Assembly: GCF_900107415.1 (NCBI RefSeq)
Contig: NZ_FNPX01000010.1
Coordinates: 1 to 64,000 of the forward strand
DNA length: 64,000 nt
Origin: Jannaschia faecimaris
GTDB taxonomy: Bacteria > Pseudomonadota > Alphaproteobacteria > Rhodobacterales > Rhodobacteraceae
Reading direction: 5' to 3'
Positions 1 to 64,000 of the stretch are shown here, piece after piece. Under the pieces are notes generated by a model. That model was not told where the DNA came from. It did not search any database and saw nothing but the letters and a program-made list of their open reading frames with translations. Position numbers and translations under genes: made by a program. Position 1 is the stretch's first letter; each line of letters begins with the position of its first letter.

Positions 1-3
1 AGG

Positions 4-43
4 GGGAAATTGTAACAATTCCCTCCTTCTCCGTTTCGGAAAC
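4..43. promoter_or_regulatory. Two operator-like palindromes at the window edge
   Basis: An imperfect inverted repeat (4-23, GGGAA/TTCCC with TTGT/ACAA inside) is followed by a perfect one, GTTTCGGAAAC (33-43). They lie just downstream of the TetR gene, so they would more naturally control a gene to the left of the window. TetR-family operators often look like this. Only the symmetry is seen; the link to a regulator is inference. Confidence 0.25.
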
Positions 44-84
44 ACTCTGGGGGTGCGTGGGCAAAGACCCCGTCAGGGCGCGAT

Positions 85-702
85 TCAGGAATCGGGCTCG
101 ATCAAACCCAGGCCGCGCAGGTAGATGCCGATGCCGGATTCCAGCAGGTCCTCGGGTGGGAACGGCGTGTTGCCGCCGGGATTGCCCCGCGCGAACAGCT
201 CCACCACGCCATGTGACATTGCCCAGATATGCGAGGCAAACATCGTTGCCGGGGGCCGCCGGTCGGCCGGAATGTGTTGCGACAGGTCTTCGGCGGCCTT
301 CTCCAGAATCCCGCGGGAGCGTCCGACCGCGCGGCTAAGTTCGGGGGTCGCGTGGCGCGACAGGCCGGATTCGAACATCGCCATGTAGTGGCCGGGATAC
401 TTGCGCGCAAACGCCAGGTAGGCGCGGCCCGTTGCTCCGAACGCAGCCAAGGCGGAGGGCTGTCCGTCGCGATAGGCGAATTCCATCAGGTCACCGAAGA
501 TCGCGTGACCCTGAAGGGCGCATTCGATGATGAGCTGTTCACGCCCTTCGAAGTGACGATACACGGCGGCGGGGGTCACCCCAGCCTGCTTCGCGGCCTC
601 GGACAGGGTGAAACCCGTCGGTCCCTTCTCGGTGATGAGCGAGAGGGTAGCATCGACAAGCGCCTGCCTCAGGTTCCCATGATGGTAGCCGCGCTTAGGC
701 AC
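85..702 (-). CDS. TetR/AcrR-family transcriptional regulator
   Basis: Predicted one-component repressor of 205 aa. The N-terminus carries a TetR helix-turn-helix (about residues 28-50, ending [16 protein letters not shown]), followed by an all-helical ligand-binding domain of the WHG type. The start is GTG at 702, overlapping the end of ppk2 by 8 bp, so the two are probably co-transcribed, with the regulator last in a minus-strand run. The target is unknown. Confidence 0.88.
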
Positions 703-1567
703 CGGCCAACCACAACTCGGGGCCGCCGGCGATCTTGGCGTCGATCTTCAGTACGGCATCATCGCGACCGGCATAATCCACCTGCGCCAGAACGCTGCGG
801 ATGGCGTTGAGGCGGGCGCGTCGCTTGTCGTCCGAGCGGACAACGGTCCAGGGGGCAAACCCCGTATGGCTGCGCGCAAAGGTTTCGGAAATCGCGTCCG
901 TATAGGTGTCCCATTTGGCCAAGCCCTTCACGTCGATCATCGAAAGCTTCCATTGCTTGAGCGGGTCGTCTTCCCGCGCAAGGAAGCGGCGCAATTGCTC
1001 GGCGCGACCGACATTCAGCCAAAGCTTCACGAAGGTGATGCCTTCATCGACCAGCATCTGCTCGAACGCGGGCAATTGGCCGAAGAACGTCTCTCGCTGC
1101 TCGGGGGTGCAGAAGCCGAATACATGTTCGACCACCGCACGATTGTACCAGGACCGATCAAATAGCGTCATCGTTCCGGCAGTCGGCAGGTGCTGCACGT
1201 AGCGCTGGAAATACCATTGCCCGGCCTCGGTCTCTGTCGGTTTTGACAGGGCGACCGTGTGGGCGATGCGGGGGTTCAGGTTCTCGCGGAAGCGCTTGAT
1301 CGTGCCGCCCTTGCCAGCGGCGTCGCGACCCTCGAAGACCACGGCGATGCGCGCGCCGGTCCCGTGAACCCAAGACTGGCACTTGACCAGTTCGATCTGG
1401 AGCGCGTCCAGCTCCGCCTCGTAGGTGTCCCGGTCCATCCGTTTGTCATAGGGATAGCCCTCGGCCAGTATGTCCTTCTTGCCGCCCTCTTCGATCAGGT
1501 CGCGAATACCCTGAGGGGCCTCGTCCTCGAAGAACCGGGTGATGGCGGCGTCAAAGGGTTTGGGCAT
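695..1567 (-). CDS. ppk2: Polyphosphate kinase 2 family protein
   Basis: PPK2 enzymes move phosphate between polyphosphate and nucleotides. The protein (290 aa) has the family P-loop [12 protein letters not shown] (about residues 75-86) and the second signature [14 protein letters not shown] with its lid-region arginines. The frame stays open upstream to 1675, but ATG 1567 is preceded by AGGAGA at good spacing and gives the usual PPK2 length. Substrate class (ADP, GDP or NMP) cannot be read from sequence alone. It is followed by the TetR gene with an 8-bp overlap. Confidence 0.92.
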
Positions 1568-1746
1568 CGGTCTCTCCTGTTGGCCACGACTTGCGCAGGC
1601 TGGGGGTGGCGCGTCAACGGGCGCGGCGCGCGCCGTGACCGACAACGGTGCACACGGACAACTCAGGCGGCGCAAACGCCTCTGCTTGGAGACGATACAT
1701 CTCAGCAGGCATTGCCCAAATTGCCTGACCCATCAAGCGATCGTAG

Positions 1747-2724
1747 TCATTCGGCACGGGCGGCCGCGCGGTCGACGGCGGCTATGGTCGCCTCCGGATC
1801 GACGTGATGGGGCATATGTCCCACGCCATTCAGCATGGTCAGACAGCCATTGGGGATCATGTCGATCAGAACACGGGCATGGATGTCAGCGGGTACGATG
1901 GTGTCGTCGGTGCCGTGGATCATCTCGATCGGAAGGGTCAGCGTGGAATAGCGTTTTTCCATTTCGATGATGTGCGGCTTCAGCCCGTTCACCTGCCGTG
2001 CGTTCGACCGCAGGGAGTCGCGACGCAAGGTCAACTGACCGCCGACATGATCAAAATACCCCTCGGGCATGGGGTCGGGTGCGAAGATGGCCTTGGTGAT
2101 CGCGCGCAGGCGGTCCTGACCGACGGTCGCTGTCAGTAAGGGCACCGCCAACGCCCCGCCGGGGGCGGAGGCATTGACTGCATACAGAGGGCCAAGACCG
2201 CCTTTCCATGTGTTCGATGCAGCACTCAACAGGACCAGCGCGCGCGCCGGGTGATCCAGCCCCCAGGCCAGCGCGATGGTTCCGCCGAAACTGTGCCCGA
2301 GGACGAGCGGCGTGCTTTCAGCGATCTCGGCATGGGCGCGGGCCAGCAATGCTGCCTGCTCTGCCGGGCTTTCAGAAGCGCTGGTGAAGGGTGTCGCGTA
2401 TTTCGGGTGGGTATGGCCGGTATAGCCGAGACCGGGCCGATCGAAGGCGATGCAGCGATAGCGATCGGACAGGCGGCCCATCAGGTCGAACGTGAATTCG
2501 CGGGAATTTCCCGACGCCCCGTGCAGCATCACAAGGTCGGGGCCGGTGCCACGAATGACGGCGTGAACCGGCACGCCGTCCACATCCAGGATTTCGCCTT
2601 CCGGGGGATATGCCGCTTCAAACTCCGCCTCGCGGGCGGCGACCCGCCTTTCGATGGCGTTCCCACCAAGGGCGGCGATTATGGAGGCCAGCCCGCCCCT
2701 AGCGGCCAATCTGCGAGAGATCAT
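1747..2724 (-). CDS. Alpha/beta-fold hydrolase
   Basis: Protein of 325 aa with the alpha/beta hydrolase signature: oxyanion-loop motif [12 protein letters not shown], nucleophile elbow GHSFGG, acid in HGTDDTIV, and the catalytic histidine in GVGHMPHH near the C-terminus. A hydrophobic N-terminus (residues 1-20) could be a membrane anchor or signal. The chosen ATG at 2724 lies inside the 3' end of metAA (26-bp overlap), suggesting coupled translation. The substrate is not identifiable. Confidence 0.88.
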
Positions 2725-3613
2725 AATGCGTTGTCTGATATATCTGGTTGATCCAGTTACCATATAGGAGGTGCGCGTGACTTCTCCACCGGTTGAGCGG
2801 TTTCCGACTGGGATCGTCACCGGGGTAGTAGTAACCAGGCACGTTGACGGGCGTGCCGCTCGCGATGTCACGCTCGTATTCCTTTTGAAGCGTATCGCTG
2901 TCGTATTCGAAGTGGTTGAAGATATGGATTGCGCGGTGCGCGCCGTCTTCGATCAGGCAGGGCCCTGTTTCCTCGGACCCGAGCAGGACCTTCATGCCCG
3001 CCGCTTCAACCGCGTCACGGCGGACCTCGGTCCAGCGCGATACCGGGATGACGCATTCGTCCGAAAATCCGCGCAGGTATGGGGATGCAGGATCCTCGTT
3101 CTGGACCTTGAAGCAGCCGAAATGCTTGTGATCCAACAGGTGCTTCTCGACCCCGTGGAAATGCCACGCCATCGCCATCCCGCCCCAGCAGACGCCGAAA
3201 GTGGAGTGCACGTTGGTCTGCGTCCAATCCATGATCTCGCGCAGTTCGTCCCAATAGGTGACCTCCGAGAACGGCAAATGCTCGATGGGGGACCCTGTGA
3301 TGATGAAGCCGTCGAACTTCTGGTCTTTCACGTCCTGAAACGGGCGGTAGAAGGCATCCATGTGGATCGGGCTGGTGTGGCGCGATTGATGCTCGGTCAT
3401 GCGGATCAGCGTCAGATCGATCTGGAGCGGTGTGGCACCGATCAGTCGGGCAAACTGTGTCTCGGTCGTGATCTTCATCGGCATCAGGTTCAGCAGGCCG
3501 ATGCGAAGCGGGCGGATGTCCTGCCGGTGGGCCTGATCCTCGGACAGCACCATGACTCCTTCGCCGTCAAGAACGTCATAGGCGGGCAGGTCGCGGGGTA
3601 AGGTGATGGGCAT
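2699..3613 (-). CDS. metAA: Homoserine O-acetyltransferase, MetA type
   Basis: First committed step of methionine synthesis from homoserine. The protein (304 aa) aligns with the MetA family throughout: catalytic Cys142 in FGVCWGGMA and the His/Glu pair in NHFEYD. Residue 111 is Glu (SPIEHL); in this family Glu111 is known to select acetyl-CoA and Gly111 succinyl-CoA, so acetyl transfer is expected despite the common label HTS. ATG 3613 gives exactly E. coli numbering. It is the third gene of a minus-strand run, 31 bp after the ATPase gene. Confidence 0.94.
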
Positions 3614-3644
3614 TACGGTTTCCGGCTTTGAGCAGACGCGTGAA

Positions 3645-4499
3645 TTAGGCCTTGCGGGCGGCTTTGCCAATGCCTTCTGAGATCAGCGCCATCACATCGC
3701 TGGCATCGCGCACGGTGGCGACGTCGACGGCCTGTACGGTTATGCCCCAGTTGCGCGCCATCGCGGCATAGCGCGGATGACGTGCCGTAATCGCGTCGCG
3801 ATATGTGGCGGTGGCGAATTCATTCGGGTCCACGTCGTCGCCCCCGTGGGTTTCCCATTTCGCATTCAGGAACTCGGGGCGGTAGCACATGGGCTTGGGG
3901 GCCTTGGCAAAGCGCGCGACCAGGGTCTCGACGTGATCGGGCGTGCCTTCGATCCAGACGGGCAGGGTGTTGGCGGCCAGCGTGGCCATCACTTGGTCCT
4001 CGGGGTTGTCGGGGTCGACCACTTCGCAGATGGAGCCACCGGTGTCGCAGACAAAGTTGTCATAGCCGTAGATTTCGCGCGCGCGCTCGATGAAATGCGG
4101 CGTGTCAAGCAGGGCATTGACCTCGGCCCGGTGGTGCAACTCCTGCCGGCGGGCGTATTCCTCGAACGGCAGGCCGCCCTTGGACGTGGCACCGGGCTGG
4201 CCCAGGAAAGTCGACAGCGGGCTGAGGTTTTCGAACGTCATGTTCGGTCCGATGTAAATGCTATCGGTCCGAAGAAGTTGCGCCAGGAAGGGTTGCCTCA
4301 TGGCATGACGCTTCAAGTTGTCGTTGATATGTTCGCCCAAGTATCCTGTGCCGATACGGTAATCGATGGAAAAGTGAAACCAGTCGCCCGAGCCGCGCAG
4401 GATCTGGCTGATATGCGTTTTTCCGAGGCCGGACATGCCGAACAGGGAAATGCGCTTGGCGGTGGCCTGGTTCCAGGCGTCTGGGGTGTCGTAGATCAT
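3645..4499 (-). CDS. P-loop ATPase of unknown function
   Basis: Protein of 284 aa with a clear Walker A motif near the N-terminus (GMSGLGKTH, residues 21-29). It looks like a soluble nucleoside triphosphatase or kinase-like protein, with DTGGSICEV in mid-protein as another striking block. No pathway is recognised. The start overlaps the exporter stop by 4 bp (ATGA), and metAA follows 31 bp later, so it probably shares their transcript. I believe similar proteins are common in Rhodobacterales genomes, but that is recollection. Confidence 0.85.
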
Positions 4500-5413
4500 G
4501 GACCGGGCGTAACGCTCCGGCGGAAGACGCGCAATATGCGCCCGTCCATAATGCCAAGGCCACAGGCGAGCAGGGCAAACCCCAAATAGACGTTGGGCGA
4601 CAGAACCTCATCGCGCACCCAAGCCCCCAGAAGGATGGCAACAGGGGCCACCAAAAGCGTGCTAAGCATGGTGTTCCCGCTGCCCGCCATAGCAAGAACA
4701 CGGAAATACAGAAGATAGGCAATGGCCGTCGCCGCGACCGCGTAATAGCCGATTGCAAGCCATGTCGCCGGATCGTGCGGCAGGACCGGTCCGTCAACCA
4801 GGAGCGCTGCGGGGATCATCAACAGGCTGGAGCCGGTGAGCATGCCGGCGGCCGAAACCTCGGGGTCCAACCCCTGTAGTTTCACCCGCCCCCAAACTCC
4901 GGCCAGCGCATAGAAAACCGTTCCGGCCACGACGGCCAGTTGCGCGGCGGAGCGAAGGTCCAATGCCGTCAGGTTTTCAAGACCGATCGCCGTCGCGACG
5001 CCGAAAAACCCAAGGCCGACGCCGACCGCGCGCCGTCTGGTTAGCCGTTCATCCGCCAACAAGAGGGCCGCGACCAGAACGCCGAACACCGCCGTGCCCG
5101 CGTTGAGGATGGAGGTCAGCCCGGTTTCGATGTGCAACTGACCCCAGGCCATCAGGCTGAACGGCAAGGCGTTGTTGAGGATACCCATCACCAGCAACGC
5201 GCCCCAGATGCGCGGATCACGCGGCACCGCAAGACGCCGCATCGCCACCCAGCCCCAGAGGACCAGTGCCGCAATGCCGACGCGGTAGGCGACCGAAGTC
5301 ACGAAAGAGATTTCGTCCAGCGCGGTGCGGATCGCAAGGAAGCTGCCGCCCCAGATCAAGGCCAGAAGCGCCAGTGCGACCCAGGCGCGGTTGGGGATGT
5401 CGCGTGTGCTCAT
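4496..5413 (-). CDS. DMT-superfamily (EamA) transporter
   Basis: Inner-membrane protein of 305 aa with about ten hydrophobic segments in two repeated EamA halves (opening ALALLALIWGGSFLAIRTAL). Members export amino acids or other small metabolites, or import nucleotide-type substrates; the substrate here is unknown. It heads the minus-strand run that continues through the ATPase and metAA, overlapping the ATPase start by 4 bp. Its neighbours make a metabolite exporter plausible but do not prove it. Confidence 0.9.
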   Translation of the reverse strand: MSTRDIPNRAWVALALLALIWGGSFLAIRTALDEISFVTSVAYRVGIAALVLWGWVAMRRLAVPRDPRIWGALLVMGILNNALPFSLMAWGQLHIETGLTSILNAGTAVFGVLVAALLLADERLTRRRAVGVGLGFFGVATAIGLENLTALDLRSAAQLAVVAGTVFYALAGVWGRVKLQGLDPEVSAAGMLTGSSLLMIPAALLVDGPVLPHDPATWLAIGYYAVAATAIAYLLYFRVLAMAGSGNTMLSTLLVAPVAILLGAWVRDEVLSPNVYLGFALLACGLGIMDGRILRVFRRSVTPGP

Positions 5414-5472
5414 AGGCGCACCGTTAGACCGCAGCGTGTGACGGGGCCACCCGGAAGTTGTGCATACGAAAA

Positions 5473-5498
5473 ACGCCCCGCCGGTGAGGGCGGGGCGT
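5473..5498 (-). terminator. Intrinsic terminator of the FadL-like gene
   Basis: Perfect 10-bp stem (5473-5482 with 5489-5498, ACGCCCCGCC/GGCGGGGCGT) with a 6-nt loop. On the minus strand it is followed by a run of T (complement of 5468-5472), 22 bp after the stop of the gene at 5520. Confidence 0.85.
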
Positions 5499-5519
5499 CA
5501 AACTTGGATCACACGTGGA

Positions 5520-6623
5520 TCAGAAGCGATAGCCGATCTTGAAGCCCACGCCGATAAGCGAGTTGCCGTCGAAGTTCGCTCGGGCGACATTGGGCGGGTT
5601 GGTTTTGGGACGGGCGTCGCCCAAGCGGGAGTAGTTGATGCCGCCCGAAATCTTGACCGCGTCCGTCACCTGATAGCTGCCGGACAAGGTGATGCCATAG
5701 CGGCCATCGGTCGGACCCAGTGGCGATACGAGATCATCAGGACCACCATGCGAATAGTTCAGGGAGACAGCGCCCGAAAACTGATCGTTGAAACGGCGAC
5801 CCACGCCGATCGTGTAGTCCCGTGCGGTGTCGATATCAGTCAGGCTCGTCCCGCCGAGGAGGCGCGGGCGCACCTTCGTCACCGTGTAGTCGGCGTAACG
5901 GAACGACGCAAAGGCCAGCGTGTCCTTGGCAATGCCTGTCTGGAACGAGATGTTGATGGCTTGGGGTGTCGTCACCGGCGTATTTGTAACGCCGGCCGCG
6001 AAGTTTTCGGTGGTGCGCAGGTCGTGGTCGATTTCGGAGAAATACGTCACTGCCAGCCGTAAGGCGATCTCGGGGATCTCGTAGGCTGCGCCGACTTGGT
6101 AACCGTAGGATAGATCTTTCTCGAAGTTCGGTGAGTAGCCGCTGCGGCCAACCGGAAATGGTCCCCCATAAGCCAAACCATCAAGCGTCACCTTGGCAGC
6201 CAAGGTCTGTGCACGCATGCCACCATGCACGCTGAAGCGATCGTTCAGCTTGTAGCGAAGCATGCCCGTCACGGAAGTCGTGTTCACCAGCGCGGAGGTG
6301 CCGCCCAGAACCGGACTGGCCGCCGAGTACTGGATGTCCGCACCATAGGGCTGATCTACGATAATCGCGAAGGACAGCTGATCGTTGATCTGCTGTTTAT
6401 AGGCCAGGCTTCCCTGAATAAAGCTGTCTGCGACTTCACCGGTGGCCACGCCGGCTTGATCAACGCCATCGACCGACGGGCTGACATAGCCGAAGCTAAG
6501 CTCGGCGACCGTGCCGGTTTCAAAAATGATGTCGATGTTCTGACCCGAGCGGTCGAGGCCGCCGGCCATGGCGGTCCCGCTGCCTGCGATCGTAGCCACG
6601 ACGGCGAGAGTGAAACGGTTCAT
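5520..6623 (-). CDS. FadL/TodX-family outer membrane transport protein
   Basis: Predicted outer-membrane beta-barrel of 367 aa that admits hydrophobic compounds such as long-chain fatty acids or aromatics. It has a 20-residue signal peptide ending TAMA, an N-terminal plug-like segment (LDRSGQNIDIIFETG), alternating amphipathic strands, and a C-terminal aromatic residue (GVGFKIGYRF) as expected for BAM recognition. It stands alone, with its own terminator and an upstream repeat array. The substrate is not determined. Confidence 0.87.
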   Translation of the reverse strand: MNRFTLAVVATIAGSGTAMAGGLDRSGQNIDIIFETGTVAELSFGYVSPSVDGVDQAGVATGEVADSFIQGSLAYKQQINDQLSFAIIVDQPYGADIQYSAASPVLGGTSALVNTTSVTGMLRYKLNDRFSVHGGMRAQTLAAKVTLDGLAYGGPFPVGRSGYSPNFEKDLSYGYQVGAAYEIPEIALRLAVTYFSEIDHDLRTTENFAAGVTNTPVTTPQAINISFQTGIAKDTLAFASFRYADYTVTKVRPRLLGGTSLTDIDTARDYTIGVGRRFNDQFSGAVSLNYSHGGPDDLVSPLGPTDGRYGITLSGSYQVTDAVKISGGINYSRLGDARPKTNPPNVARANFDGNSLIGVGFKIGYRF

Positions 6624-6740
6624 CTTGGTGTCCTCTTCCCTGGAACGACCCCGGTTCGCGGGGCGATGTGCGGCGACGATCGAACCTCCTCAGATCGACA
6701 ACCGCGTGCTGGAGTGGACGTTTATTGGCATGTAGCATCT

Positions 6741-6807
6741 GGTCAAATCTGACCCTACGTCACGGAATAATGACCATACGTCAGGCCAAGAAATATGACC
6801 GTAATGC
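6741..6807 (-). promoter_or_regulatory. Iterated operator-like array upstream of the FadL-like gene
   Basis: Two near-identical 13-mers, TGACCCTACGTCA (6750-6762) and TGACCATACGTCA (6771-6783), are 21 bp apart, two helical turns. Each is a TGAC-N5-GTCA palindrome. A third partial copy begins at 6796 (TGACCGTAATGC), and GGTCA-AATC-TGACC (6741-6754) overlaps the first. The array is 118-184 bp upstream of the ATG at 6623, in non-coding DNA. Cooperative binding of a regulator is inference; no factor is recognised. Confidence 0.55.
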
Positions 6808-6831
6808 AACATTTTTTCACGTACAAAGGCA

Positions 6832-7692
6832 TCAGGCGCGACGGGACAGCCGCAGATTGGCCCATGCCGCCGCGAAAACGATTCCCCCGCCAAGCAGGAC
6901 CATCGGCTCCAACGCCTCGGCAAAGAATACCGCCCCGATCATAGCGATGAGCGGTAGGCGAACGAAGTCGATGGGCATCACCGTCGACGCCGGGGCAAGG
7001 CGGAGCGCGTTCGTCAGGCACCAATGCGCACAAAGACCGGCCAGACCAATCAGGATGACCCAGGGCGCGGTCGTCGTCGTGGGCAGTGCGATGTCGCCGT
7101 CGTAGCCTGCGGTGATCAGCCCGAAAAGCAATTGGAGGGACGTCAGCCAGAACAGGATGCCCGTCACCGTCTCGTTACGCGTCAGGCGGCGTGTCAAAAG
7201 GTTGGTCAGGGCGAAGAATACTGCAGCCAGCGCGGCCCAAAGCAACCCGATCGACATCGTCCCGGAAAAAGGCTGGGCCACCAGAACGACCCCGGCGAAG
7301 CCGACGGCGGCCACGGCCAGCTGGACACGGCGCACCGTCTCGCCAAGTATCAGGGGTGCGAGCACGAGAACCCAGAGCGGTGATGTGAATTCAAGCGCGA
7401 AGACCTGCGCCAGCGGGGCCAGCGTGATCGCCAGGAACCAAAGGTTCTGGCCGGTGAAGTGGGTCATGTTGCGCAGGACCTGCATCGGCAGGTTGCGCGT
7501 CGTGATCTGACGCCACTTGCCCGTCGAGAAGGCCAGTGTCAGCACGACCAATATCCCCACACAGGAGCGGTAGAGCATGATCTCGAACGTATCGAGCGAG
7601 GTGCTGACGGCGCGGCCCGCGACGGCCATGGAGGTGAAGCTCAGGACGCTGCCGACCATCCATGTCGCAGCGCGCAAAGTGTCTGATTGCAT
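6832..7692 (-). CDS. DMT-superfamily (EamA) transporter
   Basis: Second EamA-type permease of the window: 286 aa, about ten transmembrane helices, arranged as two EamA repeats (PLIAMIGAVFFAEALEP near the end is typical). It starts 5 bp after the ccmE stop and is the last gene of a murI-ccmE-DMT run. The substrate is unknown. The match of length and helix pattern to the family is clear. Confidence 0.9.
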   Translation of the reverse strand: MQSDTLRAATWMVGSVLSFTSMAVAGRAVSTSLDTFEIMLYRSCVGILVVLTLAFSTGKWRQITTRNLPMQVLRNMTHFTGQNLWFLAITLAPLAQVFALEFTSPLWVLVLAPLILGETVRRVQLAVAAVGFAGVVLVAQPFSGTMSIGLLWAALAAVFFALTNLLTRRLTRNETVTGILFWLTSLQLLFGLITAGYDGDIALPTTTTAPWVILIGLAGLCAHWCLTNALRLAPASTVMPIDFVRLPLIAMIGAVFFAEALEPMVLLGGGIVFAAAWANLRLSRRA

Positions 7693-7697
7693 TCCCG

Positions 7698-8153
7698 TCA
7701 GCTCTCGGGGGTCGCATCCGGATCGACGTAGGTGCCCTGTTCCTTGAGTGCCTCGATCACTTCCTTGGGCATGTAAGTCTCATCATGGCGGGCGAGGATT
7801 TCAGTCGCTTGAAAGGCCTGTCCGTCAAAGCGACCCGTGCCGACCATCCCTTCACCTTCCCCGAACAGGTCGGGCAGTACGCCGGTATAGCTGACAGGGA
7901 TCGAAGCACCGCCGTCGGTCACCCGAAATGTGATCTCGGTACCTTCGCCGCGCACCAAGCTGCCTTCCTCGACCAGGCCACCGATGCGGAAAACCTCGTT
8001 CGCGGGGGGCGGGTTCGCGGCGATTTCGCTTGGCGCGCGGAAGAAGTTGAAGCTGTCCTGCGAGGCATAGATCATCAGGGCGGTCGACCCGGCAAGGGCA
8101 ACGGCCGCCAAGGCGAGAACCTGTATCCGGCGGGTTTTCTTGAGCGATCTCAT
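7698..8153 (-). CDS. ccmE: Cytochrome c-type biogenesis protein CcmE
   Basis: Periplasmic haem chaperone of System I cytochrome c maturation; it binds haem covalently and passes it to CcmF/CcmH. The protein (151 aa) has an N-terminal membrane anchor (residues 10-30), an OB-fold body (VFRIGGLVEEGS...VSYTGVLPDLF), and the haem-binding histidine His123 in ARHDETYMP. The ATG follows the murI stop directly (TAGATG). Unusually it lies 5.6 kb away from ccmF-ccmH and on the other strand. Confidence 0.96.
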   Translation of the reverse strand: MRSLKKTRRIQVLALAAVALAGSTALMIYASQDSFNFFRAPSEIAANPPPANEVFRIGGLVEEGSLVRGEGTEITFRVTDGGASIPVSYTGVLPDLFGEGEGMVGTGRFDGQAFQATEILARHDETYMPKEVIEALKEQGTYVDPDATPES

Positions 8154-8963
8154 CTACGCAGCCTCGAACGTCAGGGGGCGGCGCAGGAATTGCGTCGCGC
8201 GGGCCGAGACCAGTTCCGGGTCGCCTGTCGTGAACATGCGCGACTGGCCACCCCGCTCCATCTCGGGCCTACGGGACAGGTAGTCGTTCAAACTCGCCGC
8301 GACAACGTCCGCCTGGCTGAAGACGGTCACGTCTTCGCCAAGGGCCCTCTGAAAGGCGTCCTGCACGATTGGATAATGCGTGCAGCCCAGGATCGCAGCC
8401 TGTGGCGTGGGCATCTTGCGTTTGAGCGCGTCAACATGGCTGCGAACCATCGCCTCGGCCAGGATCATATCGCCGTCCTCGATCGCGTCGACCACGCCGG
8501 CGCAGGCCTGCGCTTCGACATCGACGCCGATCGCGCGGAAGGCCAGCTCCCGCTGAAACGCGCGGCTTGCAACGGTGGCGGGCGTGGCGAACAGGGCCAC
8601 CTGGCTGATCGCGACTTCGCGCGGCGGGGAATTGTCGCCCCAGTTGCGTTCGGTCAGTGCCTCGATCAGGGGGACAAACACGCCAAGCACCCGTTTGCCT
8701 TCGGGCACGCCTGCCTCCTGCATCCGGCGCAGGGCGGCGGCGGAGGCGGTGTTGCAGGCCAAAACCACCAAGTCGCAGCCTTTGTCCCACATGTCGTGAA
8801 CGGCTGCCTGCGTCAGGTCGTGGATGTTGTCCATTGTCCGCACGCCGTAAGGCGCGTGGGCATTGTCGCCATAATAGGTCACCGCAAGATCCGGGCGCGC
8901 GCGGGTCACCGCATCCCAGATGGTCAGTCCGCCCAGTCCACTGTCAAAGATGCCGACGCTCAT
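8154..8963 (-). CDS. murI: Glutamate racemase
   Basis: Makes D-glutamate for peptidoglycan. The protein is 269 aa. It shows the family N-terminus [11 protein letters not shown] with the conserved Asp7, the first catalytic cysteine in VLACNTASA and the second in LGCTHYP. It is directly followed by ccmE with no intergenic space, so the two are translationally linked although functionally unrelated. Confidence 0.96.
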
Positions 8964-9011
8964 GTCTCGTGCCTCGTGTTCTCGCGGAGCCTATCACTTG
9001 TGCGCACATGC

Positions 9012-9035
9012 AAAAAGGCACCCCGTGGGGTGCCT
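9012..9035 (-). terminator. Intrinsic terminator after acpP
   Basis: Stem AGGCACCC/GGGTGCCT (9016-9023 with 9028-9035), 4-nt loop, then a T-run on the minus strand (complement of 9012-9016). It lies 26 bp after the acpP stop and ends the fabD-fabG-acpP unit before murI begins. Confidence 0.85.
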
Positions 9036-9060
9036 CTGCAATCCTCGATCCGAAAATGGA

Positions 9061-9294
9061 TCAGGAGTTGCCTTTGATGAAGCTGACGGCGTCACCAAAC
9101 GTCTGGATCGACTCGGCGGCATCGTCAGGGATTTCGATCCCGAACTCTTCCTCGAATGCCATGACCAGCTCGACTGTGTCCAGCGAGTCGGCACCAAGAT
9201 CGTCAATGAATGACGCGTTCTCGGTCACCTTGTCTTCTTCGACGCCCAGGTGTTCGACGACTTTCTTGCGGACGCGGTCCTCGATGTCGCTCAT
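9061..9294 (-). CDS. acpP: Acyl carrier protein
   Basis: Carrier of growing acyl chains in type II fatty acid synthesis. The protein (77 aa, the standard length) is strongly acidic, with the phosphopantetheine serine in the classic [10 protein letters not shown] motif (helix 2). It lies downstream of fabD and fabG on the same strand. The 155-bp gap to fabG probably holds its own strong promoter, as is usual for this abundant protein. Confidence 0.98.
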
Positions 9295-9449
9295 ATCTCT
9301 ACCTCATCTCGTGGCCCCTGGGGGCGAATGTGCATGACCGTGACCCCATGCCGGGTTGCCCGATCGTCCGGGCTGCGGGGTCCCCCCCGAATAGGTGTGC
9401 CGCCTATATCACGGGCGACTTGGATGGCAAATCTTTTGTCCGGTCGCGG

Positions 9450-10187
9450 TCAAAGCATTGCCATGCCTCCGTTCACGTGGATCGTGGCCCCCGTGACGTA
9501 GGCGGCTTCGTTCGACGCAAGATAGGCACAGGCGGCGGCGATTTCACCGGCTGTCCCCATACGACCGGCGGGAATCTGGTTGTTTATCTTGTCTTTCTGG
9601 TCGTCGGTCAGCTTGTCCGTCATCGGCGTTGCGATGAAACCGGGGGCAACCGTGTTGACCGTGATGTTGCGGCTGGCCACCTCGTGGGCGAGCGATTTGC
9701 CCATGCCGACCATGCCCGCCTTGGAGGCGGCGTAGTTTGCCTGACCGGGATTCCCTGTCGCACCGACGATCGAACTGATGTTGATGATCCGGCCCCAGCG
9801 CGCTTTCATCATGCCGCGGAGCACACCCTTGGACAGGCGGAAGGCGGATGTCAGGTTGACGTTGATGACCTCGGCCCATTCATCCTCGGACATGCGCATA
9901 AACAGGTTGTCGCGGGTAATGCCGGCATTGTTGATCAGTATATCGACACTGCCCATCGCCTCGGCCGCCTGCTTGGGCAGGGCGTTGACGGCTTCGGCGT
10001 CACCCAGGTTGCAGGGCAGGACATGCGCGCGGTCGCCCAATTCGGCCGCAAGCGTATTCAACGGATCCTCGCGCGTGCCCGACAGGCCCACGGTTGCGCC
10101 CTGCGCGTGAAGGGCGCGCGCGATTTCCGCACCGATGCCCCCAGACGCGCCGGTGACAAGCGCGCATTTCCCATTCAGATCAAACAT
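9450..10187 (-). CDS. fabG: 3-oxoacyl-[acyl-carrier-protein] reductase
   Basis: NADPH-dependent reduction of 3-ketoacyl-ACP. The 245-aa SDR protein has the glycine-rich cofactor motif TGASGGIG (residues 12-19), the NNAG motif, and the catalytic Ser/Tyr/Lys set (INISSIVG...YAASKAG). ATG 10187 is preceded by an AAAGG ribosome binding site and lies 13 bp after the fabD stop, so they are co-transcribed. The frame open upstream of it overlaps fabD and is not used. Confidence 0.96.
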   Translation of the reverse strand: MFDLNGKCALVTGASGGIGAEIARALHAQGATVGLSGTREDPLNTLAAELGDRAHVLPCNLGDAEAVNALPKQAAEAMGSVDILINNAGITRDNLFMRMSEDEWAEVINVNLTSAFRLSKGVLRGMMKARWGRIINISSIVGATGNPGQANYAASKAGMVGMGKSLAHEVASRNITVNTVAPGFIATPMTDKLTDDQKDKINNQIPAGRMGTAGEIAAACAYLASNEAAYVTGATIHVNGGMAML

Positions 10188-10200
10188 CTGCGGACCTTTC

Positions 10201-11139
10201 TTAAAGTTCTTCTTTCGCGGCCACGACATCGGCGGCAGTTCCAACGGACCGGGTCGCGATGGATTTTTCGATACGGCGGATCATGCCGGACAAGGCCTTG
10301 CCCGCGCCGATCTCCCAGATTTCGGTCACGCCCAGTTCAACCATGCGGCCCACGCTCTCGCGCCAGCGGACGGAGCCGGTGATCTGGTCGACCAGCAGGG
10401 ATCTGATCAGTTTGCTATCGTTGACCGGACTGGCCGTGACGTTGGCAATGACGGGCACGCTCGGTGCCTCGATCTCTACATCGTCCAGCGCCTCGGCCAT
10501 GACCCGCGCGGCGGGTTTCATCAGGTCGCAATGAAACGGCGCAGATACAGGGAGCAGCATCGCGCGCTTGGCCCCCTTTGCCTTGGCAATTTCCAGCGCG
10601 CGGTCAACGGCTTCCTTGTGCCCCGAGACGACCACCTGACCCGGATCGTTGTCGTTGGCGGCCTGGCAGACCTGACCCTGTGCGGCTTCCTCGGCGACCT
10701 CCTTGGCATCCTCGAACCCGAGGCCCAGCAGGGCGGCCATCGCGCCCACGCCAACCGGAACGGCGCTTTGCATCGCTTCGCCGCGTATACGAAGCAGCCG
10801 CGCGGCGTCGGCGATCGTCAGGGACCCGGCGGCGACGAGCGCGGAGTATTCCCCAAGCGAATGCCCCGCGACATAGGCGGCGTGTTCGGACACGATGATT
10901 CCTTCGGCCTCCAGCGCGCGAAGGGCGGCGATGGACGTGGCCATCAGCGCGGGCTGCGCATTGCGGGTCAGCGTAAGTTCGTCGGCGTCGCCCGACCAGA
11001 TGAGGTTCGAAAGGGACTCGCCAAGGGCGCTGTCGACTTCCTCAAAGACGGCGCGCGCGGCTGGATAAGCCTCGGCAAGGTCTCGGCCCATGCCGATGGC
11101 TTGCGCGCCCTGACCCGGAAAGACGAATGCTCTGCTCAT
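10201..11139 (-). CDS. fabD: Malonyl-CoA:ACP transacylase
   Basis: Loads malonate onto ACP for fatty acid elongation. The protein is 312 aa. Signatures are FPGQGAQAIGMG at the N-terminus, the nucleophile serine in GHSLGEYSAL, and the catalytic histidine in SAPFHCDLM. It is the first gene of fabD-fabG-acpP. The divergent spacer (11140-11284) to the cytochrome b561 gene must contain its promoter. Confidence 0.97.
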   Translation of the reverse strand: MSRAFVFPGQGAQAIGMGRDLAEAYPAARAVFEEVDSALGESLSNLIWSGDADELTLTRNAQPALMATSIAALRALEAEGIIVSEHAAYVAGHSLGEYSALVAAGSLTIADAARLLRIRGEAMQSAVPVGVGAMAALLGLGFEDAKEVAEEAAQGQVCQAANDNDPGQVVVSGHKEAVDRALEIAKAKGAKRAMLLPVSAPFHCDLMKPAARVMAEALDDVEIEAPSVPVIANVTASPVNDSKLIRSLLVDQITGSVRWRESVGRMVELGVTEIWEIGAGKALSGMIRRIEKSIATRSVGTAADVVAAKEEL

Positions 11140-11284
11140 GTGTTCCCCCTCAATATCAGGCCGGTTTAGCTATGCGGCAGGGTTATGTGAACCCTGCACG
11201 GTGTTTGTGCGCTGGTCGGGGATGGCAATGTGCCAGCCCGCTTTTAGGACTGTAACCAATACGATCACACACAAGGTGCTTTTA

Positions 11285-12511
11285 ATGCCGCGCAACACCA
11301 ACGCAACCAATACGACGTCCAGCTATGGCTGGGTCGAACGTGCTTTTCATTGGGCAATCGCGCTTTTGATTGTAACGGCCCTCGTCCTGTCCAAGGTGGC
11401 CGAGGAAATTGGCACCGGGACCGATGCTGAACTCGCGCAGAAGGTCTGGGTCTATTCGTTCCACAAGACGATCGGTGTGTCGGTCTTCTTCGTGGCGGTG
11501 GGGCGTATTCTCTGGGCCGTGTCGCAACCGCGTCCGCGCCCGTTGCACCAAGGTTGGGAGGCGCAACTCGCGGCTGTCGTGCATTGGATGCTCTATTCGT
11601 CGCTGGTGCTTGTTCCGCTGCTGGGTTGGACGGCGCACGCCGCGTCCTCGGGATTCGCAGAGATATGGTGGCCGTTTGGCCAGGGACTACCCGGTATCCC
11701 GAAGAGCGCAGAGCTGTCCGAGACGCTGTTCGGTCTGCATACGGTTTTTGTCATATTGCTGCTCGGATCGCTGATTTTGCACATATTGGGTGCGATGAAG
11801 CATGCGGTTCTCGACCGGGACCAGACTTTCGCGCGGATGTGGAACGGCACCGATCCGGGGGCCCTAGCGGGCGACCGTGGCCATGCACTGCCATTTGTCG
11901 GCGCGATGATGATCTGGGGCTTAACGCTGAGCGTGGGCCTCTTCCTGATCCCCGGCGAGGAGCAAGCCGGTGCAAGTGAATCGGCGCAGGCCGACGTGCC
12001 GTCAGTTGCCGCCGAAGCCGCCGACTCGAACTGGACGGTCGAGGAGGGGACGCTGTCGATCACCGTCACGCAACTGGGCAGTCCGGTGACAGGAAGTTTC
12101 AAGGACTGGCAGGCAAACATCGACTTTGACGAAACCCCCCGTGCGGATGGTACGAACGGAACGGTCGAAGTCTCGGTCGCGACCGGATCGCTGACGCTGG
12201 GGTCGGTTACGGGGCAGGCTACAGGAGAGGAGTTCCTTGCGGCCGGGCAATTCCCGACGGCGCTCTATGCCGCCGTTATCCGGCCGGACGGCGACGGATA
12301 TATCGCCGATGGCCGACTGTCGCTGCGTGGAGCGGACGTCGCACTGCAGATACCGTTCACGCTCGCGTTCGAAGGCGACACGGCGACAATGGCCGGGCAG
12401 GCCGCGCTGGACCGGCGGGACTTTGGAATGGGCGAGACATATCCCGACGAATCCAGCGTCGGATTCGGGGTCAAGCTGGATATCGAACTGACGGCGGTGC
12501 GCACGCAGTGA
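11285..12511 (+). CDS. Cytochrome b561 - YceI domain fusion protein
   Basis: Fusion of 408 aa. Residues about 14-240 form a four-helix di-haem cytochrome b561 domain (histidines in ERAFHWAIAL, SFHKTIG, LHTVFV and LHILGAMKH). Residues about 255-405 form a YceI-like lipocalin domain, which in other proteins binds isoprenoid-type lipids, here on the periplasmic side. ATG 11285 has an AAGGTG site and begins the first helix correctly. A role in membrane quinone redox chemistry is likely but inferred. Confidence 0.88.
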   Translation: MPRNTNATNTTSSYGWVERAFHWAIALLIVTALVLSKVAEEIGTGTDAELAQKVWVYSFHKTIGVSVFFVAVGRILWAVSQPRPRPLHQGWEAQLAAVVHWMLYSSLVLVPLLGWTAHAASSGFAEIWWPFGQGLPGIPKSAELSETLFGLHTVFVILLLGSLILHILGAMKHAVLDRDQTFARMWNGTDPGALAGDRGHALPFVGAMMIWGLTLSVGLFLIPGEEQAGASESAQADVPSVAAEAADSNWTVEEGTLSITVTQLGSPVTGSFKDWQANIDFDETPRADGTNGTVEVSVATGSLTLGSVTGQATGEEFLAAGQFPTALYAAVIRPDGDGYIADGRLSLRGADVALQIPFTLAFEGDTATMAGQAALDRRDFGMGETYPDESSVGFGVKLDIELTAVRTQ

Positions 12512-12519
12512 CGGTTGGC

Positions 12520-12534
12520 TAAATAACTCGTTAA
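12520..12534 (+). promoter_or_regulatory. Near-consensus CtrA box before the lysis pair
   Basis: TAAA-N7-TTAA, one mismatch to the CtrA consensus TTAA-N7-TTAA, 54 bp upstream of the endolysin ATG. CtrA is known to control GTA lysis genes in Rhodobacter capsulatus. On its own one mismatch is weak evidence; the position is what makes it worth listing. Confidence 0.35.
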
Positions 12535-12541
12535 CTGCTCC

Positions 12542-12586
12542 GCCCGACCTTCCGAGGCTCACGCAACTGAGCACGGGAGGTCGGGC
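12542..12586 (+). promoter_or_regulatory. Hairpin sequestering the endolysin ribosome binding site
   Basis: 13-bp stem (12542-12554 with 12574-12586, one G-U pair), then an inner 5-bp stem (12557-12561 with 12568-12572) and a 6-nt loop. The Shine-Dalgarno sequence GGGAGG (12575-12580) sits entirely in the 3' arm, and the endolysin ATG starts 2 nt after the stem. No U-tract follows, so it is not an intrinsic terminator. A role as a translational lock on lysis is inference. Confidence 0.7.
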
Positions 12587-12587
12587 C

Positions 12588-13199
12588 ATGCAGTCGGTTC
12601 GTGCCATCGCAGAAGAAATCGTCGCCCGTGAGGGCGGCTATGTGAACGACCCCGATGATCCGGGCGGGGCCACCAATCATGGCGTCACGATCCACACGAT
12701 GCAGGGTCTGGGCCTTGATCTGGATGGGGACGGGGTCGTTGGCACGGGCGACGTGCGCGCGCTTACACGGGACCGCGCCGTCGATATTTTCGTCGAACAC
12801 TATTTCTACCGTGTCCGCATCGACGTTCTGCCCGAGCCGTTGCAGGCGACGGTTTTCGATATGCAGGTGAATTCCGGGTCGAACGCGGTGAGGATACTGC
12901 AACGTCTGCTGCGGCGGATGGGGCAAAACGTGGCGATCGACGGGCGGATCGGACCGAAGACGGCAGCCGCAGCGCGTGCCGCGGTTGAGGAAGCGCCGGA
13001 TCATATAGTCGATGCTTACGGCATTGCGCGTCGGAACTGGTACTATGCGCTGGCCGACGGGCGACCATCGTCGCGAAAATACGCACGACGCCGGGATGGC
13101 GGGAAGGGCGGCTGGATTACCCGCGCGGAGGAGTTCATCGCGCCCAGATTTCACCTGACGGAGGCCGAGCATCGCGCGCGGACCGCGAAATGGGCCTGA
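12588..13199 (+). CDS. Endolysin, glycoside hydrolase family 108 N-acetylmuramidase
   Basis: Peptidoglycan-cleaving enzyme of 203 aa. The N-terminal motif REGGYVNDPDDPGGATNHG holds the catalytic Glu15; a PG_binding_3-like C-terminal part follows (IDGRIGPKTAAAA). An EF-hand-like loop (DLDGDGVV, about residues 45-52) is embedded. No signal peptide is seen, so it needs the overlapping holin to reach the wall. With a GTA-type holin beside it, this is probably the lysis enzyme for GTA release rather than a housekeeping hydrolase. Confidence 0.88.
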   Translation: MQSVRAIAEEIVAREGGYVNDPDDPGGATNHGVTIHTMQGLGLDLDGDGVVGTGDVRALTRDRAVDIFVEHYFYRVRIDVLPEPLQATVFDMQVNSGSNAVRILQRLLRRMGQNVAIDGRIGPKTAAAARAAVEEAPDHIVDAYGIARRNWYYALADGRPSSRKYARRRDGGKGGWITRAEEFIAPRFHLTEAEHRARTAKWA

Positions 13200-13696
13200 T
13201 CCGGGGTTTGACCGCCGGGTCGGGCGCGGTGGAGACGCTGGGCCGGGCGGCGCAGGGTATCGCGGAGGTTTTCCATCCCAACGCCACCGAGGGGCAAAGG
13301 ATGGGACATGCGGCACAGCAGGCAGCACTGGCGCAGTTGAGCGAGGAATTCGACATGCCAGCGCGGGGCTGGTTCGACCGGTGCGTGGACGGCCTGAATC
13401 GCCTTCCGCGCCCAATGCTGGCGTTGGGGACTCTGGGCCTGTTTGTCTACGCAATGGTGGATCCGGCGGGGTTCGCGCGCCGGATGGAGGGGCTGGCTTT
13501 CGTACCTGATCCGCTCTGGTGGTTGCTGGGCGCGATCGTGGGGTTCTATTTCGGCGCGCGGGAGCTGCATTACGTGCGCCGCGTGCCGCCGACCCCGCGT
13601 CCAGCGGCGTTGCATTCGTCGTGGCACGCTGCGGATGAAGAGACCGTAGCTGAGGTGAACCCCGCGCTTGGCGAATGGGCGGCCGCGCGCGACTGA
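13190..13696 (+). CDS. Holin, 3TM gene-transfer-agent release family
   Basis: Small membrane protein of 168 aa resembling the 'holin of 3TMs for gene-transfer release' family (Pfam GTA_holin_3TM). Clear membrane segments are residues 75-92 and 107-124; the amphipathic N-terminus (about 10-50) may be the third. The ATG overlaps the endolysin stop by 10 bp, giving translational coupling. It is expected to permeabilise the inner membrane so that the endolysin reaches peptidoglycan and releases GTA particles. Confidence 0.82.
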   Translation: MGLIRGLTAGSGAVETLGRAAQGIAEVFHPNATEGQRMGHAAQQAALAQLSEEFDMPARGWFDRCVDGLNRLPRPMLALGTLGLFVYAMVDPAGFARRMEGLAFVPDPLWWLLGAIVGFYFGARELHYVRRVPPTPRPAALHSSWHAADEETVAEVNPALGEWAAARD

Positions 13697-13723
13697 CGCA
13701 GAATTGACCGTCTGTTCCCGCGA

Positions 13724-13757
13724 CCCCGCGACGCGCCCCATTGGCGCGGTCGCGGGG
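13724..13757 (+). terminator. Probable terminator of the lysis pair
   Basis: Long GC-rich stem (13724-13737 with 13743-13757, one bulged base) 28 bp after the holin stop and 18 bp before the ccmF start. The tail has only two T residues, so termination may be partial or Rho-assisted. Confidence 0.55.
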
Positions 13758-13775
13758 TTGGCGTAAGTGAAGGGC

Positions 13776-15746
13776 ATGATCGTAGAGCTTGGACATTTCG
13801 CCCTGATCGTGGCCTTTGCGGTCGCCATCGTTCAAACCCTTGTTCCCCTGATCGGGGCCTGGAAGGGATGGAGCGGGTGGATGGCTGTCGCCACGCCCGC
13901 CGCCACGGCGCAGGTGGCGCTGGTCGCCTTCAGCTTCGCGGCGCTGACCTACGCCTTTGTGACGTCGGATTTTTCGCTGAAGTTGGTGGTGCTGAATTCG
14001 CACACCGACAAACCGATGCTCTACAAGGTGTCGGGCGTGTGGGGGAACCACGAAGGGTCGCTGCTGCTTTGGGTGCTGATTCTGGCGCTGTTCGGGGCTG
14101 CGGCTGCGTGGTTCGGCGGGCAATTACCGGCGACGTTGAAGGCCCGAGTTCTGGCCGTGCAGGCCAGCGTGGGCGTCGCCTTTTATGCCTTCATTCTGTT
14201 TACGTCGAACCCGTTCGTCCGGCTGGAGGTGCCGCCGTTCAACGGTGAGGACCTCAACCCGCTGCTTCAGGACCCAGGTTTGGCATTCCACCCGCCGTTT
14301 CTCTACCTCGGCTATGTCGGCCTGAGCATGGCGTTCAGCTTCGCCGTCGCTGCCCTGATCGAGGGGCGGGTTGATGCCGCGTGGGGGCGTTGGGTGCGGC
14401 CCTGGACGCTGGCGGCTTGGCTGTTCTTGACCATTGGCATCGCGCTTGGCTCTTGGTGGGCCTACTATGAGTTGGGCTGGGGCGGGTTCTGGTTCTGGGA
14501 TCCGGTCGAGAACGCCTCGTTCATGCCTTGGCTGATCGCCGCGGCGCTGCTCCATTCCGCGATCGTCGTGGAAAAACGCGAGGCGCTGAAGGCCTGGACG
14601 ATCTTATTGGCGATCCTGGCGTTCGGGTTTTCGTTGATCGGGACATTCATTGTACGCTCGGGCGTTCTGACGTCTGTGCATGCCTTTGCCAACGATCCGG
14701 AGCGAGGTGTGTTCATTCTTGGCATCCTTGGGTTCTTCACGGGTGGTGCACTGCTTCTTTACGCCGTTCGTGCGCCGGTGATGCAGGCCAAGGGCGTGTT
14801 CGGCGTCGTCAGTCGGGAATCGGCCCTGGTGGTGAACAACCTGTTGCTGGCGGTGTCTTGCTTCGTGGTCTTTATCGGCACCATCTGGCCTTTGGTGGCG
14901 GAGTTGATGTTCGACCGAACACTGTCGGTGGGGCCGCCGTTCTTTGACGCTGCGTTCACGCCGTTTGTCATCGCGTTGGCGGCGATCCTGCCGCTCGGGT
15001 CGATCCTGCCTTGGAAACGGGCGCGCGCGAAAACGCTACGGGTCATGATGCCGGTTCTGGTTCTGGCCTTGGCGGTGATGGGTCTGGTCTGGTCTATGCA
15101 AACGGGTTATTCCTTGGGCGGGCCACTGGGCGCGGGTCTGGGTGTCTGGCTGGTAGCTGCGGCGGCGGTCGATCTGGCGACGCGGACCGGACGGGGCCGC
15201 TGGTCCGAGCGTCTGAGCCGCGTAACACGTTTGCCAGGGGCCGACTGGGGCAAGGCACTGGCGCACGGTGGGCTTGGCATCACGATCTTCGGGGTCGCCG
15301 CCCTGACCGCCTGGCAACAGGAGGAGATCGCCATTCTGAACATTGGCGATAAACTGACGGTTGGGCGCTACGAAGTTGTTCTCAATGACGTGACGCGAGT
15401 ACAGGGGCCGAATTACTTCGCAACGCGTGCCGACCTGACCGCTTACGAGGACGGACGGACGCTGGGCCATCTGTTCCCTGAGAAACGCGTGTATCCGGTA
15501 GCGCAGATGCCGACGACCGAGGCGGGAATCGACAGCGGGATTGCTCGCGACGTCTATGCGGTGATCGGGGACGCGCAGACGGGCGGAGGATGGGCAATCC
15601 GGGTCTACATCAAGCCATTCGCCAACTGGATCTGGGGCGGCGCGATCATAATGGCGCTGGGCGGCGCGGTGTCGCTGTCGGACCGCAGGTATCGTGTGGC
15701 GGCCGGAGCGCGCAAGATGCCGGCGGGCGGGGTGCCGGCGGAATGA
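13776..15746 (+). CDS. ccmF: Haem lyase subunit CcmF
   Basis: Large integral membrane protein (656 aa, about 13-15 helices) that takes haem from CcmE and attaches it to apocytochrome c in the periplasm. The tryptophan-rich WWD domain is at about residues 226-252 (WGGFWFWDPVENASFMPW). An in-frame GTG lies 9 nt upstream (13767), but ATG 13776 gives the usual family start MIVELGHFAL. The stop overlaps the ccmH start by 4 bp. Confidence 0.96.
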   Translation: MIVELGHFALIVAFAVAIVQTLVPLIGAWKGWSGWMAVATPAATAQVALVAFSFAALTYAFVTSDFSLKLVVLNSHTDKPMLYKVSGVWGNHEGSLLLWVLILALFGAAAAWFGGQLPATLKARVLAVQASVGVAFYAFILFTSNPFVRLEVPPFNGEDLNPLLQDPGLAFHPPFLYLGYVGLSMAFSFAVAALIEGRVDAAWGRWVRPWTLAAWLFLTIGIALGSWWAYYELGWGGFWFWDPVENASFMPWLIAAALLHSAIVVEKREALKAWTILLAILAFGFSLIGTFIVRSGVLTSVHAFANDPERGVFILGILGFFTGGALLLYAVRAPVMQAKGVFGVVSRESALVVNNLLLAVSCFVVFIGTIWPLVAELMFDRTLSVGPPFFDAAFTPFVIALAAILPLGSILPWKRARAKTLRVMMPVLVLALAVMGLVWSMQTGYSLGGPLGAGLGVWLVAAAAVDLATRTGRGRWSERLSRVTRLPGADWGKALAHGGLGITIFGVAALTAWQQEEIAILNIGDKLTVGRYEVVLNDVTRVQGPNYFATRADLTAYEDGRTLGHLFPEKRVYPVAQMPTTEAGIDSGIARDVYAVIGDAQTGGGWAIRVYIKPFANWIWGGAIIMALGGAVSLSDRRYRVAAGARKMPAGGVPAE

Positions 15747-16198
15747 GGGCCTCGCTGATTTGTGCGATGCTTTTCCTGGCGACACCGGGCTTTGCCGTCG
15801 AGCCGGGCGAGGTTCTGGACGACCCGGCGTTGGAGGAGCGCGCACGCGACCTGTCAAAGGGCTTGCGCTGTTTGGTTTGCCGCAACGAGTCGATAGACGA
15901 GAGTAACGCCGAGCTTGCGAGGGAACTGCGCGTTCTGGTGCGGGAGCGGCTGACCGAGGGGGACAGCGATCAGGAGGTCATCGACTATCTGGTTGCGCGC
16001 TATGGCGAATACGTCCTGCTGGAGCCGACCAAGGGCGGGTCCAACCTGATCCTCTGGATTGCGCCGCTGGCGCTGTTACTGCTGGGCGGGGCAGTCGCGG
16101 CGTTTGCCGTCACACGGCAGCGTCAAGCGCAGGACGGGCTGAGCGCCGACGAGGAAGCCCGGCTGAAAGTCCTGTTGGACGAGGAACCGCGGGCCTGA
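15743..16198 (+). CDS. ccmH: Cytochrome c-type biogenesis protein CcmH
   Basis: Thioreductive subunit of System I maturation, of the short CcmH/CcmL type (151 aa). It has a cleavable signal (ending GFA), the redox motif LRCLVCRNESI (CXXC) in the periplasm, and one C-terminal membrane helix (LILWIAPLALLLLGGAVAAF). It starts inside the ccmF stop (ATGA), so it is coupled to ccmF. No ccmI-like gene follows. Confidence 0.95.
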   Translation: MRASLICAMLFLATPGFAVEPGEVLDDPALEERARDLSKGLRCLVCRNESIDESNAELARELRVLVRERLTEGDSDQEVIDYLVARYGEYVLLEPTKGGSNLILWIAPLALLLLGGAVAAFAVTRQRQAQDGLSADEEARLKVLLDEEPRA

Positions 16199-16360
16199 TA
16201 TCACTGCCCCACGGTCCGCAGTTCACCAAGGCGCCGCCGGGCAAATGCCCATGCTGAACCTGCATTCGAATCTGATCCATGATGATCCCATCCGTCATCC
16301 GACGGGCATTGGCGGCCACCTGACTCCCCGGTGGAGTGTGATGACGGCAGGAGAGATATC

Positions 16361-16870
16361 ATGCCTAGGGATGCAATCCCCATTTTGGTCGAGGACGTGA
16401 GCCTGTTTGCGCGCAGCCTGCGCAGCCAGTTATCCGGGGAGACCACGCATCAGACGATGCTGAACACCGTGGCGCGGGCTGCGGGCTATCGCAATTTCCA
16501 ACACCTGAAGGCCGCACATGGTTGGGCGGAGAAGGAGGCCGAAGTCCCGCCGAACCTCGCACTCGTGCGGCGGGCCCGCGCCAGATTCAATCCGGAAGGA
16601 TTGTTCATCGGTTGGCCGGCCAAGCGTAGCCTTCGTACGCTGTGTCTTTGGCCGATCTGGGCGCGTTTGGACCCGAAGGCGGTTCTGACCGAGCGGGAAA
16701 TATCGTCTGTGATCCATGGCCTTTGCACATTCCGCGACGCCGCCGGGATCCGCCGTGAAATGGTTGGTGAGGGGATGCTGACGCGGACGCTGGACGGCAG
16801 CGAATACCGCCGCGTGAACCGCAAGCCTGACCCGACGCAGCGCGCACTGATCCGTCTGGTTCTGCCGTGA
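16361..16870 (+). CDS. DUF2087 domain-containing protein
   Basis: Protein of 169 aa. The C-terminal half (about 85-168) matches the DUF2087 pattern: LREISSVIHGLCTF-type helix, then RREMVGEGMLTRTLDGSEYRRV, a winged-helix-like block seen in some transcriptional regulators. The N-terminal 80 residues form a separate helical segment (LFARSLRSQL...YRNFQHLKAAHGW). ATG 16361 is preceded by CAGGAGA. The function is unknown; nucleic-acid binding is a guess. Confidence 0.8.
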   Translation: MPRDAIPILVEDVSLFARSLRSQLSGETTHQTMLNTVARAAGYRNFQHLKAAHGWAEKEAEVPPNLALVRRARARFNPEGLFIGWPAKRSLRTLCLWPIWARLDPKAVLTEREISSVIHGLCTFRDAAGIRREMVGEGMLTRTLDGSEYRRVNRKPDPTQRALIRLVLP

Positions 16871-16930
16871 GGTAGCTCTTCCCCCGGGCCGCGGCCCGCC
16901 CTAGGATCGCGGCAAAATGGGAGGCCCGAC

Positions 16931-17707
16931 ATGGACTATGAGACGATCCGCCTGAGCACGCGCGACAACGTCGCCGTTCTTACCCTGCACCGTCCGGATG
17001 TGATGAACGCGCTGTCCACCCAGATGCGCGCGGAAATCCTGCACGCGGTGCATGTGGCCGAAGACTCGGCGCGGGTGCTGGTGATGACGGGCAAAGGCCG
17101 GGCGTTCTGCTCGGGTCAGGATCTGGGTGACCGGGCCAACGTCAACAACCTGAACCTGGAGCGGACGCTGCGGGATGAGTACGAGCCGATGCTCAAGGCG
17201 ATTTTCGACTGCGCCATTCCCACCATTGCCGCGGTGAATGGCCCGGCGGCGGGCGCGGGGGCAAACTTGGCGCTGGCCTGCGACGTGGTGATCGCCACCG
17301 AGTCGGCGGTATTCTTGCAGGCCTTCACGCGCATCGGCCTGATCCCTGACGCGGGCGGAACCTATTGGTTGCCGCGCCAGATCGGTATGGCCAAGGCGAT
17401 GGGGGCCGCCTTGTTCGCCGAGCCGGTCAGCGCCCGCCAGGCCAGCGATTGGGGTATGATCTGGGAAGCGGTACCGGATGGGGAGTTCGAGACCGTCTGG
17501 AACGAGCGTGCGGTGCACTTGGCGAATGGCCCATCGCTGGCCTATCGCAACGTGAAGCGCGCGATCCGGGGGTCGTTCGACAATAGTCTGGACGAGCAAC
17601 TGGCGCTGGAGGCGAAGTTGCAGGGTGAAGCTGGCCACTCGCGCGATTTCAAGGAGGGCGTAATGGCGTTTCTGGAAAAGAGGCCAGCGAAGTTCGAAGG
17701 GCGCTAG
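16931..17707 (+). CDS. Enoyl-CoA hydratase/isomerase family protein (PaaG-like)
   Basis: Crotonase-fold protein of 258 aa acting on acyl-CoA thioesters. It shows the oxyanion-hole segments GRAFCSGQDL and NGPAAGAGANLALACD, and the PaaG-type catalytic Asp in IGLIPDAGGTYWLPR. PaaG isomerises ring-epoxide or unsaturated acyl-CoAs in phenylacetate breakdown, but no other paa gene is nearby, so a general beta-oxidation isomerase or hydratase role is equally possible. Confidence 0.9.
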   Translation: MDYETIRLSTRDNVAVLTLHRPDVMNALSTQMRAEILHAVHVAEDSARVLVMTGKGRAFCSGQDLGDRANVNNLNLERTLRDEYEPMLKAIFDCAIPTIAAVNGPAAGAGANLALACDVVIATESAVFLQAFTRIGLIPDAGGTYWLPRQIGMAKAMGAALFAEPVSARQASDWGMIWEAVPDGEFETVWNERAVHLANGPSLAYRNVKRAIRGSFDNSLDEQLALEAKLQGEAGHSRDFKEGVMAFLEKRPAKFEGR

Positions 17708-17836
17708 GGCCGGCTGTCTCTGCGGGCCTGAGAGTCGTGCTCCCCGGAGTATTTGAAAAGCCGGGAAAGACCCTGTGTCTTGAGGGGCGGGTGTCTGCCG
17801 TGTATCAGGCGCGGAAACGAACTGGAGTTTTGGCCG

Positions 17837-19099
17837 ATGCAAATGCGCCGCGTTGTTGTAACGGGACTTGGAATGGTGACGCCTTTGGCCTGCGGGGTCG
17901 AGGAGACTTGGACGCGTCTGCTTGCCGGCGAGTCTGGTGCAGGGCCGATCACGCGGTTCGATGCGGGTCATCTGGCAACGACCTATGCTTGCGAAATTCC
18001 GCGTGGCGATGGCACCGCAGGGACTTTCAATCCCGACGATTGGATGGCCCCGAAAGAACAGCGCAAGGTTGATGATTTCATCTTATACGGTATGGCGGCG
18101 GCTGTGCAGGCGGTCGAGGATTCCGGGTGGAAGCCTGATGATGACGAAGGTCAGTTCCGGACCGGCGTGATGATCGGTTCGGGAATCGGCGGGCTTTCGA
18201 CGATTGCCGAGACAGCCATATTGCTGAAGGAACGTGGGCCTCGGCGCGTGTCGCCCTTCTTTATCCCGTCGGCGTTGATCAACCTCGTCTCGGGCCAGGT
18301 GAGCATCCGCTACGGATTCAAGGGGCCGAACCACGCGGTGGTCACTGCCTGCTCGACCGGGGCCCATGCCATCGGCGACGCATCGCGTCTGATTGCCTTG
18401 GGTGATGCGGACGTCATGGTTGCGGGCGGCGCCGAGAGCCCGATATCCGAGATCGGCATTGCGGGTTTCAACGCCTGCAAGGCACTGTCGACCAAGTGGG
18501 GTGACGACCCCAAGAAGGCATCCCGTCCCTATTCCGACGACCGCGACGGGTTCGTTATGGGCGAGGGGGCCGGCGTCGTCGTCTTGGAAGAGTACGAGCA
18601 TGCCAAGGCGCGGGGCGCGAAAATTTACGCCGAAGTGACGGGCTACGGGATGTCTGGCGATGCCTATCACATCACCGCACCTGCGGAGGATGGCAATGGC
18701 GCTGAGCGTTCGATGCGTGCCGCATTGAAATCGGCGAGGATCACGCCGGCGGACGTAGATTATATTAACGCGCATGGCACCTCCACCATGGCCGACACGA
18801 TCGAACTGGGCGCGGTGGAGCGGATGATGGGCGACGCGGCCACCGGGGCGACAATGTCGTCGACCAAATCAGCCATCGGGCATCTGTTGGGCGCGGCGGG
18901 TGCCGTCGAGGCGATTTTCTGTATTCTTGCGCTGCGAGATCAGGTGGCACCCCCAACGCTGAACCTGGACACACCGGCAGTGGACACGAAGATTTCGCTT
19001 GCGCCGAAAGTGGCCGAGAAGCGCAAGATCGACGTGGTGCTATCGAACTCCTTCGGGTTTGGTGGCACAAACGCATCGCTTGTCATGGGCAAGATTTAA
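17837..19099 (+). CDS. fabF: 3-oxoacyl-[acyl-carrier-protein] synthase II
   Basis: Condensing enzyme KAS II of fatty acid elongation. The protein is 420 aa. The catalytic triad is visible: Cys172 in TACSTGAHA, His313 in NAHGTSTMAD and His349 in SAIGHLLGAAGAVE. ATG 17837 (MQMRRVVVTG) follows a CTGGAG site; a second ATG two codons later is also possible. It lies apart from fabD-fabG-acpP and immediately before mltG (20-bp gap), an arrangement common in alphaproteobacteria. Confidence 0.96.
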   Translation: MQMRRVVVTGLGMVTPLACGVEETWTRLLAGESGAGPITRFDAGHLATTYACEIPRGDGTAGTFNPDDWMAPKEQRKVDDFILYGMAAAVQAVEDSGWKPDDDEGQFRTGVMIGSGIGGLSTIAETAILLKERGPRRVSPFFIPSALINLVSGQVSIRYGFKGPNHAVVTACSTGAHAIGDASRLIALGDADVMVAGGAESPISEIGIAGFNACKALSTKWGDDPKKASRPYSDDRDGFVMGEGAGVVVLEEYEHAKARGAKIYAEVTGYGMSGDAYHITAPAEDGNGAERSMRAALKSARITPADVDYINAHGTSTMADTIELGAVERMMGDAATGATMSSTKSAIGHLLGAAGAVEAIFCILALRDQVAPPTLNLDTPAVDTKISLAPKVAEKRKIDVVLSNSFGFGGTNASLVMGKI

Positions 19100-19119
19100 C
19101 TTCGAGGCACAACCATCTG

Positions 19120-20292
19120 ATGTGGAAGCATATTGCAGCCAACGCCCTGACCCTTGGTGTGGTTCTGATCGCCTGTCTTGCGGGGATCGTACAGTTAGGA
19201 AAATCCAAGTGGGCCGAGCCGGGACCGCTGACCGAGGCGACATTTTTTGAGGTGCCGCGCGGGGCTTCGATGCGCGGCGTATCGGAGGATTTGGCAGCGG
19301 CGGGTATCATATCGTCGGGCAGTGTCTTTCGCATCGGCACGAGGTACACAGAGCGCGCTGGTGATCTGAAGTTCGGGACTTACGAGATACCGGCCGGTGC
19401 ATCTATGCCTGAAGTGCTGGATATCGTTACCGCTGGTGGCCCGTCGGTCTTCCCCTATTCGGTGACTTATCTCGTGCGCCAAAGGGGGCCGGAAATCCGT
19501 GTTCGAGAGCGTATTCCGGGGCAGGAAGAAGCAATCGAGATCGCCACATATCAACCTGGCGTGGATGACGTCCCTGAGGAATACACGGCACTGATCGAGC
19601 GTGGCGTGCCGATTGTCTGGCGTGTGTCGGTAGCGCCGGGCCTGACGTCCTGGGATGTGGTCGATGCGTTGAAGGTGGTGGATTTCCTGGAGGGCGGGGA
19701 TGATCTGCCGCTGCCGCCAGAGGGGACGTTGGCCCCGGATACCTATGATGTGGTGAGTGGGTCGAGTGTTGAAGATTTGGTGAGCCGTATGCGGTCGGCG
19801 CAGGAGCGAATCCTGGCGGATGCCTGGGCAAGTCGTGTGCCGGGGCTGCCAGTGGAAACGCCGGAAGAGGCGCTGATCCTGGCATCTATCGTCGAGAAAG
19901 AGACCGGTGTGCCCGAAGAGCGTCGGACGGTCGCAGGTGTTTTCGTCAATCGCTTGAACCAGGGTATGCGACTTCAGACAGATCCGACGGTGATCTATGG
20001 CATCACGAACGGGCAGGGTGGGCCGCTGGGCCGGGGCATACGCGCGTCGGAACTGCGTGCGGCGACACCTTACAATACCTATGTCATTGACGGTCTGCCG
20101 CCGACACCGATTGCAAATCCGGGAGCAGCGTCGATCCGGGCTGCGTTGAACCCTGAGGAGACGAGCTTTGTCTTTTTCGTTGCCGACGGATCGGGTGGGC
20201 ACGCCTTTGCAGATACGCTGGCCGAGCATAACGAGAACGTGGCAGAATGGCGCGCGATCGAAGCGGCGCGGGGTGCCACCTCGGGTAACTGA
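19120..20292 (+). CDS. mltG: Endolytic peptidoglycan transglycosylase MltG
   Basis: Inner-membrane lytic transglycosylase (390 aa) that cleaves nascent glycan strands. One N-terminal helix (residues 5-26) anchors it; a LysM-like region follows; the catalytic YceG domain is C-terminal, with the active-site Glu in ASIVEKETG and the motifs VFVNRLNQGMRLQTDPTVIYG and YNTYVIDGLPPTPIANPG. It is the last housekeeping gene before the GTA cluster and ends in its own terminator, so GTA transcription starts afresh. Confidence 0.95.
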   Translation: MWKHIAANALTLGVVLIACLAGIVQLGKSKWAEPGPLTEATFFEVPRGASMRGVSEDLAAAGIISSGSVFRIGTRYTERAGDLKFGTYEIPAGASMPEVLDIVTAGGPSVFPYSVTYLVRQRGPEIRVRERIPGQEEAIEIATYQPGVDDVPEEYTALIERGVPIVWRVSVAPGLTSWDVVDALKVVDFLEGGDDLPLPPEGTLAPDTYDVVSGSSVEDLVSRMRSAQERILADAWASRVPGLPVETPEEALILASIVEKETGVPEERRTVAGVFVNRLNQGMRLQTDPTVIYGITNGQGGPLGRGIRASELRAATPYNTYVIDGLPPTPIANPGAASIRAALNPEETSFVFFVADGSGGHAFADTLAEHNENVAEWRAIEAARGATSGN

Positions 20293-20313
20293 GGTAAGTT
20301 GGTTGATTTGGCG

Positions 20314-20338
20314 AAGGGCCGTCCGGTGGGCGGCCCTT
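20314..20338 (+). terminator. Terminator between mltG and the GTA cluster
   Basis: Stem AAGGGCCG/CGGCCCTT (20314-20321 with 20331-20338), 9-nt loop, then a mixed T-containing tail (TGGTGTTT). It is 21 bp after the mltG stop. Confidence 0.7.
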
Positions 20339-20340
20339 TG

Positions 20341-20543
20341 GTGTTTCTATAGATTTTATTTGAAATCAGACGTTTGAGGAAATTCTCCGATCCCGGTCGA
20401 ATTTGTGTTGACCCGGCGCGCGCTCAAAAACATCTTTGATCCAAGCTGGAGGAGATGGGCGAGGCGAACCGGGGAACCGGGCGACTTCGAACCATTTCCC
20501 ATCGTGCGGACCGGGTCACTTACACCTGCGCGGAGCTGACTAC
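20341..20543 (+). promoter_or_regulatory. GTA cluster leader and promoter region
   Basis: About 200 bp of non-coding DNA between the mltG terminator and g1. The first 65 bp are AT-rich, unlike their surroundings, and contain GATTT-N6-AAATC (20352-20367). A -35-like TTGACC lies at 20408-20413, but no convincing -10 stands 16-18 bp further. A GGAGGAG at 20447-20453 precedes no good start. This is where a GTA activator such as GafA would be expected to act; no binding site is recognised. Confidence 0.45.
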
Positions 20544-20909
20544 ATGGAAGAGCAAATCGTCGAACCCTTGGGCAAGGATTCACCGGAGGGGTTCAAATCA
20601 CGCGTCGAAGCGGCCTTGGCAGGCATGGAGGCGCTACGGCAAACGGTACAACGAAAACTTGGCGAACTGAACGCAATGACCGAGGACGAATTGAAGGCAG
20701 CCGATTTGACGGCGCTTCAACGCGACCTGGGCAAGGCGGTGACATTGGCCGTACTTGAAGAAGGGAAGGTGTCTGATGCCTTACGACAGCAGACGGGCGG
20801 AGGTGGACTCGACCTCGACGCGGCACGCGCTGCGATACGGGGGCGTCTCGATAGCATCCGCGCCGCGAGCGATCCGGGAAGCGTTTCTGGAGTCGCTGAG
20901 CGAGAATGA
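20544..20909 (+). CDS. GTA small terminase subunit (g1)
   Basis: First gene of the GTA cluster, 121 aa, helical and acidic, with a coiled-coil-like middle (VEAALAGMEALRQTVQRKL...LTALQRDLGKAVTLAVLEEGK). In Rhodobacter capsulatus the g1 product is the small terminase that recruits DNA non-specifically to the large subunit. ATG 20544 follows CGGAG at good spacing. Its 3' end overlaps the g2 frame. Assignment rests mainly on position, size and the adjacent terminase. Confidence 0.75.
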   Translation: MEEQIVEPLGKDSPEGFKSRVEAALAGMEALRQTVQRKLGELNAMTEDELKAADLTALQRDLGKAVTLAVLEEGKVSDALRQQTGGGGLDLDAARAAIRGRLDSIRAASDPGSVSGVAERE

Positions 20910-22173
20910 ATTGCAGGCCTTGCCCTATCTCTTCGAGTTTTGGGCCTTGGACCATCAGTTGCCACCACAAGAGGATTGGCGGACATGGGTGATCCTGGGT
21001 GGACGGGGCGCGGGCAAAACCCGCGCCGGCGCGGAGTGGGTCAGAGATCGGGTCGAAGGCTCCCGCCCGTTGATGGCCGGAAGCGCGCGACGCGTGGCGC
21101 TGGTCGGCGAAACCTATGATCAGGTACGGGATGTTATGATCGAGGGGGAGAGCGGCATCTTGCGATGCTCTCCCCCGGACCGGAAGCCGCAATGGAAGGC
21201 AGGCCAGCGCAAGCTGGTCTGGCCGAACGGAGCCGAGGCGCAGGCGTTTTCGGCGCATGACTTCGAGGCCCTGCGTGGCCCTCAGTTCGATGCCGCGTGG
21301 GTGGACGAACTGGCGAAGTGGAAACGACCGCAGGAGGCCTGGGACATGTTGCAATTTGGGCTGCGATTGGGCGACCGGCCGCAGGTGGTAGTGACGACGA
21401 CGCCCAAGAACGTGGACGTATTGAAAGATATCCTGAGCAGAACATCTACCGTATCTACCCACGCGGCGACCGAGGCCAATCGCGCCAATCTGGCGCGCGG
21501 CTTTCTGGAGGAGGTCATGGAGCGCTATGGCGGCACCCGTCTGGGCCGTCAGGAATTGGAAGGTTTGCTTCTGGAGGACATCGAGGGAGCGTTCTGGACG
21601 ACACCCGTTCTGGATGCGTTGCGGGTGGACGATGTCCCGACGTTTGACCGCGTGATCGTCGGTGTGGACCCGGCGGTTTCGTCAAAAGGGACATCCGACG
21701 AAACCGGGATCGTGGTCGTTGGCGCGGTTACGAAAGGCCCCGTGAAGGACTGGAAAGCCTGGGTGCTGGAAGATGCGACGGTGTCCGCAGCTTCGCCGAC
21801 GGACTGGGCCAAGGCTGTGGCAACGGCCTATGAGCGATGGGGTGCCGACCGCGTCGTGGCAGAGGGCAACCAGGGCGGAGACATGATCGAAGCGGTGTTG
21901 CGGCAGGTTACGCCGACGGTGAGCTATCGCAAAGTGATGGCGCGACATGGCAAGGGCGCTCGGGCCGAGCCGGTTGCCGCGCTTTATGAGCAGGGCCGGG
22001 TACGGCACCGCAGGGGCCTGGGTGAGTTGGAAGACCAGATGTGCCGGATGTCGGTCACCGGATACGCGGGACGCGGATCGCCGGACCGAGTGGACGCGCT
22101 TGTCTGGGCGCTGTGGGCGGCGTTGCTTGACCCGGCGCTTTCAAGGGCTGGACCGCGGATGCGTCAACTCTGA
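20776..22173 (+). CDS. GTA large terminase / DNA-packaging ATPase (g2)
   Basis: DNA-packaging motor of 465 aa. ATPase domain: Walker A GGRGAGKT (residues 75-82) and Walker B WVDE (176-179). Nuclease domain: acidic residues in VGVDPA (Asp298), AEGNQGG (Glu363) and PDRVDALVWAL (Asp437/Asp440). All motor and nuclease motifs look intact. The start is uncertain: ATG 20776 has GGGAAGG upstream but overlaps g1 by 134 bp, and no ATG or GTG start fits between it and the conserved region. It is followed by a terminator-like hairpin. Confidence 0.93.
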   Translation: MPYDSRRAEVDSTSTRHALRYGGVSIASAPRAIREAFLESLSENELQALPYLFEFWALDHQLPPQEDWRTWVILGGRGAGKTRAGAEWVRDRVEGSRPLMAGSARRVALVGETYDQVRDVMIEGESGILRCSPPDRKPQWKAGQRKLVWPNGAEAQAFSAHDFEALRGPQFDAAWVDELAKWKRPQEAWDMLQFGLRLGDRPQVVVTTTPKNVDVLKDILSRTSTVSTHAATEANRANLARGFLEEVMERYGGTRLGRQELEGLLLEDIEGAFWTTPVLDALRVDDVPTFDRVIVGVDPAVSSKGTSDETGIVVVGAVTKGPVKDWKAWVLEDATVSAASPTDWAKAVATAYERWGADRVVAEGNQGGDMIEAVLRQVTPTVSYRKVMARHGKGARAEPVAALYEQGRVRHRRGLGELEDQMCRMSVTGYAGRGSPDRVDALVWALWAALLDPALSRAGPRMRQL

Positions 22174-22219
22174 ACCTGCGCAAACGCGGCGGAATTGAAG
22201 ACATTGAAACGAACGAGTG

Positions 22220-22247
22220 AAGGGCCCCCGCAAGGGCCCTTTTCTTT
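22220..22247 (+). terminator. Intrinsic-terminator-like hairpin inside the GTA cluster (g2/g3)
   Basis: Perfect stem AAGGGCCC/GGGCCCTT (22220-22227 with 22234-22241), 6-nt loop, then TTCTTTT on the plus strand. It lies between the large terminase stop (22173) and the portal start (22270), so it would cut or attenuate the GTA transcript after the packaging genes. Whether it terminates in vivo is unknown. Confidence 0.75.
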
Positions 22248-22269
22248 TGGGCAGACGGAAGGACGGACG

Positions 22270-23421
22270 ATGTTCGGATTCAAACGGAAGGCCGCGGCGC
22301 AGGTGCCGGAGGCGAAAGCCTCGGCCACGGGGCGACTGGCGGCGATGGGTGCGGCCGGACGCGCCGTCTGGTCGCCACGTGACACGGGCACGTTGATGCG
22401 GCTGGGCTTTTCCGGGAATCCCGTGGGGTTTCGGGCGGTCAAGTTGATCGCGGAGGCGGCGGCGGCGATGCCGTTGGTGTGTTCGGATAGCGACGGACGC
22501 ATGGATGTTCACCCGGTTCTGTCGCTATTGGCACGCCCAAACGGGGCGCAGGGCCGGAGCGAGTTCCTGGAGACTGTGTTCGGGCAGTTCCTGCTGTCGG
22601 GAAATGTATACGTGGAAGCGGTAGGGGCGGGCGGCCTGCCGGCGGAACTGCACGTGCTGCGGTCGGACCGGATGGCAGTGGTGCCCGGGGCGGATGGCTG
22701 GCCGGTTGCCTTCGACTACACCGTGGGAGGGCGCACGCATCGGTTTCGGGTCGGTGAAATCTCGCCGATCTGCCACATCCGGGCGTTCCACCCGCAAGAC
22801 GATCACTACGGCCTGTCGCCCCTGTCGGCAGCGGCGGGGGCGGTTGACGTGCACAACGCGGCGTCGCGCTGGTCGAAAGGTTTGCTGGACAACGCGGCCC
22901 GGCCCTCGGGAGCGATTGTTAACTCGGGCGAGGGACTGACGCAGGAGCAGTTCGACATGCTTTCGGCGGAGATGGAGGCGCAGCACCAAGGCGCGCGCAA
23001 CGCCGGGCGTCCCATGCTGCTGGACGGGGGGTTGGACTGGAAACCGATGGGATTCAGCCCCAGCGATATGGAATTCCAGAAGACAAAGGAGGCCGCGGCC
23101 CGCGAGATTGCGATGGCCTTCGGAGTGCCGCCCATGATCCTGGGGATTCCCGGTGACGCGACCTACGCCAACTACGTCGAAGCGAACCGGGCGTTCTATC
23201 GCCTGACGGTCGTGCCGCTGGTCGCGAAGATCTGCGACGGACTGGCCCATTGGATCGGCAGGCATTCCGGCGCGCCGGTATCCCTGACCATTGACCGCGA
23301 CCGGGTACCCGCCTTGCAGGCCGAGCGGGATGCGGAATGGGCGCGGATCGCGGGGGCGAGATTCCTGACAGACGTCGAGAAGCGCAGGATGCTTGGACTG
23401 CCGCCATTGGAAGACGCATGA
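22270..23421 (+). CDS. GTA portal protein (g3)
   Basis: HK97-type portal (383 aa), which forms the ring through which DNA enters the capsid. Recognisable family blocks include GNPVGFRAVKLIAEAAA, VLSLLARPN, LSGNVYVEAV and IREIAMAFGVPPMILGIPGDATYANYVEA-like text near residue 280-310. ATG 22270 follows GGAAGG; upstream in-frame codons run through the terminator hairpin and are not used. It overlaps the next small gene by 4 bp. Confidence 0.94.
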   Translation: MFGFKRKAAAQVPEAKASATGRLAAMGAAGRAVWSPRDTGTLMRLGFSGNPVGFRAVKLIAEAAAAMPLVCSDSDGRMDVHPVLSLLARPNGAQGRSEFLETVFGQFLLSGNVYVEAVGAGGLPAELHVLRSDRMAVVPGADGWPVAFDYTVGGRTHRFRVGEISPICHIRAFHPQDDHYGLSPLSAAAGAVDVHNAASRWSKGLLDNAARPSGAIVNSGEGLTQEQFDMLSAEMEAQHQGARNAGRPMLLDGGLDWKPMGFSPSDMEFQKTKEAAAREIAMAFGVPPMILGIPGDATYANYVEANRAFYRLTVVPLVAKICDGLAHWIGRHSGAPVSLTIDRDRVPALQAERDAEWARIAGARFLTDVEKRRMLGLPPLEDA

Positions 23422-23651
23422 GCTTGGCGCGCAGCGGAGGGTCGCGGTTTCTGTACGATCCGTTCGATGCGGCCAACGCGCGGATCGATGCCAATGAACG
23501 GGTTTTGCAGGAGCGCTGGGACGCACTCACGTTCCGTTTGGAGCAGATCGAGGGGACGCTGGAGCGGCTGGAGAAGCGGCTTTGGCTGGCGGTAATGGGC
23601 GTAGCGGGGGCTGTGTTGGCGCAGGGCGTCAACTACCTGATTTCATTATAG
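23418..23651 (+). CDS. Small GTA protein between portal and protease (g3.5-like)
   Basis: Small protein of 77 aa. It has a basic N-terminus, a coiled-coil segment (ERWDALTFRLEQIEGTLERLEKRL, heptad-like, split here by register) and a C-terminal hydrophobic helix (LAVMGVAGAVLAQGVNYLISL region). It starts inside the portal stop (ATGA) and ends 9 bp before the protease. Position and size match orfg3.5 of the Rhodobacter GTA. Its role is unknown; membrane or capsid association is a guess. Confidence 0.72.
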   Translation: MSLARSGGSRFLYDPFDAANARIDANERVLQERWDALTFRLEQIEGTLERLEKRLWLAVMGVAGAVLAQGVNYLISL

Positions 23652-23660
23652 GAGGGGCCT

Positions 23661-24188
23661 ATGGGTCTGGAACGTAAGTTCGTGCAGGGGGATGCCCCCG
23701 TGCGTCTTGAGGATGGCTCCTGCGTTGCGGGATACGCATCGTGGTTCGGGGTGGAAGATACCGGTCGAGATATCGTGCAAGCAGGTGCCTATTGCGACAG
23801 CCTGGCGCGGATGTCGGTCGAGGGCCGGCGGGTCAAGATGCTTTGGCAGCACGACCCTACCCAAGTGATCGGTATCTGGGACGAAGTGCGCGAGGACGCG
23901 CGGGGCCTGTTCGTCAAGGGCCGCCTTTTGCCGGGCGTCGAGAAGGCGCGAGAGGCGGCGCAGCTGATCGAGGCGGGCGCGCTGGACGGGTTGAGCATCG
24001 GATACACGGTCAAACGGGCCGGGAAAGACAGTCAGGGCCGCAGGCTTCTGAAGGAACTGGAGCTTTGGGAAGTGTCGTTGGTGACCTTCCCAATGCTGCC
24101 CAGTGCGCGGGTTGGGACCAAGGCAGACCCTCTGCGTGAAATGGCGCGGGCGATCCAGTCCGCGCGTCTTGAACTGGCGCGCGACTGA
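23661..24188 (+). CDS. GTA prohead protease (g4)
   Basis: HK97-family maturation protease of 175 aa that trims the capsid protein during assembly. The catalytic His64 lies in LWQHDPTQVIG and Ser112 in DGLSIGYTV; the C-terminal ELWEVSLVTFPM block is typical. A GGAGG ribosome binding site sits just before ATG 23661. It lies directly upstream of the capsid gene, as in tailed phages. Confidence 0.95.
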   Translation: MGLERKFVQGDAPVRLEDGSCVAGYASWFGVEDTGRDIVQAGAYCDSLARMSVEGRRVKMLWQHDPTQVIGIWDEVREDARGLFVKGRLLPGVEKAREAAQLIEAGALDGLSIGYTVKRAGKDSQGRRLLKELELWEVSLVTFPMLPSARVGTKADPLREMARAIQSARLELARD

Positions 24189-24219
24189 CGCCGCCGATCC
24201 CAACGGAAAGGAACACCCG

Positions 24220-25365
24220 ATGAGTCATTACGGCGTCGGGGAAGTCACCGAAGCGCTGACCGGTCTGGTCAGCGATTTCAGAGGCTTCCGCCAAAATATT
24301 ACCCAGAAGATGCAGCAACAGGAAGAGCGGCTGAATATGAGCTACAAGACCCAACGCCCCCAGCTGGCGAGCGACGATATGAGCCACGCCCCGCACCAGA
24401 AGGCCATGGACGCCTATCTGCGGTCTGGTGACGACGATGGGCTGCGCGCCTTGGCGCTGGACGCCAAGGGAATGAATACCGCCGTGTCCGCCGAGGGCGG
24501 ATACCTGGTTGACCCGCAGACCGCGGAAACGGTGAAGTCGGTCCTGACTGGTGCCTCGTCTATCCGGGCGGTAGCCAATGTCGTCAATGTGGATGCCACG
24601 TCTTATGACGTCTTGGTTGACCACACCGATCTGGGTGCCGGTTGGGCCAGTGAGGCAGGCGGCTTTGCCGAGACGGTCAGTCCGCAGTTCGACCGCGTGT
24701 CGATCCCGCTTCACGAATTGTCCGCAATGCCCAAGGCTTCGCAGCGGTTGCTGGACGACGCGGCATTCGACATCGAGGGCTGGCTTGCGGGGCGTATCGC
24801 CGACAAGTTTGCATCCTCGGAAGCGGCAGCTTTTGTCGTAGGTGACGGCGTCGACAAGCCGACGGGGTTCCTGATCTATTCCAATGTCGACGAGGCAAGC
24901 TGGACCTGGGGCGCGCTTGGCTATGTCGCCACCGGGGCAGTGGACGATTTTCACGCAGAGCGTCCTTCTGATGCAATCGTAGACTTGGTCTATGCATTGG
25001 GTGCAAAATATCGGGCCAACGCCACCTTCGTCATGAATTCGAAGACGGCTGGCGCGGTGCGCAAGATGAAGGATGCGGACGGTCGCTTCCTGTGGTCGGA
25101 CAGTCTGACCGCCGGTCAGTCGGCGCAGTTGATGGGGTATCCGGTGCTGATTGCCGAAGATATGCCGGATATCGGCGCGGATGCCACCGCCATCGCATTT
25201 GGTGACTTCGGTGCCGGCTACACGGTCGCAGAGCGGCCTGACCTGCGCGTTCTGCGCGATCCCTTCAGCGCCAAACCCCATGTTCTGTTCTATGCAACCA
25301 AGCGTGTTGGAGGTGACGTGACCGACTTCGCGGCGATCAAGCTGCTGAAGTTCACGTTGGCCTGA
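24220..25365 (+). CDS. GTA major capsid protein (g5)
   Basis: HK97-fold capsid protein of 381 aa. The N-terminal part (about 1-85) is helical and glutamine-rich (QKMQQQEERL), a typical cleaved delta domain; the mature shell begins near residue 90 (SAEGGYLVDPQTAETV). C-terminal landmarks are LLDDAAFDIEGWL and LMGYPVLIAEDMP. ATG 24220 gives a good AAAGGAAC ribosome site. It is followed by a hairpin and a 177-bp spacer, unlike the tightly overlapping genes further on. Confidence 0.96.
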   Translation: MSHYGVGEVTEALTGLVSDFRGFRQNITQKMQQQEERLNMSYKTQRPQLASDDMSHAPHQKAMDAYLRSGDDDGLRALALDAKGMNTAVSAEGGYLVDPQTAETVKSVLTGASSIRAVANVVNVDATSYDVLVDHTDLGAGWASEAGGFAETVSPQFDRVSIPLHELSAMPKASQRLLDDAAFDIEGWLAGRIADKFASSEAAAFVVGDGVDKPTGFLIYSNVDEASWTWGALGYVATGAVDDFHAERPSDAIVDLVYALGAKYRANATFVMNSKTAGAVRKMKDADGRFLWSDSLTAGQSAQLMGYPVLIAEDMPDIGADATAIAFGDFGAGYTVAERPDLRVLRDPFSAKPHVLFYATKRVGGDVTDFAAIKLLKFTLA

Positions 25366-25373
25366 TCCCAGCC

Positions 25374-25398
25374 GGCCCCGACTGTCGCGGTCGGGGCC
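25374..25398 (+). other. Hairpin directly behind the capsid gene
   Basis: Perfect 9-bp stem GGCCCCGAC/GTCGGGGCC (25374-25382 with 25390-25398) with a 7-nt loop, 8 bp after the capsid stop. No T-tract follows, so it is more likely an mRNA-stabilising or processing element, or a Rho-assisted stop. It begins the longest non-coding spacer within the cluster (25366-25542). Confidence 0.6.
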
Positions 25399-25542
25399 AA
25401 GCGAGGTCGTCTGGGGACGAAACCCTTCATGCGACCAGAGATGGACGCAGGTTGGTGGGGCCGGTGTGTTTCCGGCCTGGTCCGCACGCGGCGCACTGGC
25501 TCCACAGTTGAATATGAAACCAATACGCAGGCGGAGGTGCCG

Positions 25543-26091
25543 ATGGCGATGATGGTGCAGGGATCCGATGGGATCGAGGATGACGTTCTGCCGGTGGCAG
25601 ATTTGGCCGCGTCAATGCGCTTGGCCGATGGCTTCGAGTCCGTTCCGGGCCAAATGGCTCGGTTGCGAGGGCGTTTGCGGGCGGCCATTGCCATCGTGGA
25701 GACACGCACGAGCAAGGTGTTGGTCGCACGGGAGTTCATGCTGAGAGGCGTGGCAAAGGACGGCACACGCCAAGCTGTTTCGATTTCGCCGCTGGTAGAG
25801 GTGATCGCAGCCGAAGTTCAGCAGGGGACGACGGTGGTCGATCTTGGGGAGGTTCTGGTTGAGCCGCATCCGCACCGGGCCGTTCTTGTATTCGAGCGTT
25901 CACTCCGGGTCGGAGCCGTTTTGACGCTGAGGGTGACGGCTGGATATAGCGCCTGGTCGCAGGTTCCAGCCCCATTGCGCGAAGCTGTTCTGATGATCGC
26001 GCAGGGGTTGGATTCTGGCGACGATGTCACGGCGCAGGCGGAGAGCCTTATGGCTCCATATCGGGCGTTGCGGATTGGGGGGAGGGGCTGA
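25543..26091 (+). CDS. GTA head-tail connector/adaptor (g6)
   Basis: Connector of 182 aa, corresponding to orfg6 of the Rhodobacter GTA (HK97 gp6-like adaptor ring below the portal). The family segment LPVADLAASMRLADGF...RAAIAIVETRTSKVL is clear near the N-terminus. ATG 25543 has a strong GGAGGTG site; the frame is open further upstream but without a site. It overlaps g7 by one base. Confidence 0.85.
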   Translation: MAMMVQGSDGIEDDVLPVADLAASMRLADGFESVPGQMARLRGRLRAAIAIVETRTSKVLVAREFMLRGVAKDGTRQAVSISPLVEVIAAEVQQGTTVVDLGEVLVEPHPHRAVLVFERSLRVGAVLTLRVTAGYSAWSQVPAPLREAVLMIAQGLDSGDDVTAQAESLMAPYRALRIGGRG

Positions 26092-26432
26092 TGGCACATG
26101 TCTTCACGCGGTACCTGAAGCTGGAGGTTCCCGTGCGCACTTCCGACGGTGCCGGAGGGCAGGCCGTGACATGGGAGCAGCGTGGAGGCCTTTGGGCCGA
26201 AGTTAGAATGCGGTCCGGCTCGTTGCGGCATGGGGACTTTGGGCGGACGCCGAGATTACAGGTTCGTATGCGAACCCATGCATTGCCCGAAGGCAGTTCA
26301 ATGCGACCGGAGCCGGGTCACCGTCTGCGTGACGGGGCCCATGTCTATGAGGTCGAAGCCGCGCATTGCGACGACGCGCATGTGCTGACGATTCTGGCAA
26401 GTGAAACGCCCGGTGCGGGAGGCACGGCATGA
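26091..26432 (+). CDS. GTA head closure / head-tail adaptor protein (g7)
   Basis: Small all-beta protein of 113 aa of the phage head-closure class (SPP1 gp16 / HK97 stopper-like), expected to seal the neck. Landmarks are WEQRGGLWAEV and a basic beta-rich C-terminus (HVYEVEAAHCDDAHVLTIL). It is fused by overlapping codons to both neighbours (TGATG and ATGA), showing translational coupling through the neck genes. Confidence 0.85.
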   Translation: MAHVFTRYLKLEVPVRTSDGAGGQAVTWEQRGGLWAEVRMRSGSLRHGDFGRTPRLQVRMRTHALPEGSSMRPEPGHRLRDGAHVYEVEAAHCDDAHVLTILASETPGAGGTA

Positions 26433-26842
26433 CCTATGCGATGGGCGAGAGCCTCCAGGCCGCGATTTACGCGCACCTGATAGACGATCCGTCGGTGGAC
26501 GCTCTGCTGTCGGGTGCCGTTTTCGACGATGTTCCGACGGATGCACCAGACCCGTTCGTGGCGATTGGACCCGAGAGAGCGCGAGGCATCGGCGACAGCG
26601 GTGGCACCGGTGCAATGCACCAGATGACGATCAGCGTTGTAACGCGACGAAAGGGATACCTCGCAGCCAAAGCAGTGGCCGTCGCGGTTTCGGATGCACT
26701 GTCGCGCGCGGATCTGACGCTGGCGCGGGGCCGTCTGGTGTCGCTGCGCTTCGTTCGAGCTCAAGCAAAGCGGGACAAGGCTGAGGGCGCGCGGCGGATC
26801 GATCTGATCTTTCGGGCACGTACAGATGAGCCGGGTCTGTAG
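26429..26842 (+). CDS. GTA tail completion protein, DUF3168 family (g8)
   Basis: Protein of 137 aa of the DUF3168 (tail terminator/completion) family: N-terminal AAIYAHLIDDPSVDALLSGAVFDDVP, then MHQMTISVVTRRKGYLAAKAVAVAVSDAL. It caps the tail tube and joins it to the neck. It starts inside the g7 stop. Order and length match orfg8. Confidence 0.88.
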   Translation: MTYAMGESLQAAIYAHLIDDPSVDALLSGAVFDDVPTDAPDPFVAIGPERARGIGDSGGTGAMHQMTISVVTRRKGYLAAKAVAVAVSDALSRADLTLARGRLVSLRFVRAQAKRDKAEGARRIDLIFRARTDEPGL

Positions 26843-26866
26843 GCCCAATCAAGGAGATATGGAAAC

Positions 26867-27280
26867 ATGACTGTTCAAGCGGGCAAGGACCTTTTGTTGA
26901 AGGTTGACCAAGATGGAACCGGCGTTTTCGTGACGCTGGCGGGGCTGAGGGCGACGCGGCTGACTTTCAATGCTGGAAGTATCGACGTCACCTCGACTGA
27001 AAGTGCCGGCGGTTGGCGCGAATTGTTGGGGGGTGGGGGCGTAAAGTCAGCCGCCGTATCGGGATCGGGCATTTTCCGAGATGCTGGCACGGATGCGCGG
27101 GCGAGACAGCTGTTCTTCGATGGAGAGGTGCCTGCGTTCCAGGTCATCATTCCGGACTTTGGAATCGTGGAGGGGCCATTTCAGATCACCTCACTGGAAT
27201 ATGGTGGCACCCATGATGGAGAAGCCACCTATGAAATCGCGCTCGCGTCAGCGGGCGAGCTGATCTTTACGCCGCTTTGA
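26867..27280 (+). CDS. GTA major tail (tube) protein (g9)
   Basis: Tail-tube protein of 137 aa, polymerising as rings into the tube. It resembles the TP901-1 major tail family: GKDLLLKVDQDGTG at the N-terminus, FNAGSIDVTSTESAGGWRELL, and a beta-rich end. The ribosome binding site AAGGAG is the best in the tail section, fitting a protein needed in many copies. g10 starts within its stop codon. Confidence 0.93.
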   Translation: MTVQAGKDLLLKVDQDGTGVFVTLAGLRATRLTFNAGSIDVTSTESAGGWRELLGGGGVKSAAVSGSGIFRDAGTDARARQLFFDGEVPAFQVIIPDFGIVEGPFQITSLEYGGTHDGEATYEIALASAGELIFTPL

Positions 27281-27603
27281 TGGAGTATGGGAACCCCTTC
27301 GCGGGCGAAGTGGCGCTGGTATTGAATGGCCAGCGATATGTCCTGAAGCTGACATTGGGCGCGCTGGCCGAATTGGAGGCCGACCTGGACGAAGATAGCC
27401 TGGTTGCGCTGGTTTCCCGGTTTGAAAGCGGCGGGTTCCGCGCACGCGACGTGGCGCAGCTCCTCTTGGCTGGACTGCGGGGCGGCGGGTGGCGCGGCAA
27501 CGCCGGAACGCTTTTGTCCGCGGAAATCGAGGGCGGCCCCCCCGAAGCGACGCGGGTTGCCGCGTTGCTGCTGGGAAGAGCGTTCGCCCTGCCGGGATCA
27601 TGA
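27280..27603 (+). CDS. GTA tail assembly chaperone-like protein (g10)
   Basis: Protein of 107 aa of the gene-transfer-agent gp10 family. The short conserved stretch VALVLNGQRYVLKLTLGALAELE (here shown only to 23 residues in part: VLKLTLGALAELEADL) is typical of phage tail assembly chaperones. ATG overlaps the g9 stop by one base and its own stop overlaps the next gene. In phages such a pair sits between tube and tape-measure genes, as here. Confidence 0.84.
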   Translation: MEYGNPFAGEVALVLNGQRYVLKLTLGALAELEADLDEDSLVALVSRFESGGFRARDVAQLLLAGLRGGGWRGNAGTLLSAEIEGGPPEATRVAALLLGRAFALPGS

Positions 27604-27815
27604 AACGGGTGTCTGACATCGGGCTTGATTGGCCTGCGCTCATGGCGGCGGGTCTCCGCAGGCTCGGACTAAAGCCTGCGGAATTCTGGGCACTGACACC
27701 AGCGGAGTTAGCGTTTTTATTGGGGCATGGGGACGGACGATTGCCGATGGACCGGGCGGGGCTTGATGCGCTGGCCGCCCGATTCCCGGACACGGAGGAA
27801 AGCAAAGATGGATGA
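27600..27815 (+). CDS. GTA tail assembly chaperone, small (g10.1)
   Basis: Protein of 71 aa matching the small phage tail chaperone family seen after g10 in rhodobacterial GTAs (TIGR02216-like). The motif is DWPALMAAGLRRLGLKPAEFW followed by LTPAELAFLLG. ATG sits in the g10 stop (ATGA). g10 and g10.1 as two overlapping frames recall the G/GT pair of lambda, although no slippery sequence was identified. Confidence 0.82.
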   Translation: MKRVSDIGLDWPALMAAGLRRLGLKPAEFWALTPAELAFLLGHGDGRLPMDRAGLDALAARFPDTEESKDG

Positions 27816-28455
27816 TGTGGTTGGCGAAGGCCTGGATGAGAAACTCGATGCGTTGGAAGCGCGGCTGGGCGGGTCAGAGGTGGTCGTGGCACGATTCACG
27901 GCGGCGCTTGGCACCTTGGAAGGGCAGATGCTTTTCACCCAACGGGAGGTGCAGGGCCTGTCCCGGTCATTCGGCGGGTCACTGAAGCGCGCCTTTGATG
28001 GTGTGGCTTTTGACGGTCAGAAGCTGTCAGATGCCCTGAGTACGTTGGCGCAGTCCATGGTCAACGCATCCTATAACGCGGCAGTGCGGCCTGTCAGTCA
28101 GGCGCTTGGCGGAACATTGGCGAGCGGAATCAACGCCGTTTTGCCCTTTGCAGACGGGGCGAGTTTCGCTCAGGGCCGTGTCATGCCCTTTGCAAAGGGC
28201 GGTGTGATCAGTGCGGCGTCGATGTTTCCGATGCGTGGTGGAACTGGCCTGATGGGCGAAGCTGGCCCGGAGGCCATCATGCCTCTACGGCGCGGGCCGG
28301 ACGGCAGCTTGGGCGTGGCAGCACAAGGTGGGAGCGGCGCTGTCACCATCAACATGAATATTGCGACGCCGGATGTACAGGGCTTCAGGCGGTCCCGCAG
28401 CCAAGTTGCCGCTGAAATGTCCCGCGCCCTGTCGCGCGGTGCACGCAATCGCTGA
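27808..28455 (+). CDS. GTA tail tape-measure protein (g11)
   Basis: Protein of 215 aa setting tail length; its shortness fits the short GTA tail. It has a helical, coiled-coil N-terminal half (LDEKLDALEARLGGSE...LEGQMLFTQREVQGLSRSF), a hydrophobic central stretch, and the tape-measure C-terminal signature AKGGVISAAS...GLMGEAGPEAIMPLRR. The start overlaps g10.1 by 8 bp. Confidence 0.9.
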   Translation: MDDVVGEGLDEKLDALEARLGGSEVVVARFTAALGTLEGQMLFTQREVQGLSRSFGGSLKRAFDGVAFDGQKLSDALSTLAQSMVNASYNAAVRPVSQALGGTLASGINAVLPFADGASFAQGRVMPFAKGGVISAASMFPMRGGTGLMGEAGPEAIMPLRRGPDGSLGVAAQGGSGAVTINMNIATPDVQGFRRSRSQVAAEMSRALSRGARNR

Positions 28456-28465
28456 GGAGGTGTCG

Positions 28466-29098
28466 ATGTCTTTCCACGAAATACGGTTCCCGCCACGCTT
28501 GTCCTTGGGCTCCATTGGCGGGCCGGAGCGTTTAACCGAGATCGTCACGCTCGCTAATGGGCACGAGGAGCGCAATACGCCTTGGGCACATTCGCTTCGG
28601 CGCTATGATGCGGGCGTTGGGATGAGATCCCTGAACGACGTAGAAGACTTGATCGCGTTTTTCGAAGCACGGCGTGGGCAACTGCACGGATTTCGATGGA
28701 AAGACTGGGCCGACTGCAAGTCCAGCCGGCCTTCGGACCAGATCAGTTTTCGCGACCAGGTCATCGGGGTTGGCGACGGTCAGGCGAAGGTATTCCAGCT
28801 CTCCAAGACCTATGTTTCGGGCAACCAGGACTACACCCGTCCGATCACCAAGCCGGTGCCGCGCAGCGTATTGGCTGGGGTGCAGGACGACGAGCTAACA
28901 TATCAGGTGCACTATACCGTGGACCACGAGTCGGGACTCGTAAGCTTTGTGGAGCCGCCTGATATCGCCGTTGAGGTGACTGCCGGGTTTGAATTCGACG
29001 TGCCGGTTCGTTTCGATACCGACGCGATCCGGACGTCGGTTGCCAACTTCCAGGCGGGCGAAGTCCCAGATGTGCCGGTCGTGGAGTTGCGAGTATGA
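28466..29098 (+). CDS. GTA distal tail protein, DUF2460 / TIGR02217 (g12)
   Basis: Protein of 210 aa with the family opening FHEIRFPPRLSLGSIGG and the blocks FFEARRGQLHGFRWKDWADCKS and YTRPITKPVP. In the Rhodobacter particle this is the distal tail ring joining tube and hub. A good GAGGAGG site precedes ATG 28466. Its stop overlaps the g13 start by 4 bp. Confidence 0.92.
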   Translation: MSFHEIRFPPRLSLGSIGGPERLTEIVTLANGHEERNTPWAHSLRRYDAGVGMRSLNDVEDLIAFFEARRGQLHGFRWKDWADCKSSRPSDQISFRDQVIGVGDGQAKVFQLSKTYVSGNQDYTRPITKPVPRSVLAGVQDDELTYQVHYTVDHESGLVSFVEPPDIAVEVTAGFEFDVPVRFDTDAIRTSVANFQAGEVPDVPVVELRV

Positions 29099-29964
29099 GT
29101 ATGCTTGCGGAGCACATGGCCAGCGGCTGTACGACGGTTTGTCGGGCGTGGATCGTACGGCGCAAAGATGGCTTGACCCTTGGATTTACCGATCACGATC
29201 TTGAATTGATCGTGGAGGGCGTTGCCTGTTTGGCAGCTTCCGGGATGACAGCCGGTGCCTTGCAGGCCTCAACCGGATTGGCGGTGGACAATGCAGAGGC
29301 GCAGGGCGCGCTAAGTCATGATGCGATCCGAGGAGAGGATATTCGCGCAGGCCTTTGGGATGGTGCGGAAGTCACGAGCTACTTGGTAAATTGGCAGTCA
29401 GCGCAGGATTTCGAAGTCCTGTTCCGCGGCTCGCTTGGTGAGATTTCCTGGGGCGAGGGTGCCTTTACGGCTGAATTGCGCGGGCTTTCTGAGACGTTGA
29501 ACAAGGCGCGGGGACGCGTCTACCAGTCACGCTGCGATGCCGCGCTAGGCGACGAACGCTGCCGCCATGAGCTTGGGCCAATGTTCACCACGGAGGTGGA
29601 GGTATCCGCTTCCAGCGATGATCGGCTGGTCATGCTGCCGCTCTTGCGAGATTTCCCGCCGAAGTGGTTTGAGAACGGACAATTGATCGTCCTGTCTGGC
29701 GCAGCACAAGGGGCCTTGGAACGGATCAAGACTGACCGCACGCGGGAAGAAGTCCGAGAGTTGGGACTTTGGCAGTCTTTGCGAAGAGCAATCGAACCCG
29801 GGGATCGGGTGAAGATCAACGCCGGTTGTGACAAGCGCATGTCGACGTGCCGATTGAAGTTTGACAACTTATTAAATTTTAGAGGTTTTCCTCAGATTCC
29901 CGGCGAGGATTGGCTGTTGACCTATCCTGTTTCCGGCGGGGGAAATGACGGTGGCAAGTTGTGA
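29095..29964 (+). CDS. GTA baseplate hub protein, DUF2163 (g13)
   Basis: Hub protein of 289 aa with an N-terminal DUF2163 domain (WIVRRKDGLTLGFTDHDLEL) and a C-terminal domain holding four conserved cysteines in two pairs (SRCDAALGDERCRH and NAGCDKRMSTCRLKF). In related tail hub proteins such cysteines bind an iron-sulphur cluster, so the same is likely here. A notably AT-rich patch (29860-29884) lies within its 3' end. It overlaps g14 by 4 bp. Confidence 0.92.
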   Translation: MSMLAEHMASGCTTVCRAWIVRRKDGLTLGFTDHDLELIVEGVACLAASGMTAGALQASTGLAVDNAEAQGALSHDAIRGEDIRAGLWDGAEVTSYLVNWQSAQDFEVLFRGSLGEISWGEGAFTAELRGLSETLNKARGRVYQSRCDAALGDERCRHELGPMFTTEVEVSASSDDRLVMLPLLRDFPPKWFENGQLIVLSGAAQGALERIKTDRTREEVRELGLWQSLRRAIEPGDRVKINAGCDKRMSTCRLKFDNLLNFRGFPQIPGEDWLLTYPVSGGGNDGGKL

Positions 29965-30407
29965 ATGCAATTGTAACGGCTGCCCGTGCCTGGATCGGGA
30001 CGAAATACGTGCATCAGGCTTCTCTGAGGGGTGGGGGAACGGATTGCTTGGGCTTGGTGCGCGGTGTCTGGCGCGAGTTGTATGGCGACGAGCCTGAAGC
30101 TGTCCCCGCCTATTCCCGAGACTGGGCCGAACCGCAGGGCCTTGAAGTGTTGTTCGAAGCGGCAGGGCGTCACCTAGCCCGCGTCCCGAGATCGCGATCG
30201 TTCCAAGCGGGAGAGCTGCTGCTCTTTCGAATGCGCGATGCAGCTATAGCCAAGCACCTTGGTATCATTGGTGATGGCGGCAACACACCGACTTTCATAC
30301 ACGCGTACACCGGGCATGGTGTGGTGGAAACCCATTTGTCGTCGCCCTGGAACCGCAGGATCGCGGCGCGATTCGACTTTCCCCCAATCATTGACGAGGA
30401 GAACTGA
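29961..30407 (+). CDS. GTA NlpC/P60 cell-wall peptidase (g14)
   Basis: Cysteine peptidase of 148 aa that opens peptidoglycan of the recipient during DNA entry. The catalytic Cys29 is in GGGTDCLGLVRG and His99 in AIAKHLGIIGDGG. The start is GTG inside the g13 stop (GTGA). It is a particle component, distinct in role from the endolysin at 12.6 kb, which would act from within the producing cell. Confidence 0.93.
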   Translation: MNAIVTAARAWIGTKYVHQASLRGGGTDCLGLVRGVWRELYGDEPEAVPAYSRDWAEPQGLEVLFEAAGRHLARVPRSRSFQAGELLLFRMRDAAIAKHLGIIGDGGNTPTFIHAYTGHGVVETHLSSPWNRRIAARFDFPPIIDEEN

Positions 30408-30409
30408 TC

Positions 30410-33400
30410 ATGGCGACACTCGTCTTAGGAGCAGTCGGAGCAGCGGTCGGAGGAAGTCTCGGCGGGTCGTTTCTTGGCTTGAGCGGGGCAGTGGTTGGCC
30501 GCGCAGTCGGAGCCACACTAGGGCGCGTCATCGATCAGTCGATTCTGGGTGCCGGGGCTGATGCGGTTGAGGTCGGACGGCTGGATAGGTTGCGGTTGAT
30601 CAGCGCATCGGAGGGTGCACCCATTCCTAGGGCGATCGGACGCGTTCGATTGTCGGGACAGGTCATTTGGGCGAGCCGATTCAGAGAAACACGCGAGACC
30701 ACAGGTGGTGGAGGCAAGGGAGCGCCAAGGGCCCCGAAACAGACTTCCTTTAGCTATTCGGTATCTCTTGCAGTCGCCGTGGCAGAGGGCGAGATCACCC
30801 GGATCGGGCGGATATGGGCCGACGGCAAAGAGATTGCGCGATCCTCGGTATTGATGCGAGTCTATCGCGGCACGGAAGATCAGATGCCAGACTCGCTAAT
30901 CGAGGCAATCGAGGGGGCGGACAATGCCCCGGCATTTCGCGGTGTCGCGTACGTCATGTTTGAAGATCTTGATTTGACACCATACGGGAATCGCGTGCCG
31001 CAACTGTCGTTCGAGGTCGTTCGTACGATCGAGGTTCCTGGGGAAGTACCGGCTCCGTCATCTCTGATCGAGGGCGTGGCACTGGTTCCCGGAAGCGGTG
31101 AATTTGCTTTGGCAACGACGGCGGTGCATTTCAATAAGGCCGGTGAGAAGGACTCGGCGAATGTGAATACGCCACAGGGGATCGCCGATTTTCGGGTCTC
31201 GATGGATGATTTGGTGGAGGAGTTGCCAAACCTGAAATCCGTGTCGCTTTTGGTGTCGTGGTTCGGGGATGATCTGCGCTGCGGAGAGTGCGAAATCAAG
31301 CCACGGGTTGAGCATACTGACGTTGAAGGAACGGGGCAGTTTTGGAACGTCTCCGGTCAGACCCGCGCAACAGCCGGCACGGTGCCGATGAAGGGTGGCC
31401 GTCCTGTCTATGGTGGAACCCCGAGCGATCTTTCAGTGATAGAGGCGATCCGTGATCTGAATGAGCGTGGACTCGCGATCACGTTTTACCCGTTTATTAT
31501 GATGGACCAATTGGCTGGGAATGGCCTGCCAGACCCCTATGGATCTGAGGAGCAACCAGCTCTGCCGTGGAGGGGCCGGATTACGACTGGACTGGCGGCC
31601 CATCAAAACGGATCAAGCGACCGGACATTGCAAGCCCGCACAGAAGTCGAGGCCTTCTTTGGTCGGACCGATGGATCGGAGATCATCGTTAAGAGCACCG
31701 GAAGCACCTTCCGGCATGGGCATCGTATTATTCAAGGCCCGGCGGACGACTGGTCGTATCGCCGTTTCATCTTGCACTACGCGAAGCTGTGCGCAGAGGC
31801 TGGCGGCGTCGAAGCCTTTTGCATCGGATCAGAGATGCGCGGTCTGACCCGTATTCGAGCAGAGGGAGACAGTTTTCCATCAGTGGAGGCCTTGCGCGAT
31901 CTTGCGCGCGATGTTCGAGGCATCTTGCCGGATACAAAGATCTCTTACGCAGCGGACTGGTCTGAATACTATGGTTATCAGCCGGCTGATACGGGCAACG
32001 TTCACTTCAATCTGGACCCGCTATGGGCTGACCCTGCGATCGATTTCGTTGGTATCGACAACTATATGCCGCTGGCGGATTGGCGAGACGGGGACGCGCA
32101 TCTTGATGCAGCATTCCGCACTACGAACAACCTCGAATATCTTCAATCGAATATCGAAGGGGGCGAGGGTTTTGACTGGCACTATCCAACCCCAGAAGCC
32201 CGAGCGTCGCAGCGGCGCGTTCCAATATCTGACGGGGCCCACGGAGAGCCGTGGGTTTATCGCTATAAGGACATCCGAAGTTGGTGGACCAATGCACATC
32301 ATGACCGAATTGATGGGACGAGAGCGGAGCAGCCGACGGCGTGGGTTCCGGGGTCGAAGCCAATCCGGTTCACTGAATATGGCTGTGCGGCCATAGACAG
32401 GGGTGCCAACCAACCCAACAAGTTCATTGATGAAAAATCGTCAGAGTCGAGCCTGCCTCGACACTCAGACGGGCGGCCGGATGACACGATGCAGATGCAG
32501 TATCTGCGGAGTCTGCTTGCGTATTGGAATGACTCCAGCCGAAATCCAAAATCCGAGGTTTACGATGGCCGGATGGTAGATTTATCGAGAAGCCTTGCAT
32601 GGGCGTGGGACACAAGACCGTGGCCCTATTTTCCGGAGCTGGCGTCCCACTGGAGTGATGCCCAGAACTACGCGCGCGGGCACTGGATTTCTGGGCGGAC
32701 CGCAAACCAGCCGCTTGCGAACGTTGTTGCGCAAATCTGTAGTTTGGCCGGATTGCGTGACTATGATGTTTCGCGCGTTGAAGGGGTCGTTCGCGGCTAT
32801 GTCATGGCAAATGTTCAAAGCGCGCGTGCCGATCTTCAGCCTCTGATGATGACCTATGGGATTGAAGCGAGCGAGCAAGCCGGAAGAATAGTCTTCTTCA
32901 TGCGTGCAGATGCGCCCGAAGCGAAGCTTGATCCTAACTTTTTCGTCAGGCGGGACGGCCCTGTCATCGTACGGCAGCGCGCGGCATTTGCTGAAGCGCC
33001 GAAACGTGTACTTGTCAACCACATGAATTCGGAGGGCGACTTTGAGATTCGCGTTGCGGACGCGGGCCTGCCGGGCAACTCGGACTCACCGGTCTCCCAA
33101 TCCGAGGTGCCGTTGAGCCTGAGCAAAGGGGAAGCGCACGGATTGGCGGAACGGTTTTTGACCGAGACAAACATTTCGCGAGACACTGTAGAACTGGAAC
33201 TCGCCCCATCGATGCGTCAATACAAACCGGGGCAACTAATTCAGATCGACGAGACAGGTGACCTCTGGCGGATAGACCGGCTTGAGGATGCTGGCGGGCG
33301 CAAAGTTCAAGCAGTAAGGACCGAGCGCGCCCAATATGAGCCGAGTGACCGTGTTGAAGACGGGTCTGGTCGCGTTCGTCCGCTGGCTCCGCTGCCAGTG

Positions 33401-34321
33401 GATTCAACGTTTCTGGAATTGCCTCTCCTGACTGGCGAGGAGGTGCCCTATTCTCCCTATATTGCCGTGTCTGCTTCGCCTTGGCCCGGTACGGTAGCGA
33501 TATATTCGTCTAGCGATGATGCAAATTATGGGCTGAACTCCTTGATCAATCTGCCAACAGTAAATGGCGTGACGGAAACCGTTCTTGATCCCGCCCGACC
33601 GTCGGTGTTCGATAATGGTCCCGAATTGCTCGTGCGGGTTCGCAACGAGACGCTAGAGTCTGTGTCGCTCAAAGCCCTGCTGTCAGGCGCGAATGCTGCG
33701 GCGATAAACGATGGATCTCTGACTGGGTGGGAGGTTTTCCAATTCCAGCACGCCCGGCTTGTTGCGCCAGGCTTGTGGGGCTTGTCCAGACGATTGCGGG
33801 GTCAGCGGGGGACAGAATGGACAATGTGCGAGACCCGCCCTATCGGCTCCACAATTGTGTTCCTCGGTTCGAACTTGGCCCAGTTAGAGTTCGCCAAGGA
33901 AACCTTGGGTGTAGAACGCTATTTCAGAACTGGCCCTGCGCGTCTTCCGCTGGAAAACGAGGCATACCTTCAGGAAAAAATCGTGGTACGTGGCGAAGGA
34001 CTTAGGCCCTACGCGCCAGCGCATCTGAGGGCCACACGACAGCCGGACGGTGTTGCGGTGTCATGGATCCGGCGATCCAGGGTTGGCGGAGACGGTTGGG
34101 GTGCCGCTGATGTGCCAACTGGAGAAGCGCGGGAGCGCTACCGCGTTCAGGTGTTACGGAGCGATGAGAGCGTTTCATTCGAGATTGATACAGTCCTGCC
34201 AGAGGTGTTCATCGACAATCAAAGTCTCGATAACCCGGAAGTTGGACCGCTCCGGCTGTCCGTCGCTCAGATATCGGAAGACGTTGGATCAGGCGCTGAG
34301 GCGTATATCGCGGTTCCGTGA
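30410..34321 (+). CDS. GTA tail tip / host-interaction megaprotein (g15)
   Basis: Largest gene of the cluster: 1303 aa, virtually the size of the Rhodobacter capsulatus orfg15 product. A glycine/alanine-rich hydrophobic N-terminus (residues 4-45) resembles tail-tip membrane-active segments. A TIM-barrel (GTA_TIM) domain lies at about 420-730 (FCIGSEMRGLTRIRAEGD, GNVHFNLDPLWAD), followed by a phage-tail-3 hub domain (about 780-950) and beta-rich C-terminal modules. It is intact. It is more AT-rich than the genes before it, a compositional shift that continues into cysE. Confidence 0.93.
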   Translation: MATLVLGAVGAAVGGSLGGSFLGLSGAVVGRAVGATLGRVIDQSILGAGADAVEVGRLDRLRLISASEGAPIPRAIGRVRLSGQVIWASRFRETRETTGGGGKGAPRAPKQTSFSYSVSLAVAVAEGEITRIGRIWADGKEIARSSVLMRVYRGTEDQMPDSLIEAIEGADNAPAFRGVAYVMFEDLDLTPYGNRVPQLSFEVVRTIEVPGEVPAPSSLIEGVALVPGSGEFALATTAVHFNKAGEKDSANVNTPQGIADFRVSMDDLVEELPNLKSVSLLVSWFGDDLRCGECEIKPRVEHTDVEGTGQFWNVSGQTRATAGTVPMKGGRPVYGGTPSDLSVIEAIRDLNERGLAITFYPFIMMDQLAGNGLPDPYGSEEQPALPWRGRITTGLAAHQNGSSDRTLQARTEVEAFFGRTDGSEIIVKSTGSTFRHGHRIIQGPADDWSYRRFILHYAKLCAEAGGVEAFCIGSEMRGLTRIRAEGDSFPSVEALRDLARDVRGILPDTKISYAADWSEYYGYQPADTGNVHFNLDPLWADPAIDFVGIDNYMPLADWRDGDAHLDAAFRTTNNLEYLQSNIEGGEGFDWHYPTPEARASQRRVPISDGAHGEPWVYRYKDIRSWWTNAHHDRIDGTRAEQPTAWVPGSKPIRFTEYGCAAIDRGANQPNKFIDEKSSESSLPRHSDGRPDDTMQMQYLRSLLAYWNDSSRNPKSEVYDGRMVDLSRSLAWAWDTRPWPYFPELASHWSDAQNYARGHWISGRTANQPLANVVAQICSLAGLRDYDVSRVEGVVRGYVMANVQSARADLQPLMMTYGIEASEQAGRIVFFMRADAPEAKLDPNFFVRRDGPVIVRQRAAFAEAPKRVLVNHMNSEGDFEIRVADAGLPGNSDSPVSQSEVPLSLSKGEAHGLAERFLTETNISRDTVELELAPSMRQYKPGQLIQIDETGDLWRIDRLEDAGGRKVQAVRTERAQYEPSDRVEDGSGRVRPLAPLPVDSTFLELPLLTGEEVPYSPYIAVSASPWPGTVAIYSSSDDANYGLNSLINLPTVNGVTETVLDPARPSVFDNGPELLVRVRNETLESVSLKALLSGANAAAINDGSLTGWEVFQFQHARLVAPGLWGLSRRLRGQRGTEWTMCETRPIGSTIVFLGSNLAQLEFAKETLGVERYFRTGPARLPLENEAYLQEKIVVRGEGLRPYAPAHLRATRQPDGVAVSWIRRSRVGGDGWGAADVPTGEARERYRVQVLRSDESVSFEIDTVLPEVFIDNQSLDNPEVGPLRLSVAQISEDVGSGAEAYIAVP

Positions 34322-34381
34322 TCCCAGTTTGCTTTGGTCGGGCGGAAGGCTTAGATCAAAACTCAAAGATGGAGATGCGCA

Positions 34382-35200
34382 ATGCGGATGCCGAGCAAGA
34401 AATTGCATTCAATCGACCCGGTTTGGGATAGGATTACTGTGGAGGCGCGTCAGGCAGCCCAAGATGAGCCTGTTCTGGGCGGACTTACTCATTCATCTGT
34501 TCTACAGCACGATCTATTAGAAGATGCGCTTGCTTATCACTTCGCGCAAAAGCTGGCTTCAGTTGAGATGAGCGAGCAAATTCTGCGCGAAGTTGCGGAC
34601 ACGGCTTTGGCCGATGATCCGCGTATCGCCACGGCGGCGCGTGCTGATATTGTGGCGACTTATGAACGTGACCCAGCCTGTGATCGTTTCTTGCAGCCGC
34701 TGATGTTTTTCAAGGGCTACAGGGCTGTACAGGCCAGCCGGATCGGGCACTGGCTTTGGATGGAAGGCCGTAGGGATCTCGCCTACTTCGTTCAGATGCG
34801 AATTTCAGAGCTTTTCGGAGTCGATATTCATCCGGGTGCCCAGATCGGGCGCGGCATCATGATTGATCACGCACATTCTATTGTTATCGGTGAGACAGCA
34901 GTTGTGGGAGATAATGTTTCGATGTTGCATTCGGTGACGCTGGGCGGGACGGGTAAGGAAGACGATGACCGGCACCCGAAGATAGGGGACGGTGTTTTGA
35001 TCGGCGCTGGAGCAAAGGTTCTTGGAAACATCAAGATCGGTCATTGCTCGCGGATTGCGGCAGGATCGGTTGTGCTTGAGGATGTGCCACCGAAGACTAC
35101 GGTGGCGGGCGTACCCGCCCGGATTGTTGGCGAGGCGGGATGCGCACAACCCTCTACCATGATGGACCAGTTGATTGGCATCCGATCATCTGACGACTGA
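34382..35200 (+). CDS. cysE: Serine O-acetyltransferase
   Basis: Acetylates L-serine for cysteine synthesis. The protein is 272 aa. An N-terminal helical domain (1-145) is followed by left-handed hexapeptide repeats with the active-site region IDHAHSIVIGETAVVGDNVSMLHSV and the loop GGTGKEDDDRHPKIGDGV. GGAG precedes ATG 34382. It lies 60 bp after g15 on the same strand with no terminator between, so it may be read from GTA transcripts; cysE also adjoins the GTA cluster in other Rhodobacterales, as I recall. Confidence 0.95.
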   Translation: MRMPSKKLHSIDPVWDRITVEARQAAQDEPVLGGLTHSSVLQHDLLEDALAYHFAQKLASVEMSEQILREVADTALADDPRIATAARADIVATYERDPACDRFLQPLMFFKGYRAVQASRIGHWLWMEGRRDLAYFVQMRISELFGVDIHPGAQIGRGIMIDHAHSIVIGETAVVGDNVSMLHSVTLGGTGKEDDDRHPKIGDGVLIGAGAKVLGNIKIGHCSRIAAGSVVLEDVPPKTTVAGVPARIVGEAGCAQPSTMMDQLIGIRSSDD

Positions 35201-35219
35201 GTTTATATCGGCAAAGACA

Positions 35220-35247
35220 AGAGGCCGGGGCTTCCGCCCCGGCTTCT
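35220..35247. terminator. Bidirectional terminator between cysE and pdhC
   Basis: Stem GCCGGGGC/GCCCCGGC (35224-35231 with 35236-35243), UUCC loop, extended by further pairs to 35220-35247. It lies 19 bp after the cysE stop and 20 bp from the pdhC stop, serving convergent units. Confidence 0.75.
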
Positions 35248-35267
35248 CTGCGAAAACGCTGCTGCTT

Positions 35268-36608
35268 TCAGGCAAGCATAGTGATCGGGTTCTCCAAGTT
35301 GGCGGCAATTGCCTTCAGGAAATCTGCCCCGAGCGCACCGTCTATGACGCGATGGTCGACTGAGAGCGTTACCGACATCATCGTGGCGGCGGTTATTTCT
35401 CCGTCACCCCCTATGATTGGCTTTTTCACACCCGCACCGACGGCGAGGATCGAACCGTGTGGCGGATTGATAACCGCGTCGAAGTTGTCGATGCCAAACA
35501 TGCCCAGATTCGAGATCGCAAAACTGCCGCCCTGATACTCATGGGGGGCCAGCTTTCGATCGCGAGCGCGTGCAGCAAGGTCCTTCATTTCTGCTGAAAG
35601 CGCCGACAGCGACTTTAGGTGCGCGTCCTTCAAGACCGGTGTGAAAAGGCCACCCTCGATTGCCACTGCTACCGCCACATCCGACGGCTTAAGTTGCAGC
35701 ATCCGGTCACCGGCCCAGACCGCATTGGCGGCCGGAACCTCTTGCAATGCCAAGGCGCATGCCTTGATGATGAAGTCGTTCACCGAGAGCTTTACACCCC
35801 GACCTTCCAGCTGCTTGTTAAGCTGGCTGCGGAACTTAAGTAACGCGTCCAGCTTAATATCACGGCGCAGATAGAAGTGTGGGATTGTTTGCTTGGCCTC
35901 TGTGAGGCGGGCCGCGACGGTCTTACGCATACCGTCGAGCTTTACCTCTTGGAACTCGCGGCCTTCAAACATCTTCATGACCTGTTCCGCCGACATGCCT
36001 GCGGGCATGGCCGTCTTGCCTGCGGCTGCTTCAGTCTTGGGCGCATCGGTCGTAGATGCGGCACTCGATGGCTTGGCGGCACCGGACTGCGCGCTTTCGA
36101 CGTCGACTTTGATAATCCTGCCGCGCGGGCCGGAGCCCTGGATCTGGCTGAGGTCGAGGCCTTTGTCCTTGGCAATACGCCGGGCGAGCGGTGTCGCAAA
36201 AATGCGGTCTCCACCATCAGTCTTGGGCGCTGGCGGTGCAGCGGTCGCATCGCCACGACCGTCGGCCTCAACTGGTTCGGTCTGTTCAGATGTATTCGCG
36301 GGCGAGGCGTCGGCAGACCCGGATGCCCCGCCTGGCGATGCGCTTTCGATGGCGGACGCATCCTCTCCTTCTTCCAGAAGCACGGCGATGGGCGAGTTGA
36401 CCTTCACGCCCTCGGTGCCTTCGGCGACGAGGATCTTGCCGATCGTGCCTTCGTCGACGGCTTCGAATTCCATGGTCGCCTTGTCGGTTTCGATTTCTGC
36501 CAGCAGATCGCCGGAGGACACGGTGTCGCCCTCCTTGACCAGCCATTTGGCAAGCGTGCCTTCCTCCATAGTAGGGGATAGGGCGGGCATCAGGATTTCA
36601 GTTGCCAT
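35268..36608 (-). CDS. pdhC: Pyruvate dehydrogenase E2, dihydrolipoamide acetyltransferase
   Basis: Core of the pyruvate dehydrogenase complex, 446 aa. One lipoyl domain (1-80, lipoyl Lys43 in [10 protein letters not shown]), a proline/alanine-rich linker, the E1/E3-binding domain (about 136-170, [17 protein letters not shown]) and the catalytic domain with the active-site motif [13 protein letters not shown] near the C-terminus. It is the last gene of pdhA-pdhB-pdhC, 12 bp after pdhB. Its lipoyl domain is nearly identical to that of pdhB. Confidence 0.97.
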
Positions 36609-36620
36609 GTGTCTATCCCC

Positions 36621-38012
36621 TTAACGGTAGGTGACTTTTTTGACGGCTTCGACCACTTCGTCCGTGGTCACGAGCGCCAGCTTTTCGAGATTGGCCGCAT
36701 AAGGCATGGGCACGTCCTTACCTGTGCAGGTGATCACCGGAGCATCAAGGTAATCGAACGCACGCTGCATGATGACCGAGGCCATGTGGTCGCTGAAAGA
36801 CGCTACCGGATAGCCTTCCTCGATCAACACGCACCTGTTGGTCTTCATCACTGACGCAAGAACCGTGTCGTAGTCGACGGGGCGCAAGGTGCGAAGATCA
36901 ATCACCTCGGCCTCAATCCCGTCGCCGGCCAGGCGTTCGGCTGCTTCAAGCGCATAGGTCATTCCGATGCCCCAACTCACCAAGGTCACGTCGCTACCCT
37001 CGCGCCAGATCTTCGCTTTGCCGAATGGCACGGTGAAATCGTCAAGCTTGGGCACCTCGAAGGACTTCCCGTACAGGATCTCGTTTTCCAGGAAGATCAC
37101 CGGATTCGGGTCGCGGATGGCCGATTTCATCAAGCCTTTCGCGTCTGCTGCTGAGTATGGCATTACGACCTTCAGGCCAGGGATGCTGGCGTACCAAGCG
37201 GCGTAATCCTGGCTATGCTGCGCGCCGACACGGGCGGCGGCACCGTTCGCACCGCGGAAAACCATCGGTGCTCCCATCTGGCCACCCGACATGTACAATG
37301 TCTTCGCGGCAGAGTTGATGATCTGGTCAATGGCCTGCATGGCGAAGTTGAACGTCATGAACTCCACGATGGGCTTCAGGCCGCCAAAGGCCGCACCGAC
37401 GCCGATTCCGGTAAATCCATGCTCGGTGATCGGTGTGTCGATGATGCGCTTGGAGCCGAACTCGTCCAGCATCCCCTGCGAGATCTTGTACGCCCCCTGA
37501 TACTCGGCGACTTCCTCGCCCATCAGGAACACGGTCTCGTCGCGGCGCATTTCTTCGGACATGCCTTCTCGGATGGCCTCGCGCACGGTCATGGTGACCA
37601 TCTCGGTGCCTTCGGGCCAGTCAGGGCTGGCGTTCGACTGCGGCTTGCCGGTGTCGGCCTCAAGGCGCGACTGGTCTTTGGGCGCGGCGGGGACCGTCTC
37701 GGTTGGAGTGTCGTCCTTGGGGGCAGCCTCGGCCTTCGAACCGGCGCTTTCGGCGGCAGAGGCGTCCTCGCCTTCCTCCAGCAACACAGCGATGGGTGAG
37801 TTCACCTTCACCCCTTCGGTGCCTTCGGCGACGATGATTTTGCCTATCGTTCCTTCATCGACGGCCTCGAACTCCATCGTGGCCTTGTCGGTTTCGATCT
37901 CGGCCAGGATGTCGCCGGAGGACACAGTATCCCCCTCCTTCACCAGCCATTTTGCGAGCGTGCCCTCCTCCATAGTGGGGGAGAGGGCGGGCATCAGGAT
38001 TTCGGTCGCCAT
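36621..38012 (-). CDS. pdhB: Pyruvate dehydrogenase E1 beta with N-terminal lipoyl domain
   Basis: Protein of 463 aa. Residues 1-80 are a full lipoyl domain (Lys43 in [10 protein letters not shown]), then an Ala/Glu linker, then the E1 beta transketolase-like domain from about 145 ([30 protein letters not shown]). A lipoyl domain on E1 beta is a known alphaproteobacterial feature. Translation is coupled to pdhA (TAATG). The frame upstream of ATG 38012 belongs to pdhA. Confidence 0.97.
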
Positions 38013-39031
38013 TACACGGCCTCCTGCGGAATTTCTTCGGCGTAAATATCGGTCCACAACTCTTCGAGCGCGGGCTCCGGGCTTTCCTTGGCGAACTCGG
38101 CGGACGCGTTGACGACCTCCTTGATGTCCTTGTCGATAGCCTTGAGATCATCTTCCGTCGCATGTTTGCCCGTCAGAAGGATCTGGCGTACCTGCTCGAT
38201 GCAGTCACGCTCTTCGCGCATCTTCTGAACCTCGTCGCGGGTCCGGTACTTGGCCGGATCCGACATGGAGTGGCCGCGATAGCGGTAGGTCTTGATTTCA
38301 AGGATATAGGGGCCTTTGCCCGCGCGGCAGTGGGCCACGGCCTTCTCACCTGCGGCTTTCACGGCCAACACGTCCATGCCATCGACTTCCTCGCCCTCGA
38401 TGCCATAGGCGGCACCGCGCTCCCAGTAGCTGTTGGACTTGGTCGACCGTTTGGTCGACGTGCCCATTGCGTATTGGTTGTTCTCGATCACGAACACGAC
38501 CGGCAGGTCCCAGAGTTCCGCCATGTTATAGGCTTCGTAGACTTGACCCTGGTTGGCCGCTCCGTCGCCGAAATAGGTGAACGTGACGTTGTCGTTGCCC
38601 TTGTACTTGTCGGCGAATGCAAGGCCCGCGCCGATAGGCACCTGGGCCGCGACGATGCCATGGCCGCCATAGAAATGCTTCTCCTTGGAGAACATGTGCA
38701 TCGAGCCGCCCTTGCCCTTGGAGTACCCGCCCTCGCGGCCCGTCAGTTCGGCCATGACGCCGTTCGGGTCCATACCGCAAGCCAACATGTGACCGTGATC
38801 GCGATAGGAGGTGACGCGCTTGTCTCCCTCTTTGGCGGCGGCCTCCAAGCCCACGACGACGGCTTCCTGACCGATGTAGAGGTGGCAGAACCCCCCGATC
38901 AGCCCCATCCCGTAGAGTTGTCCCGCCTTCTCTTCGAAACGGCGGATCAGAAGCATATCTCGGTAGTATTGAAGGAGATCCTCCTTCGAGACATTCGGGG
39001 TCGCCTTGGCGGCGGTCTTACGGGTGGCCAT
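38012..39031 (-). CDS. pdhA: Pyruvate dehydrogenase E1 alpha
   Basis: Thiamine-diphosphate-binding subunit, 339 aa, with the TPP motif [17 protein letters not shown] and ENNQYAMGT, and the active-site [11 protein letters not shown]. Two starts are possible; ATG 39031 (MATRKTAAK) has GGAGG about 11 nt upstream, whereas ATG 39040 is only 2 nt from it. First gene of the pdhABC operon, with the promoter in 39032-39190. Confidence 0.97.
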
Positions 39032-39190
39032 AGGGCTCATCTCCTCCGGTCGTAAGATCGTTCAACGTTAAACAAATGACTAACTCAAACGTTCCCGTGG
39101 GGAAAGGGCATTGCGCGCAGAGGAGGATTGCCCGGATTGCAAAGCTGCCCGCGCCCAGCGTTGCGGGCTTCGCGGCTCGGCTTCGCGCGG

Positions 39191-39490
39191 TTATTCGACG
39201 ATGATCTCGTCGGCCCGCGCGACACCCAAAACCTGACGCGCACGTTCATCCAGCAAGTCCAGATCTAGGTAATCGTCCGACAGCCGGCGTGTGCGGTCCT
39301 GCATCCGCCGCGTTTGTTGGTTCAAGAGTTCCATTTCGGCAAGAAGGACTTCACGCTCTGCGTCCAACTCCACTCGCCGAAAGACGCCGTATTCGCCTTG
39401 CACCGCTGCAAATACGAAGTAGCCACCGAACCCGAGAAGGGCCACCGGAAGGATCAGGCCGTAGCCTGCGCGTTTGCGTTTGAATGCCAT
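39191..39490 (-). CDS. ftsB: Septum formation initiator, FtsB/DivIC family
   Basis: Bitopic division protein of 99 aa: short basic cytoplasmic tail, one membrane helix (about 11-29), then a coiled coil (LDAEREVLLAEMELLNQQTRRM) and the DivIC-type end DLDLLDERARQVLGVARADE. FtsB bridges FtsL and FtsQ in the divisome. Lying between fda and pdhA is the common alphaproteobacterial (eno-ftsB-pdhA-like) context, here without eno. Confidence 0.9.
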   Translation of the reverse strand: MAFKRKRAGYGLILPVALLGFGGYFVFAAVQGEYGVFRRVELDAEREVLLAEMELLNQQTRRMQDRTRRLSDDYLDLDLLDERARQVLGVARADEIIVE

Positions 39491-39591
39491 CGAACTGCTC
39501 TTTGTCGGGCGGCCTCTTACGGGCCGGTCCCGGCACTATGACACAGGCTGATTCGCATGTGAATCCCCTTTTGGGGCGCTAATTGCGAACG

Positions 39592-40485
39592 TCAGCCCCC
39601 GACCGAGGCATTGTAGATGCTGTCGATCGTCTCGGCGATCGTTGCGTTGAACGTGGCATCGTCCTGCGCATCCGACAGACCTTCGGTCAGCGCGCGGCTG
39701 AAGCTGGCGATCACGCCGGGGTTCTTGGACAGTCGGCTGTTCGCCTCTTCGCGGGAATACCCGCCCGACAGGGCCACGACGCGCATTACCCTCGGGTGCT
39801 CGACCAGAGGGGAATAGAATCCGGGCTCTTCGGGCAAGGTCAGCTTCAGCATCACTTCCTGGTCGACGGGCAGTGTGTCCAGCTGCCGCATAAGAACGTC
39901 GCGCAGAATGACCTCGGCATCGGCCTTCTCATAAATGCTGATTGTAACTTCGGGTTCGATGATCGGGACCAATCCATGCGACAGCACCTGGCGGGCCACG
40001 TCGAGTTGTTGCAGGACGATCTCCTCGATGCCGTCCGGGTTCGCCGCGTCGATGACCGAGCGTTCCTTCGTTCCGAAGATGCCTAGGGCCTTGGCCCGCT
40101 CCAGCGTCTTGTCCAGGCCGGGGATTGGCTTCATCAGCTTCACGCCGTTCATTTCCGCCTCAAGACCTTTGTCGATCTTAAGGAACGGCACGATGCCCCG
40201 CTCTTCCCAAAGGTAGGTGGGGGCGGGCTTGCCGTGGAACTGCCGGTCCATCGTCTGCTCGAACAAGATGGCACCGATGATCTTGTCACCGGTGAACGCC
40301 GGAGCCTTCACGATCCGGGCGCGCATGCCGTGGATCAGATCGAACATCTCCTGCTCAGATGAATAACGGTTTTCATCTATACCATAGAGCCCAAGCGCCT
40401 TTGGCGTTGATCCCCCGGATTGGTCGAGGGCGGCAACGAAGCCCTGACCGGCACGGATCTTCGCGGCTTTGTCTTGATCGACCAT
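39592..40485 (-). CDS. fda: Class I fructose-bisphosphate aldolase
   Basis: Cleaves or forms fructose 1,6-bisphosphate using a Schiff-base lysine. Protein of 297 aa of the bacterial class I type: FVAALDQSGGSTPKAL near the N-terminus, KAPAFTGDKIIGAILFE, and LVPIIEPEVTI. ATG 40485 is preceded by GGAGG. It is 84 bp downstream of pgk on the same strand, with a putative LacI-type operator in the gap. Confidence 0.94.
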   Translation of the reverse strand: MVDQDKAAKIRAGQGFVAALDQSGGSTPKALGLYGIDENRYSSEQEMFDLIHGMRARIVKAPAFTGDKIIGAILFEQTMDRQFHGKPAPTYLWEERGIVPFLKIDKGLEAEMNGVKLMKPIPGLDKTLERAKALGIFGTKERSVIDAANPDGIEEIVLQQLDVARQVLSHGLVPIIEPEVTISIYEKADAEVILRDVLMRQLDTLPVDQEVMLKLTLPEEPGFYSPLVEHPRVMRVVALSGGYSREEANSRLSKNPGVIASFSRALTEGLSDAQDDATFNATIAETIDSIYNASVGG

Positions 40486-40552
40486 GGGGACCTCCGGAGA
40501 AATAAAAAACCTTACCCCGGAAGTAAGCGGCCCCTCGGGATGTCGCAAGATT

Positions 40553-40564
40553 GGTTGCGCTAAC
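40553..40564. promoter_or_regulatory. Putative CceR-like (LacI-type) operator upstream of fda
   Basis: GGTTGCGCTAAC, 10 of 12 positions of the palindrome GTTAGCGCTAAC, 68 bp upstream of the fda start. The identical 12-mer occurs at 45416-45427 before gap2. Confidence 0.5.
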
Positions 40565-40569
40565 GGGCC

Positions 40570-41745
40570 TCAGTGATCTGACAACGCCGCGACGCCGGGC
40601 AGCACCTTGCCTTCCATCCATTCCAGGAAGGCACCGCCCGCAGTCGATATGTACGTGAAATCCGTTGCAACCCCCGCATGGTTGAGCGCGGAAACGGTAT
40701 CGCCCCCGCCCGCGACCGAAATCAGCTTGCCCGCCTTCGTCAGTTCAGCGGCGTGCCGTGCGGCGGCGACCGTTGCTGCGTCGAAGGGTGTCATCTCGAA
40801 GGCCCCCAGCGGCCCGTTCCAGACCAGAGTCGCGCAGCCGTCCAGCACGGTCTTGATATGCGCCACCGAATCCGGACCGGCATCCAGGATCATGTATCCT
40901 GCGGGAACTTCATCGGCCTTGACGGTCTGCGTGGGCGGATCGGCGCGAAATTCCTTGGCCACGACGACATCGTTGGGAAGAAGAATGGCGCAGCCCGCGG
41001 CCTCGGCCTTGGCGGTGATCTGGCGAGCGGTGTCCAGAAGATCATGTTCGCAGAGCGATTTCTGCACGTCTACACCCTGCGCCGCCAGAAACGTGTTGGC
41101 CATGCCGCCGCCAATGATTAGATGCTGCACTTTGCCGACCAGGTTGCCCAGAAGGTCCAACTTGGACGATACCTTGGCCCCGCCGACCACGGCCGCTACA
41201 GGCGGCTTGGGCTTGCCGAGCGCGGCCTCCAGCGCCTTCAACTCCGCTTCCATCGACCGACCGGCGCAGGCGGGGAGCAGGTGCGCGATGCCCTCGGTGG
41301 AGGCATGGGCACGATGGGCGGCGGAAAACGCGTCGTTGCAATAGACATCCCCGAGTGAAGCCAGGAATTTCGACATCATCGGATCGTTCGCTTCCTCCAT
41401 GGGCGAGAAGCGTGTGTTTTCGATCAGGATCGGACCATCCGTCGCGTCGATCGTGGCGCGGTCCGGTCGTTCGATGAAGGCCACGTCCTGCCCCAATGCC
41501 TGCGACAGCGCCGGGACGACTTGGCGCAACGACATCTCGGGCACGACCTTTCCCTTGGGTCTGCCAAAATGCGCAAGCATAACCACTTTTCCCCCCGCCG
41601 CCTGAATGTCACGCAAGGTTGGCAGAATGCGATCGATGCGCGTGGTGTCGGTGACGTGACCGTCCTCCACTGGGACATTGATGTCCACGCGGGTCAACAC
41701 GACCTTGCCGGCCAGGTCCATGTCGTCGAGGGTCTTGAAATTCAT
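40570..41745 (-). CDS. pgk: Phosphoglycerate kinase
   Basis: Interconverts 1,3-bisphosphoglycerate and 3-phosphoglycerate with ATP. Protein of 391 aa. Signatures are [13 protein letters not shown], the substrate basic residues in [24 protein letters not shown], and the nucleotide motif [13 protein letters not shown]. The frame runs 100 codons further upstream, but ATG 41745 gives the standard family start [14 protein letters not shown]. An inverted repeat lies 23 bp upstream. Confidence 0.97.
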
Positions 41746-41767
41746 CGCAGATGCTCCGCTTGCTTTG

Positions 41768-41789
41768 CCCGTCAGATGCCTTTGACGGG
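41768..41789. promoter_or_regulatory. Inverted repeat in the pgk leader
   Basis: CCCGTCA-N8-TGACGGG, 7-bp perfect arms, 23-44 bp upstream of the pgk ATG. TTTGACGG is repeated directly near 41829. It may be an operator or a leader hairpin; no regulator is recognised. Confidence 0.35.
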
Positions 41790-42057
41790 TACATTTGTCG
41801 AGCAAAGAAAAGAGGTGCCGCTTTGCCCGAATTTGACGGTAGATGATGCAATGCGAAGCGTCCAACAAACACTCCCAGTTCAATTCGGCCCCACTTGAGA
41901 CCTTCATAGAAGGCGGTCGGCTTACCTCAGGCTTGCAGTCACTTTTCTTGTGGCCGCAGGTCATTTCCCCAACAAAGCCACGACGGTGCCCAGATTCAAT
42001 TTTATTGTTTCGTGTATGGAACATGACATGAGCCACGCCATGCACAATGAGCCTTGC

Positions 42058-42426
42058 ATGAAGCGGGGCAGGATGGTTGTTGCAATCAGGCTATGCCCTT
42101 CGAACACTCGATGCCTTTTCAAACGTGATCGTCATGGAAACCGCTGCCGGCGGTTTTTGCGCTCTGAATCCGGCGCAGTTACCGTAGATTGGGTCATTCT
42201 GACATCTACGATTGTGGGCTTGTGTATCGCGGCAGCCGTGCAAGTTGGCGGCGGGCTTCGAGAAGCTTCTGACGACTTGACAGAATGCTTGGAAATCCAA
42301 GGGCAACTTGTTTCAAGCGACAACAGTTCTTACTACCTTGAGGACAGTCGTTCGCTGCGTTCAGGCGACAACAGGGCGTACCATCGGAAGAATGTTCTTG
42401 CGCGGCGTTGGTGTGGGAACCTGTGA
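42058..42426 (+). CDS. Orphan Flp/Fap-type pilin-like protein
   Basis: About 122 aa from ATG 42058; ATGs at 42016, 42028, 42040 and 42073 are also in frame and none has a clear ribosome site. The diagnostic part is [17 protein letters not shown] followed by a hydrophobic helix ([17 protein letters not shown]), the Gly/Glu-type N-domain of class IVb Flp pilins common in roseobacters, where it usually begins 6-8 residues before the Glu. Here it has a long N-terminal extension and an odd C-terminus rich in Ser, Tyr and Arg. No tad/cpa genes are nearby. It may be decaying. Confidence 0.5.
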
Positions 42427-42850
42427 CGCCGTCCGTACATCTGGGCAAGCGCTGTCCCGAGGCTGGCTCTCCACAATAAAATGTAAACGCGACAACTACA
42501 TACGAAGCAGGCAATGACAATCGATCTGAGACCGCAACAAGCAATTCACCCTTTATGAAAAGGGTATGGCGACCCGCCAGACGCTGTTTGCCGGGCCAGT
42601 CTTCGCCGTTACATCCGTAGGTATGCGACGGCATCCGTGACCATCAAATCCGGACATGTTCATGCAGTTAGAAAACGTGAACGCCAACGGTTTCGGGTAA
42701 GTCTAAATTCAGAAGATACTTGAAACACCCGAATTTATCTTCGGGAGTTTCAAACCATGCTTACTCCTCAAAACTTTCCACCCAAATCGACAAGGCCGAT
42801 CGTTGCATCAGTCACTGCAATACGCCCGGCCGCGCGGGCCCCCCATGGCG
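42427..42850. other. Gene-poor, AT-rich stretch with two hairpins
   Basis: No convincing gene is seen in either strand. It contains ACCCTTT/AAAGGGT (42548-42565) and a larger hairpin (42720-42753, listed separately). Base composition is clearly lower in GC than the flanking metabolic genes, as in the preceding pilin-like gene. Confidence 0.6.
42720..42753. other. Strong hairpin downstream of gap
   Basis: TTGAAAC and CCCGAA (42720-42726, 42728-42733) pair with TTCGGG and GTTTCAA (42740-42745, 42747-42753), separated only by one A-A mismatch, with a 6-nt loop. It is 98 bp past the gap stop. No T-tract follows on either strand, so Rho-assisted termination, mRNA protection or a small RNA are all possible. 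Confidence 0.5.
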
Positions 42851-43852
42851 TCAGATGAGTTTGCCCATCGCCACAGCCGTATCCGCCATGCGGTTCGAGA
42901 AGCCCCATTCGTTGTCGTACCACGACAGGATGCGGACCATCTTGCCCTTCTCCATGACCTTGGTCTGGTCGGTATGGAAGATCGACGAATGCGGGTCGTG
43001 GTTGAAGTCGGTCGAGACCAGCGGCTTGTCCGTGTACCCGAGGATGCCCTTAAGCTCGCCGTCGGCGGCCTTGCGGATCGCGTCGTTGATCTCCTCGACC
43101 GTGGTGTCGCGCGATGCGGTGAAGGTCAGATCGACGACCGAAACGTTCGGCGTCGGGACGCGGATGGCGACGCCGTCCAGTTTGCCGTTCAGATCGGGCA
43201 GGACCAGACCAACGGCTTTGGCGGCTCCGGTCGACGTCGGGATCATCGACAAGGCGGCGGCGCGGGCCCGGTACAGGTCCTTGTGCATCGTATCCAGCGT
43301 GGGTTGGTCGCCGGTGTAGCTGTGGATCGTGGTCATGAATCCACGCTCGATTCCGACGGTGTTGTGCAGGACATGGGCAACCGGTGACAGGCAGTTCGTG
43401 GTGCAGGACGCATTCGACACGATGATGTCGTCGGCGGTCAGCGTGTCGTGGTTAACGCCGTAGACGATAGTCTTGTCCGCGTCCGAACCGGGGGCGGAAA
43501 TCAGAACACGGCTGGAGCCATTGTCCAGATGTGCCTGGCACTTTTCCTTGGAGGTGAAGATACCCGTGCATTCCATCACGACGTCCACGTCCGACCATGG
43601 CAGGTCTGCGGGGTTGCGCATCGCGGTGACGCGCATCTTGCCGCGGCCCACGTCAATCCAGTCGTCGCCGGTCGTCACGGGTGCGGGGAAGCGGCCATGA
43701 ACGCTGTCGTATTGTAGCAGGTGGGCGTTGGTTTCGACCGGGCCCAGGTCGTTGATGGCGACCACTTCGATGTCAGTGCGTCCGCTCTCAATGATGCCAC
43801 GCAGCACGTTGCGCCCGATGCGGCCGAAACCGTTGATTGCCACTTTGACCAT
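42851..43852 (-). CDS. gap: Glyceraldehyde-3-phosphate dehydrogenase, type I (copy 1)
   Basis: 333-aa NAD(P)-dependent dehydrogenase of glycolysis/gluconeogenesis. The Rossmann motif is [14 protein letters not shown], the catalytic cysteine lies in [12 protein letters not shown], and the C-terminal [14 protein letters not shown] is typical. ATG 43852 follows GGAGGTG. A second gap gene lies 0.46 kb upstream on the same strand, separated by a small membrane protein gene. A CceR-like site lies 73 bp upstream. Confidence 0.97.
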
Positions 43853-43924
43853 GTTGTCACCTCCGGAGGATGCGCCGCGCAGTGCGGCGCGGGCGCGATG
43901 AAAATCTTCACGCGGGAACGTTTC

Positions 43925-43936
43925 GTTACCGCTAAC
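43925..43936. promoter_or_regulatory. Putative CceR-like operator upstream of gap
   Basis: GTTACCGCTAAC matches GTTANCGNTAAC fully, 73 bp before the gap ATG. A half-site CGCTAAC follows at 43986-43992. The 322-bp gap 43853-44174 otherwise contains nothing recognisable. Confidence 0.5.
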
Positions 43937-44031
43937 GGTTCCGGCGCTAGCATGTCCGCAGCCCAGCACGCAACCGCCGCGAAAACGCTAACGCAGGATC
44001 GTGTTGAGGCAAATGCGCAAAATCGGAGGTG

Positions 44032-44175
44032 TCAGCGCCAGAAAGCAATCTGTTCGGTCAGATCAATCAAGCGCTTGCCGAGGAACATCGCAATCTGTGC
44101 ATCGTTGAATAGCCAGTCCGAACCGAAGAACGAGACGAGCAGGATAGCAAGAATGGCAAAGGTCGTATTATTCAT
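44032..44175 (-). CDS. Small single-helix membrane protein between the gap genes
   Basis: 47 aa: one N-terminal membrane helix (NTTFAILAILLVSFFGSDWL) and a short amphipathic tail ending FLGKRLIDLTEQIAFWR. ATG 44175 is the natural start; a longer frame exists but adds a non-membrane stretch without support. I recall similar small proteins next to gap in other Rhodobacteraceae, which supports it being real. Function unknown. Confidence 0.72.
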   Translation of the reverse strand: MNNTTFAILAILLVSFFGSDWLFNDAQIAMFLGKRLIDLTEQIAFWR

Positions 44176-44314
44176 GGCGTTGAGCTTTGCGGGATGGTGC
44201 ATGCGGATGCAAGCAGGAGGGCGCGGCAATCCCGCCATCCTGATCTGCGCCGCGTGGGTGCAATTTCTCTCGTCAGACGCGACCGCCTTGCCGCCGTGAT
44301 TGACCCAATTGCCG

Positions 44315-45313
44315 CTAGATCATTCGACCCATGTGTGCGGCCACGTCGGCCATACGACACGAAAAACCCCATTCGTTGTCATACCACGCCAGAACCCGCA
44401 CGGTGCGACCGACGACCTTGGTCTGGTCGGGCGCGAAGATCGACGAATGCGTTGTGTGGTTGAAGTCGATAGAGACCTTCGGCTCCGGGTCATAGGCCAA
44501 AACGGCCCCCATGTGCCCGGCCGCAGCCTCGGCCATCACGGCGTTTACGTCGGCCACCGTAACGTCCTTGCTTGCCTGAAACGTCAGATCGACGGCGCTG
44601 ACGTTCGGCGTAGGCACCCGCAGGGCTGTGCCGTCCAGCTTGCCCGCCAGTTCTGGCACGACCTCCCCGATCGCCTTCGCCGCGCCTGTAGATGTGGGGA
44701 TCATCGCCATTGCAGCCGCGCGCGCGCGATACAGGTCGTCATGCCGTCGATCCAGTGTCGGCTGATCTCCGGTATAGCTGTGAATTGTCGTCATGATGCC
44801 GCTCTCGATCCCGATGGCATCGTTCAGGACTTTGGCCATCGGGGCCAGGCAATTCGTGGTGCAGCTGGCATTCGACGCGACGTGGTGGTCCTTCGTCAGG
44901 GCCCGGTGGTTCACACCGTAGACGACCGTCAAATCCGCATCCTTCGCCGGGGCCGATACCAGAACTCGCTTCGCCCCACGCGACAGGTGGATCGCGGCGG
45001 CCTCGCGGTTGTTGAACTTGCCGGTGCACTCCAGAACGACATCCACGCCGTCCCAATCCAGCTCGGACGGGTCGTAAGTCGATTGCACGCGGATCGGGCC
45101 GTGCCCAAGGTCCAGCGTGTCGTCTTTTACCCGCACCTCTCCGCCGTAGCGACCGTGGACGCTGTCGTAGCGCAGCAGGTGGGCGTTGGTCTCGATCGGG
45201 CCGGTGGCATTCATCCTGACCACGCTGACGTCGTTCCGCGCGGCGCTTGCGATATGCGCCAACGTGCAGCGCCCAATGCGGCCGAAACCGTTGATCCCGA
45301 TAGTAACCGTCAT
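44315..45313 (-). CDS. gap2: Glyceraldehyde-3-phosphate dehydrogenase, type I (copy 2)
   Basis: 332-aa paralogue of the copy at 42.9 kb with all catalytic features ([40 protein letters not shown]), yet divergent through much of its length, so it is not a recent duplicate. Two GAPDHs often split glycolytic and gluconeogenic or Calvin-type duty; which is which cannot be told here. Its ribosome site GGAG (45321-45324) abuts a 15-bp inverted repeat. Confidence 0.96.
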   Translation of the reverse strand: MTVTIGINGFGRIGRCTLAHIASAARNDVSVVRMNATGPIETNAHLLRYDSVHGRYGGEVRVKDDTLDLGHGPIRVQSTYDPSELDWDGVDVVLECTGKFNNREAAAIHLSRGAKRVLVSAPAKDADLTVVYGVNHRALTKDHHVASNASCTTNCLAPMAKVLNDAIGIESGIMTTIHSYTGDQPTLDRRHDDLYRARAAAMAMIPTSTGAAKAIGEVVPELAGKLDGTALRVPTPNVSAVDLTFQASKDVTVADVNAVMAEAAAGHMGAVLAYDPEPKVSIDFNHTTHSSIFAPDQTKVVGRTVRVLAWYDNEWGFSCRMADVAAHMGRMI

Positions 45314-45322
45314 GCCCGAACT

Positions 45323-45356
45323 CCTGGTATCCTACGGTATGCCGTAGGATACCAGG
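45323..45356. promoter_or_regulatory. 15-bp perfect inverted repeat at the gap2 ribosome binding site
   Basis: Arms CCTGGTATCCTACGG (45323-45337) and its exact complement (45342-45356) with a TATG centre. The last two bases of the arm are the GG of the gap2 Shine-Dalgarno sequence on the minus strand, 9 nt before the ATG. It could be a DNA operator or an RNA hairpin that hides the start. Confidence 0.75.
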
Positions 45357-45396
45357 TTGAGGTGGACAACGCGGAAAGCCATTTTTTGACAGTGTG

Positions 45397-45440
45397 TTAG
45401 CGTTAAACTTGGCCGGTTGCGCTAACCGTTAGCGCTGACA
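45397..45440. promoter_or_regulatory. Cluster of three CceR-like half- and full sites (gap2/DUF808 spacer)
   Basis: GTTAGCGTTAAA (45397-45408), GGTTGCGCTAAC (45416-45427) and GTTAGCGCTGAC (45429-45440) are 10-11 of 12 matches to GTTAGCGCTAAC. They lie 84-127 bp upstream of gap2 and 76-119 bp upstream of the divergent DUF808 gene. Confidence 0.55.
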
Positions 45441-45515
45441 GAAGGTCCGGCGTACGTTGACCCCGGCGGGTGCGGCCTAGATCGTGCGCCAGACCAAACC
45501 GGGGATTCGGAATAC

Positions 45516-46469
45516 ATGAGCGGACTTCTTGCGCTTCTCGACGACGTGGCGGCGATTGCAAAGGTCGCGTCGGCTTCCATCGATGACATAGCCGCGCAGG
45601 CCACCAAGGCGGGGGCCAAGGCGGCGGGTGCGGTCATCGACGACGCTGCCGTCACGCCCAAATACGTGCATGGGTTTCAGGCCGCACGCGAATTGCCCAT
45701 CGTGTTCAAGATCGCCCGCGCTTCGGTCTTCAACAAACTTGTCATCCTCCTGCCCATTGCGATGCTGCTGTCACAATTCGCGCCCTGGGTGATCCCGTAT
45801 TTCCTGCTTTTGGGTGGCCTGTATCTGTGTTTCGAGGGGGCCGAGAAAGTATATCACTGGCTCATCCCCCACGATGACCTGAGCGACATTGACCCCGAAA
45901 CCACCCCGCTGGACGACACCCATCTTGAGGAGCAGCGGGTCAAGGGCGCGATCAAGACCGACTTTATCCTGTCGGCCGAGATCATGACGATCATCCTGGC
46001 CAACATCGACCCCGGCAGCGCCTGGTACTTTGACGCGGCCGTTCTGGGCGTGGCGGCTCTTGCCATCACGATCGCCGTCTATGGTTCGGTCGCGTTGATC
46101 GTAAAGGCCGATGACGTCGGTCTTTTCATGGCCAAAAGCGGACGTCTGTCGGGAACCCGCGCCGTCGGTCGCGCGGTGGTCAAGGGAATGCCGACCTTCC
46201 TCGTGGTCCTGACGACCATCGGCACGGCGGCGATGATCTGGGTCGGCGGCAACATCCTGGTCCATGCCTTGGGGCAAATCGTCTGGCACGGCCCCTATGA
46301 CCTGATTCACGCCGTGGCCGTGGCGGCGGCTAATGCGCTGCCCGTGGCACAGGGGTTCGTTGAATGGCTGGTCACTGCGGTGCTTGACGGGATCGTCGGT
46401 CTGTCCGTCGGTCTGCTGATCATTCCGGTCGTCGGTTTGTTTGCCGGCAAGAAGGACTCGGCGCACTAG
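45516..46469 (+). CDS. DUF808 (YedI-like) membrane protein
   Basis: 317-aa inner-membrane protein with the DUF808 opening SGLLALLDDVAAIAKVASASIDD, a conserved GAEKVYHW segment, and about six to seven membrane helices. Its cellular role is unknown in any organism I can name. It is divergent from gap2 with the shared operator-like cluster between them. Its stop codon overlaps that of the NYN gene by 4 bp (a shared CTAG). Confidence 0.9.
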   Translation: MSGLLALLDDVAAIAKVASASIDDIAAQATKAGAKAAGAVIDDAAVTPKYVHGFQAARELPIVFKIARASVFNKLVILLPIAMLLSQFAPWVIPYFLLLGGLYLCFEGAEKVYHWLIPHDDLSDIDPETTPLDDTHLEEQRVKGAIKTDFILSAEIMTIILANIDPGSAWYFDAAVLGVAALAITIAVYGSVALIVKADDVGLFMAKSGRLSGTRAVGRAVVKGMPTFLVVLTTIGTAAMIWVGGNILVHALGQIVWHGPYDLIHAVAVAAANALPVAQGFVEWLVTAVLDGIVGLSVGLLIIPVVGLFAGKKDSAH

Positions 46470-47200
46470 GTCCGCAAGGCGAAACCCTCGGGCAGGAAGC
46501 GCACCATCGGTGTGCTCCTTTCTGCGTCGCCCGGCACACTCGGATCGATGGCGAACAATTCCGGATACCGCTTCAGAAACGCACGCCAAGTCTTTGCGCC
46601 TAAAGACGTGAGCGAGACGCCATGCTCTCTCTTCATTTCGTCATTCAGCACCTTCAGCGTGATCCCCCGGCCACCCTTGCTGTTGATCTTGATGACGCTG
46701 TGAACAAGGCCGGTCACCACTTCTTCTGTCAGCCCCATATTGTTCTTATTGGGAGCGTCCTGCTTGCGTGACTCCAAGGTGTTGAAGGCGGTGCAGGCCA
46801 GGGCGAAGCTGGGCGGTGCCTTATTCTCTCCGAGGCCGACGACACGAATGCTCAACGCTCTGAGTGCGAAGGCCAAGTGCCTGAAGTCTCCGTCAGAGCT
46901 TGCGATAATGGCCGTGTCGAACATTCGCCTGTGGGCCAAATCCATGGCCTCGACACACAACAAGATATCGGCTGCGTTCTTGCCTGTGCCGGCATGTATG
47001 AACTGAAACTCAGGTCGAGCCTGCCACGCAGGAGCTTTTGCCGCATTTCCATAGATGCGCAACATGCAGGCGGAGCCTTCCGACTTGATCCGCCGAAGAA
47101 TCCCGTCCGCATTGTCGGCGCTTATATTGTCACCATCGACGAACACGGCGACGCGGTCGGTCTTGGCGCTATTTGCAAGAATCGGAAAAGATGCTGTCAT
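46466..47200 (-). CDS. NYN-domain (PIN-like) nuclease with C-terminal LOTUS-like domain
   Basis: About 244 aa. The N-terminal NYN domain, a PIN-fold ribonuclease relative, shows acidic positions in AVFVDGDNIS, KNAADILLCVEAMDLA and IIASSDGDFRHLA. The C-terminal 90 residues (TGLVHSVIKINSKGGRGITLKVLNDEM...AKTWRAFLKRYPELF) look like an OST-HTH/LOTUS RNA-binding module, a familiar pairing with NYN. Start uncertain: ATG 47200 or 47218. Likely RNA-acting; target unknown. Confidence 0.85.
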   Translation of the reverse strand: MTASFPILANSAKTDRVAVFVDGDNISADNADGILRRIKSEGSACMLRIYGNAAKAPAWQARPEFQFIHAGTGKNAADILLCVEAMDLAHRRMFDTAIIASSDGDFRHLAFALRALSIRVVGLGENKAPPSFALACTAFNTLESRKQDAPNKNNMGLTEEVVTGLVHSVIKINSKGGRGITLKVLNDEMKREHGVSLTSLGAKTWRAFLKRYPELFAIDPSVPGDAERSTPMVRFLPEGFALRT

Positions 47201-47283
47201 GATCGGACCGTATTGCATCAGTGTGGCAAATCTTTGTCTTGCGATGGAGAAAACGCGTCGCAAGTGTCAGAAACGATTGGCGC

Positions 47284-48462
47284 TTACCTAGCAAACTGCT
47301 CTCGCCACAAACCGGTTCGCGCCGCATCGCGCTGGTCGTATGCGTCGATCGCAGCCGCCAGGTCATCGGAGTCGAAGCCCGGTGTTCCTTCGGCCAGCGC
47401 GGTCATCTGCATCGTGTACCACGCAGTCACGCCGCCTTCGGGTGGGGAGGTGAAGCGCGGGAATGCCGGATCGGCCCCGTTGTCTTGCCAGTGTCTTGGC
47501 AGAACCGGGTCAAGGACCAGCGCGCGCGCCAAACCGATCACGTCGACGGCACCGCTGTCCAGTGCGGCCACGGCCTGCGCGCGGGTCTTGACCCCACCGT
47601 TCAGCATCAGCGGCTTGGCCGTACGGGGACGGGCCTTGGCCGCGAACTCGAGGAAATATGGTCCCGACGACACCCGGTCCGAGGCCGAGGCCGCGCCGGG
47701 GAAATACGTCCCGCCGCTGATGTCGATAAGGTCGACCGTCGTGGCGTCGAGTGCCGAAATGACCTCCAGCGCCTCCGCCTGTTCGAAGCCGCCTTCCAAC
47801 TGGTCGGTCGCGTTAAGCTTGATCGCAACCGGAAACGCGGTGCCGACGGCGGCGCGCACGGCCTCTACCACTTCCAGTGTCAGGCGCATCCGGTGGGAAA
47901 GGCTGCCGCCCCAGGCATCGCTTCTTTGGTTGAACAAGGGCGAGAGAAACTGGCTCAGCAGGAAGCCGTGTGCCGCGTGAACCTGCACGCCGCCGAAGCC
48001 CAGTCGTTTCGCCATTGCCGCAGTTCGTGCAAAAGCGGCGGGCAGGGCGGTAATTTCCGCTTCTGTCATCGCGTCGCAGTTAAGACCGGAAATATTCAGG
48101 GCCGAAGGGCCGCGCGGGCGGCTGATTGGCGGGTGGGCCATCGCGCCCGCGTGGCCCAGTTGCGCCCAGAGTTGCGCGCCGTTCGTGGCACCGCGACGGG
48201 TCAAGTCGCGCAGGTTCACCTCGTCGGAGGATGGTCCCAGCACGAGGTTGCCGGGTTTTTCCGCTACCGAGGGGTCGCCCTGAACTTCGCCGATGATGGA
48301 CACGGCGACGCCGCCCTCGGCCCAGCGCTCATAAAGGCGCGCCTGTACGGGGCAGGGGTTTCCCCGTCCGTCGCCCAGCGAGTCCGACATCGCGGACTTC
48401 ACCAGCCGGTTCTTCAGCACCACCCCACAGGGCAGCGTCAGGGGGCGGAACAAGGCCGTCAT
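47284..48462 (-). CDS. NADH:flavin oxidoreductase, Old Yellow Enzyme family
   Basis: FMN-dependent TIM-barrel reductase of 392 aa. Family motifs are PLTLPCGVVLKNRLVKSAMSD (partial), GVQVHAAHGFLLSQFLSP and RSDAWGGSLSHRMRL; it lacks the extra FeS and FAD domains of dienoyl-CoA reductases, so it is the short form. ATG 48462 has GGAG 5 nt upstream. It lies 18 bp after the tkt stop and is probably co-transcribed. Substrate unknown (enones or similar). Confidence 0.9.
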   Translation of the reverse strand: MTALFRPLTLPCGVVLKNRLVKSAMSDSLGDGRGNPCPVQARLYERWAEGGVAVSIIGEVQGDPSVAEKPGNLVLGPSSDEVNLRDLTRRGATNGAQLWAQLGHAGAMAHPPISRPRGPSALNISGLNCDAMTEAEITALPAAFARTAAMAKRLGFGGVQVHAAHGFLLSQFLSPLFNQRSDAWGGSLSHRMRLTLEVVEAVRAAVGTAFPVAIKLNATDQLEGGFEQAEALEVISALDATTVDLIDISGGTYFPGAASASDRVSSGPYFLEFAAKARPRTAKPLMLNGGVKTRAQAVAALDSGAVDVIGLARALVLDPVLPRHWQDNGADPAFPRFTSPPEGGVTAWYTMQMTALAEGTPGFDSDDLAAAIDAYDQRDAARTGLWREQFAR

Positions 48463-48480
48463 TGCTCCGCCCATGTCAGC

Positions 48481-50514
48481 TTACAGCATCTCGCGCGCGG
48501 CCTTGGCCACGGCTTCGGCGGTGATGCCGAAATGCTCGTAGAGAACATCAGACGGGGCTGAAGCCCCGAAGCCGTCCATTCCGACGAAGGCACCCTTGTC
48601 CCGCTTGCCGCGCTCACCGGTCAGCCAGCGATCCCAGCCCATGCGGCAGCCGGCCTCGACAGCCACGCGGACGGGACCGGCGGGCAGGACTTTCTTGCGG
48701 TACTTTTCGTCCTGCGCCTCGAATAGCTCCCAGCAGGGCATGGAGACGACGCGCGTTCCAATGCCCTCGGCCTGAAGGATGTCGCGGGCCTTCATGGCAA
48801 TCTCGACTTCGGAGCCGGTGGCCATCAGGATGACCAGCCGCTTGCCCTCGGTCGCATCGGCCAGAACGTAGGCACCCTGCGCGACAAGGTTCTTGTTGGT
48901 GAACTCCGTCCGCAGCGTCGGCAGGTTCTGACGTGTCAGCGACAGGACGCTGGGCGTGCTGTCCGCCGTCAGCGCCAACTCCCAAGCTTCGGCCGTCTCG
49001 ACCGTGTCGCAGGGGCGGAATACGTTGGTGTTGGGCGTCGCGCGGCAGACGGCCAGATGCTCGACTGGCTGGTGGGTCGGGCCGTCTTCGCCAAGGCCGA
49101 TGCTGTCGTGCGTCATCACGTAGGTCACCGGAATGCCCATGAGCGCCGACAACCGCATCGCGGGGCGGGCGTAGTCGGTGAAACAGAAGAATGTGCCGCC
49201 ATAGGGCCGCGCGCCGCCGTGCAACGCCATTCCGTTCATCGCGGCCGCCATACCGTGTTCGCGAATGCCATAGTAGATATAGCGCCCGCTGCGATCCTCG
49301 GGCGAGAAGACACCCATGTCGGCCGTAAGCGTATTGTTCGAGCCGGTCAGGTCCGCAGACCCGCCGATGGTCTCGGCCATGATCGGGTTGATCACTTCCA
49401 GCACGGTTTCGGACGATTTGCGGGTCGCCATCTTGGGCTGGCTCTCGGCGATCTGACGCTTGAGCGCCTTGATTGTGGCCGGCAGCCTGCGGTGGGCTTC
49501 ACCGCGCAGCGCCCGCTCGAATTCGCCGCGCTTGCCCTGGCCCAGTTCGGCAAAACGCATTTCCCAGGCCGCGCGCTCTTCGGCTCCGCGGGCCCCGATG
49601 GCCTCCCATTCGGTTTTCAGGTCGGCAGGGATATCGAACGGCGCATACTCCCAGCCATACGCCCGCTTTGTGTCCGCAATCAGGGTCGGATCGGTCAATG
49701 CGCCGTGGCCCTTGGATGTGTCCTGCGCGCTGGACCCTATGGCGATGTGGGTCTCGCAGGCGACCATCGTCGGCTTCTTGCCCTTCTTGGCCTGCGTCAG
49801 GGCGGCGTCGATGGCGACCGGGTCGTGGCCGTCCACTTCGATCACGTCCCAACCCGATGCCTTGAAGCGCTGCTTCTGATCGGTGCTGTCGGAAAGGGAC
49901 ACCTTGCCGTCGATGGTGATGCCGTTGTTGTCCCACAGAACGATCAGGTGCGACAATTGAAGGTGGCCGGCCAAGGCGATCGCCTCTTGGCTCACCCCTT
50001 CCATAAGACAGCCGTCGCCGGCGACAACCCAAGTGTAGTGATCGACGATCTTGCGGCCGTAACGCGCGCGCTGGATTTCCTCGGCGATGGCCATGCCGAC
50101 CGACGTTGCGATGCCCTGGCCCAGCGGACCGGTCGTCGTCTCGATCCCTGGCGCGTGGCCATATTCTGGGTGACCGGCGGTGATTGCTCCCAGCTGTCGG
50201 AAGTTCTTGAGCTGGTCCAGAGTCATCTCCGGGTAGCCGGTCAGGTGCAGCAGCGAGTAGAGCAACATCGATCCGTGACCCGCCGACAGAACAAAGCGGT
50301 CGCGGTCCGGCCATTCAGGGCGGCTGGCGTCGAATTTTAAATGCGATTCAAACAGAACCGTGGCGACATCGGCCATGCCCATCGGCATGCCGGAGTGGCC
50401 CGAATTCGCGGCGGCCACGGCATCCAACGTCAGGGTCCGGATCGCGGCGGCACGACGCCAATGGGTGGGGTTGGCGGCCCGAAGGGCGTCCAGGTCAGGG
50501 GTGTGATCGCTCAT
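48481..50514 (-). CDS. tkt: Transketolase
   Basis: Moves two-carbon units between sugar phosphates in the pentose phosphate and Calvin-type cycles. Protein of 677 aa: the TPP motif [20 protein letters not shown] with [11 protein letters not shown]-terminal sugar-binding [11 protein letters not shown], and the central pyrimidine domain ([35 protein letters not shown]). It reads divergently from the zapA module, with 135 bp between. Confidence 0.97.
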
Positions 50515-50649
50515 GTCGGTCTTCTCCGTAACTGTCGCATATCTCCTAGCAGGCTATCGCCGGGGTGCAAGGATTGGGCAGTCCCCTTTGACATGGGCGC
50601 GCAATTGCTGTGTCTTACGTGAAAAGACCCACCAGAAGGGATGGCATCG

Positions 50650-51066
50650 ATGGCAGATCAGGCGGAACTCGACAAACGTATCGCCCGGCTGGAAGTGGCG
50701 CTGAGCGCCAATGCGGACGCGTTGGAGCAGGCACTGAAGCAATCGGCTGCTTCATCCGAGGTCCCGGACCAAAGCGCCGACCTGAAGGCCGCGCAGGACG
50801 AATTGCTGACCGCGCAGCAAACAATTCAGACGTTGGAGCAACTGGTTAAAGACCGCGAAGACAAGCTGGATACTGCGCTGGAGCGGGCAAAGACGGCCGA
50901 GGCAAAAGTCAGGGAGGTGCGTGCGCTAAAAGACGGGGCCGCACCGCAAGTCGCTGCGCTGGAAGCCGAGATGGTCGAACTGAAAGCGGCACGCGCGCAA
51001 GACCTGGCCGAGATGAAAGCCCTGTTGGCCGAACTGGAACCCATGCTGGAGAATGCAGATGCCTGA
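50650..51066 (+). CDS. Coiled-coil protein preceding zapA
   Basis: 138 aa, almost wholly helical and acidic, with coiled-coil stretches (residues about 6-30 and 45-130: ELLTAQQTIQTLEQLVKDRE, ALEAEMVELKAARAQDLAEM). No catalytic motif. Of two ATGs, 50650 has AGAAGGG at proper distance. It overlaps zapA by 8 bp and so is probably translationally coupled to it. A structural or ZapB-like partner role is a guess. Confidence 0.82.
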   Translation: MADQAELDKRIARLEVALSANADALEQALKQSAASSEVPDQSADLKAAQDELLTAQQTIQTLEQLVKDREDKLDTALERAKTAEAKVREVRALKDGAAPQVAALEAEMVELKAARAQDLAEMKALLAELEPMLENADA

Positions 51067-51481
51067 CATGACCATCGAAATCGGGGGCAAGGCATTCATG
51101 GTCGCCTGCCAGGATGGCGAAGAGGGCTACCTCAAAGCCGCTGCGAATCTGCTGGACCGCGAGGCGCAGGTGCTGGTCGGTTCCGGTGTCCGGCTGACGC
51201 AAGACCGGATGCTGCTGATGGCCGGCCTGATGCTGGCCGACAAGACCATCTCCGCCGAGGAGGAGTTGCGCGCGCTCGACCGCCGGCTTGCCCAACAGAC
51301 CCAATTGATCGACGAGATGCAGGCACGACCAGCTCCGACCCCCGAAGTACGCGAAGTGGTGAAGGAAGTTGAAGTCGTAAAAGAGGTCACGAAGGAAGTC
51401 ATTCCCGACGAGGCGCTGGCACGCCTCGATGCGCTTGCCGAGCGCGCCGAGGCCCTGGTGGCGCAGGCCAAGGCTGGCTGA
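51059..51481 (+). CDS. zapA: Cell division protein ZapA
   Basis: 140-aa FtsZ-ring stabiliser. The N-terminal ZapA head reads MTIEIGGKAFMVACQDGEE, then RLTQDRMLLMAGLMLADK, followed by a coiled coil. Unusual is a Val/Lys/Glu repeat stretch (about residues 98-116: EVVKEVEVVKEVTKEV) before a final helix, making it longer than the E. coli protein. GGAG precedes ATG 51059. It overlaps the preceding coiled-coil gene. Confidence 0.9.
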   Translation: MPDMTIEIGGKAFMVACQDGEEGYLKAAANLLDREAQVLVGSGVRLTQDRMLLMAGLMLADKTISAEEELRALDRRLAQQTQLIDEMQARPAPTPEVREVVKEVEVVKEVTKEVIPDEALARLDALAERAEALVAQAKAG

Positions 51482-51505
51482 CGCGCACGTCTTTGGTGAC
51501 AAGCC

Positions 51506-51530
51506 AAAAGGCCCCGGACAGGGGCCTTTT
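51506..51530. terminator. Bidirectional intrinsic terminator, zapA / SDR
   Basis: Perfect 10-bp stem AAAAGGCCCC/GGGGCCTTTT (51506-51515 with 51521-51530), 5-nt loop, ending zapA 25 bp after its stop and the convergent SDR gene 8 bp after its stop. Confidence 0.9.
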
Positions 51531-51537
51531 ATTTCCT

Positions 51538-52197
51538 TCAGAGCCCGATAAGGCCCATCAACCGCGCAGCTTCCGGTCGCGTCTCCGACAGCTTGGTGCG
51601 ATCCTCGCCGGGATGGAACCGGGCGCGAACAGCGGTTGGCATGGGCTGCGGAGTAAGCAGGTGCACCTTGGACGCACGTGTCGTCGTCGCCTCGGCCTGC
51701 CAAGACCGGACCATCGCTTTCTGGGCTGCTTTCGTCGCCAGATACGCCCCGGCGAACTTGGACGGCCGGTCGTCGTCGAAGAATACGGCCTGCGCCGCGC
51801 CGTCGGCTTGCAACAGCGGGGCGACGTAGGGGATCAACCGCTGTAACGCCGTGACGTTGGTGTTCAACGACTTGGCGAAATCCTTCTCGTCCGCCATGTC
51901 GGTGGGCGACAACGGCGGCGCGTGGATCGCAGTGTGGACCCAAAGCGGCAAAGCACCCCAGCGGTCGTGTAGGCCTTTGCACAAATGCTGCATCGCGCCC
52001 GCGTCGCAAATGTCCATCGGGGCCAGCGTGGCCTTACCACCTTTGGCTTGGATGCGGTCGTCCAGCTCTTCCAGACCGCCTTGGGTCCGCGCGACAGCGA
52101 CGACATGCGTACCTTTCGCGGCAAGATGTTCTGCAATGGCGGCCCCCAGGCCGCGCGACGCGCCGGTGACCAGCGCTAGCGTAGGATATTCTGTCAT
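51538..52197 (-). CDS. SDR-family oxidoreductase
   Basis: Short-chain dehydrogenase-like protein of 219 aa: cofactor motif TGASRGLGAAIAEHL and the dinucleotide acid/base loop VVAVARTQGGLEEL. The usual catalytic YxxxK appears as AYLATKAAQKAM and an active-site Ser is replaced around FFDDDRPS, so activity may be altered. ATG 52197 follows GGGAG. Substrate unknown. Confidence 0.85.
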   Translation of the reverse strand: MTEYPTLALVTGASRGLGAAIAEHLAAKGTHVVAVARTQGGLEELDDRIQAKGGKATLAPMDICDAGAMQHLCKGLHDRWGALPLWVHTAIHAPPLSPTDMADEKDFAKSLNTNVTALQRLIPYVAPLLQADGAAQAVFFDDDRPSKFAGAYLATKAAQKAMVRSWQAEATTTRASKVHLLTPQPMPTAVRARFHPGEDRTKLSETRPEAARLMGLIGL

Positions 52198-52296
52198 GGA
52201 AGCTCCCGTGCCACGACCTGATCGCGGGATCAAGTTGACACCCATTGCGGCAACGCGGAAAAGAAAAGAGACAACAGGTATTCCACGGAGAACGAG

Positions 52297-52872
52297 ATGA
52301 CCCTGACTGCAATGGCCCTGGGCCGCATGACCCTGATGAAGCAAGCCGCCCTGGTTCTGGGCGGCACCGGCGTTCTGGCGCTGGCCAGTCAGGTCAGTGT
52401 TCCGTTCTATCCGGTTCCGATGACGCTGCAGACACTGGCGGTCCTGTCGATCGGGTTTGCCTTTGGCTCGCGGCTGGGCGCGATCACCGTGCTGGCCTGG
52501 CTGGCGCAGGCCGCCATGGGCGCGCCGGTTCTGTCCAACTTTGGAAACGCGGCGACCTTCTTTGGCCCGACGGCAGGCTTCCTCGTCGGGTTCGTCGGCA
52601 TGGCGTTCCTTGCGGGCCTCGCCTCCGAGAAGGGCCTGTTCAAGATGGCCGGCATGGGTCTTTTGGCCTCGGCTTTGCTTTACGTCCCCGGCCTTGCCTG
52701 GCCATTGGGCGTCGCCGAAGCAATGGGCCTACAGGTCTGGGGGCAGGATCTGGCCTTCGGCGCATTGCTGGACGCCTTTGCCATGCCGTTCCTTCTGGGT
52801 GACGCGGTCAAGGCGGTGTTGGCTGCTGCGCTGGTATCTGGTGGTCTGTCGGTCCTGCGCAAGCGCGGCTGA
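52297..52872 (+). CDS. bioY: Biotin transporter BioY
   Basis: Substrate-binding S-component of the ECF-type biotin importer, 191 aa, six membrane helices. Family landmarks are SQVSVPFYPVPMTLQTLAVL (biotin-binding) and APVLSNFGNAATFFGPTAGFL. No bioM/bioN genes are adjacent; many alphaproteobacterial BioY proteins work alone or use a distant module. The -35-like TTGACA at 52235-52240 may belong to its promoter. Confidence 0.95.
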   Translation: MTLTAMALGRMTLMKQAALVLGGTGVLALASQVSVPFYPVPMTLQTLAVLSIGFAFGSRLGAITVLAWLAQAAMGAPVLSNFGNAATFFGPTAGFLVGFVGMAFLAGLASEKGLFKMAGMGLLASALLYVPGLAWPLGVAEAMGLQVWGQDLAFGALLDAFAMPFLLGDAVKAVLAAALVSGGLSVLRKRG

Positions 52873-52895
52873 CGTTCATCGCGATCCTGAACGCG

Positions 52896-52923
52896 AAACG
52901 CCGCATCCTCGGGTGCGGCGTTT
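52896..52923. terminator. Terminator between bioY and the DUF1284 gene
   Basis: 10-bp stem AAACGCCGCA/TGCGGCGTTT (52896-52905 with 52914-52923), 8-nt loop, followed by TCATTT. It directly abuts the stop of the convergent gene at 52924. Confidence 0.8.
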
Positions 52924-53334
52924 TCATTTGAGTTGAAGGTCGGCCACAGCCCTTTTGCAGATGCCCATTGGTAACCACCGGCACCCTTCGCACAGCCGAT
53001 CAAGGTCATCTGGTGCAACTCGATTTCGCGCGCGCTCCAGGCACTCCCCCCAAGACAGTGTTTGTCCCGGCGCGATGCCCAAAGCCGCACCGTGGGCCGC
53101 ATCAAGTCGTGCTATCTCTTCCTCGTCAGAGCACCGCAGGCCGATGCGGTGCGGGCAGGGCGCGCAGATCGAATCCGCCTGGCCTGTGATATTGATCTGG
53201 ATCTGTAGCCCTTGGCACCCGCGGAGTTGCTCGTTCGTGATGTGGCTCATGTTGGCTACAAAAGGGCCGTCATATCCCTCACCCCTCAGGCCGACGCTGC
53301 ACAGGACGTGATGGGGGCGAAGCCGAATACTCAT
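52924..53334 (-). CDS. DUF1284 cysteine-rich protein
   Basis: 136 aa, with the DUF1284 opening LRPHHVLCSVGLRGEGYDGPFVANM and further cysteines (CQGLQI, CAPCPHRIGLRC, LCEGCRWLPMGIC), 9 in all or nearly so. The spacing CAPC and CEGC suggests a metal or Fe-S site. Biochemical role unknown. It is convergent with bioY and shares its terminator. Confidence 0.88.
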   Translation of the reverse strand: MSIRLRPHHVLCSVGLRGEGYDGPFVANMSHITNEQLRGCQGLQIQINITGQADSICAPCPHRIGLRCSDEEEIARLDAAHGAALGIAPGQTLSWGECLERARNRVAPDDLDRLCEGCRWLPMGICKRAVADLQLK

Positions 53335-53382
53335 CCATATAAAGATATAGAAACATTCGGTTTTTGCAAGAAAATGGCCGCG

Positions 53383-54858
53383 CTACTCAGCTGCCTTCAA
53401 CTGGAAGCCCTTGTGGATCTGATCGGATGGCTCAACCGGGTAGTCGCCCGAGAAGCAGGCGTCGCAATATTGCGGCGACGCGGGGTCGCGGCCCTTGGCC
53501 TCGCCCACGGCGCGATAAAGACCATCGAGCGAGATGAACTTCAGGCTGTCGACGCCCAAATGCTCCCTCATTTCTTCGGTCGACATCGTGGCCGCCAGGA
53601 GCTTTTCACGTTGCGGCGTATCCACCCCGTAGAAGCACGGCCAAGCCGTCGGAGGGGACGCGATCCGGAAGTGCACTTCCGCCGCACCCGCTTCCAATAT
53701 CATCTCCTTGATCTTGTGGCTGGTGGTGCCGCGCACCACGCTGTCATCGACCAGGATGATCCGCTTGCCGCGCACCAAGGCGCGGTTCACGTTCAATTTC
53801 AGGCGCACGCCCATGTTGCGGATCGACTCCGACGGTTCGATGAAGGTTCGACCCATGTACTGGTTGCGGATGATGCCCATCGCATAGGGGATGCCCGATT
53901 CCAGGCTGTACCCAATCGCAGCTGGCGTGCCCGAATCCGGCACGGGGCAAACCAGGTCGGCATCGACCGGGGCTTCCTTTGCCAACTCGCGCCCGATATT
54001 CTCGCGCGTGGAATAGACGGACTGCCCACCAAGGATGCTGTCGGGGCGACTGAAATAGACATGCTCGAAAATGCAGAAGCGCGGCTTCTTTGCCTCGAAC
54101 GGGCGGTGCGACACGATCCCGTCCTTTTCCGAAATCACGACCATTTCGCCCGGTTCTACTTCGCGGATGAACTCCGCCCCGATGATGTCGAGTGCACAAG
54201 TTTCCGACGACAGAACCCAGCCGTCCCCGACTTTTCCCAGCACCAGTGGGCGCACGCCTAGCGGATCGCGAACGCCGATCAGCTTGGTGCGCGTCATGGC
54301 CACAACGCTGAACGCGCCCTCGACGCGGCGCAGGGCGTCCTTCATCCGCTCGGGGATGTTGCGCTGAAGCGAGCGTGCCATCAGGTGAATGATGCACTCG
54401 GAATCGCTGCTGGATTGGAAGATGGAGCCACGCTCGATCAACTCCCGGCGCAGGCTGTCGGCGTTGGTGATGTTGCCGTTGTGCGCGATGGCGGCACCGC
54501 CCATCGCGAATTCGCCGAAGAAGGGCTGCACGTCGCGGATGGCGGTCGCGCCCTTGGAGCCGGAGGTGGAGTAGCGCACGTGCCCGATACCGATCGGGCC
54601 GGGCAACATGTCCATAACATCCTGCTGGGTAAAGTTGTCGCGCACATAGCCAAAGCGCCGGACGGTGTTGAACCCCTGCTCGGGGTCGTGGACGACGATG
54701 CCGCCCGCTTCCTGTCCGCGATGCTGCAACGCGTGCAGGCCAAGAGCGGTGAAGTTCGCAGCGCTGCTGACGCCGACGACGCCAAAGACTCCGCACTCCT
54801 CTTTCAATTTGTCATCGTCTTCAACGGGATCGAAGGGGGAGCTGCGCCAGTCGGTCAT
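53383..54858 (-). CDS. purF: Amidophosphoribosyltransferase
   Basis: First step of purine synthesis: PRPP plus glutamine to phosphoribosylamine. Protein of 491 aa. The N-terminal nucleophile Cys22 in EECGVFGVVG implies removal of a 21-residue propeptide. The glutaminase domain has GHVRYSTSGS; the C-terminal phosphoribosyltransferase has the PRPP loop IILVDDSVVRGTTS. ATG 54858 gives this normal length. It follows cvpA by 86 bp, the standard arrangement. Confidence 0.97.
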   Translation of the reverse strand: MTDWRSSPFDPVEDDDKLKEECGVFGVVGVSSAANFTALGLHALQHRGQEAGGIVVHDPEQGFNTVRRFGYVRDNFTQQDVMDMLPGPIGIGHVRYSTSGSKGATAIRDVQPFFGEFAMGGAAIAHNGNITNADSLRRELIERGSIFQSSSDSECIIHLMARSLQRNIPERMKDALRRVEGAFSVVAMTRTKLIGVRDPLGVRPLVLGKVGDGWVLSSETCALDIIGAEFIREVEPGEMVVISEKDGIVSHRPFEAKKPRFCIFEHVYFSRPDSILGGQSVYSTRENIGRELAKEAPVDADLVCPVPDSGTPAAIGYSLESGIPYAMGIIRNQYMGRTFIEPSESIRNMGVRLKLNVNRALVRGKRIILVDDSVVRGTTSHKIKEMILEAGAAEVHFRIASPPTAWPCFYGVDTPQREKLLAATMSTEEMREHLGVDSLKFISLDGLYRAVGEAKGRDPASPQYCDACFSGDYPVEPSDQIHKGFQLKAAE

Positions 54859-54944
54859 CTGTGATGATTCCTGCGGTTCAGTGCGTTTCGCGTGACATAG
54901 GCGCATCGGTAGCCAGTGTCACCCGTCTGTCATGAAAGGTGAGG

Positions 54945-55535
54945 TCACTCGGTCGGGGTGATGGGCTCGACCGGGCTGGCGGGTGCGCCGCAGTCGCCGA
55001 CCATCGTCTCATAGCGGGACAGGATCCAGCCCGGTGCATCCTCGGGAATTTGCTCCTCGATTCCGCCTTGCACACGCTCGAAAACGGCCGCCGAGCGGCT
55101 GTTGGCAACCGAAGGGACACCTTCATTGACGGTCACGCGGTCGTAGACCACGAAAGCCACTGCAACCAGCAGCACACCTCGCAACACGCCGAAAAGAAAC
55201 CCAAGGCCCCGGTCGAAGGGGCCCAGCACAGAATGCCGGATCGCACCCGATAGTAGGGGAGTGAAGAAGCTGGTCAGGATAAGGGCCAACGCGAAAACCA
55301 AGGCAAACGCAGCGATGACGGCCAGTTCACAGCTGTCGCCCAAGACATCGCCGACGTAAGGAATTTCACGTACCAGCGGCTCAGCCGCTCCGGCGAAGGT
55401 GAATGCCAGTATTGCGGCCGCGACCCAGCCCACGATGGCCATGGCTTCGCGGACGAGTCCGCGGGAATAGGCGAGGATGGCGGAAATAAGAATGACCGCC
55501 GCAACCGCGCCATCCACAATGGTGAAACCGTCCAT
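54945..55535 (-). CDS. cvpA: CvpA family protein
   Basis: 196-aa membrane protein with four predicted helices (VDGAVAAVILISAILAYSRGL..., AIVGWVAAAILAFTFAG, IAAFALVFALALILTSFF, GLLFGVLRGVLLVAVAFVV-like), then a periplasmic or cytosolic tail. The family is involved in colicin V export and envelope homeostasis. It lies 30 bp downstream of radA and directly before purF. Confidence 0.94.
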   Translation of the reverse strand: MDGFTIVDGAVAAVILISAILAYSRGLVREAMAIVGWVAAAILAFTFAGAAEPLVREIPYVGDVLGDSCELAVIAAFALVFALALILTSFFTPLLSGAIRHSVLGPFDRGLGFLFGVLRGVLLVAVAFVVYDRVTVNEGVPSVANSRSAAVFERVQGGIEEQIPEDAPGWILSRYETMVGDCGAPASPVEPITPTE

Positions 55536-55565
55536 TCGTGCCCCGTTCCTGGTCGCCGGGGGCGG

Positions 55566-56933
55566 TCAACCCGCGCCGAAAACCTCGCCCACCAAAGTGA
55601 TCAGGTCCGGCAGCAGGCGCAGGCTCATTCCGCCCGCATCCCCCGTCTTGCACCCCTTCGGGGCCATAGCGGCTGTAAAACCAAGTTTGGCCGCCTCTTT
55701 CAACCGATTTTCGGCTTGCGAGACCGGACGCAGCGCGCCCGATAGGGACAACTCTCCAAATACAACGGTTTCCGGGGGGATGGAGGCGTCTTCCCGCGCT
55801 GAAAGAAGCGCGCAGGCCACGGCCAGATCCGCGGCCGGTTCGCTGATCCGGATGCCACCTGCCACGTTCAGATAGACGTCGAGGCCCTGGAAGCTGATCC
55901 CCGTGCGCGCCTCCAGCACCGCCAGGATCATGGAAAGCCGCGATCCGTCCCATCCGACGACCGCGCGTCGGGGTTGCGACAACTGGCTGGGCGCGACGAG
56001 CGCTTGGATCTCCACAAGCAGGGGGCGCGTGCCCTCGATTCCCGCGAAAACCACGCTGCCGGGGGCGGGGGCGTCACGGTCGCCAAGGAATAGGGCTGAA
56101 GGGTTGGTGACCTCCGCCAAACCCATGCCCGTCATCTCGAAGACACCGATTTCGTCAGCAGGCCCGAAGCGGTTCTTGACTGCGCGCAGGATGCGAAACT
56201 GGTGCCCGCGCTCCCCTTCGAAATAAAGAACCGTGTCCACCATGTGCTCGACCACGCGGGGGCCGGCGATCTGGCCATCCTTGGTGACGTGGCCGACCAG
56301 GATCACGCTGGTGCCGAAGCGCTTGGCGAAAGTCGTCAACTCATGGGCCGATGCGCGGACCTGGCTCACCGAACCGGGGGCGCTGTCCACCGTGTCGACC
56401 CACATCGTCTGGATTGAGTCGATGATGCACAGGTCGGGCTTTTCCGCTTCAAGGGTCGTCAGGATGTCGCGCAGGTTCGTTTCCGCCGCCAGTTTGACGG
56501 AAGATTCACCCAAGCCCAATCGCTGCGCGCGCATCCGCACCTGCGCCGTCGCCTCCTCGCCCGAGACATAAACAACGCTGTGCCCCGCGTTTGCGAAGGC
56601 CGCCGCCGCCTGCAACAGCAGGGTCGACTTGCCGATGCCCGGATCGCCGCCCACCAGCGTCGCGGAGGAAGGGACCAGCCCGCCGCCAAGCACCCGGTCA
56701 AGTTCCGACAGGCCGGAGAGCGTGCGTTGCGGCGGTGTTTCCTCGGTCGTCAGGTCGGTCAGCGCCATGCGCTTGCCCTTCATCGTGCCCAGCGATTTCT
56801 TGGACGGCCCCTGGGACAGGGGCACCTCCTCCTGAATAGAATTCCAGGCCCCGCATCCATCACAGCGCCCGGTCCATTTCTTGTAGGTCATGCCGCAGTC
56901 GGAGCAGGCGAATTGGGTGATCGGTTTTACCAT
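55566..56933 (-). CDS. radA: DNA repair protein RadA/Sms
   Basis: Recombination branch-migration factor of 455 aa. An N-terminal zinc finger (CSDCGMTYKKWTGRCDGCG), the RecA-like Walker A GGDPGIGKST, the RadA-specific KNRFGP motif, and a C-terminal Lon-protease-like domain (LDVYLNVAGGIRISEPAADL). ATG 56933 (MVKPITQFACSD) gives the usual start; ATG 56951 is also possible. It is divergent from the autotransporter-like gene, with a CtrA box between. Confidence 0.96.
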   Translation of the reverse strand: MVKPITQFACSDCGMTYKKWTGRCDGCGAWNSIQEEVPLSQGPSKKSLGTMKGKRMALTDLTTEETPPQRTLSGLSELDRVLGGGLVPSSATLVGGDPGIGKSTLLLQAAAAFANAGHSVVYVSGEEATAQVRMRAQRLGLGESSVKLAAETNLRDILTTLEAEKPDLCIIDSIQTMWVDTVDSAPGSVSQVRASAHELTTFAKRFGTSVILVGHVTKDGQIAGPRVVEHMVDTVLYFEGERGHQFRILRAVKNRFGPADEIGVFEMTGMGLAEVTNPSALFLGDRDAPAPGSVVFAGIEGTRPLLVEIQALVAPSQLSQPRRAVVGWDGSRLSMILAVLEARTGISFQGLDVYLNVAGGIRISEPAADLAVACALLSAREDASIPPETVVFGELSLSGALRPVSQAENRLKEAAKLGFTAAMAPKGCKTGDAGGMSLRLLPDLITLVGEVFGAG

Positions 56934-57051
56934 GTTCTTGTTTTGGTCCATTGCGGCGTGCGGCGCAAGTGGGGCCGAAATCGGGCCGAGCCGCCTTGGT
57001 TTGGCATCCGCCGGGACCGCCCGTGATCGAACTGCAACGCCATGGCATTAG

Positions 57052-57066
57052 TTAACAACTTGTTAA
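57052..57066. promoter_or_regulatory. Perfect CtrA box TTAA-N7-TTAA (radA / outer membrane protein spacer)
   Basis: TTAACAACTTGTTAA is a perfect 7-1-7 palindrome and an exact CtrA consensus. It lies 88 bp upstream of the outer membrane protein ATG and 119 bp upstream of radA. CtrA is the master cell-cycle/motility/GTA regulator of alphaproteobacteria. Confidence 0.75.
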
Positions 57067-57153
57067 GGCATGGAGGGGGATTTCTCGGAACGCCGTTGTA
57101 GGCCTTCATCCATACTGGCCCAGCACGGGCCCCACTCAGAAGAAGAGCTTATA

Positions 57154-58521
57154 ATGAGTAGAGCAATTTGTTCCGGCATCACGGGTGCCATGGTTTTGGC
57201 GGCGACGACGGTGCTTGGCAGCGGGGCTTGGGCTCAGTCGGTCACCGTAAACGGGGCGATTAACGCGACCACCACCACATCATATTTCAATGGTTCAATA
57301 CCTGGTGGAGGCTGCTGCACCTATGGCGGTACGGCTTTTTCATTTTCATACGACATTGTCAGGGTAACTGTCGTCAACGGACCCACTTTTTCGGCGGAAG
57401 TGACTTCCGCTTCTATTGGTGACCCATTCATGTGGGTCGGTCGTTCCGACTTTGACCTTTCCCTGAGTACCAATGAAGCCGTCGCATACAACGACGACGG
57501 CAATGGAGGAGGGTTTTGGTTAAACCCGAGAATTTCCACAGCGATCCCCGATGGGCAATACGCGGTTTTCGTTGCGAATCTTGGTGGCGTAGGTGGCGGG
57601 ACCTACACCTTGGTGCTGAACGGTGTGACTCTTGGCTGGGGGCCAAACACCGCCACGCAACTCTCGGCCCTCTCTCAAGGCAGCGCCGCCCTTTCGCGCG
57701 GTGTCGTGATCCAGGCTGGGAGCGTCGCGGCCACACAGGCAAATGAAGGTCTGGCCGGCGACACTACCGCATCGTCGCGCGGCACCAACCCAACCGGCGT
57801 CAACACGTGGGTCGAGTTCACCGGCTTCGTCACCAACGGCAACGACCTGCGCCAAACCGCGACCGGCTTTCAGTTGGGCGGCGACATGCATGTCATGTCG
57901 AACCTCACGCTTGGCCTGTCCATCGGCCACAGCGAAGTTAATTCCGACACGACCGGCTTCGACCTCTCGGGCGACCTGACGTTCGTGCAGCCCTATCTTG
58001 CCTACGTGAACGGCCCGATGCGGGCGGAAGCCTCCCTGATCTATGGGCGCGGCGACTTCGAACAGATCTCGCTGGGTGGCACGGGCACCGCGGACTCGAC
58101 GGTTGTGGCGGCCACCCTGTCGGGTGCCTATGACTTGGCGCTTTCGACCGGCCAAACCCTGTCGCCGATGGCATCGCTTTCGTACGGCGAAGAGGAAAGC
58201 AAGGGCATCGGCGGCACGCTGGCCGGGGCCGGAACGGAGACGACCAACTTCGGTCGCGCCTCCGTGGGGGCGCGCCTGTCCACCAACTTCGACATGGGGA
58301 CTGCCTTCGTTGGTCTGCACGCCGACTATGACTATGCGAACGGCGACACCAATGTGATCGCGGGCTTCAATGACGATACGGGTCTGGCCGGTCGGGTCGA
58401 GCTTGGCGTCAACGCGGCCATCACCGACCGTCTGGACCTGCGGACCAACATGTCGGTCGGTGGCCTCGGCACGTCGACCAAGGATGTCGCCGCAGGCCTG
58501 ACGCTCAGCATGAGCTTCTGA
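57154..58521 (+). CDS. Autotransporter-like outer membrane beta-barrel protein
   Basis: 455 aa with a signal peptide (about 28 residues, ending GAWAQ). Residues about 30-180 form a small secreted region resembling a PPC-type beta-sandwich (FDLSLSTNEAVAYNDDG...IPDGQYAVFVANLGG). From about 240 a 12-strand-type autotransporter barrel follows (GFQLGGDMHVMSNLTLGLSIGHS), ending LTLSMSF with the terminal Phe needed for insertion. AGAAGAG precedes ATG 57154. The short passenger could be a surface adhesin or receptor; function unknown. Confidence 0.85.
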   Translation: MSRAICSGITGAMVLAATTVLGSGAWAQSVTVNGAINATTTTSYFNGSIPGGGCCTYGGTAFSFSYDIVRVTVVNGPTFSAEVTSASIGDPFMWVGRSDFDLSLSTNEAVAYNDDGNGGGFWLNPRISTAIPDGQYAVFVANLGGVGGGTYTLVLNGVTLGWGPNTATQLSALSQGSAALSRGVVIQAGSVAATQANEGLAGDTTASSRGTNPTGVNTWVEFTGFVTNGNDLRQTATGFQLGGDMHVMSNLTLGLSIGHSEVNSDTTGFDLSGDLTFVQPYLAYVNGPMRAEASLIYGRGDFEQISLGGTGTADSTVVAATLSGAYDLALSTGQTLSPMASLSYGEEESKGIGGTLAGAGTETTNFGRASVGARLSTNFDMGTAFVGLHADYDYANGDTNVIAGFNDDTGLAGRVELGVNAAITDRLDLRTNMSVGGLGTSTKDVAAGLTLSMSF

Positions 58522-58540
58522 TCGCAAGCGATTGAAGGAA

Positions 58541-58576
58541 AAGGGATGCACCGGTTACTCGGCGCGTCCCTTTTTT
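58541..58576 (+). terminator. Intrinsic terminator of the outer membrane protein gene
   Basis: 9-bp stem AAGGGATGC/GCGTCCCTT (58541-58549 with 58564-58572, one G-U) followed by a T6 run (58571-58576), 20 bp after the stop. Confidence 0.8.
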
Positions 58577-58610
58577 GTGATCTTGGCCGGGGTCGTTGCG
58601 GTCTGACCCG

Positions 58611-59396
58611 TTACTCCGCCGGGTGGGCCATCTTGTCGCTTGTACCGTCGCGCCGCGTCAGCCCGACCACGTTCTGCGGCCGATAATGACCAGTCAAATT
58701 TAGGGCGTCGGTCACCTCGGCCAGATCCTTTTGCAGGCGATCCAATTGCTTTTCAGCCAGCCCCTCCTCGACCGAGACGGCCTGCATCCAGCGCTTGATC
58801 TCCTGCACAGTGGCCTGCGCCATTGAGATCTTCTGGCGGTAATCCTCGATCTCCTGCTGGCGCTGGCGCAGGAAACTGCGGGCGCGGTCGACCTTCTCGG
58901 TGGAGTAGACTTCGGCGATCTCCCGGCTCTCCACAGACATTTGCGCGGCGACCTGAAGCACGTCGTGCTCCATCCCCGCCAGATCGGGATGGTTGCGCAT
59001 CCATTCGATCCGGTCTCGCATCATGTCGAATTCACGACTCAGTTGAAACGTCCCGTCACGATCGGCGGCGTGGACCATGGCATAGGCCTGCGCGACATCG
59101 TTCATCGACAGGTGAAAATCGCGGTTGGTCAGCTCCAGCCGCCGCATCCGCGCATTTGCTGGCAAAAACCCCACCAGCAAGAGGATCAGAACCGTCATAC
59201 CGATCTGCGCGATCATTCCGGCCTGTACGATGTCCTCGCCCCCCACCGAGACGGGCAGTTCAAGCCACGGCAGCACGCCTAGCAAAGCGCATCCAGTCAG
59301 TCCGGCAAGGACGAGTGCGACTAGAAACAGAACGAAAGTGCAAAGCTGTTGCAACAAGCTGGTCGCGAAGGCGACCGAAGGAGAGACGTCGTTCAT
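58611..59396 (-). CDS. Membrane-anchored coiled-coil protein
   Basis: 261 aa. Two N-terminal membrane helices (about 16-40 and 60-80), then a long cytoplasmic or periplasmic coiled coil (about 90-235, for example RARSFLRQRQQEIEDYRQKI and KQLDRLQKDLAEVTDAL). No catalytic motif. Similar roseobacter proteins are often labelled only by homology, sometimes as DNA-repair related; nothing here supports that. A perfect CtrA box lies 94 bp upstream, making a cell-cycle role worth considering. Confidence 0.82.
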   Translation of the reverse strand: MNDVSPSVAFATSLLQQLCTFVLFLVALVLAGLTGCALLGVLPWLELPVSVGGEDIVQAGMIAQIGMTVLILLLVGFLPANARMRRLELTNRDFHLSMNDVAQAYAMVHAADRDGTFQLSREFDMMRDRIEWMRNHPDLAGMEHDVLQVAAQMSVESREIAEVYSTEKVDRARSFLRQRQQEIEDYRQKISMAQATVQEIKRWMQAVSVEEGLAEKQLDRLQKDLAEVTDALNLTGHYRPQNVVGLTRRDGTSDKMAHPAE

Positions 59397-59489
59397 CAAG
59401 CCAGACCCCTTTCCGGATCAGAATGTTCGGGTTTCTTGGCTGCTCACTCTCAGTATAGGCGGAAAGCCGCCGGTCGAAGCAAGAAATTC

Positions 59490-59504
59490 TTAACGATTTG
59501 TTAA
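59490..59504. promoter_or_regulatory. Perfect CtrA box upstream of the coiled-coil membrane protein
   Basis: TTAACGATTTGTTAA, exact TTAA-N7-TTAA, 94 bp before the ATG at 59396 and inside the alr-coiled-coil spacer. With the 57052 box it is the second perfect match in 2.5 kb. Confidence 0.75.
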
Positions 59505-59570
59505 TAAAGTGCCGGGGTATCCCCGAAACACTTTGTTTTCTGAGCCTATCTCGAGCCGATAAGGGTCGTA

Positions 59571-60620
59571 TCAGGAAACAGTTCCGCGGTATTGGCGCCG
59601 ATACCTGCGACCCAATCGGGTCAGCATCTCATAACCAATCGTTCCGGCATGGGCGGCCAAGGCATCTATACCGTGGTGGGCATCCAGCAGGCGCACGGTT
59701 TCCGGATCGCGATCCAGATGGGAGATGTCGATAGTCATCAAGTCCATCGATACGCGCCCCACGACGGGGCAGGGCACGGGCCCGGCCATGACCTCGACCC
59801 CCGGTGCCAGCGCACGGTGCAGCCCGTCGGCATATCCCCCGGCCACGGTCGCCAGTCGCGTCGGTGCCCGGACGGCCCATGTCGCGTTGTAACCCACCGT
59901 CTCACCCGGTGCGGCGTCAAAGCAGGTGACCACCGGAAGCGCCAGTTCGACCACCGGGTCGGCCTTTGCGAAAGGCAGACCGCCGTAAATTCCGATGCCC
60001 GGACGAACCATGTCAAAGTGATATTCTGGGCCCAGCAAGGTGCCACCGGTCGCCGCAAGGCTTCGCGGGACGTCTATCCCGTCGGTCATTTCGTGAAACG
60101 CAGCTAATTGCGCCGCGTTTTCCGGCGCGTCCGGTTCGTCAGCCGAAGACAGATGCGACGCAACAAGAACCGGGCGCGCGCGCAGTGCCAGTTCGGCAAC
60201 GGCTGCCCATTCGTCGAATTTCAGGCCCAGGCGGTTCATGCCCACGTCGAGTTGCAGGCCGAAGGGGTGACGGGGCAGGGTCTCCAGGTGCCGCTCCAGC
60301 TGTGCGAGCGAGCAGACCATCGGGACGACATCGCCACGCTGCAACGTGACCGTGTCGCCGGGCATGTGACCGTAATAGGCGTAAATCCGTGGCTCAGGCC
60401 CCAAGGCACGGCGCAACTCCAGCCCCTCGTCGGCGGTGGCAACGAAGAACGCGCGGCACCCTTCGGCGAAAAGACGCGCGGCGACTTGCGTGACACCCAA
60501 GCCATAGGCGTCGGCTTTCACCGTCGCCGCCGTCTCGCAGATCGACGACGTCATCAGGTCAAGCGCGCGCCAATTCAAGGCTACGGCTTCCAGATCAATA
60601 TGAAGCACTCCGGTCGGCAT
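59571..60620 (-). CDS. alr: Alanine racemase
   Basis: PLP enzyme making D-alanine for peptidoglycan, 349 aa. The PLP lysine Lys35 lies in ATVKADAYGLG, the second-base tyrosine in GETVGYNATWAV, and the C-terminal beta domain (VVGRVSMDLMTIDISHL) is complete. Adjacent to dnaB and radA in the common alphaproteobacterial order, here with a decayed gene in between. Confidence 0.95.
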   Translation of the reverse strand: MPTGVLHIDLEAVALNWRALDLMTSSICETAATVKADAYGLGVTQVAARLFAEGCRAFFVATADEGLELRRALGPEPRIYAYYGHMPGDTVTLQRGDVVPMVCSLAQLERHLETLPRHPFGLQLDVGMNRLGLKFDEWAAVAELALRARPVLVASHLSSADEPDAPENAAQLAAFHEMTDGIDVPRSLAATGGTLLGPEYHFDMVRPGIGIYGGLPFAKADPVVELALPVVTCFDAAPGETVGYNATWAVRAPTRLATVAGGYADGLHRALAPGVEVMAGPVPCPVVGRVSMDLMTIDISHLDRDPETVRLLDAHHGIDALAAHAGTIGYEMLTRLGRRYRRQYRGTVS

Positions 60621-60750
60621 GGGGATGGGTGATGCGATGCGATGCTGCCGCCGTCAAGCGGCGTTGCGCGGCACGGCATGCCCTCGGATCGCCTCGCTCA
60701 TCCGCGCGAGCATGGCGCATTCGACCTAAGAAGGCGGACATCAGCTAGTT

Positions 60751-61140
60751 TAGAAGAAAAGCGACGGACCGATGGCCAACCCGAGATCGTTCAGAGTCTC
60801 GATCACGAGAGTGCGTGCTGGGCGACCAAAGCCACCCTCGGACAGTTCCTCGAATTTGCCGTTCACCTTGAAGGTGTCGAGCCCGAACCGGTTAAAGAAC
60901 TGAAGGTACAGCGATTCGGAGTACCTTCGTCACGTCGGCCGGGTCTGCTCCTGCGTCAACGCGCGTGCCACCGGGGCCACGCGCCAAATATCGTCGCTAT
61001 CGTCGCTGTCGTCGGAACGGATCATTACGGGCTGCTACACCCGCGGCGCAAAGCGTGAGGCGATGACGGTCGTCTTCCAAGATCGCTAGAGCGCTTTCTT
61101 CGAACGCGCCAATTATCCTTGCGTCCTCATCGACGCTCAT
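60751..61140 (-). pseudogene. Decayed gene fragment with frameshifts and in-frame stop
   Basis: Reading the minus strand from ATG 61140: MSVDEDARIIGAFEESALAI...RHRLTLCAAGVAARNDPF, then the frame breaks. A second frame carries SDDIWRVAPVARALTQEQTRP, ending in TGA at 60930-60932. A third segment gives ADVTKVLRIA, then the frame shifts back to LYLQFFNRFGLDTFKVNGKF...LVIETLNDLGLAIGPSLFF and stop 60751. Joined, the pieces read like one continuous protein of about 130 aa. Family not recognised. Sequence errors are an alternative explanation. Confidence 0.6.
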
Positions 61141-61233
61141 TTTCCGATGCCTTCGGGCGCACCAAGGCGGTGCGCGCCGGTCAGCAAGAAGGGATTCGCG
61201 CCGATGAAAGGGGCGTCAGGAAGGTCCAGCCTT

Positions 61234-62724
61234 CTAGCGCCCCTCCTGCCAAGGCTTCACCAGGTTGCCGAAGCGGGTAAACCGGCCTTCGAACGACAAT
61301 TCGACGGTGCCGATGGGGCCATGGCGCTGCTTGCCGATGACGACCTCCGCCTTGCCGTGTACGGCCTCCATCGCGGCCTGCCACTCGGCCATCTTGTCGA
61401 GTTGGTGGTCGCCGGGCTTTTCCCGTTCCTTATAATATTCCTCGCGGTAGACGAACATCACGACGTCCGCGTCCTGCTCAATCGAGCCCGATTCCCGCAG
61501 GTCCGACAGTTGCGGACGCTTGTCCTCGCGGGACTCGACCTGGCGCGACAGCTGCGACAGGGCGATTACGGGGATGTCCAACTCCTTGGCGATGGCCTTC
61601 AGGCCCTGTGTGATCGCCGAGACTTCGTTCACGCGGTTGTCGCCCGCCCCCGGTGCCTTCACCAGCTGAAGGTAGTCGACGATCAGCAGGTCCAGGCCAT
61701 GCGTCCGCTTCTGTCGCCGAGCCCGCGCGGCCAGTTGTGCAATGGGCAGGGCAGGTGTGTCGTCGATGTAGAGCGGGCAGGATTCAAGCGCCTTGGCCGC
61801 CTCGACAAAACGACGGAACTCGGCTTCGGTCATGTCGCCCTTGCGGATTTGTTCGCTGGGCACCTCGGATGCCTCCGACAGGACGCGTGCGGCAAGCTGT
61901 TCCGCTGACATTTCCAGCGAATAGAAGCCCACGACACCGCCTTCGACCGCGCCATCACGCCCGTCATATGTCTTGCCGCGCTTGTAGGCTTTGGCGACGT
62001 TGAACGCGATGTTGGTCGCCAGCGATGTTTTCCCCATCGACGGACGTCCCGCCAGAATCAACAGGTCCGAGCGGTGCAATCCGCCCAGCTTCTTGTCCAG
62101 GTCGATCAAACCGGTCGAAGTGCCCGCCAGCCCGCCGTCGCGCTGATACGCGGCGTTCGCGACGTCGACGGCCTGTTTGATGGCGGACAGGAACGACTGA
62201 AACCCGCTCTCGGATTTGCCCTGCTCGGCCAGTTTGTAGAGCTTGGCTTCCGCATCGACGATCTGGTCTGCGGGTTCCTTTTCGACGGTCACGTCGTTGG
62301 CCTGCGCCTGAATGTCCTTGCCCAACGAAATCAGCTCCCGCCGGATGGCGAGGTCATAGATCAACTGCGCGTAGTCCCGCACCGCATAGGCAGCCACGGC
62401 GGAGGCGGCGAGGGTTACGAGGTATTTCGGCCCGCCAAGCGCCTTCAGCCCCTCGTCTTCCTCCAAGAATGGTTTGAGCGTCACCGGGGAGGCGAGGGCG
62501 TTCTTCTGAATCCGAGCGGCGCAGATTTCATAGATGCGCGCATGAACCGGGTCGTAGAAATGGTCCGACTTGATGACACTGGCAGCGCGGTCATACAGGT
62601 CGTTGTCGGTCAGCAATGCGCCTAAAAGCTGTTGTTCCGCCTCGATGTTGTGGGGAAGGCTTGCTTCGGACATGTCGTCCTGCGTTGCCGGAACACCTGA
62701 ATCCATGCGTGCGATCTCGTTCAT
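61234..62724 (-). CDS. dnaB: Replicative DNA helicase DnaB
   Basis: Hexameric replication-fork helicase, 496 aa: N-terminal DnaB domain (LPHNIEAEQQLLGALLTDN), a linker, then the RecA-like domain with Walker A AGRPSMGKTS, Walker B LLIVDYLQLV and the arginine-finger region. The C-terminus is complete. Its promoter lies in 62725-63041, which has an AT-rich patch. Confidence 0.97.
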   Translation of the reverse strand: MNEIARMDSGVPATQDDMSEASLPHNIEAEQQLLGALLTDNDLYDRAASVIKSDHFYDPVHARIYEICAARIQKNALASPVTLKPFLEEDEGLKALGGPKYLVTLAASAVAAYAVRDYAQLIYDLAIRRELISLGKDIQAQANDVTVEKEPADQIVDAEAKLYKLAEQGKSESGFQSFLSAIKQAVDVANAAYQRDGGLAGTSTGLIDLDKKLGGLHRSDLLILAGRPSMGKTSLATNIAFNVAKAYKRGKTYDGRDGAVEGGVVGFYSLEMSAEQLAARVLSEASEVPSEQIRKGDMTEAEFRRFVEAAKALESCPLYIDDTPALPIAQLAARARRQKRTHGLDLLIVDYLQLVKAPGAGDNRVNEVSAITQGLKAIAKELDIPVIALSQLSRQVESREDKRPQLSDLRESGSIEQDADVVMFVYREEYYKEREKPGDHQLDKMAEWQAAMEAVHGKAEVVIGKQRHGPIGTVELSFEGRFTRFGNLVKPWQEGR

Positions 62725-63041
62725 CTCTGCTACCCCTGTTCCCCGCTTCCGGTTCTACGGCACGGGCTGGCTTTCAACAACGGCCCACACCTGTGGATAG
62801 CGGGGAATGTGTGAGCTTCGGCTCTTAAGTTTATGATTTTATGATGAAGTATATCAGAGCATCTCCGTATCGCGTCAGTGCGGCAGATTTGCGCACGAGC
62901 CCCTGCGCGCGGCCGACCCGAAAAGCGCAGCACGGCGACCGGCACGGGATCGGAGTGATGCTGTGCCGATGCGTCGAGGGCTCGAAGAATAACAGGACCG
63001 CCGTTTCCGATGGACTTCAGGTTTTTCCACCTGACCCGGAT
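62725..63041. other. Spacer upstream of dnaB and downstream of pyrE
   Basis: No gene seen. It contains an AT-rich stretch (62823-62855) in an otherwise GC-rich region, probably the dnaB promoter region; no clear -35/-10 pair was identified. No terminator-like hairpin was found behind pyrE. Confidence 0.5.
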
Positions 63042-63719
63042 TTACCCTTTGCGCGCCGCCTGCCAGGCGCGCGGATCGTTGAGGAACTCCTGCACACCCG
63101 CCAGCGTCTCGGCGTCGAAATGGCCCTGCGCCTTGGCTTCGGCCAAAACATCCCACCAAGTGCAGAGCGCGTGGAGTTGCACCCCGTGGTCGCCGAGCGT
63201 TTTTGTGATCTCCGGGAAGATGCCATAGCTGAAGATGACACCGGTGTGCGCGCAGGTCGCACCCGTTTCCCGGATGGCGTCCACAAAGGACAGCTTGCTG
63301 CCCCCATCGGTCGTCATATCTTCCACCAGCAGAACGCGCTGCCCTTCGGTCATCACGCCTTCTATTCGGGCGTTGCGGCCGTATCCCTTGGGCTTTTTGC
63401 GCACATACGTCATAGGCAGGACCAGACGCTCGGCGATCATTGCGCCGAAGGGGATGCCCGCCGTCTCGCCGCCGGCGACGTTGTCGAAGGCTTCGAACCC
63501 GGCTTCGCGCATGACCGTTACGGCCAGAAAATCCATCAGCGTCGAGCGGATACGCGGAAAGCTTATCAGTTTGCGGCAGTCAATGTAGGTCGGGCTGGGC
63601 AGGCCGGAGGCCAGCGTGAACGGCTCTCGCGAATTGAAGTGTACGGCCTCGACTTCCAACAGGGCGCGGGCCGTCAGGCGGGCGATTTCATCCTTGGGCG
63701 GAAAGGAAGTGGGGATCAT
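63042..63719 (-). CDS. pyrE: Orotate phosphoribosyltransferase
   Basis: Adds PRPP to orotate in pyrimidine synthesis, 225 aa. Motifs are [22 protein letters not shown], the flexible-loop lysines [13 protein letters not shown], and the PRPP motif [17 protein letters not shown] 63719 overlaps the pyrC stop by 4 bp (ATGA), so the two are translationally coupled. The frame further upstream belongs to pyrC in another register. Confidence 0.96.
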
Positions 63720-64000
63720 GCGCAAGCCTCTACGTGCCAATGGATAGGGTGACCTGGGTCGAACAGGGTGACGGACTGGCCATGCGCCTCGACCCGCTCC
63801 GGAAAATTCTGGGCCAGACCCTTGGACAGGGTGATCCGGTCCGCGTTCACCGGCAGGCCATAATGCGCGGGACCGTGGAGCGATGCAAATCCTTCGAGCC
63901 GGTCCAGCGCGGTCTCTTCCTCGAAGACATGCGCCAGCAGGGGCAGCGCGTGCGTCGCGGTGAAACACCCGGCGGAACAGCACGACGATTCCTTGGCGTG
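63716..64000 (-). CDS. pyrC: Dihydroorotase, class II (3' part; gene runs off the window)
   Basis: C-terminal 94 residues of the ring-closing enzyme of pyrimidine synthesis: [19 protein letters not shown], a longer [14 protein letters not shown] segment, and the end [15 protein letters not shown]. The E. coli PyrC C-terminus has the same layout. Directly coupled to pyrE. The N-terminus with the metal ligands lies outside the window. Confidence 0.9.

Follow-up and report, generated by a model that had tools for sequence, protein, structure and literature searches.

Gene content and organization of the locus

The 64-kb stretch of DNA from the marine bacterium Jannaschia faecimaris analyzed here (the window) carries a 13.8 kb series of genes, g1-g15 (20544-34321), with cysE next to it (Table 1). 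A sequence-only reading had described it as a gene transfer agent (GTA) cluster of the Rhodobacter type and suggested a profile search; NCBIfam, Pfam and PDB indeed name its parts as components of the R. capsulatus agent RcGTA (RcGTA tape measure, GTA megatron, rcc01685, Rcc01695, Rcc01684 portal, Rcc01687 capsid). The conserved head-tail set g2-g15 stands in canonical RcGTA order, and all 17 GTA frames (g1, g2, g3, g3.5, g4-g10, g10.1, g11-g15) are open with a single terminal stop, so that the intact g1-g15 series proposed earlier holds and the present assembly contains no frameshift. The catalytic residues claimed for g4 (His64 and Ser112), g14 (Cys29 and His99) and the Walker A motif of g2 (GGRGAGKT) were confirmed, and the terminase nuclease region is covered, at domain level, by a Terminase_6C match. 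Genes overlap at nine of 16 joints, eight of them by the 1-8 bp reported before; the g1/g2 joint departs from that range with 134 bp, a value that assumes the ATG at 20776 as g2 start (start codons were our choice), and a large g1/g2 overlap was also seen in the relatives inspected. The gene g1 is weakly recognized as a small terminase from its position, C-terminal motif and sub-threshold DUF1455 match, and it gave no PDB match and no tblastn match to R. capsulatus. The cluster start had been set at 20341, which lies just past the mltG terminator, while the first coding base is at about 20544.

Table 1. Coordinates of the GTA genes, control elements and lysis genes in the window.
Feature	Position	Strand	Evidence or remark
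GTTAAC, CtrA half-site-like	12530..12535	+	5' of endolysin start; sequence
GTA endolysin, GH108 holin-associated N-acetylmuramidase, rcc00555 type	12588..13199	+	NF040573 348 bits (cut-off 240); Glyco_hydro_108, PG_binding_3
GTA holin, 3 TM, rcc00556 type	13190..13696	+	PF11351 GTA_holin_3TM 96 bits (cut-off 24.8)
Intrinsic-terminator-like hairpin	20312..20340	+	3' of mltG, 5' of GTA promoter
Predicted GTA promoter	20408..20436	+	-35 TTGACC 20408-20413; motif CGCGCGCTC 20417-20425; -10 CATCTT 20431-20436
g1, small terminase (TerS), weakly recognized	20544..20909	+	Position; C-terminal motif in common with R. capsulatus g1; DUF1455 E 8.6e-4, below cut-off
g2, large terminase	20776..22173	+	PF03237 104.5 bits, PF17289 68.4 bits; start codon uncertain
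Terminator-like hairpin and T tract, g2-g3 spacer	22219..22252	+	Hairpin itself 22219-22242
g3, portal	22270..23421	+	TIGR01537; RcGTA portal Rcc01684 E 1e-167
g3.5, rcc01685 family, type A	23418..23651	+	NF048001 106.7 bits; coiled coil and C-terminal hydrophobic helix
g4, prohead protease	23661..24188	+	TIGR01543, PF04586
g5, major capsid protein	24220..25365	+	TIGR01554; RcGTA capsid Rcc01687 E 9.6e-174
g6, head-tail connector/adaptor	25543..26091	+	TIGR02215 46.9 bits (cut-off 39)
g7, head closure/stopper	26091..26432	+	PF05521 40.2 bits (cut-off 25)
g8, tail completion	26429..26842	+	PF11367 102.5 bits
g9, major tail protein	26867..27280	+	TIGR02126 103.3 bits
g10	27280..27603	+	PF11836 'GTA-gp10' 96.6 bits
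g10.1, rcc01693 family	27600..27815	+	TIGR02216 70 bits
g11, RcGTA tape measure	27808..28455	+	NF058675 301.7 bits
g12, distal tail protein, Rcc01695 family	28466..29098	+	TIGR02217 259.9 bits
g13, baseplate hub	29095..29964	+	TIGR02218 288.1 bits
g14, NlpC/P60 tail peptidase	29961..30407	+	TIGR02219 166.9 bits
g15, baseplate megatron	30410..34321	+	NF048004 1687 bits; RcGTA 6tba chain aligned 1-1302
cysE, serine O-acetyltransferase	34382..35200	+	60 bp downstream of g15

Between mltG (yceG) and cysE1, RcGTA (rcc01682-rcc01698) carries this very gene set in identical order, with g1 matched by eye; it also has a g16, as described in PMC9552610, whereas J. faecimaris has none and only a 60-bp gap separates g15 from cysE (58-80 bp across the 17 relatives measured). 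The earlier placement of cysE as trailing gene is right, and its tie to GTA receipt, which that reading did not recognize, has already been published (PMC9552610); by analogy with R. capsulatus, cysE probably contributes to the competence of recipients and to their surface polysaccharide. Housekeeping genes lie on both sides, as had been stated: with names inferred from Pfam, fabG, fabD, ccmF, ccmH, an enoyl-CoA hydratase gene, fabF and mltG upstream, and cysE and pyruvate dehydrogenase genes downstream. Likewise, no integrase or repressor was found among the flanking genes examined (Pfam/NCBIfam; by eye, ORFs of at least 200 aa), no phage family matched the 10 ORFs scanned at 88-9074, the 64-kb window has no tRNA gene, and a lone DnaB gene (61234-62724) reads as a host gene.

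Accessory homologues outside the cluster

The cluster is not the only component of a particle system in the window, as had been thought, for a GTA lysis pair at 12588-13696 was overlooked. Its endolysin shares 63% identity with that of R. capsulatus, which adjoins the GTA holin there; the pair sits next to ccmF, 7 kb ahead of the cluster, while no ccmF occurs within the 13 kb examined around the R. capsulatus pair. The holin family is present in 20/20 Jannaschia genomes searched, in 18 of which (18/20) the lysis pair and the GTA cluster share one contig. TTAA occurs at most 110 bp upstream of the endolysin in 19/19 relatives (a raw count). Elsewhere in the genome are a GafA-like DUF6456 protein, encoded on contig C42, and a DUF2793 tail fibre homologue that resembles the single DUF2793 protein of R. 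capsulatus; the accessory set outside the cluster (activator, lysis pair and tail fibre homologues) is therefore present, and tail-fibre and lysis homologues occur in both organisms.

The window cluster is the sole Terminase_6N locus of the genome. The other match to the g15 family (C30:17316-19574) covers g15 positions 556-1299 only, lies near an integrase and is without a Terminase_6N partner in the genome; a second GTA locus was rejected on these grounds, and the fragment is read as a prophage remnant.

Distribution, selection and inheritance

The g15 family was found in 20/20 Jannaschia genomes searched; within the genus, J. faecimaris is placed near J. donghaensis. The absence from sister strains that would speak against a GTA was thus not observed. 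Among the genera sampled it occurs in 179/198 (161 over the cut-off), prophage copies counted, and it was matched in the Caulobacter control genome too. The same chromosomal neighbors surround the cluster throughout the genus: as in J. faecimaris, fabF-mltG precede it and cysE follows it in J. aquimarina (PMC4408345), J. donghaensis and J. marina. For those g genes whose dS was finite, dN/dS was 0.005-0.34, except for g3.5 when the partner was of type B; dS was saturated (infinite) for some genes, for which no ratio is given, and some genes of G199, an assembly with masked bases, entered this set as partial sequences. Distances between GTA proteins tracked those between host proteins (Mantel r 0.75, a value reached in 0/999 permutations), the late GTA genes of G208 having been taken, in both tree and test, from its contig C178; these are probably a prophage copy, because the G208 cluster contig ends after g3. 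Shared locus, presence in 20/20 Jannaschia and Mantel correlation indicate that the cluster was inherited vertically with the host lineage, with g3.5 as the exception. The capsid protein is at least 69% identical to those of the 80 GTA relatives kept; 579 phage records match it, all below 60%, and the 20 of them that are listed reach at most 43.9%.

The locus is therefore very probably a complete, vertically inherited and selectively maintained RcGTA-type gene transfer agent, a reading that homology, gene order, flanks, genus-wide retention, purifying selection in most genes and agreement with host distances jointly support. Clusters of the RcGTA type are a known kind, and Jannaschia GTAs were already known.

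Exchange of g3.5

In sister genomes the g3.5 slot repeatedly holds a phage-like replacement, sometimes plus an extra gene. J. faecimaris and J. marina have g3.5 of type A, J. donghaensis and J. aquimarina have type B, each with the extra gene; G209 and G208 were scored as unknown in the parsimony counts of the two types. Unlike the type A protein of J. faecimaris, type B has XhlA-like relatives in Dinoroseobacter phages R5C and R26L, Pseudanabaena phage Pam3 and Rhizobium phage RR1-B (that of R5C found by position and alignment, the others by search), and the extra-gene partner adjoins the type B relative in R5C, R26L and Pam3. A search of the phage collection at E 1 with the type A g3.5 of the window found nothing, and type A members gave weak, scattered matches to PHROGs. 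A profile match of 98.7% joins type A to type B, a figure that coiled-coil composition may inflate. For the extra gene product g3.6, IMG/VR yielded nothing confirmed, and a single-sequence structure model was discarded (mean pLDDT 35). That some Jannaschia have an XhlA-like lysis-accessory protein of phage type in this slot is a hint at a role of g3.5 in release, at the membrane, and not in head building.

Promoter element and g2-g3 hairpin

Ahead of g1, a motif between the -35 and -10 boxes is conserved in relatives across Rhodobacteraceae in the form TTGAC-N4-CGnrCGsTC and is kept exactly in J. faecimaris. The R. capsulatus copy falls in the GafA-bound stretch reported in PMC9638019, which makes the motif a candidate GafA element. 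RcGTA shares both this motif and the g2-g3 hairpin and differs in the -10 element. The exact pattern occurs at two places in the J. faecimaris genome, the GTA promoter and C34:83349-83366, the latter within the end of a Ppx/GppA coding sequence; with at most one mismatch the pattern itself gives 33 sites and its reversal 18. A genome-wide regulon was consequently rejected, and only the GTA promoter looks genuine among the genome matches. In the window alone, 13 sites with two mismatches against 11.3 expected are at chance level, while shuffled upstream segments matched 0 times at 0-1 mismatch, twice at two and 14 times at three; as the pattern was drawn up after viewing the same loci, its counts describe them. 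Complementarity of the motif flanks was weak (39/66) and is not claimed. The GTA promoter was not among the sites listed by a sigma-70 consensus scan of the region, and promoter-like (1 vs. 3.9) and terminator-like sites (5 vs. 12.2) were fewer in the scanned region than in shuffles, so it is the relatives that support promoter and hairpin.

At the g2-g3 spacer, a hairpin with a GC stem and T tract stands at the same place in 31/81 spacers, R. capsulatus among them, against 0.2 expected, with stem sequences that vary between relatives; by the detector used, 50/81 spacers are without it. The layout of motif and hairpin matches that of Caulobacter crescentus CcGTA, controlled by GafYZ, where the activator element is likewise placed between -35 and -10, with a terminator after the first gene(s); in J. 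faecimaris the motif is a putative activator element and the hairpin a putative terminator. The two differ in the activator (one GafA-like protein vs. GafY and GafZ) and, according to the description of CcGTA in PMC11150451, in the element, which there is a palindrome, GCGCCCG-CTGGCGC, unlike the J. faecimaris motif, and in the terminator, three 150-bp repeats vs. a simple hairpin. In the same paper, Tran and Le state that GafA binding elements were not mapped at nucleotide resolution and consider that R. capsulatus GafA might have an unrecognized anti-termination activity. GafA would load on the element between -35 and -10, travel with RNA polymerase and be needed for read-through of the g2-g3 hairpin; stray firing of the promoter would then yield terminase message only, never particles. 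Taken jointly, GafA anti-termination in Rhodobacterales GTAs and a g3.5 acting at the membrane in release form a tentative reading, to which we give rather less than an even chance. That the hairpin is instead a partial terminator setting gene dosage, or an RNA-processing or stability element, comes close to an even chance: the literature found reports no GafA anti-termination in Rhodobacterales, many spacers are scored as hairpin-free and terminator-like sites in the window alone do not exceed chance, against which stand the recurrence of stem and T tract at one place with differing stem sequences and the likeness to the Caulobacter GafZ layout (PMC11150451).

Alternative readings of the cluster

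Regulatory or accessory loss could have left an intact-looking cluster that no longer produces particles, which we consider unlikely. Within the genus g15 is split in sisters G203 and G198 and lacks its C-terminal end in G202, so that either GTA decay occurs or these assemblies have errors, and the -10 CATCTT of J. faecimaris departs from the TATACC-like box of the family; yet dN/dS is low in most genes, the promoter motif is kept exactly, gafA, fibre and lysis homologues are all present, and the Caulobacter -10 given in PMC11150451, TATCTTT, resembles the Jannaschia CATCTTT. An intact or recently integrated RcGTA-like prophage packaging its own genome is largely refuted and has a minute probability, for while every head and tail module resembles those of phages, clusters of this sort are entered in IMG/VR as viral contigs and the C30 remnant lies elsewhere in the genome, no integrase or phage repressor was found among the flanking genes examined, the one DnaB gene reads as a host gene, the neighbors are constant in the genus, distances track host genes, the capsid is far from phage capsids and the g15 family is spread over most genera sampled.

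Proposed working and meaning

From the function of the homologous RcGTA, as given in PMC7296036, PMC6363796 and PMC9552610, we infer how the GTA of J. faecimaris would be expressed, package DNA, lyse its host and transfer its load. GafA would switch on the promoter at 20408 in a few cells, g1/g2 would cut and package host DNA, g3-g9 would build head, connector and tail tube, and g10-g15 the tail tip; the endolysin-holin pair would lyse the producing cell, and the released particles would deliver random pieces of host DNA, about 4 kb in size, to relatives. With such a load, the 13.8 kb cluster could not transfer itself.

As one more RcGTA, the cluster has its value in the comparison that it permits. 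A possible on/off switch in its control region, previously not evident, can now be put to the test: motif and hairpin give exact sites at which GafA anti-termination in Rhodobacterales, R. capsulatus included, may be tested directly. The exchange of g3.5 indicates that a domesticated and otherwise vertically inherited particle cluster is still able to acquire phage-like genes, and it calls into question the 'head formation' label of the rcc01685 family.

A complete and ordinary gene transfer agent cluster

The window carries a complete gene transfer agent (GTA) cluster of the Rhodobacter capsulatus type (RcGTA), ordinary and known in kind, GTA clusters having already been described in the genus Jannaschia (PMC4408345). 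The intact cluster proposed by the sequence-only reading was borne out: each of its 17 frames is open with one stop apiece, 9 of the 16 gene joints overlap, and the catalytic residues it had named (terminase Walker motif, protease His64 and Ser112, NlpC Cys29 and His99) lie where it had placed them. NCBIfam models with GTA or Rcc names match g3.5, g10.1, g11, g12, g13 and g15, general phage models match g3, g4, g5, g6, g9 and g14 above cut-off, and g2 and g7 match below it; no NCBIfam model matches g1, g8 or g10, and Pfam gives matches above cut-off for g2, g7, g8 and g10. Matches to the solved RcGTA particle cover residues 1-1302 of g15 and extend to g5 (E 9.6e-174) and g3 (E 1e-167), while the PDB search returned nothing for the terminase at E 0.001 or for g1 at E 1. 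The overlap of g1 with g2 is also large in the relatives inspected, and g1 as small terminase is reportedly the subject of a published study.

The window forms positions 1-64000 of contig C22 in a genome that amounts to 3.81 Mb in 48 contigs, and the closest capsids, at 92% and 91%, are those of Jannaschia donghaensis and J. marina. The GTA tree makes J. donghaensis the sister of the window with a support of 1.0; the host tree does so too, there with a weak support of 0.27. Distances taken from six host genes correlate with those from eleven GTA genes (Mantel r 0.75, reached by 0 of 999 permutations), in a test that took in G208, a relative whose GTA set includes a doubtful copy. Compared with three Jannaschia, the g genes whose dS is finite have dN/dS values of 0.005-0.34, the exception being g3.5 when set against a partner of the second type described below (0.69 and 0.72).

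Flanking genes and the cysE end

Family matches recovered housekeeping genes on both sides of the cluster, among them fabF and mltG 5′ and cysE and pyruvate dehydrogenase genes 3′. Ten ORFs scanned at 88-9074 include a TetR regulator, PPK2, a hydrolase, homoserine succinyltransferase, transporters and similar, two of the ten having no family match. ORFs of at least 200 aa at 39-64 kb were judged by eye, and we take them to be glycolytic, purine, radA-like and alr-like housekeeping genes; the dnaB-like gene of this stretch is DnaB by Pfam. No tRNA was found within the window.

Features of the window and of its GTA region
Feature	Coordinates	Strand	Remark
5′ side genes, in order: fabG, fabD, cytochrome b561-YceI gene, lysis pair, ccmF, ccmH, DUF2087 gene, enoyl-CoA hydratase, fabF, mltG			names inferred from families
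Endolysin (lysis pair)	12588-13199	+	
Holin (lysis pair)	13190-13696	+	
Terminator-like hairpin at mltG end	20312-20340		sequence scan
GTA cluster, 17 genes	20544-34321	+	
g1/g2 overlap, 134 bp	20776-20909		different frames, with the g2 start taken as 20776
g2-g3 spacer hairpin	22219-22252		GC stem and T tract
g3.5	23418-23651	+	loci concerned in the exchange: L002, L009, L004, L005, L167, L168, L173, L176, L178, L179, L181, L182
3′ side genes: cysE, then convergent pyruvate dehydrogenase genes			names inferred from families
Terminator-like hairpin between cysE and pdhC	35224-35243	-	sequence scan

The position of cysE as trailing gene held in 18 of the 19 relatives fetched; in the nineteenth, G208, the cluster contig stops after g3 and the fetched g15 contig looks like another copy. 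The g15-cysE gap spans 58-80 bp in the 17 relatives measured and, since the scan found no terminator-like site in that of the window, read-through from g15 into cysE may be possible. According to PMC9552610, in which the link between cysE and the GTA is already published, R. capsulatus has g16 between g15 and cysE1, the latter being transcribed separately; that species has two cysE, and likewise a second paralogue is present here on contig C10 (50% identical, aligned over 12-264 of 272). Among the relatives, G203 and G198 have a split g15 and G202 one without its end (loci L153, L158 and L145), reflecting either GTA decay or assembly errors, and the g15 of J. donghaensis is broken by masked bases.

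Accessory loci elsewhere in the genome

Contig C42 encodes a GafA-like DUF6456 protein (364 aa). The DUF2793 protein has been described as the RcGTA tail fibre (PMC10883770); R. capsulatus has one such protein and the genome studied here has them on C12 and C30. The C12 protein resembles that of R. capsulatus along its full length, as judged by eye, and both genes sit in polysaccharide neighbourhoods. The C12 gene has an integrase gene 2-3 kb away (L162 7466-8632), and C30 contains a prophage remnant composed of a g15-like fragment, a DUF2793 fibre and an integrase (L186 16220-19826; L163 296-1717). Separately, IMG/VR lists as viruses many contigs with GTA-like capsids (L232-L311), most of about 5-16 kb; the capsid of one, L232, is 100% identical to that of the window.

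A lysis pair close to the cluster

The sequence-only reading had overlooked a GTA lysis pair 5′ of the cluster. The holin family PF11351, named for gene-transfer release, occurs at a single place in the genome, inside the window, and is preceded by a gene for a holin-associated N-acetylmuramidase, which scores 348 bits vs. a cut-off of 240. The holin family is present in 20/20 Jannaschia genomes, this one included, and in 18 of them lysis pair and GTA cluster share one contig (17 from search positions, G208 from its fetched contig), with 16.0-18.7 kb from holin to g15 in 17 genomes; in G201 and G209 the two are on different contigs. When the family was sampled with one genome from each of 198 genera, 165 of these had the holin and 179 the megatron, the latter above cut-off in 161. 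Both were on one contig in at least 28 genomes, picked by eye among the matches listed, the smallest distance in these being 25.9 kb, with nine more at 49-69 kb. As far as could be read from the matches listed, closeness of the lysis pair to the cluster is therefore a Jannaschia feature. Endolysin, holin and ccmF adjoin one another in the window and in all 19 relatives fetched, and ccmF adjoins the holin in 12 of the best 20 family loci (about 3.3 kb each), so that the pairing of lysis genes with ccmF looks old. Our literature search found no paper joining gene transfer agent, ccmF and endolysin.

Promoter motif and g2-g3 hairpin

Upstream of g1 lies a widely common block, TTGAC-N4-CGnrCGsTC, followed by a -10-like box 17 nt past the -35 hexamer. 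The pattern, derived from the very loci then counted, occurs with up to three substitutions in 69 of the 70 loci having a g2 match and exactly in 44 of the 70 matched sequences, the window counted, whereas the best matches in 70 shuffled segments had two (2 segments) or three substitutions (14 segments). In R. capsulatus the block begins 129 bases 5′ of g1, with CGGACGCTC falling near -120 to -112 as counted by hand, and the activator GafA is reported to bind 75-125 bases 5′ of g1 (PMC9638019). The Jannaschia -10 box CATCTTT is similar to the TATCTTT of Caulobacter (PMC11150451).

The g2-g3 spacer of the window contains a terminator-like hairpin, detected in a scan whose terminator-like sites were overall fewer than in shuffles. 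Such hairpins occur in 31 of 81 g2-g3 spacers, the window's included, vs. 0.2 expected from mononucleotide shuffles with one detector, the related genomes not being independent. They were seen in 18 of 20 Jannaschia genomes, in J. formosa, in the two R. capsulatus strains and in a further 10, their stems varying between GGGGCGCC/GGCGCCCC and GGGCCCC types; the same detector found none in 50 spacers, those of G209 and G213 among them. GafZ of Caulobacter occupies the stretch between -10 and -35 and allows the polymerase to continue past a terminator situated behind the first gene (PMC11150451), and the authors of that study propose that GafA might act likewise, describing its elements as unmapped. 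Promoter motif and hairpin would together fit this anti-termination layout.

Exchange at the g3.5 slot

Between portal (g3) and protease (g4), the window and most relatives carry a g3.5 of about 77 aa (type A), while eight Jannaschia (G198, G199, G200, G204, G206, G210, G213, G214) carry one of about 100 aa (type B), joined in G198, G199 and G200 by g3.6 (about 139 aa). In four other loci (L051, L062, L072, L080) the slot is empty, with 5-44 bases between portal and protease. The window is of type A and its closest sister, J. donghaensis (G199), of type B, despite 91% identity in g3 and 86% in g4. The types turn over fast, since at least five changes are needed on the host and GTA trees, a number that 217 and 209 of 1000 label shuffles matched or undercut and that is not clearly below that of random labels.

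Type B matches the PHROG "hemolysin" (2.7e-10), and 8 of 10 members of the set of type B and phage proteins match XhlA of Pfam with an E limit of 1 (best 2.8e-8, the first member below cut-off); the rcc01685 model gives type B 34.5 bits, below its cut-off of 50. B-like and g3.6-like genes adjoin in phages R5C, R26L and Pam3, lying 3′ of the coat protein gene in the first two and, by eye, after lytic enzyme and holin in Pam3; in RR1-B the B-like gene likewise comes after lysis-like genes by eye. An N-terminal GGSR(F/Y)LY-PF is common to most A and B members and absent from the phage relatives. In the eight Jannaschia, an XhlA-type, phage-like version replaces g3.5 while the neighbouring genes stay vertically inherited. 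As type B is XhlA-like, two of its phage relatives neighbour lysis-like genes, and oblate heads are still made by an Rcc01685 knock-out (PMC7296036), a role of g3.5 at the membrane or in release is a plausible hypothesis. What is worth following around this ordinary cluster is the lysis pair that the window contains, together with the motif at the promoter, the hairpin between g2 and g3 and the g3.5 exchange.
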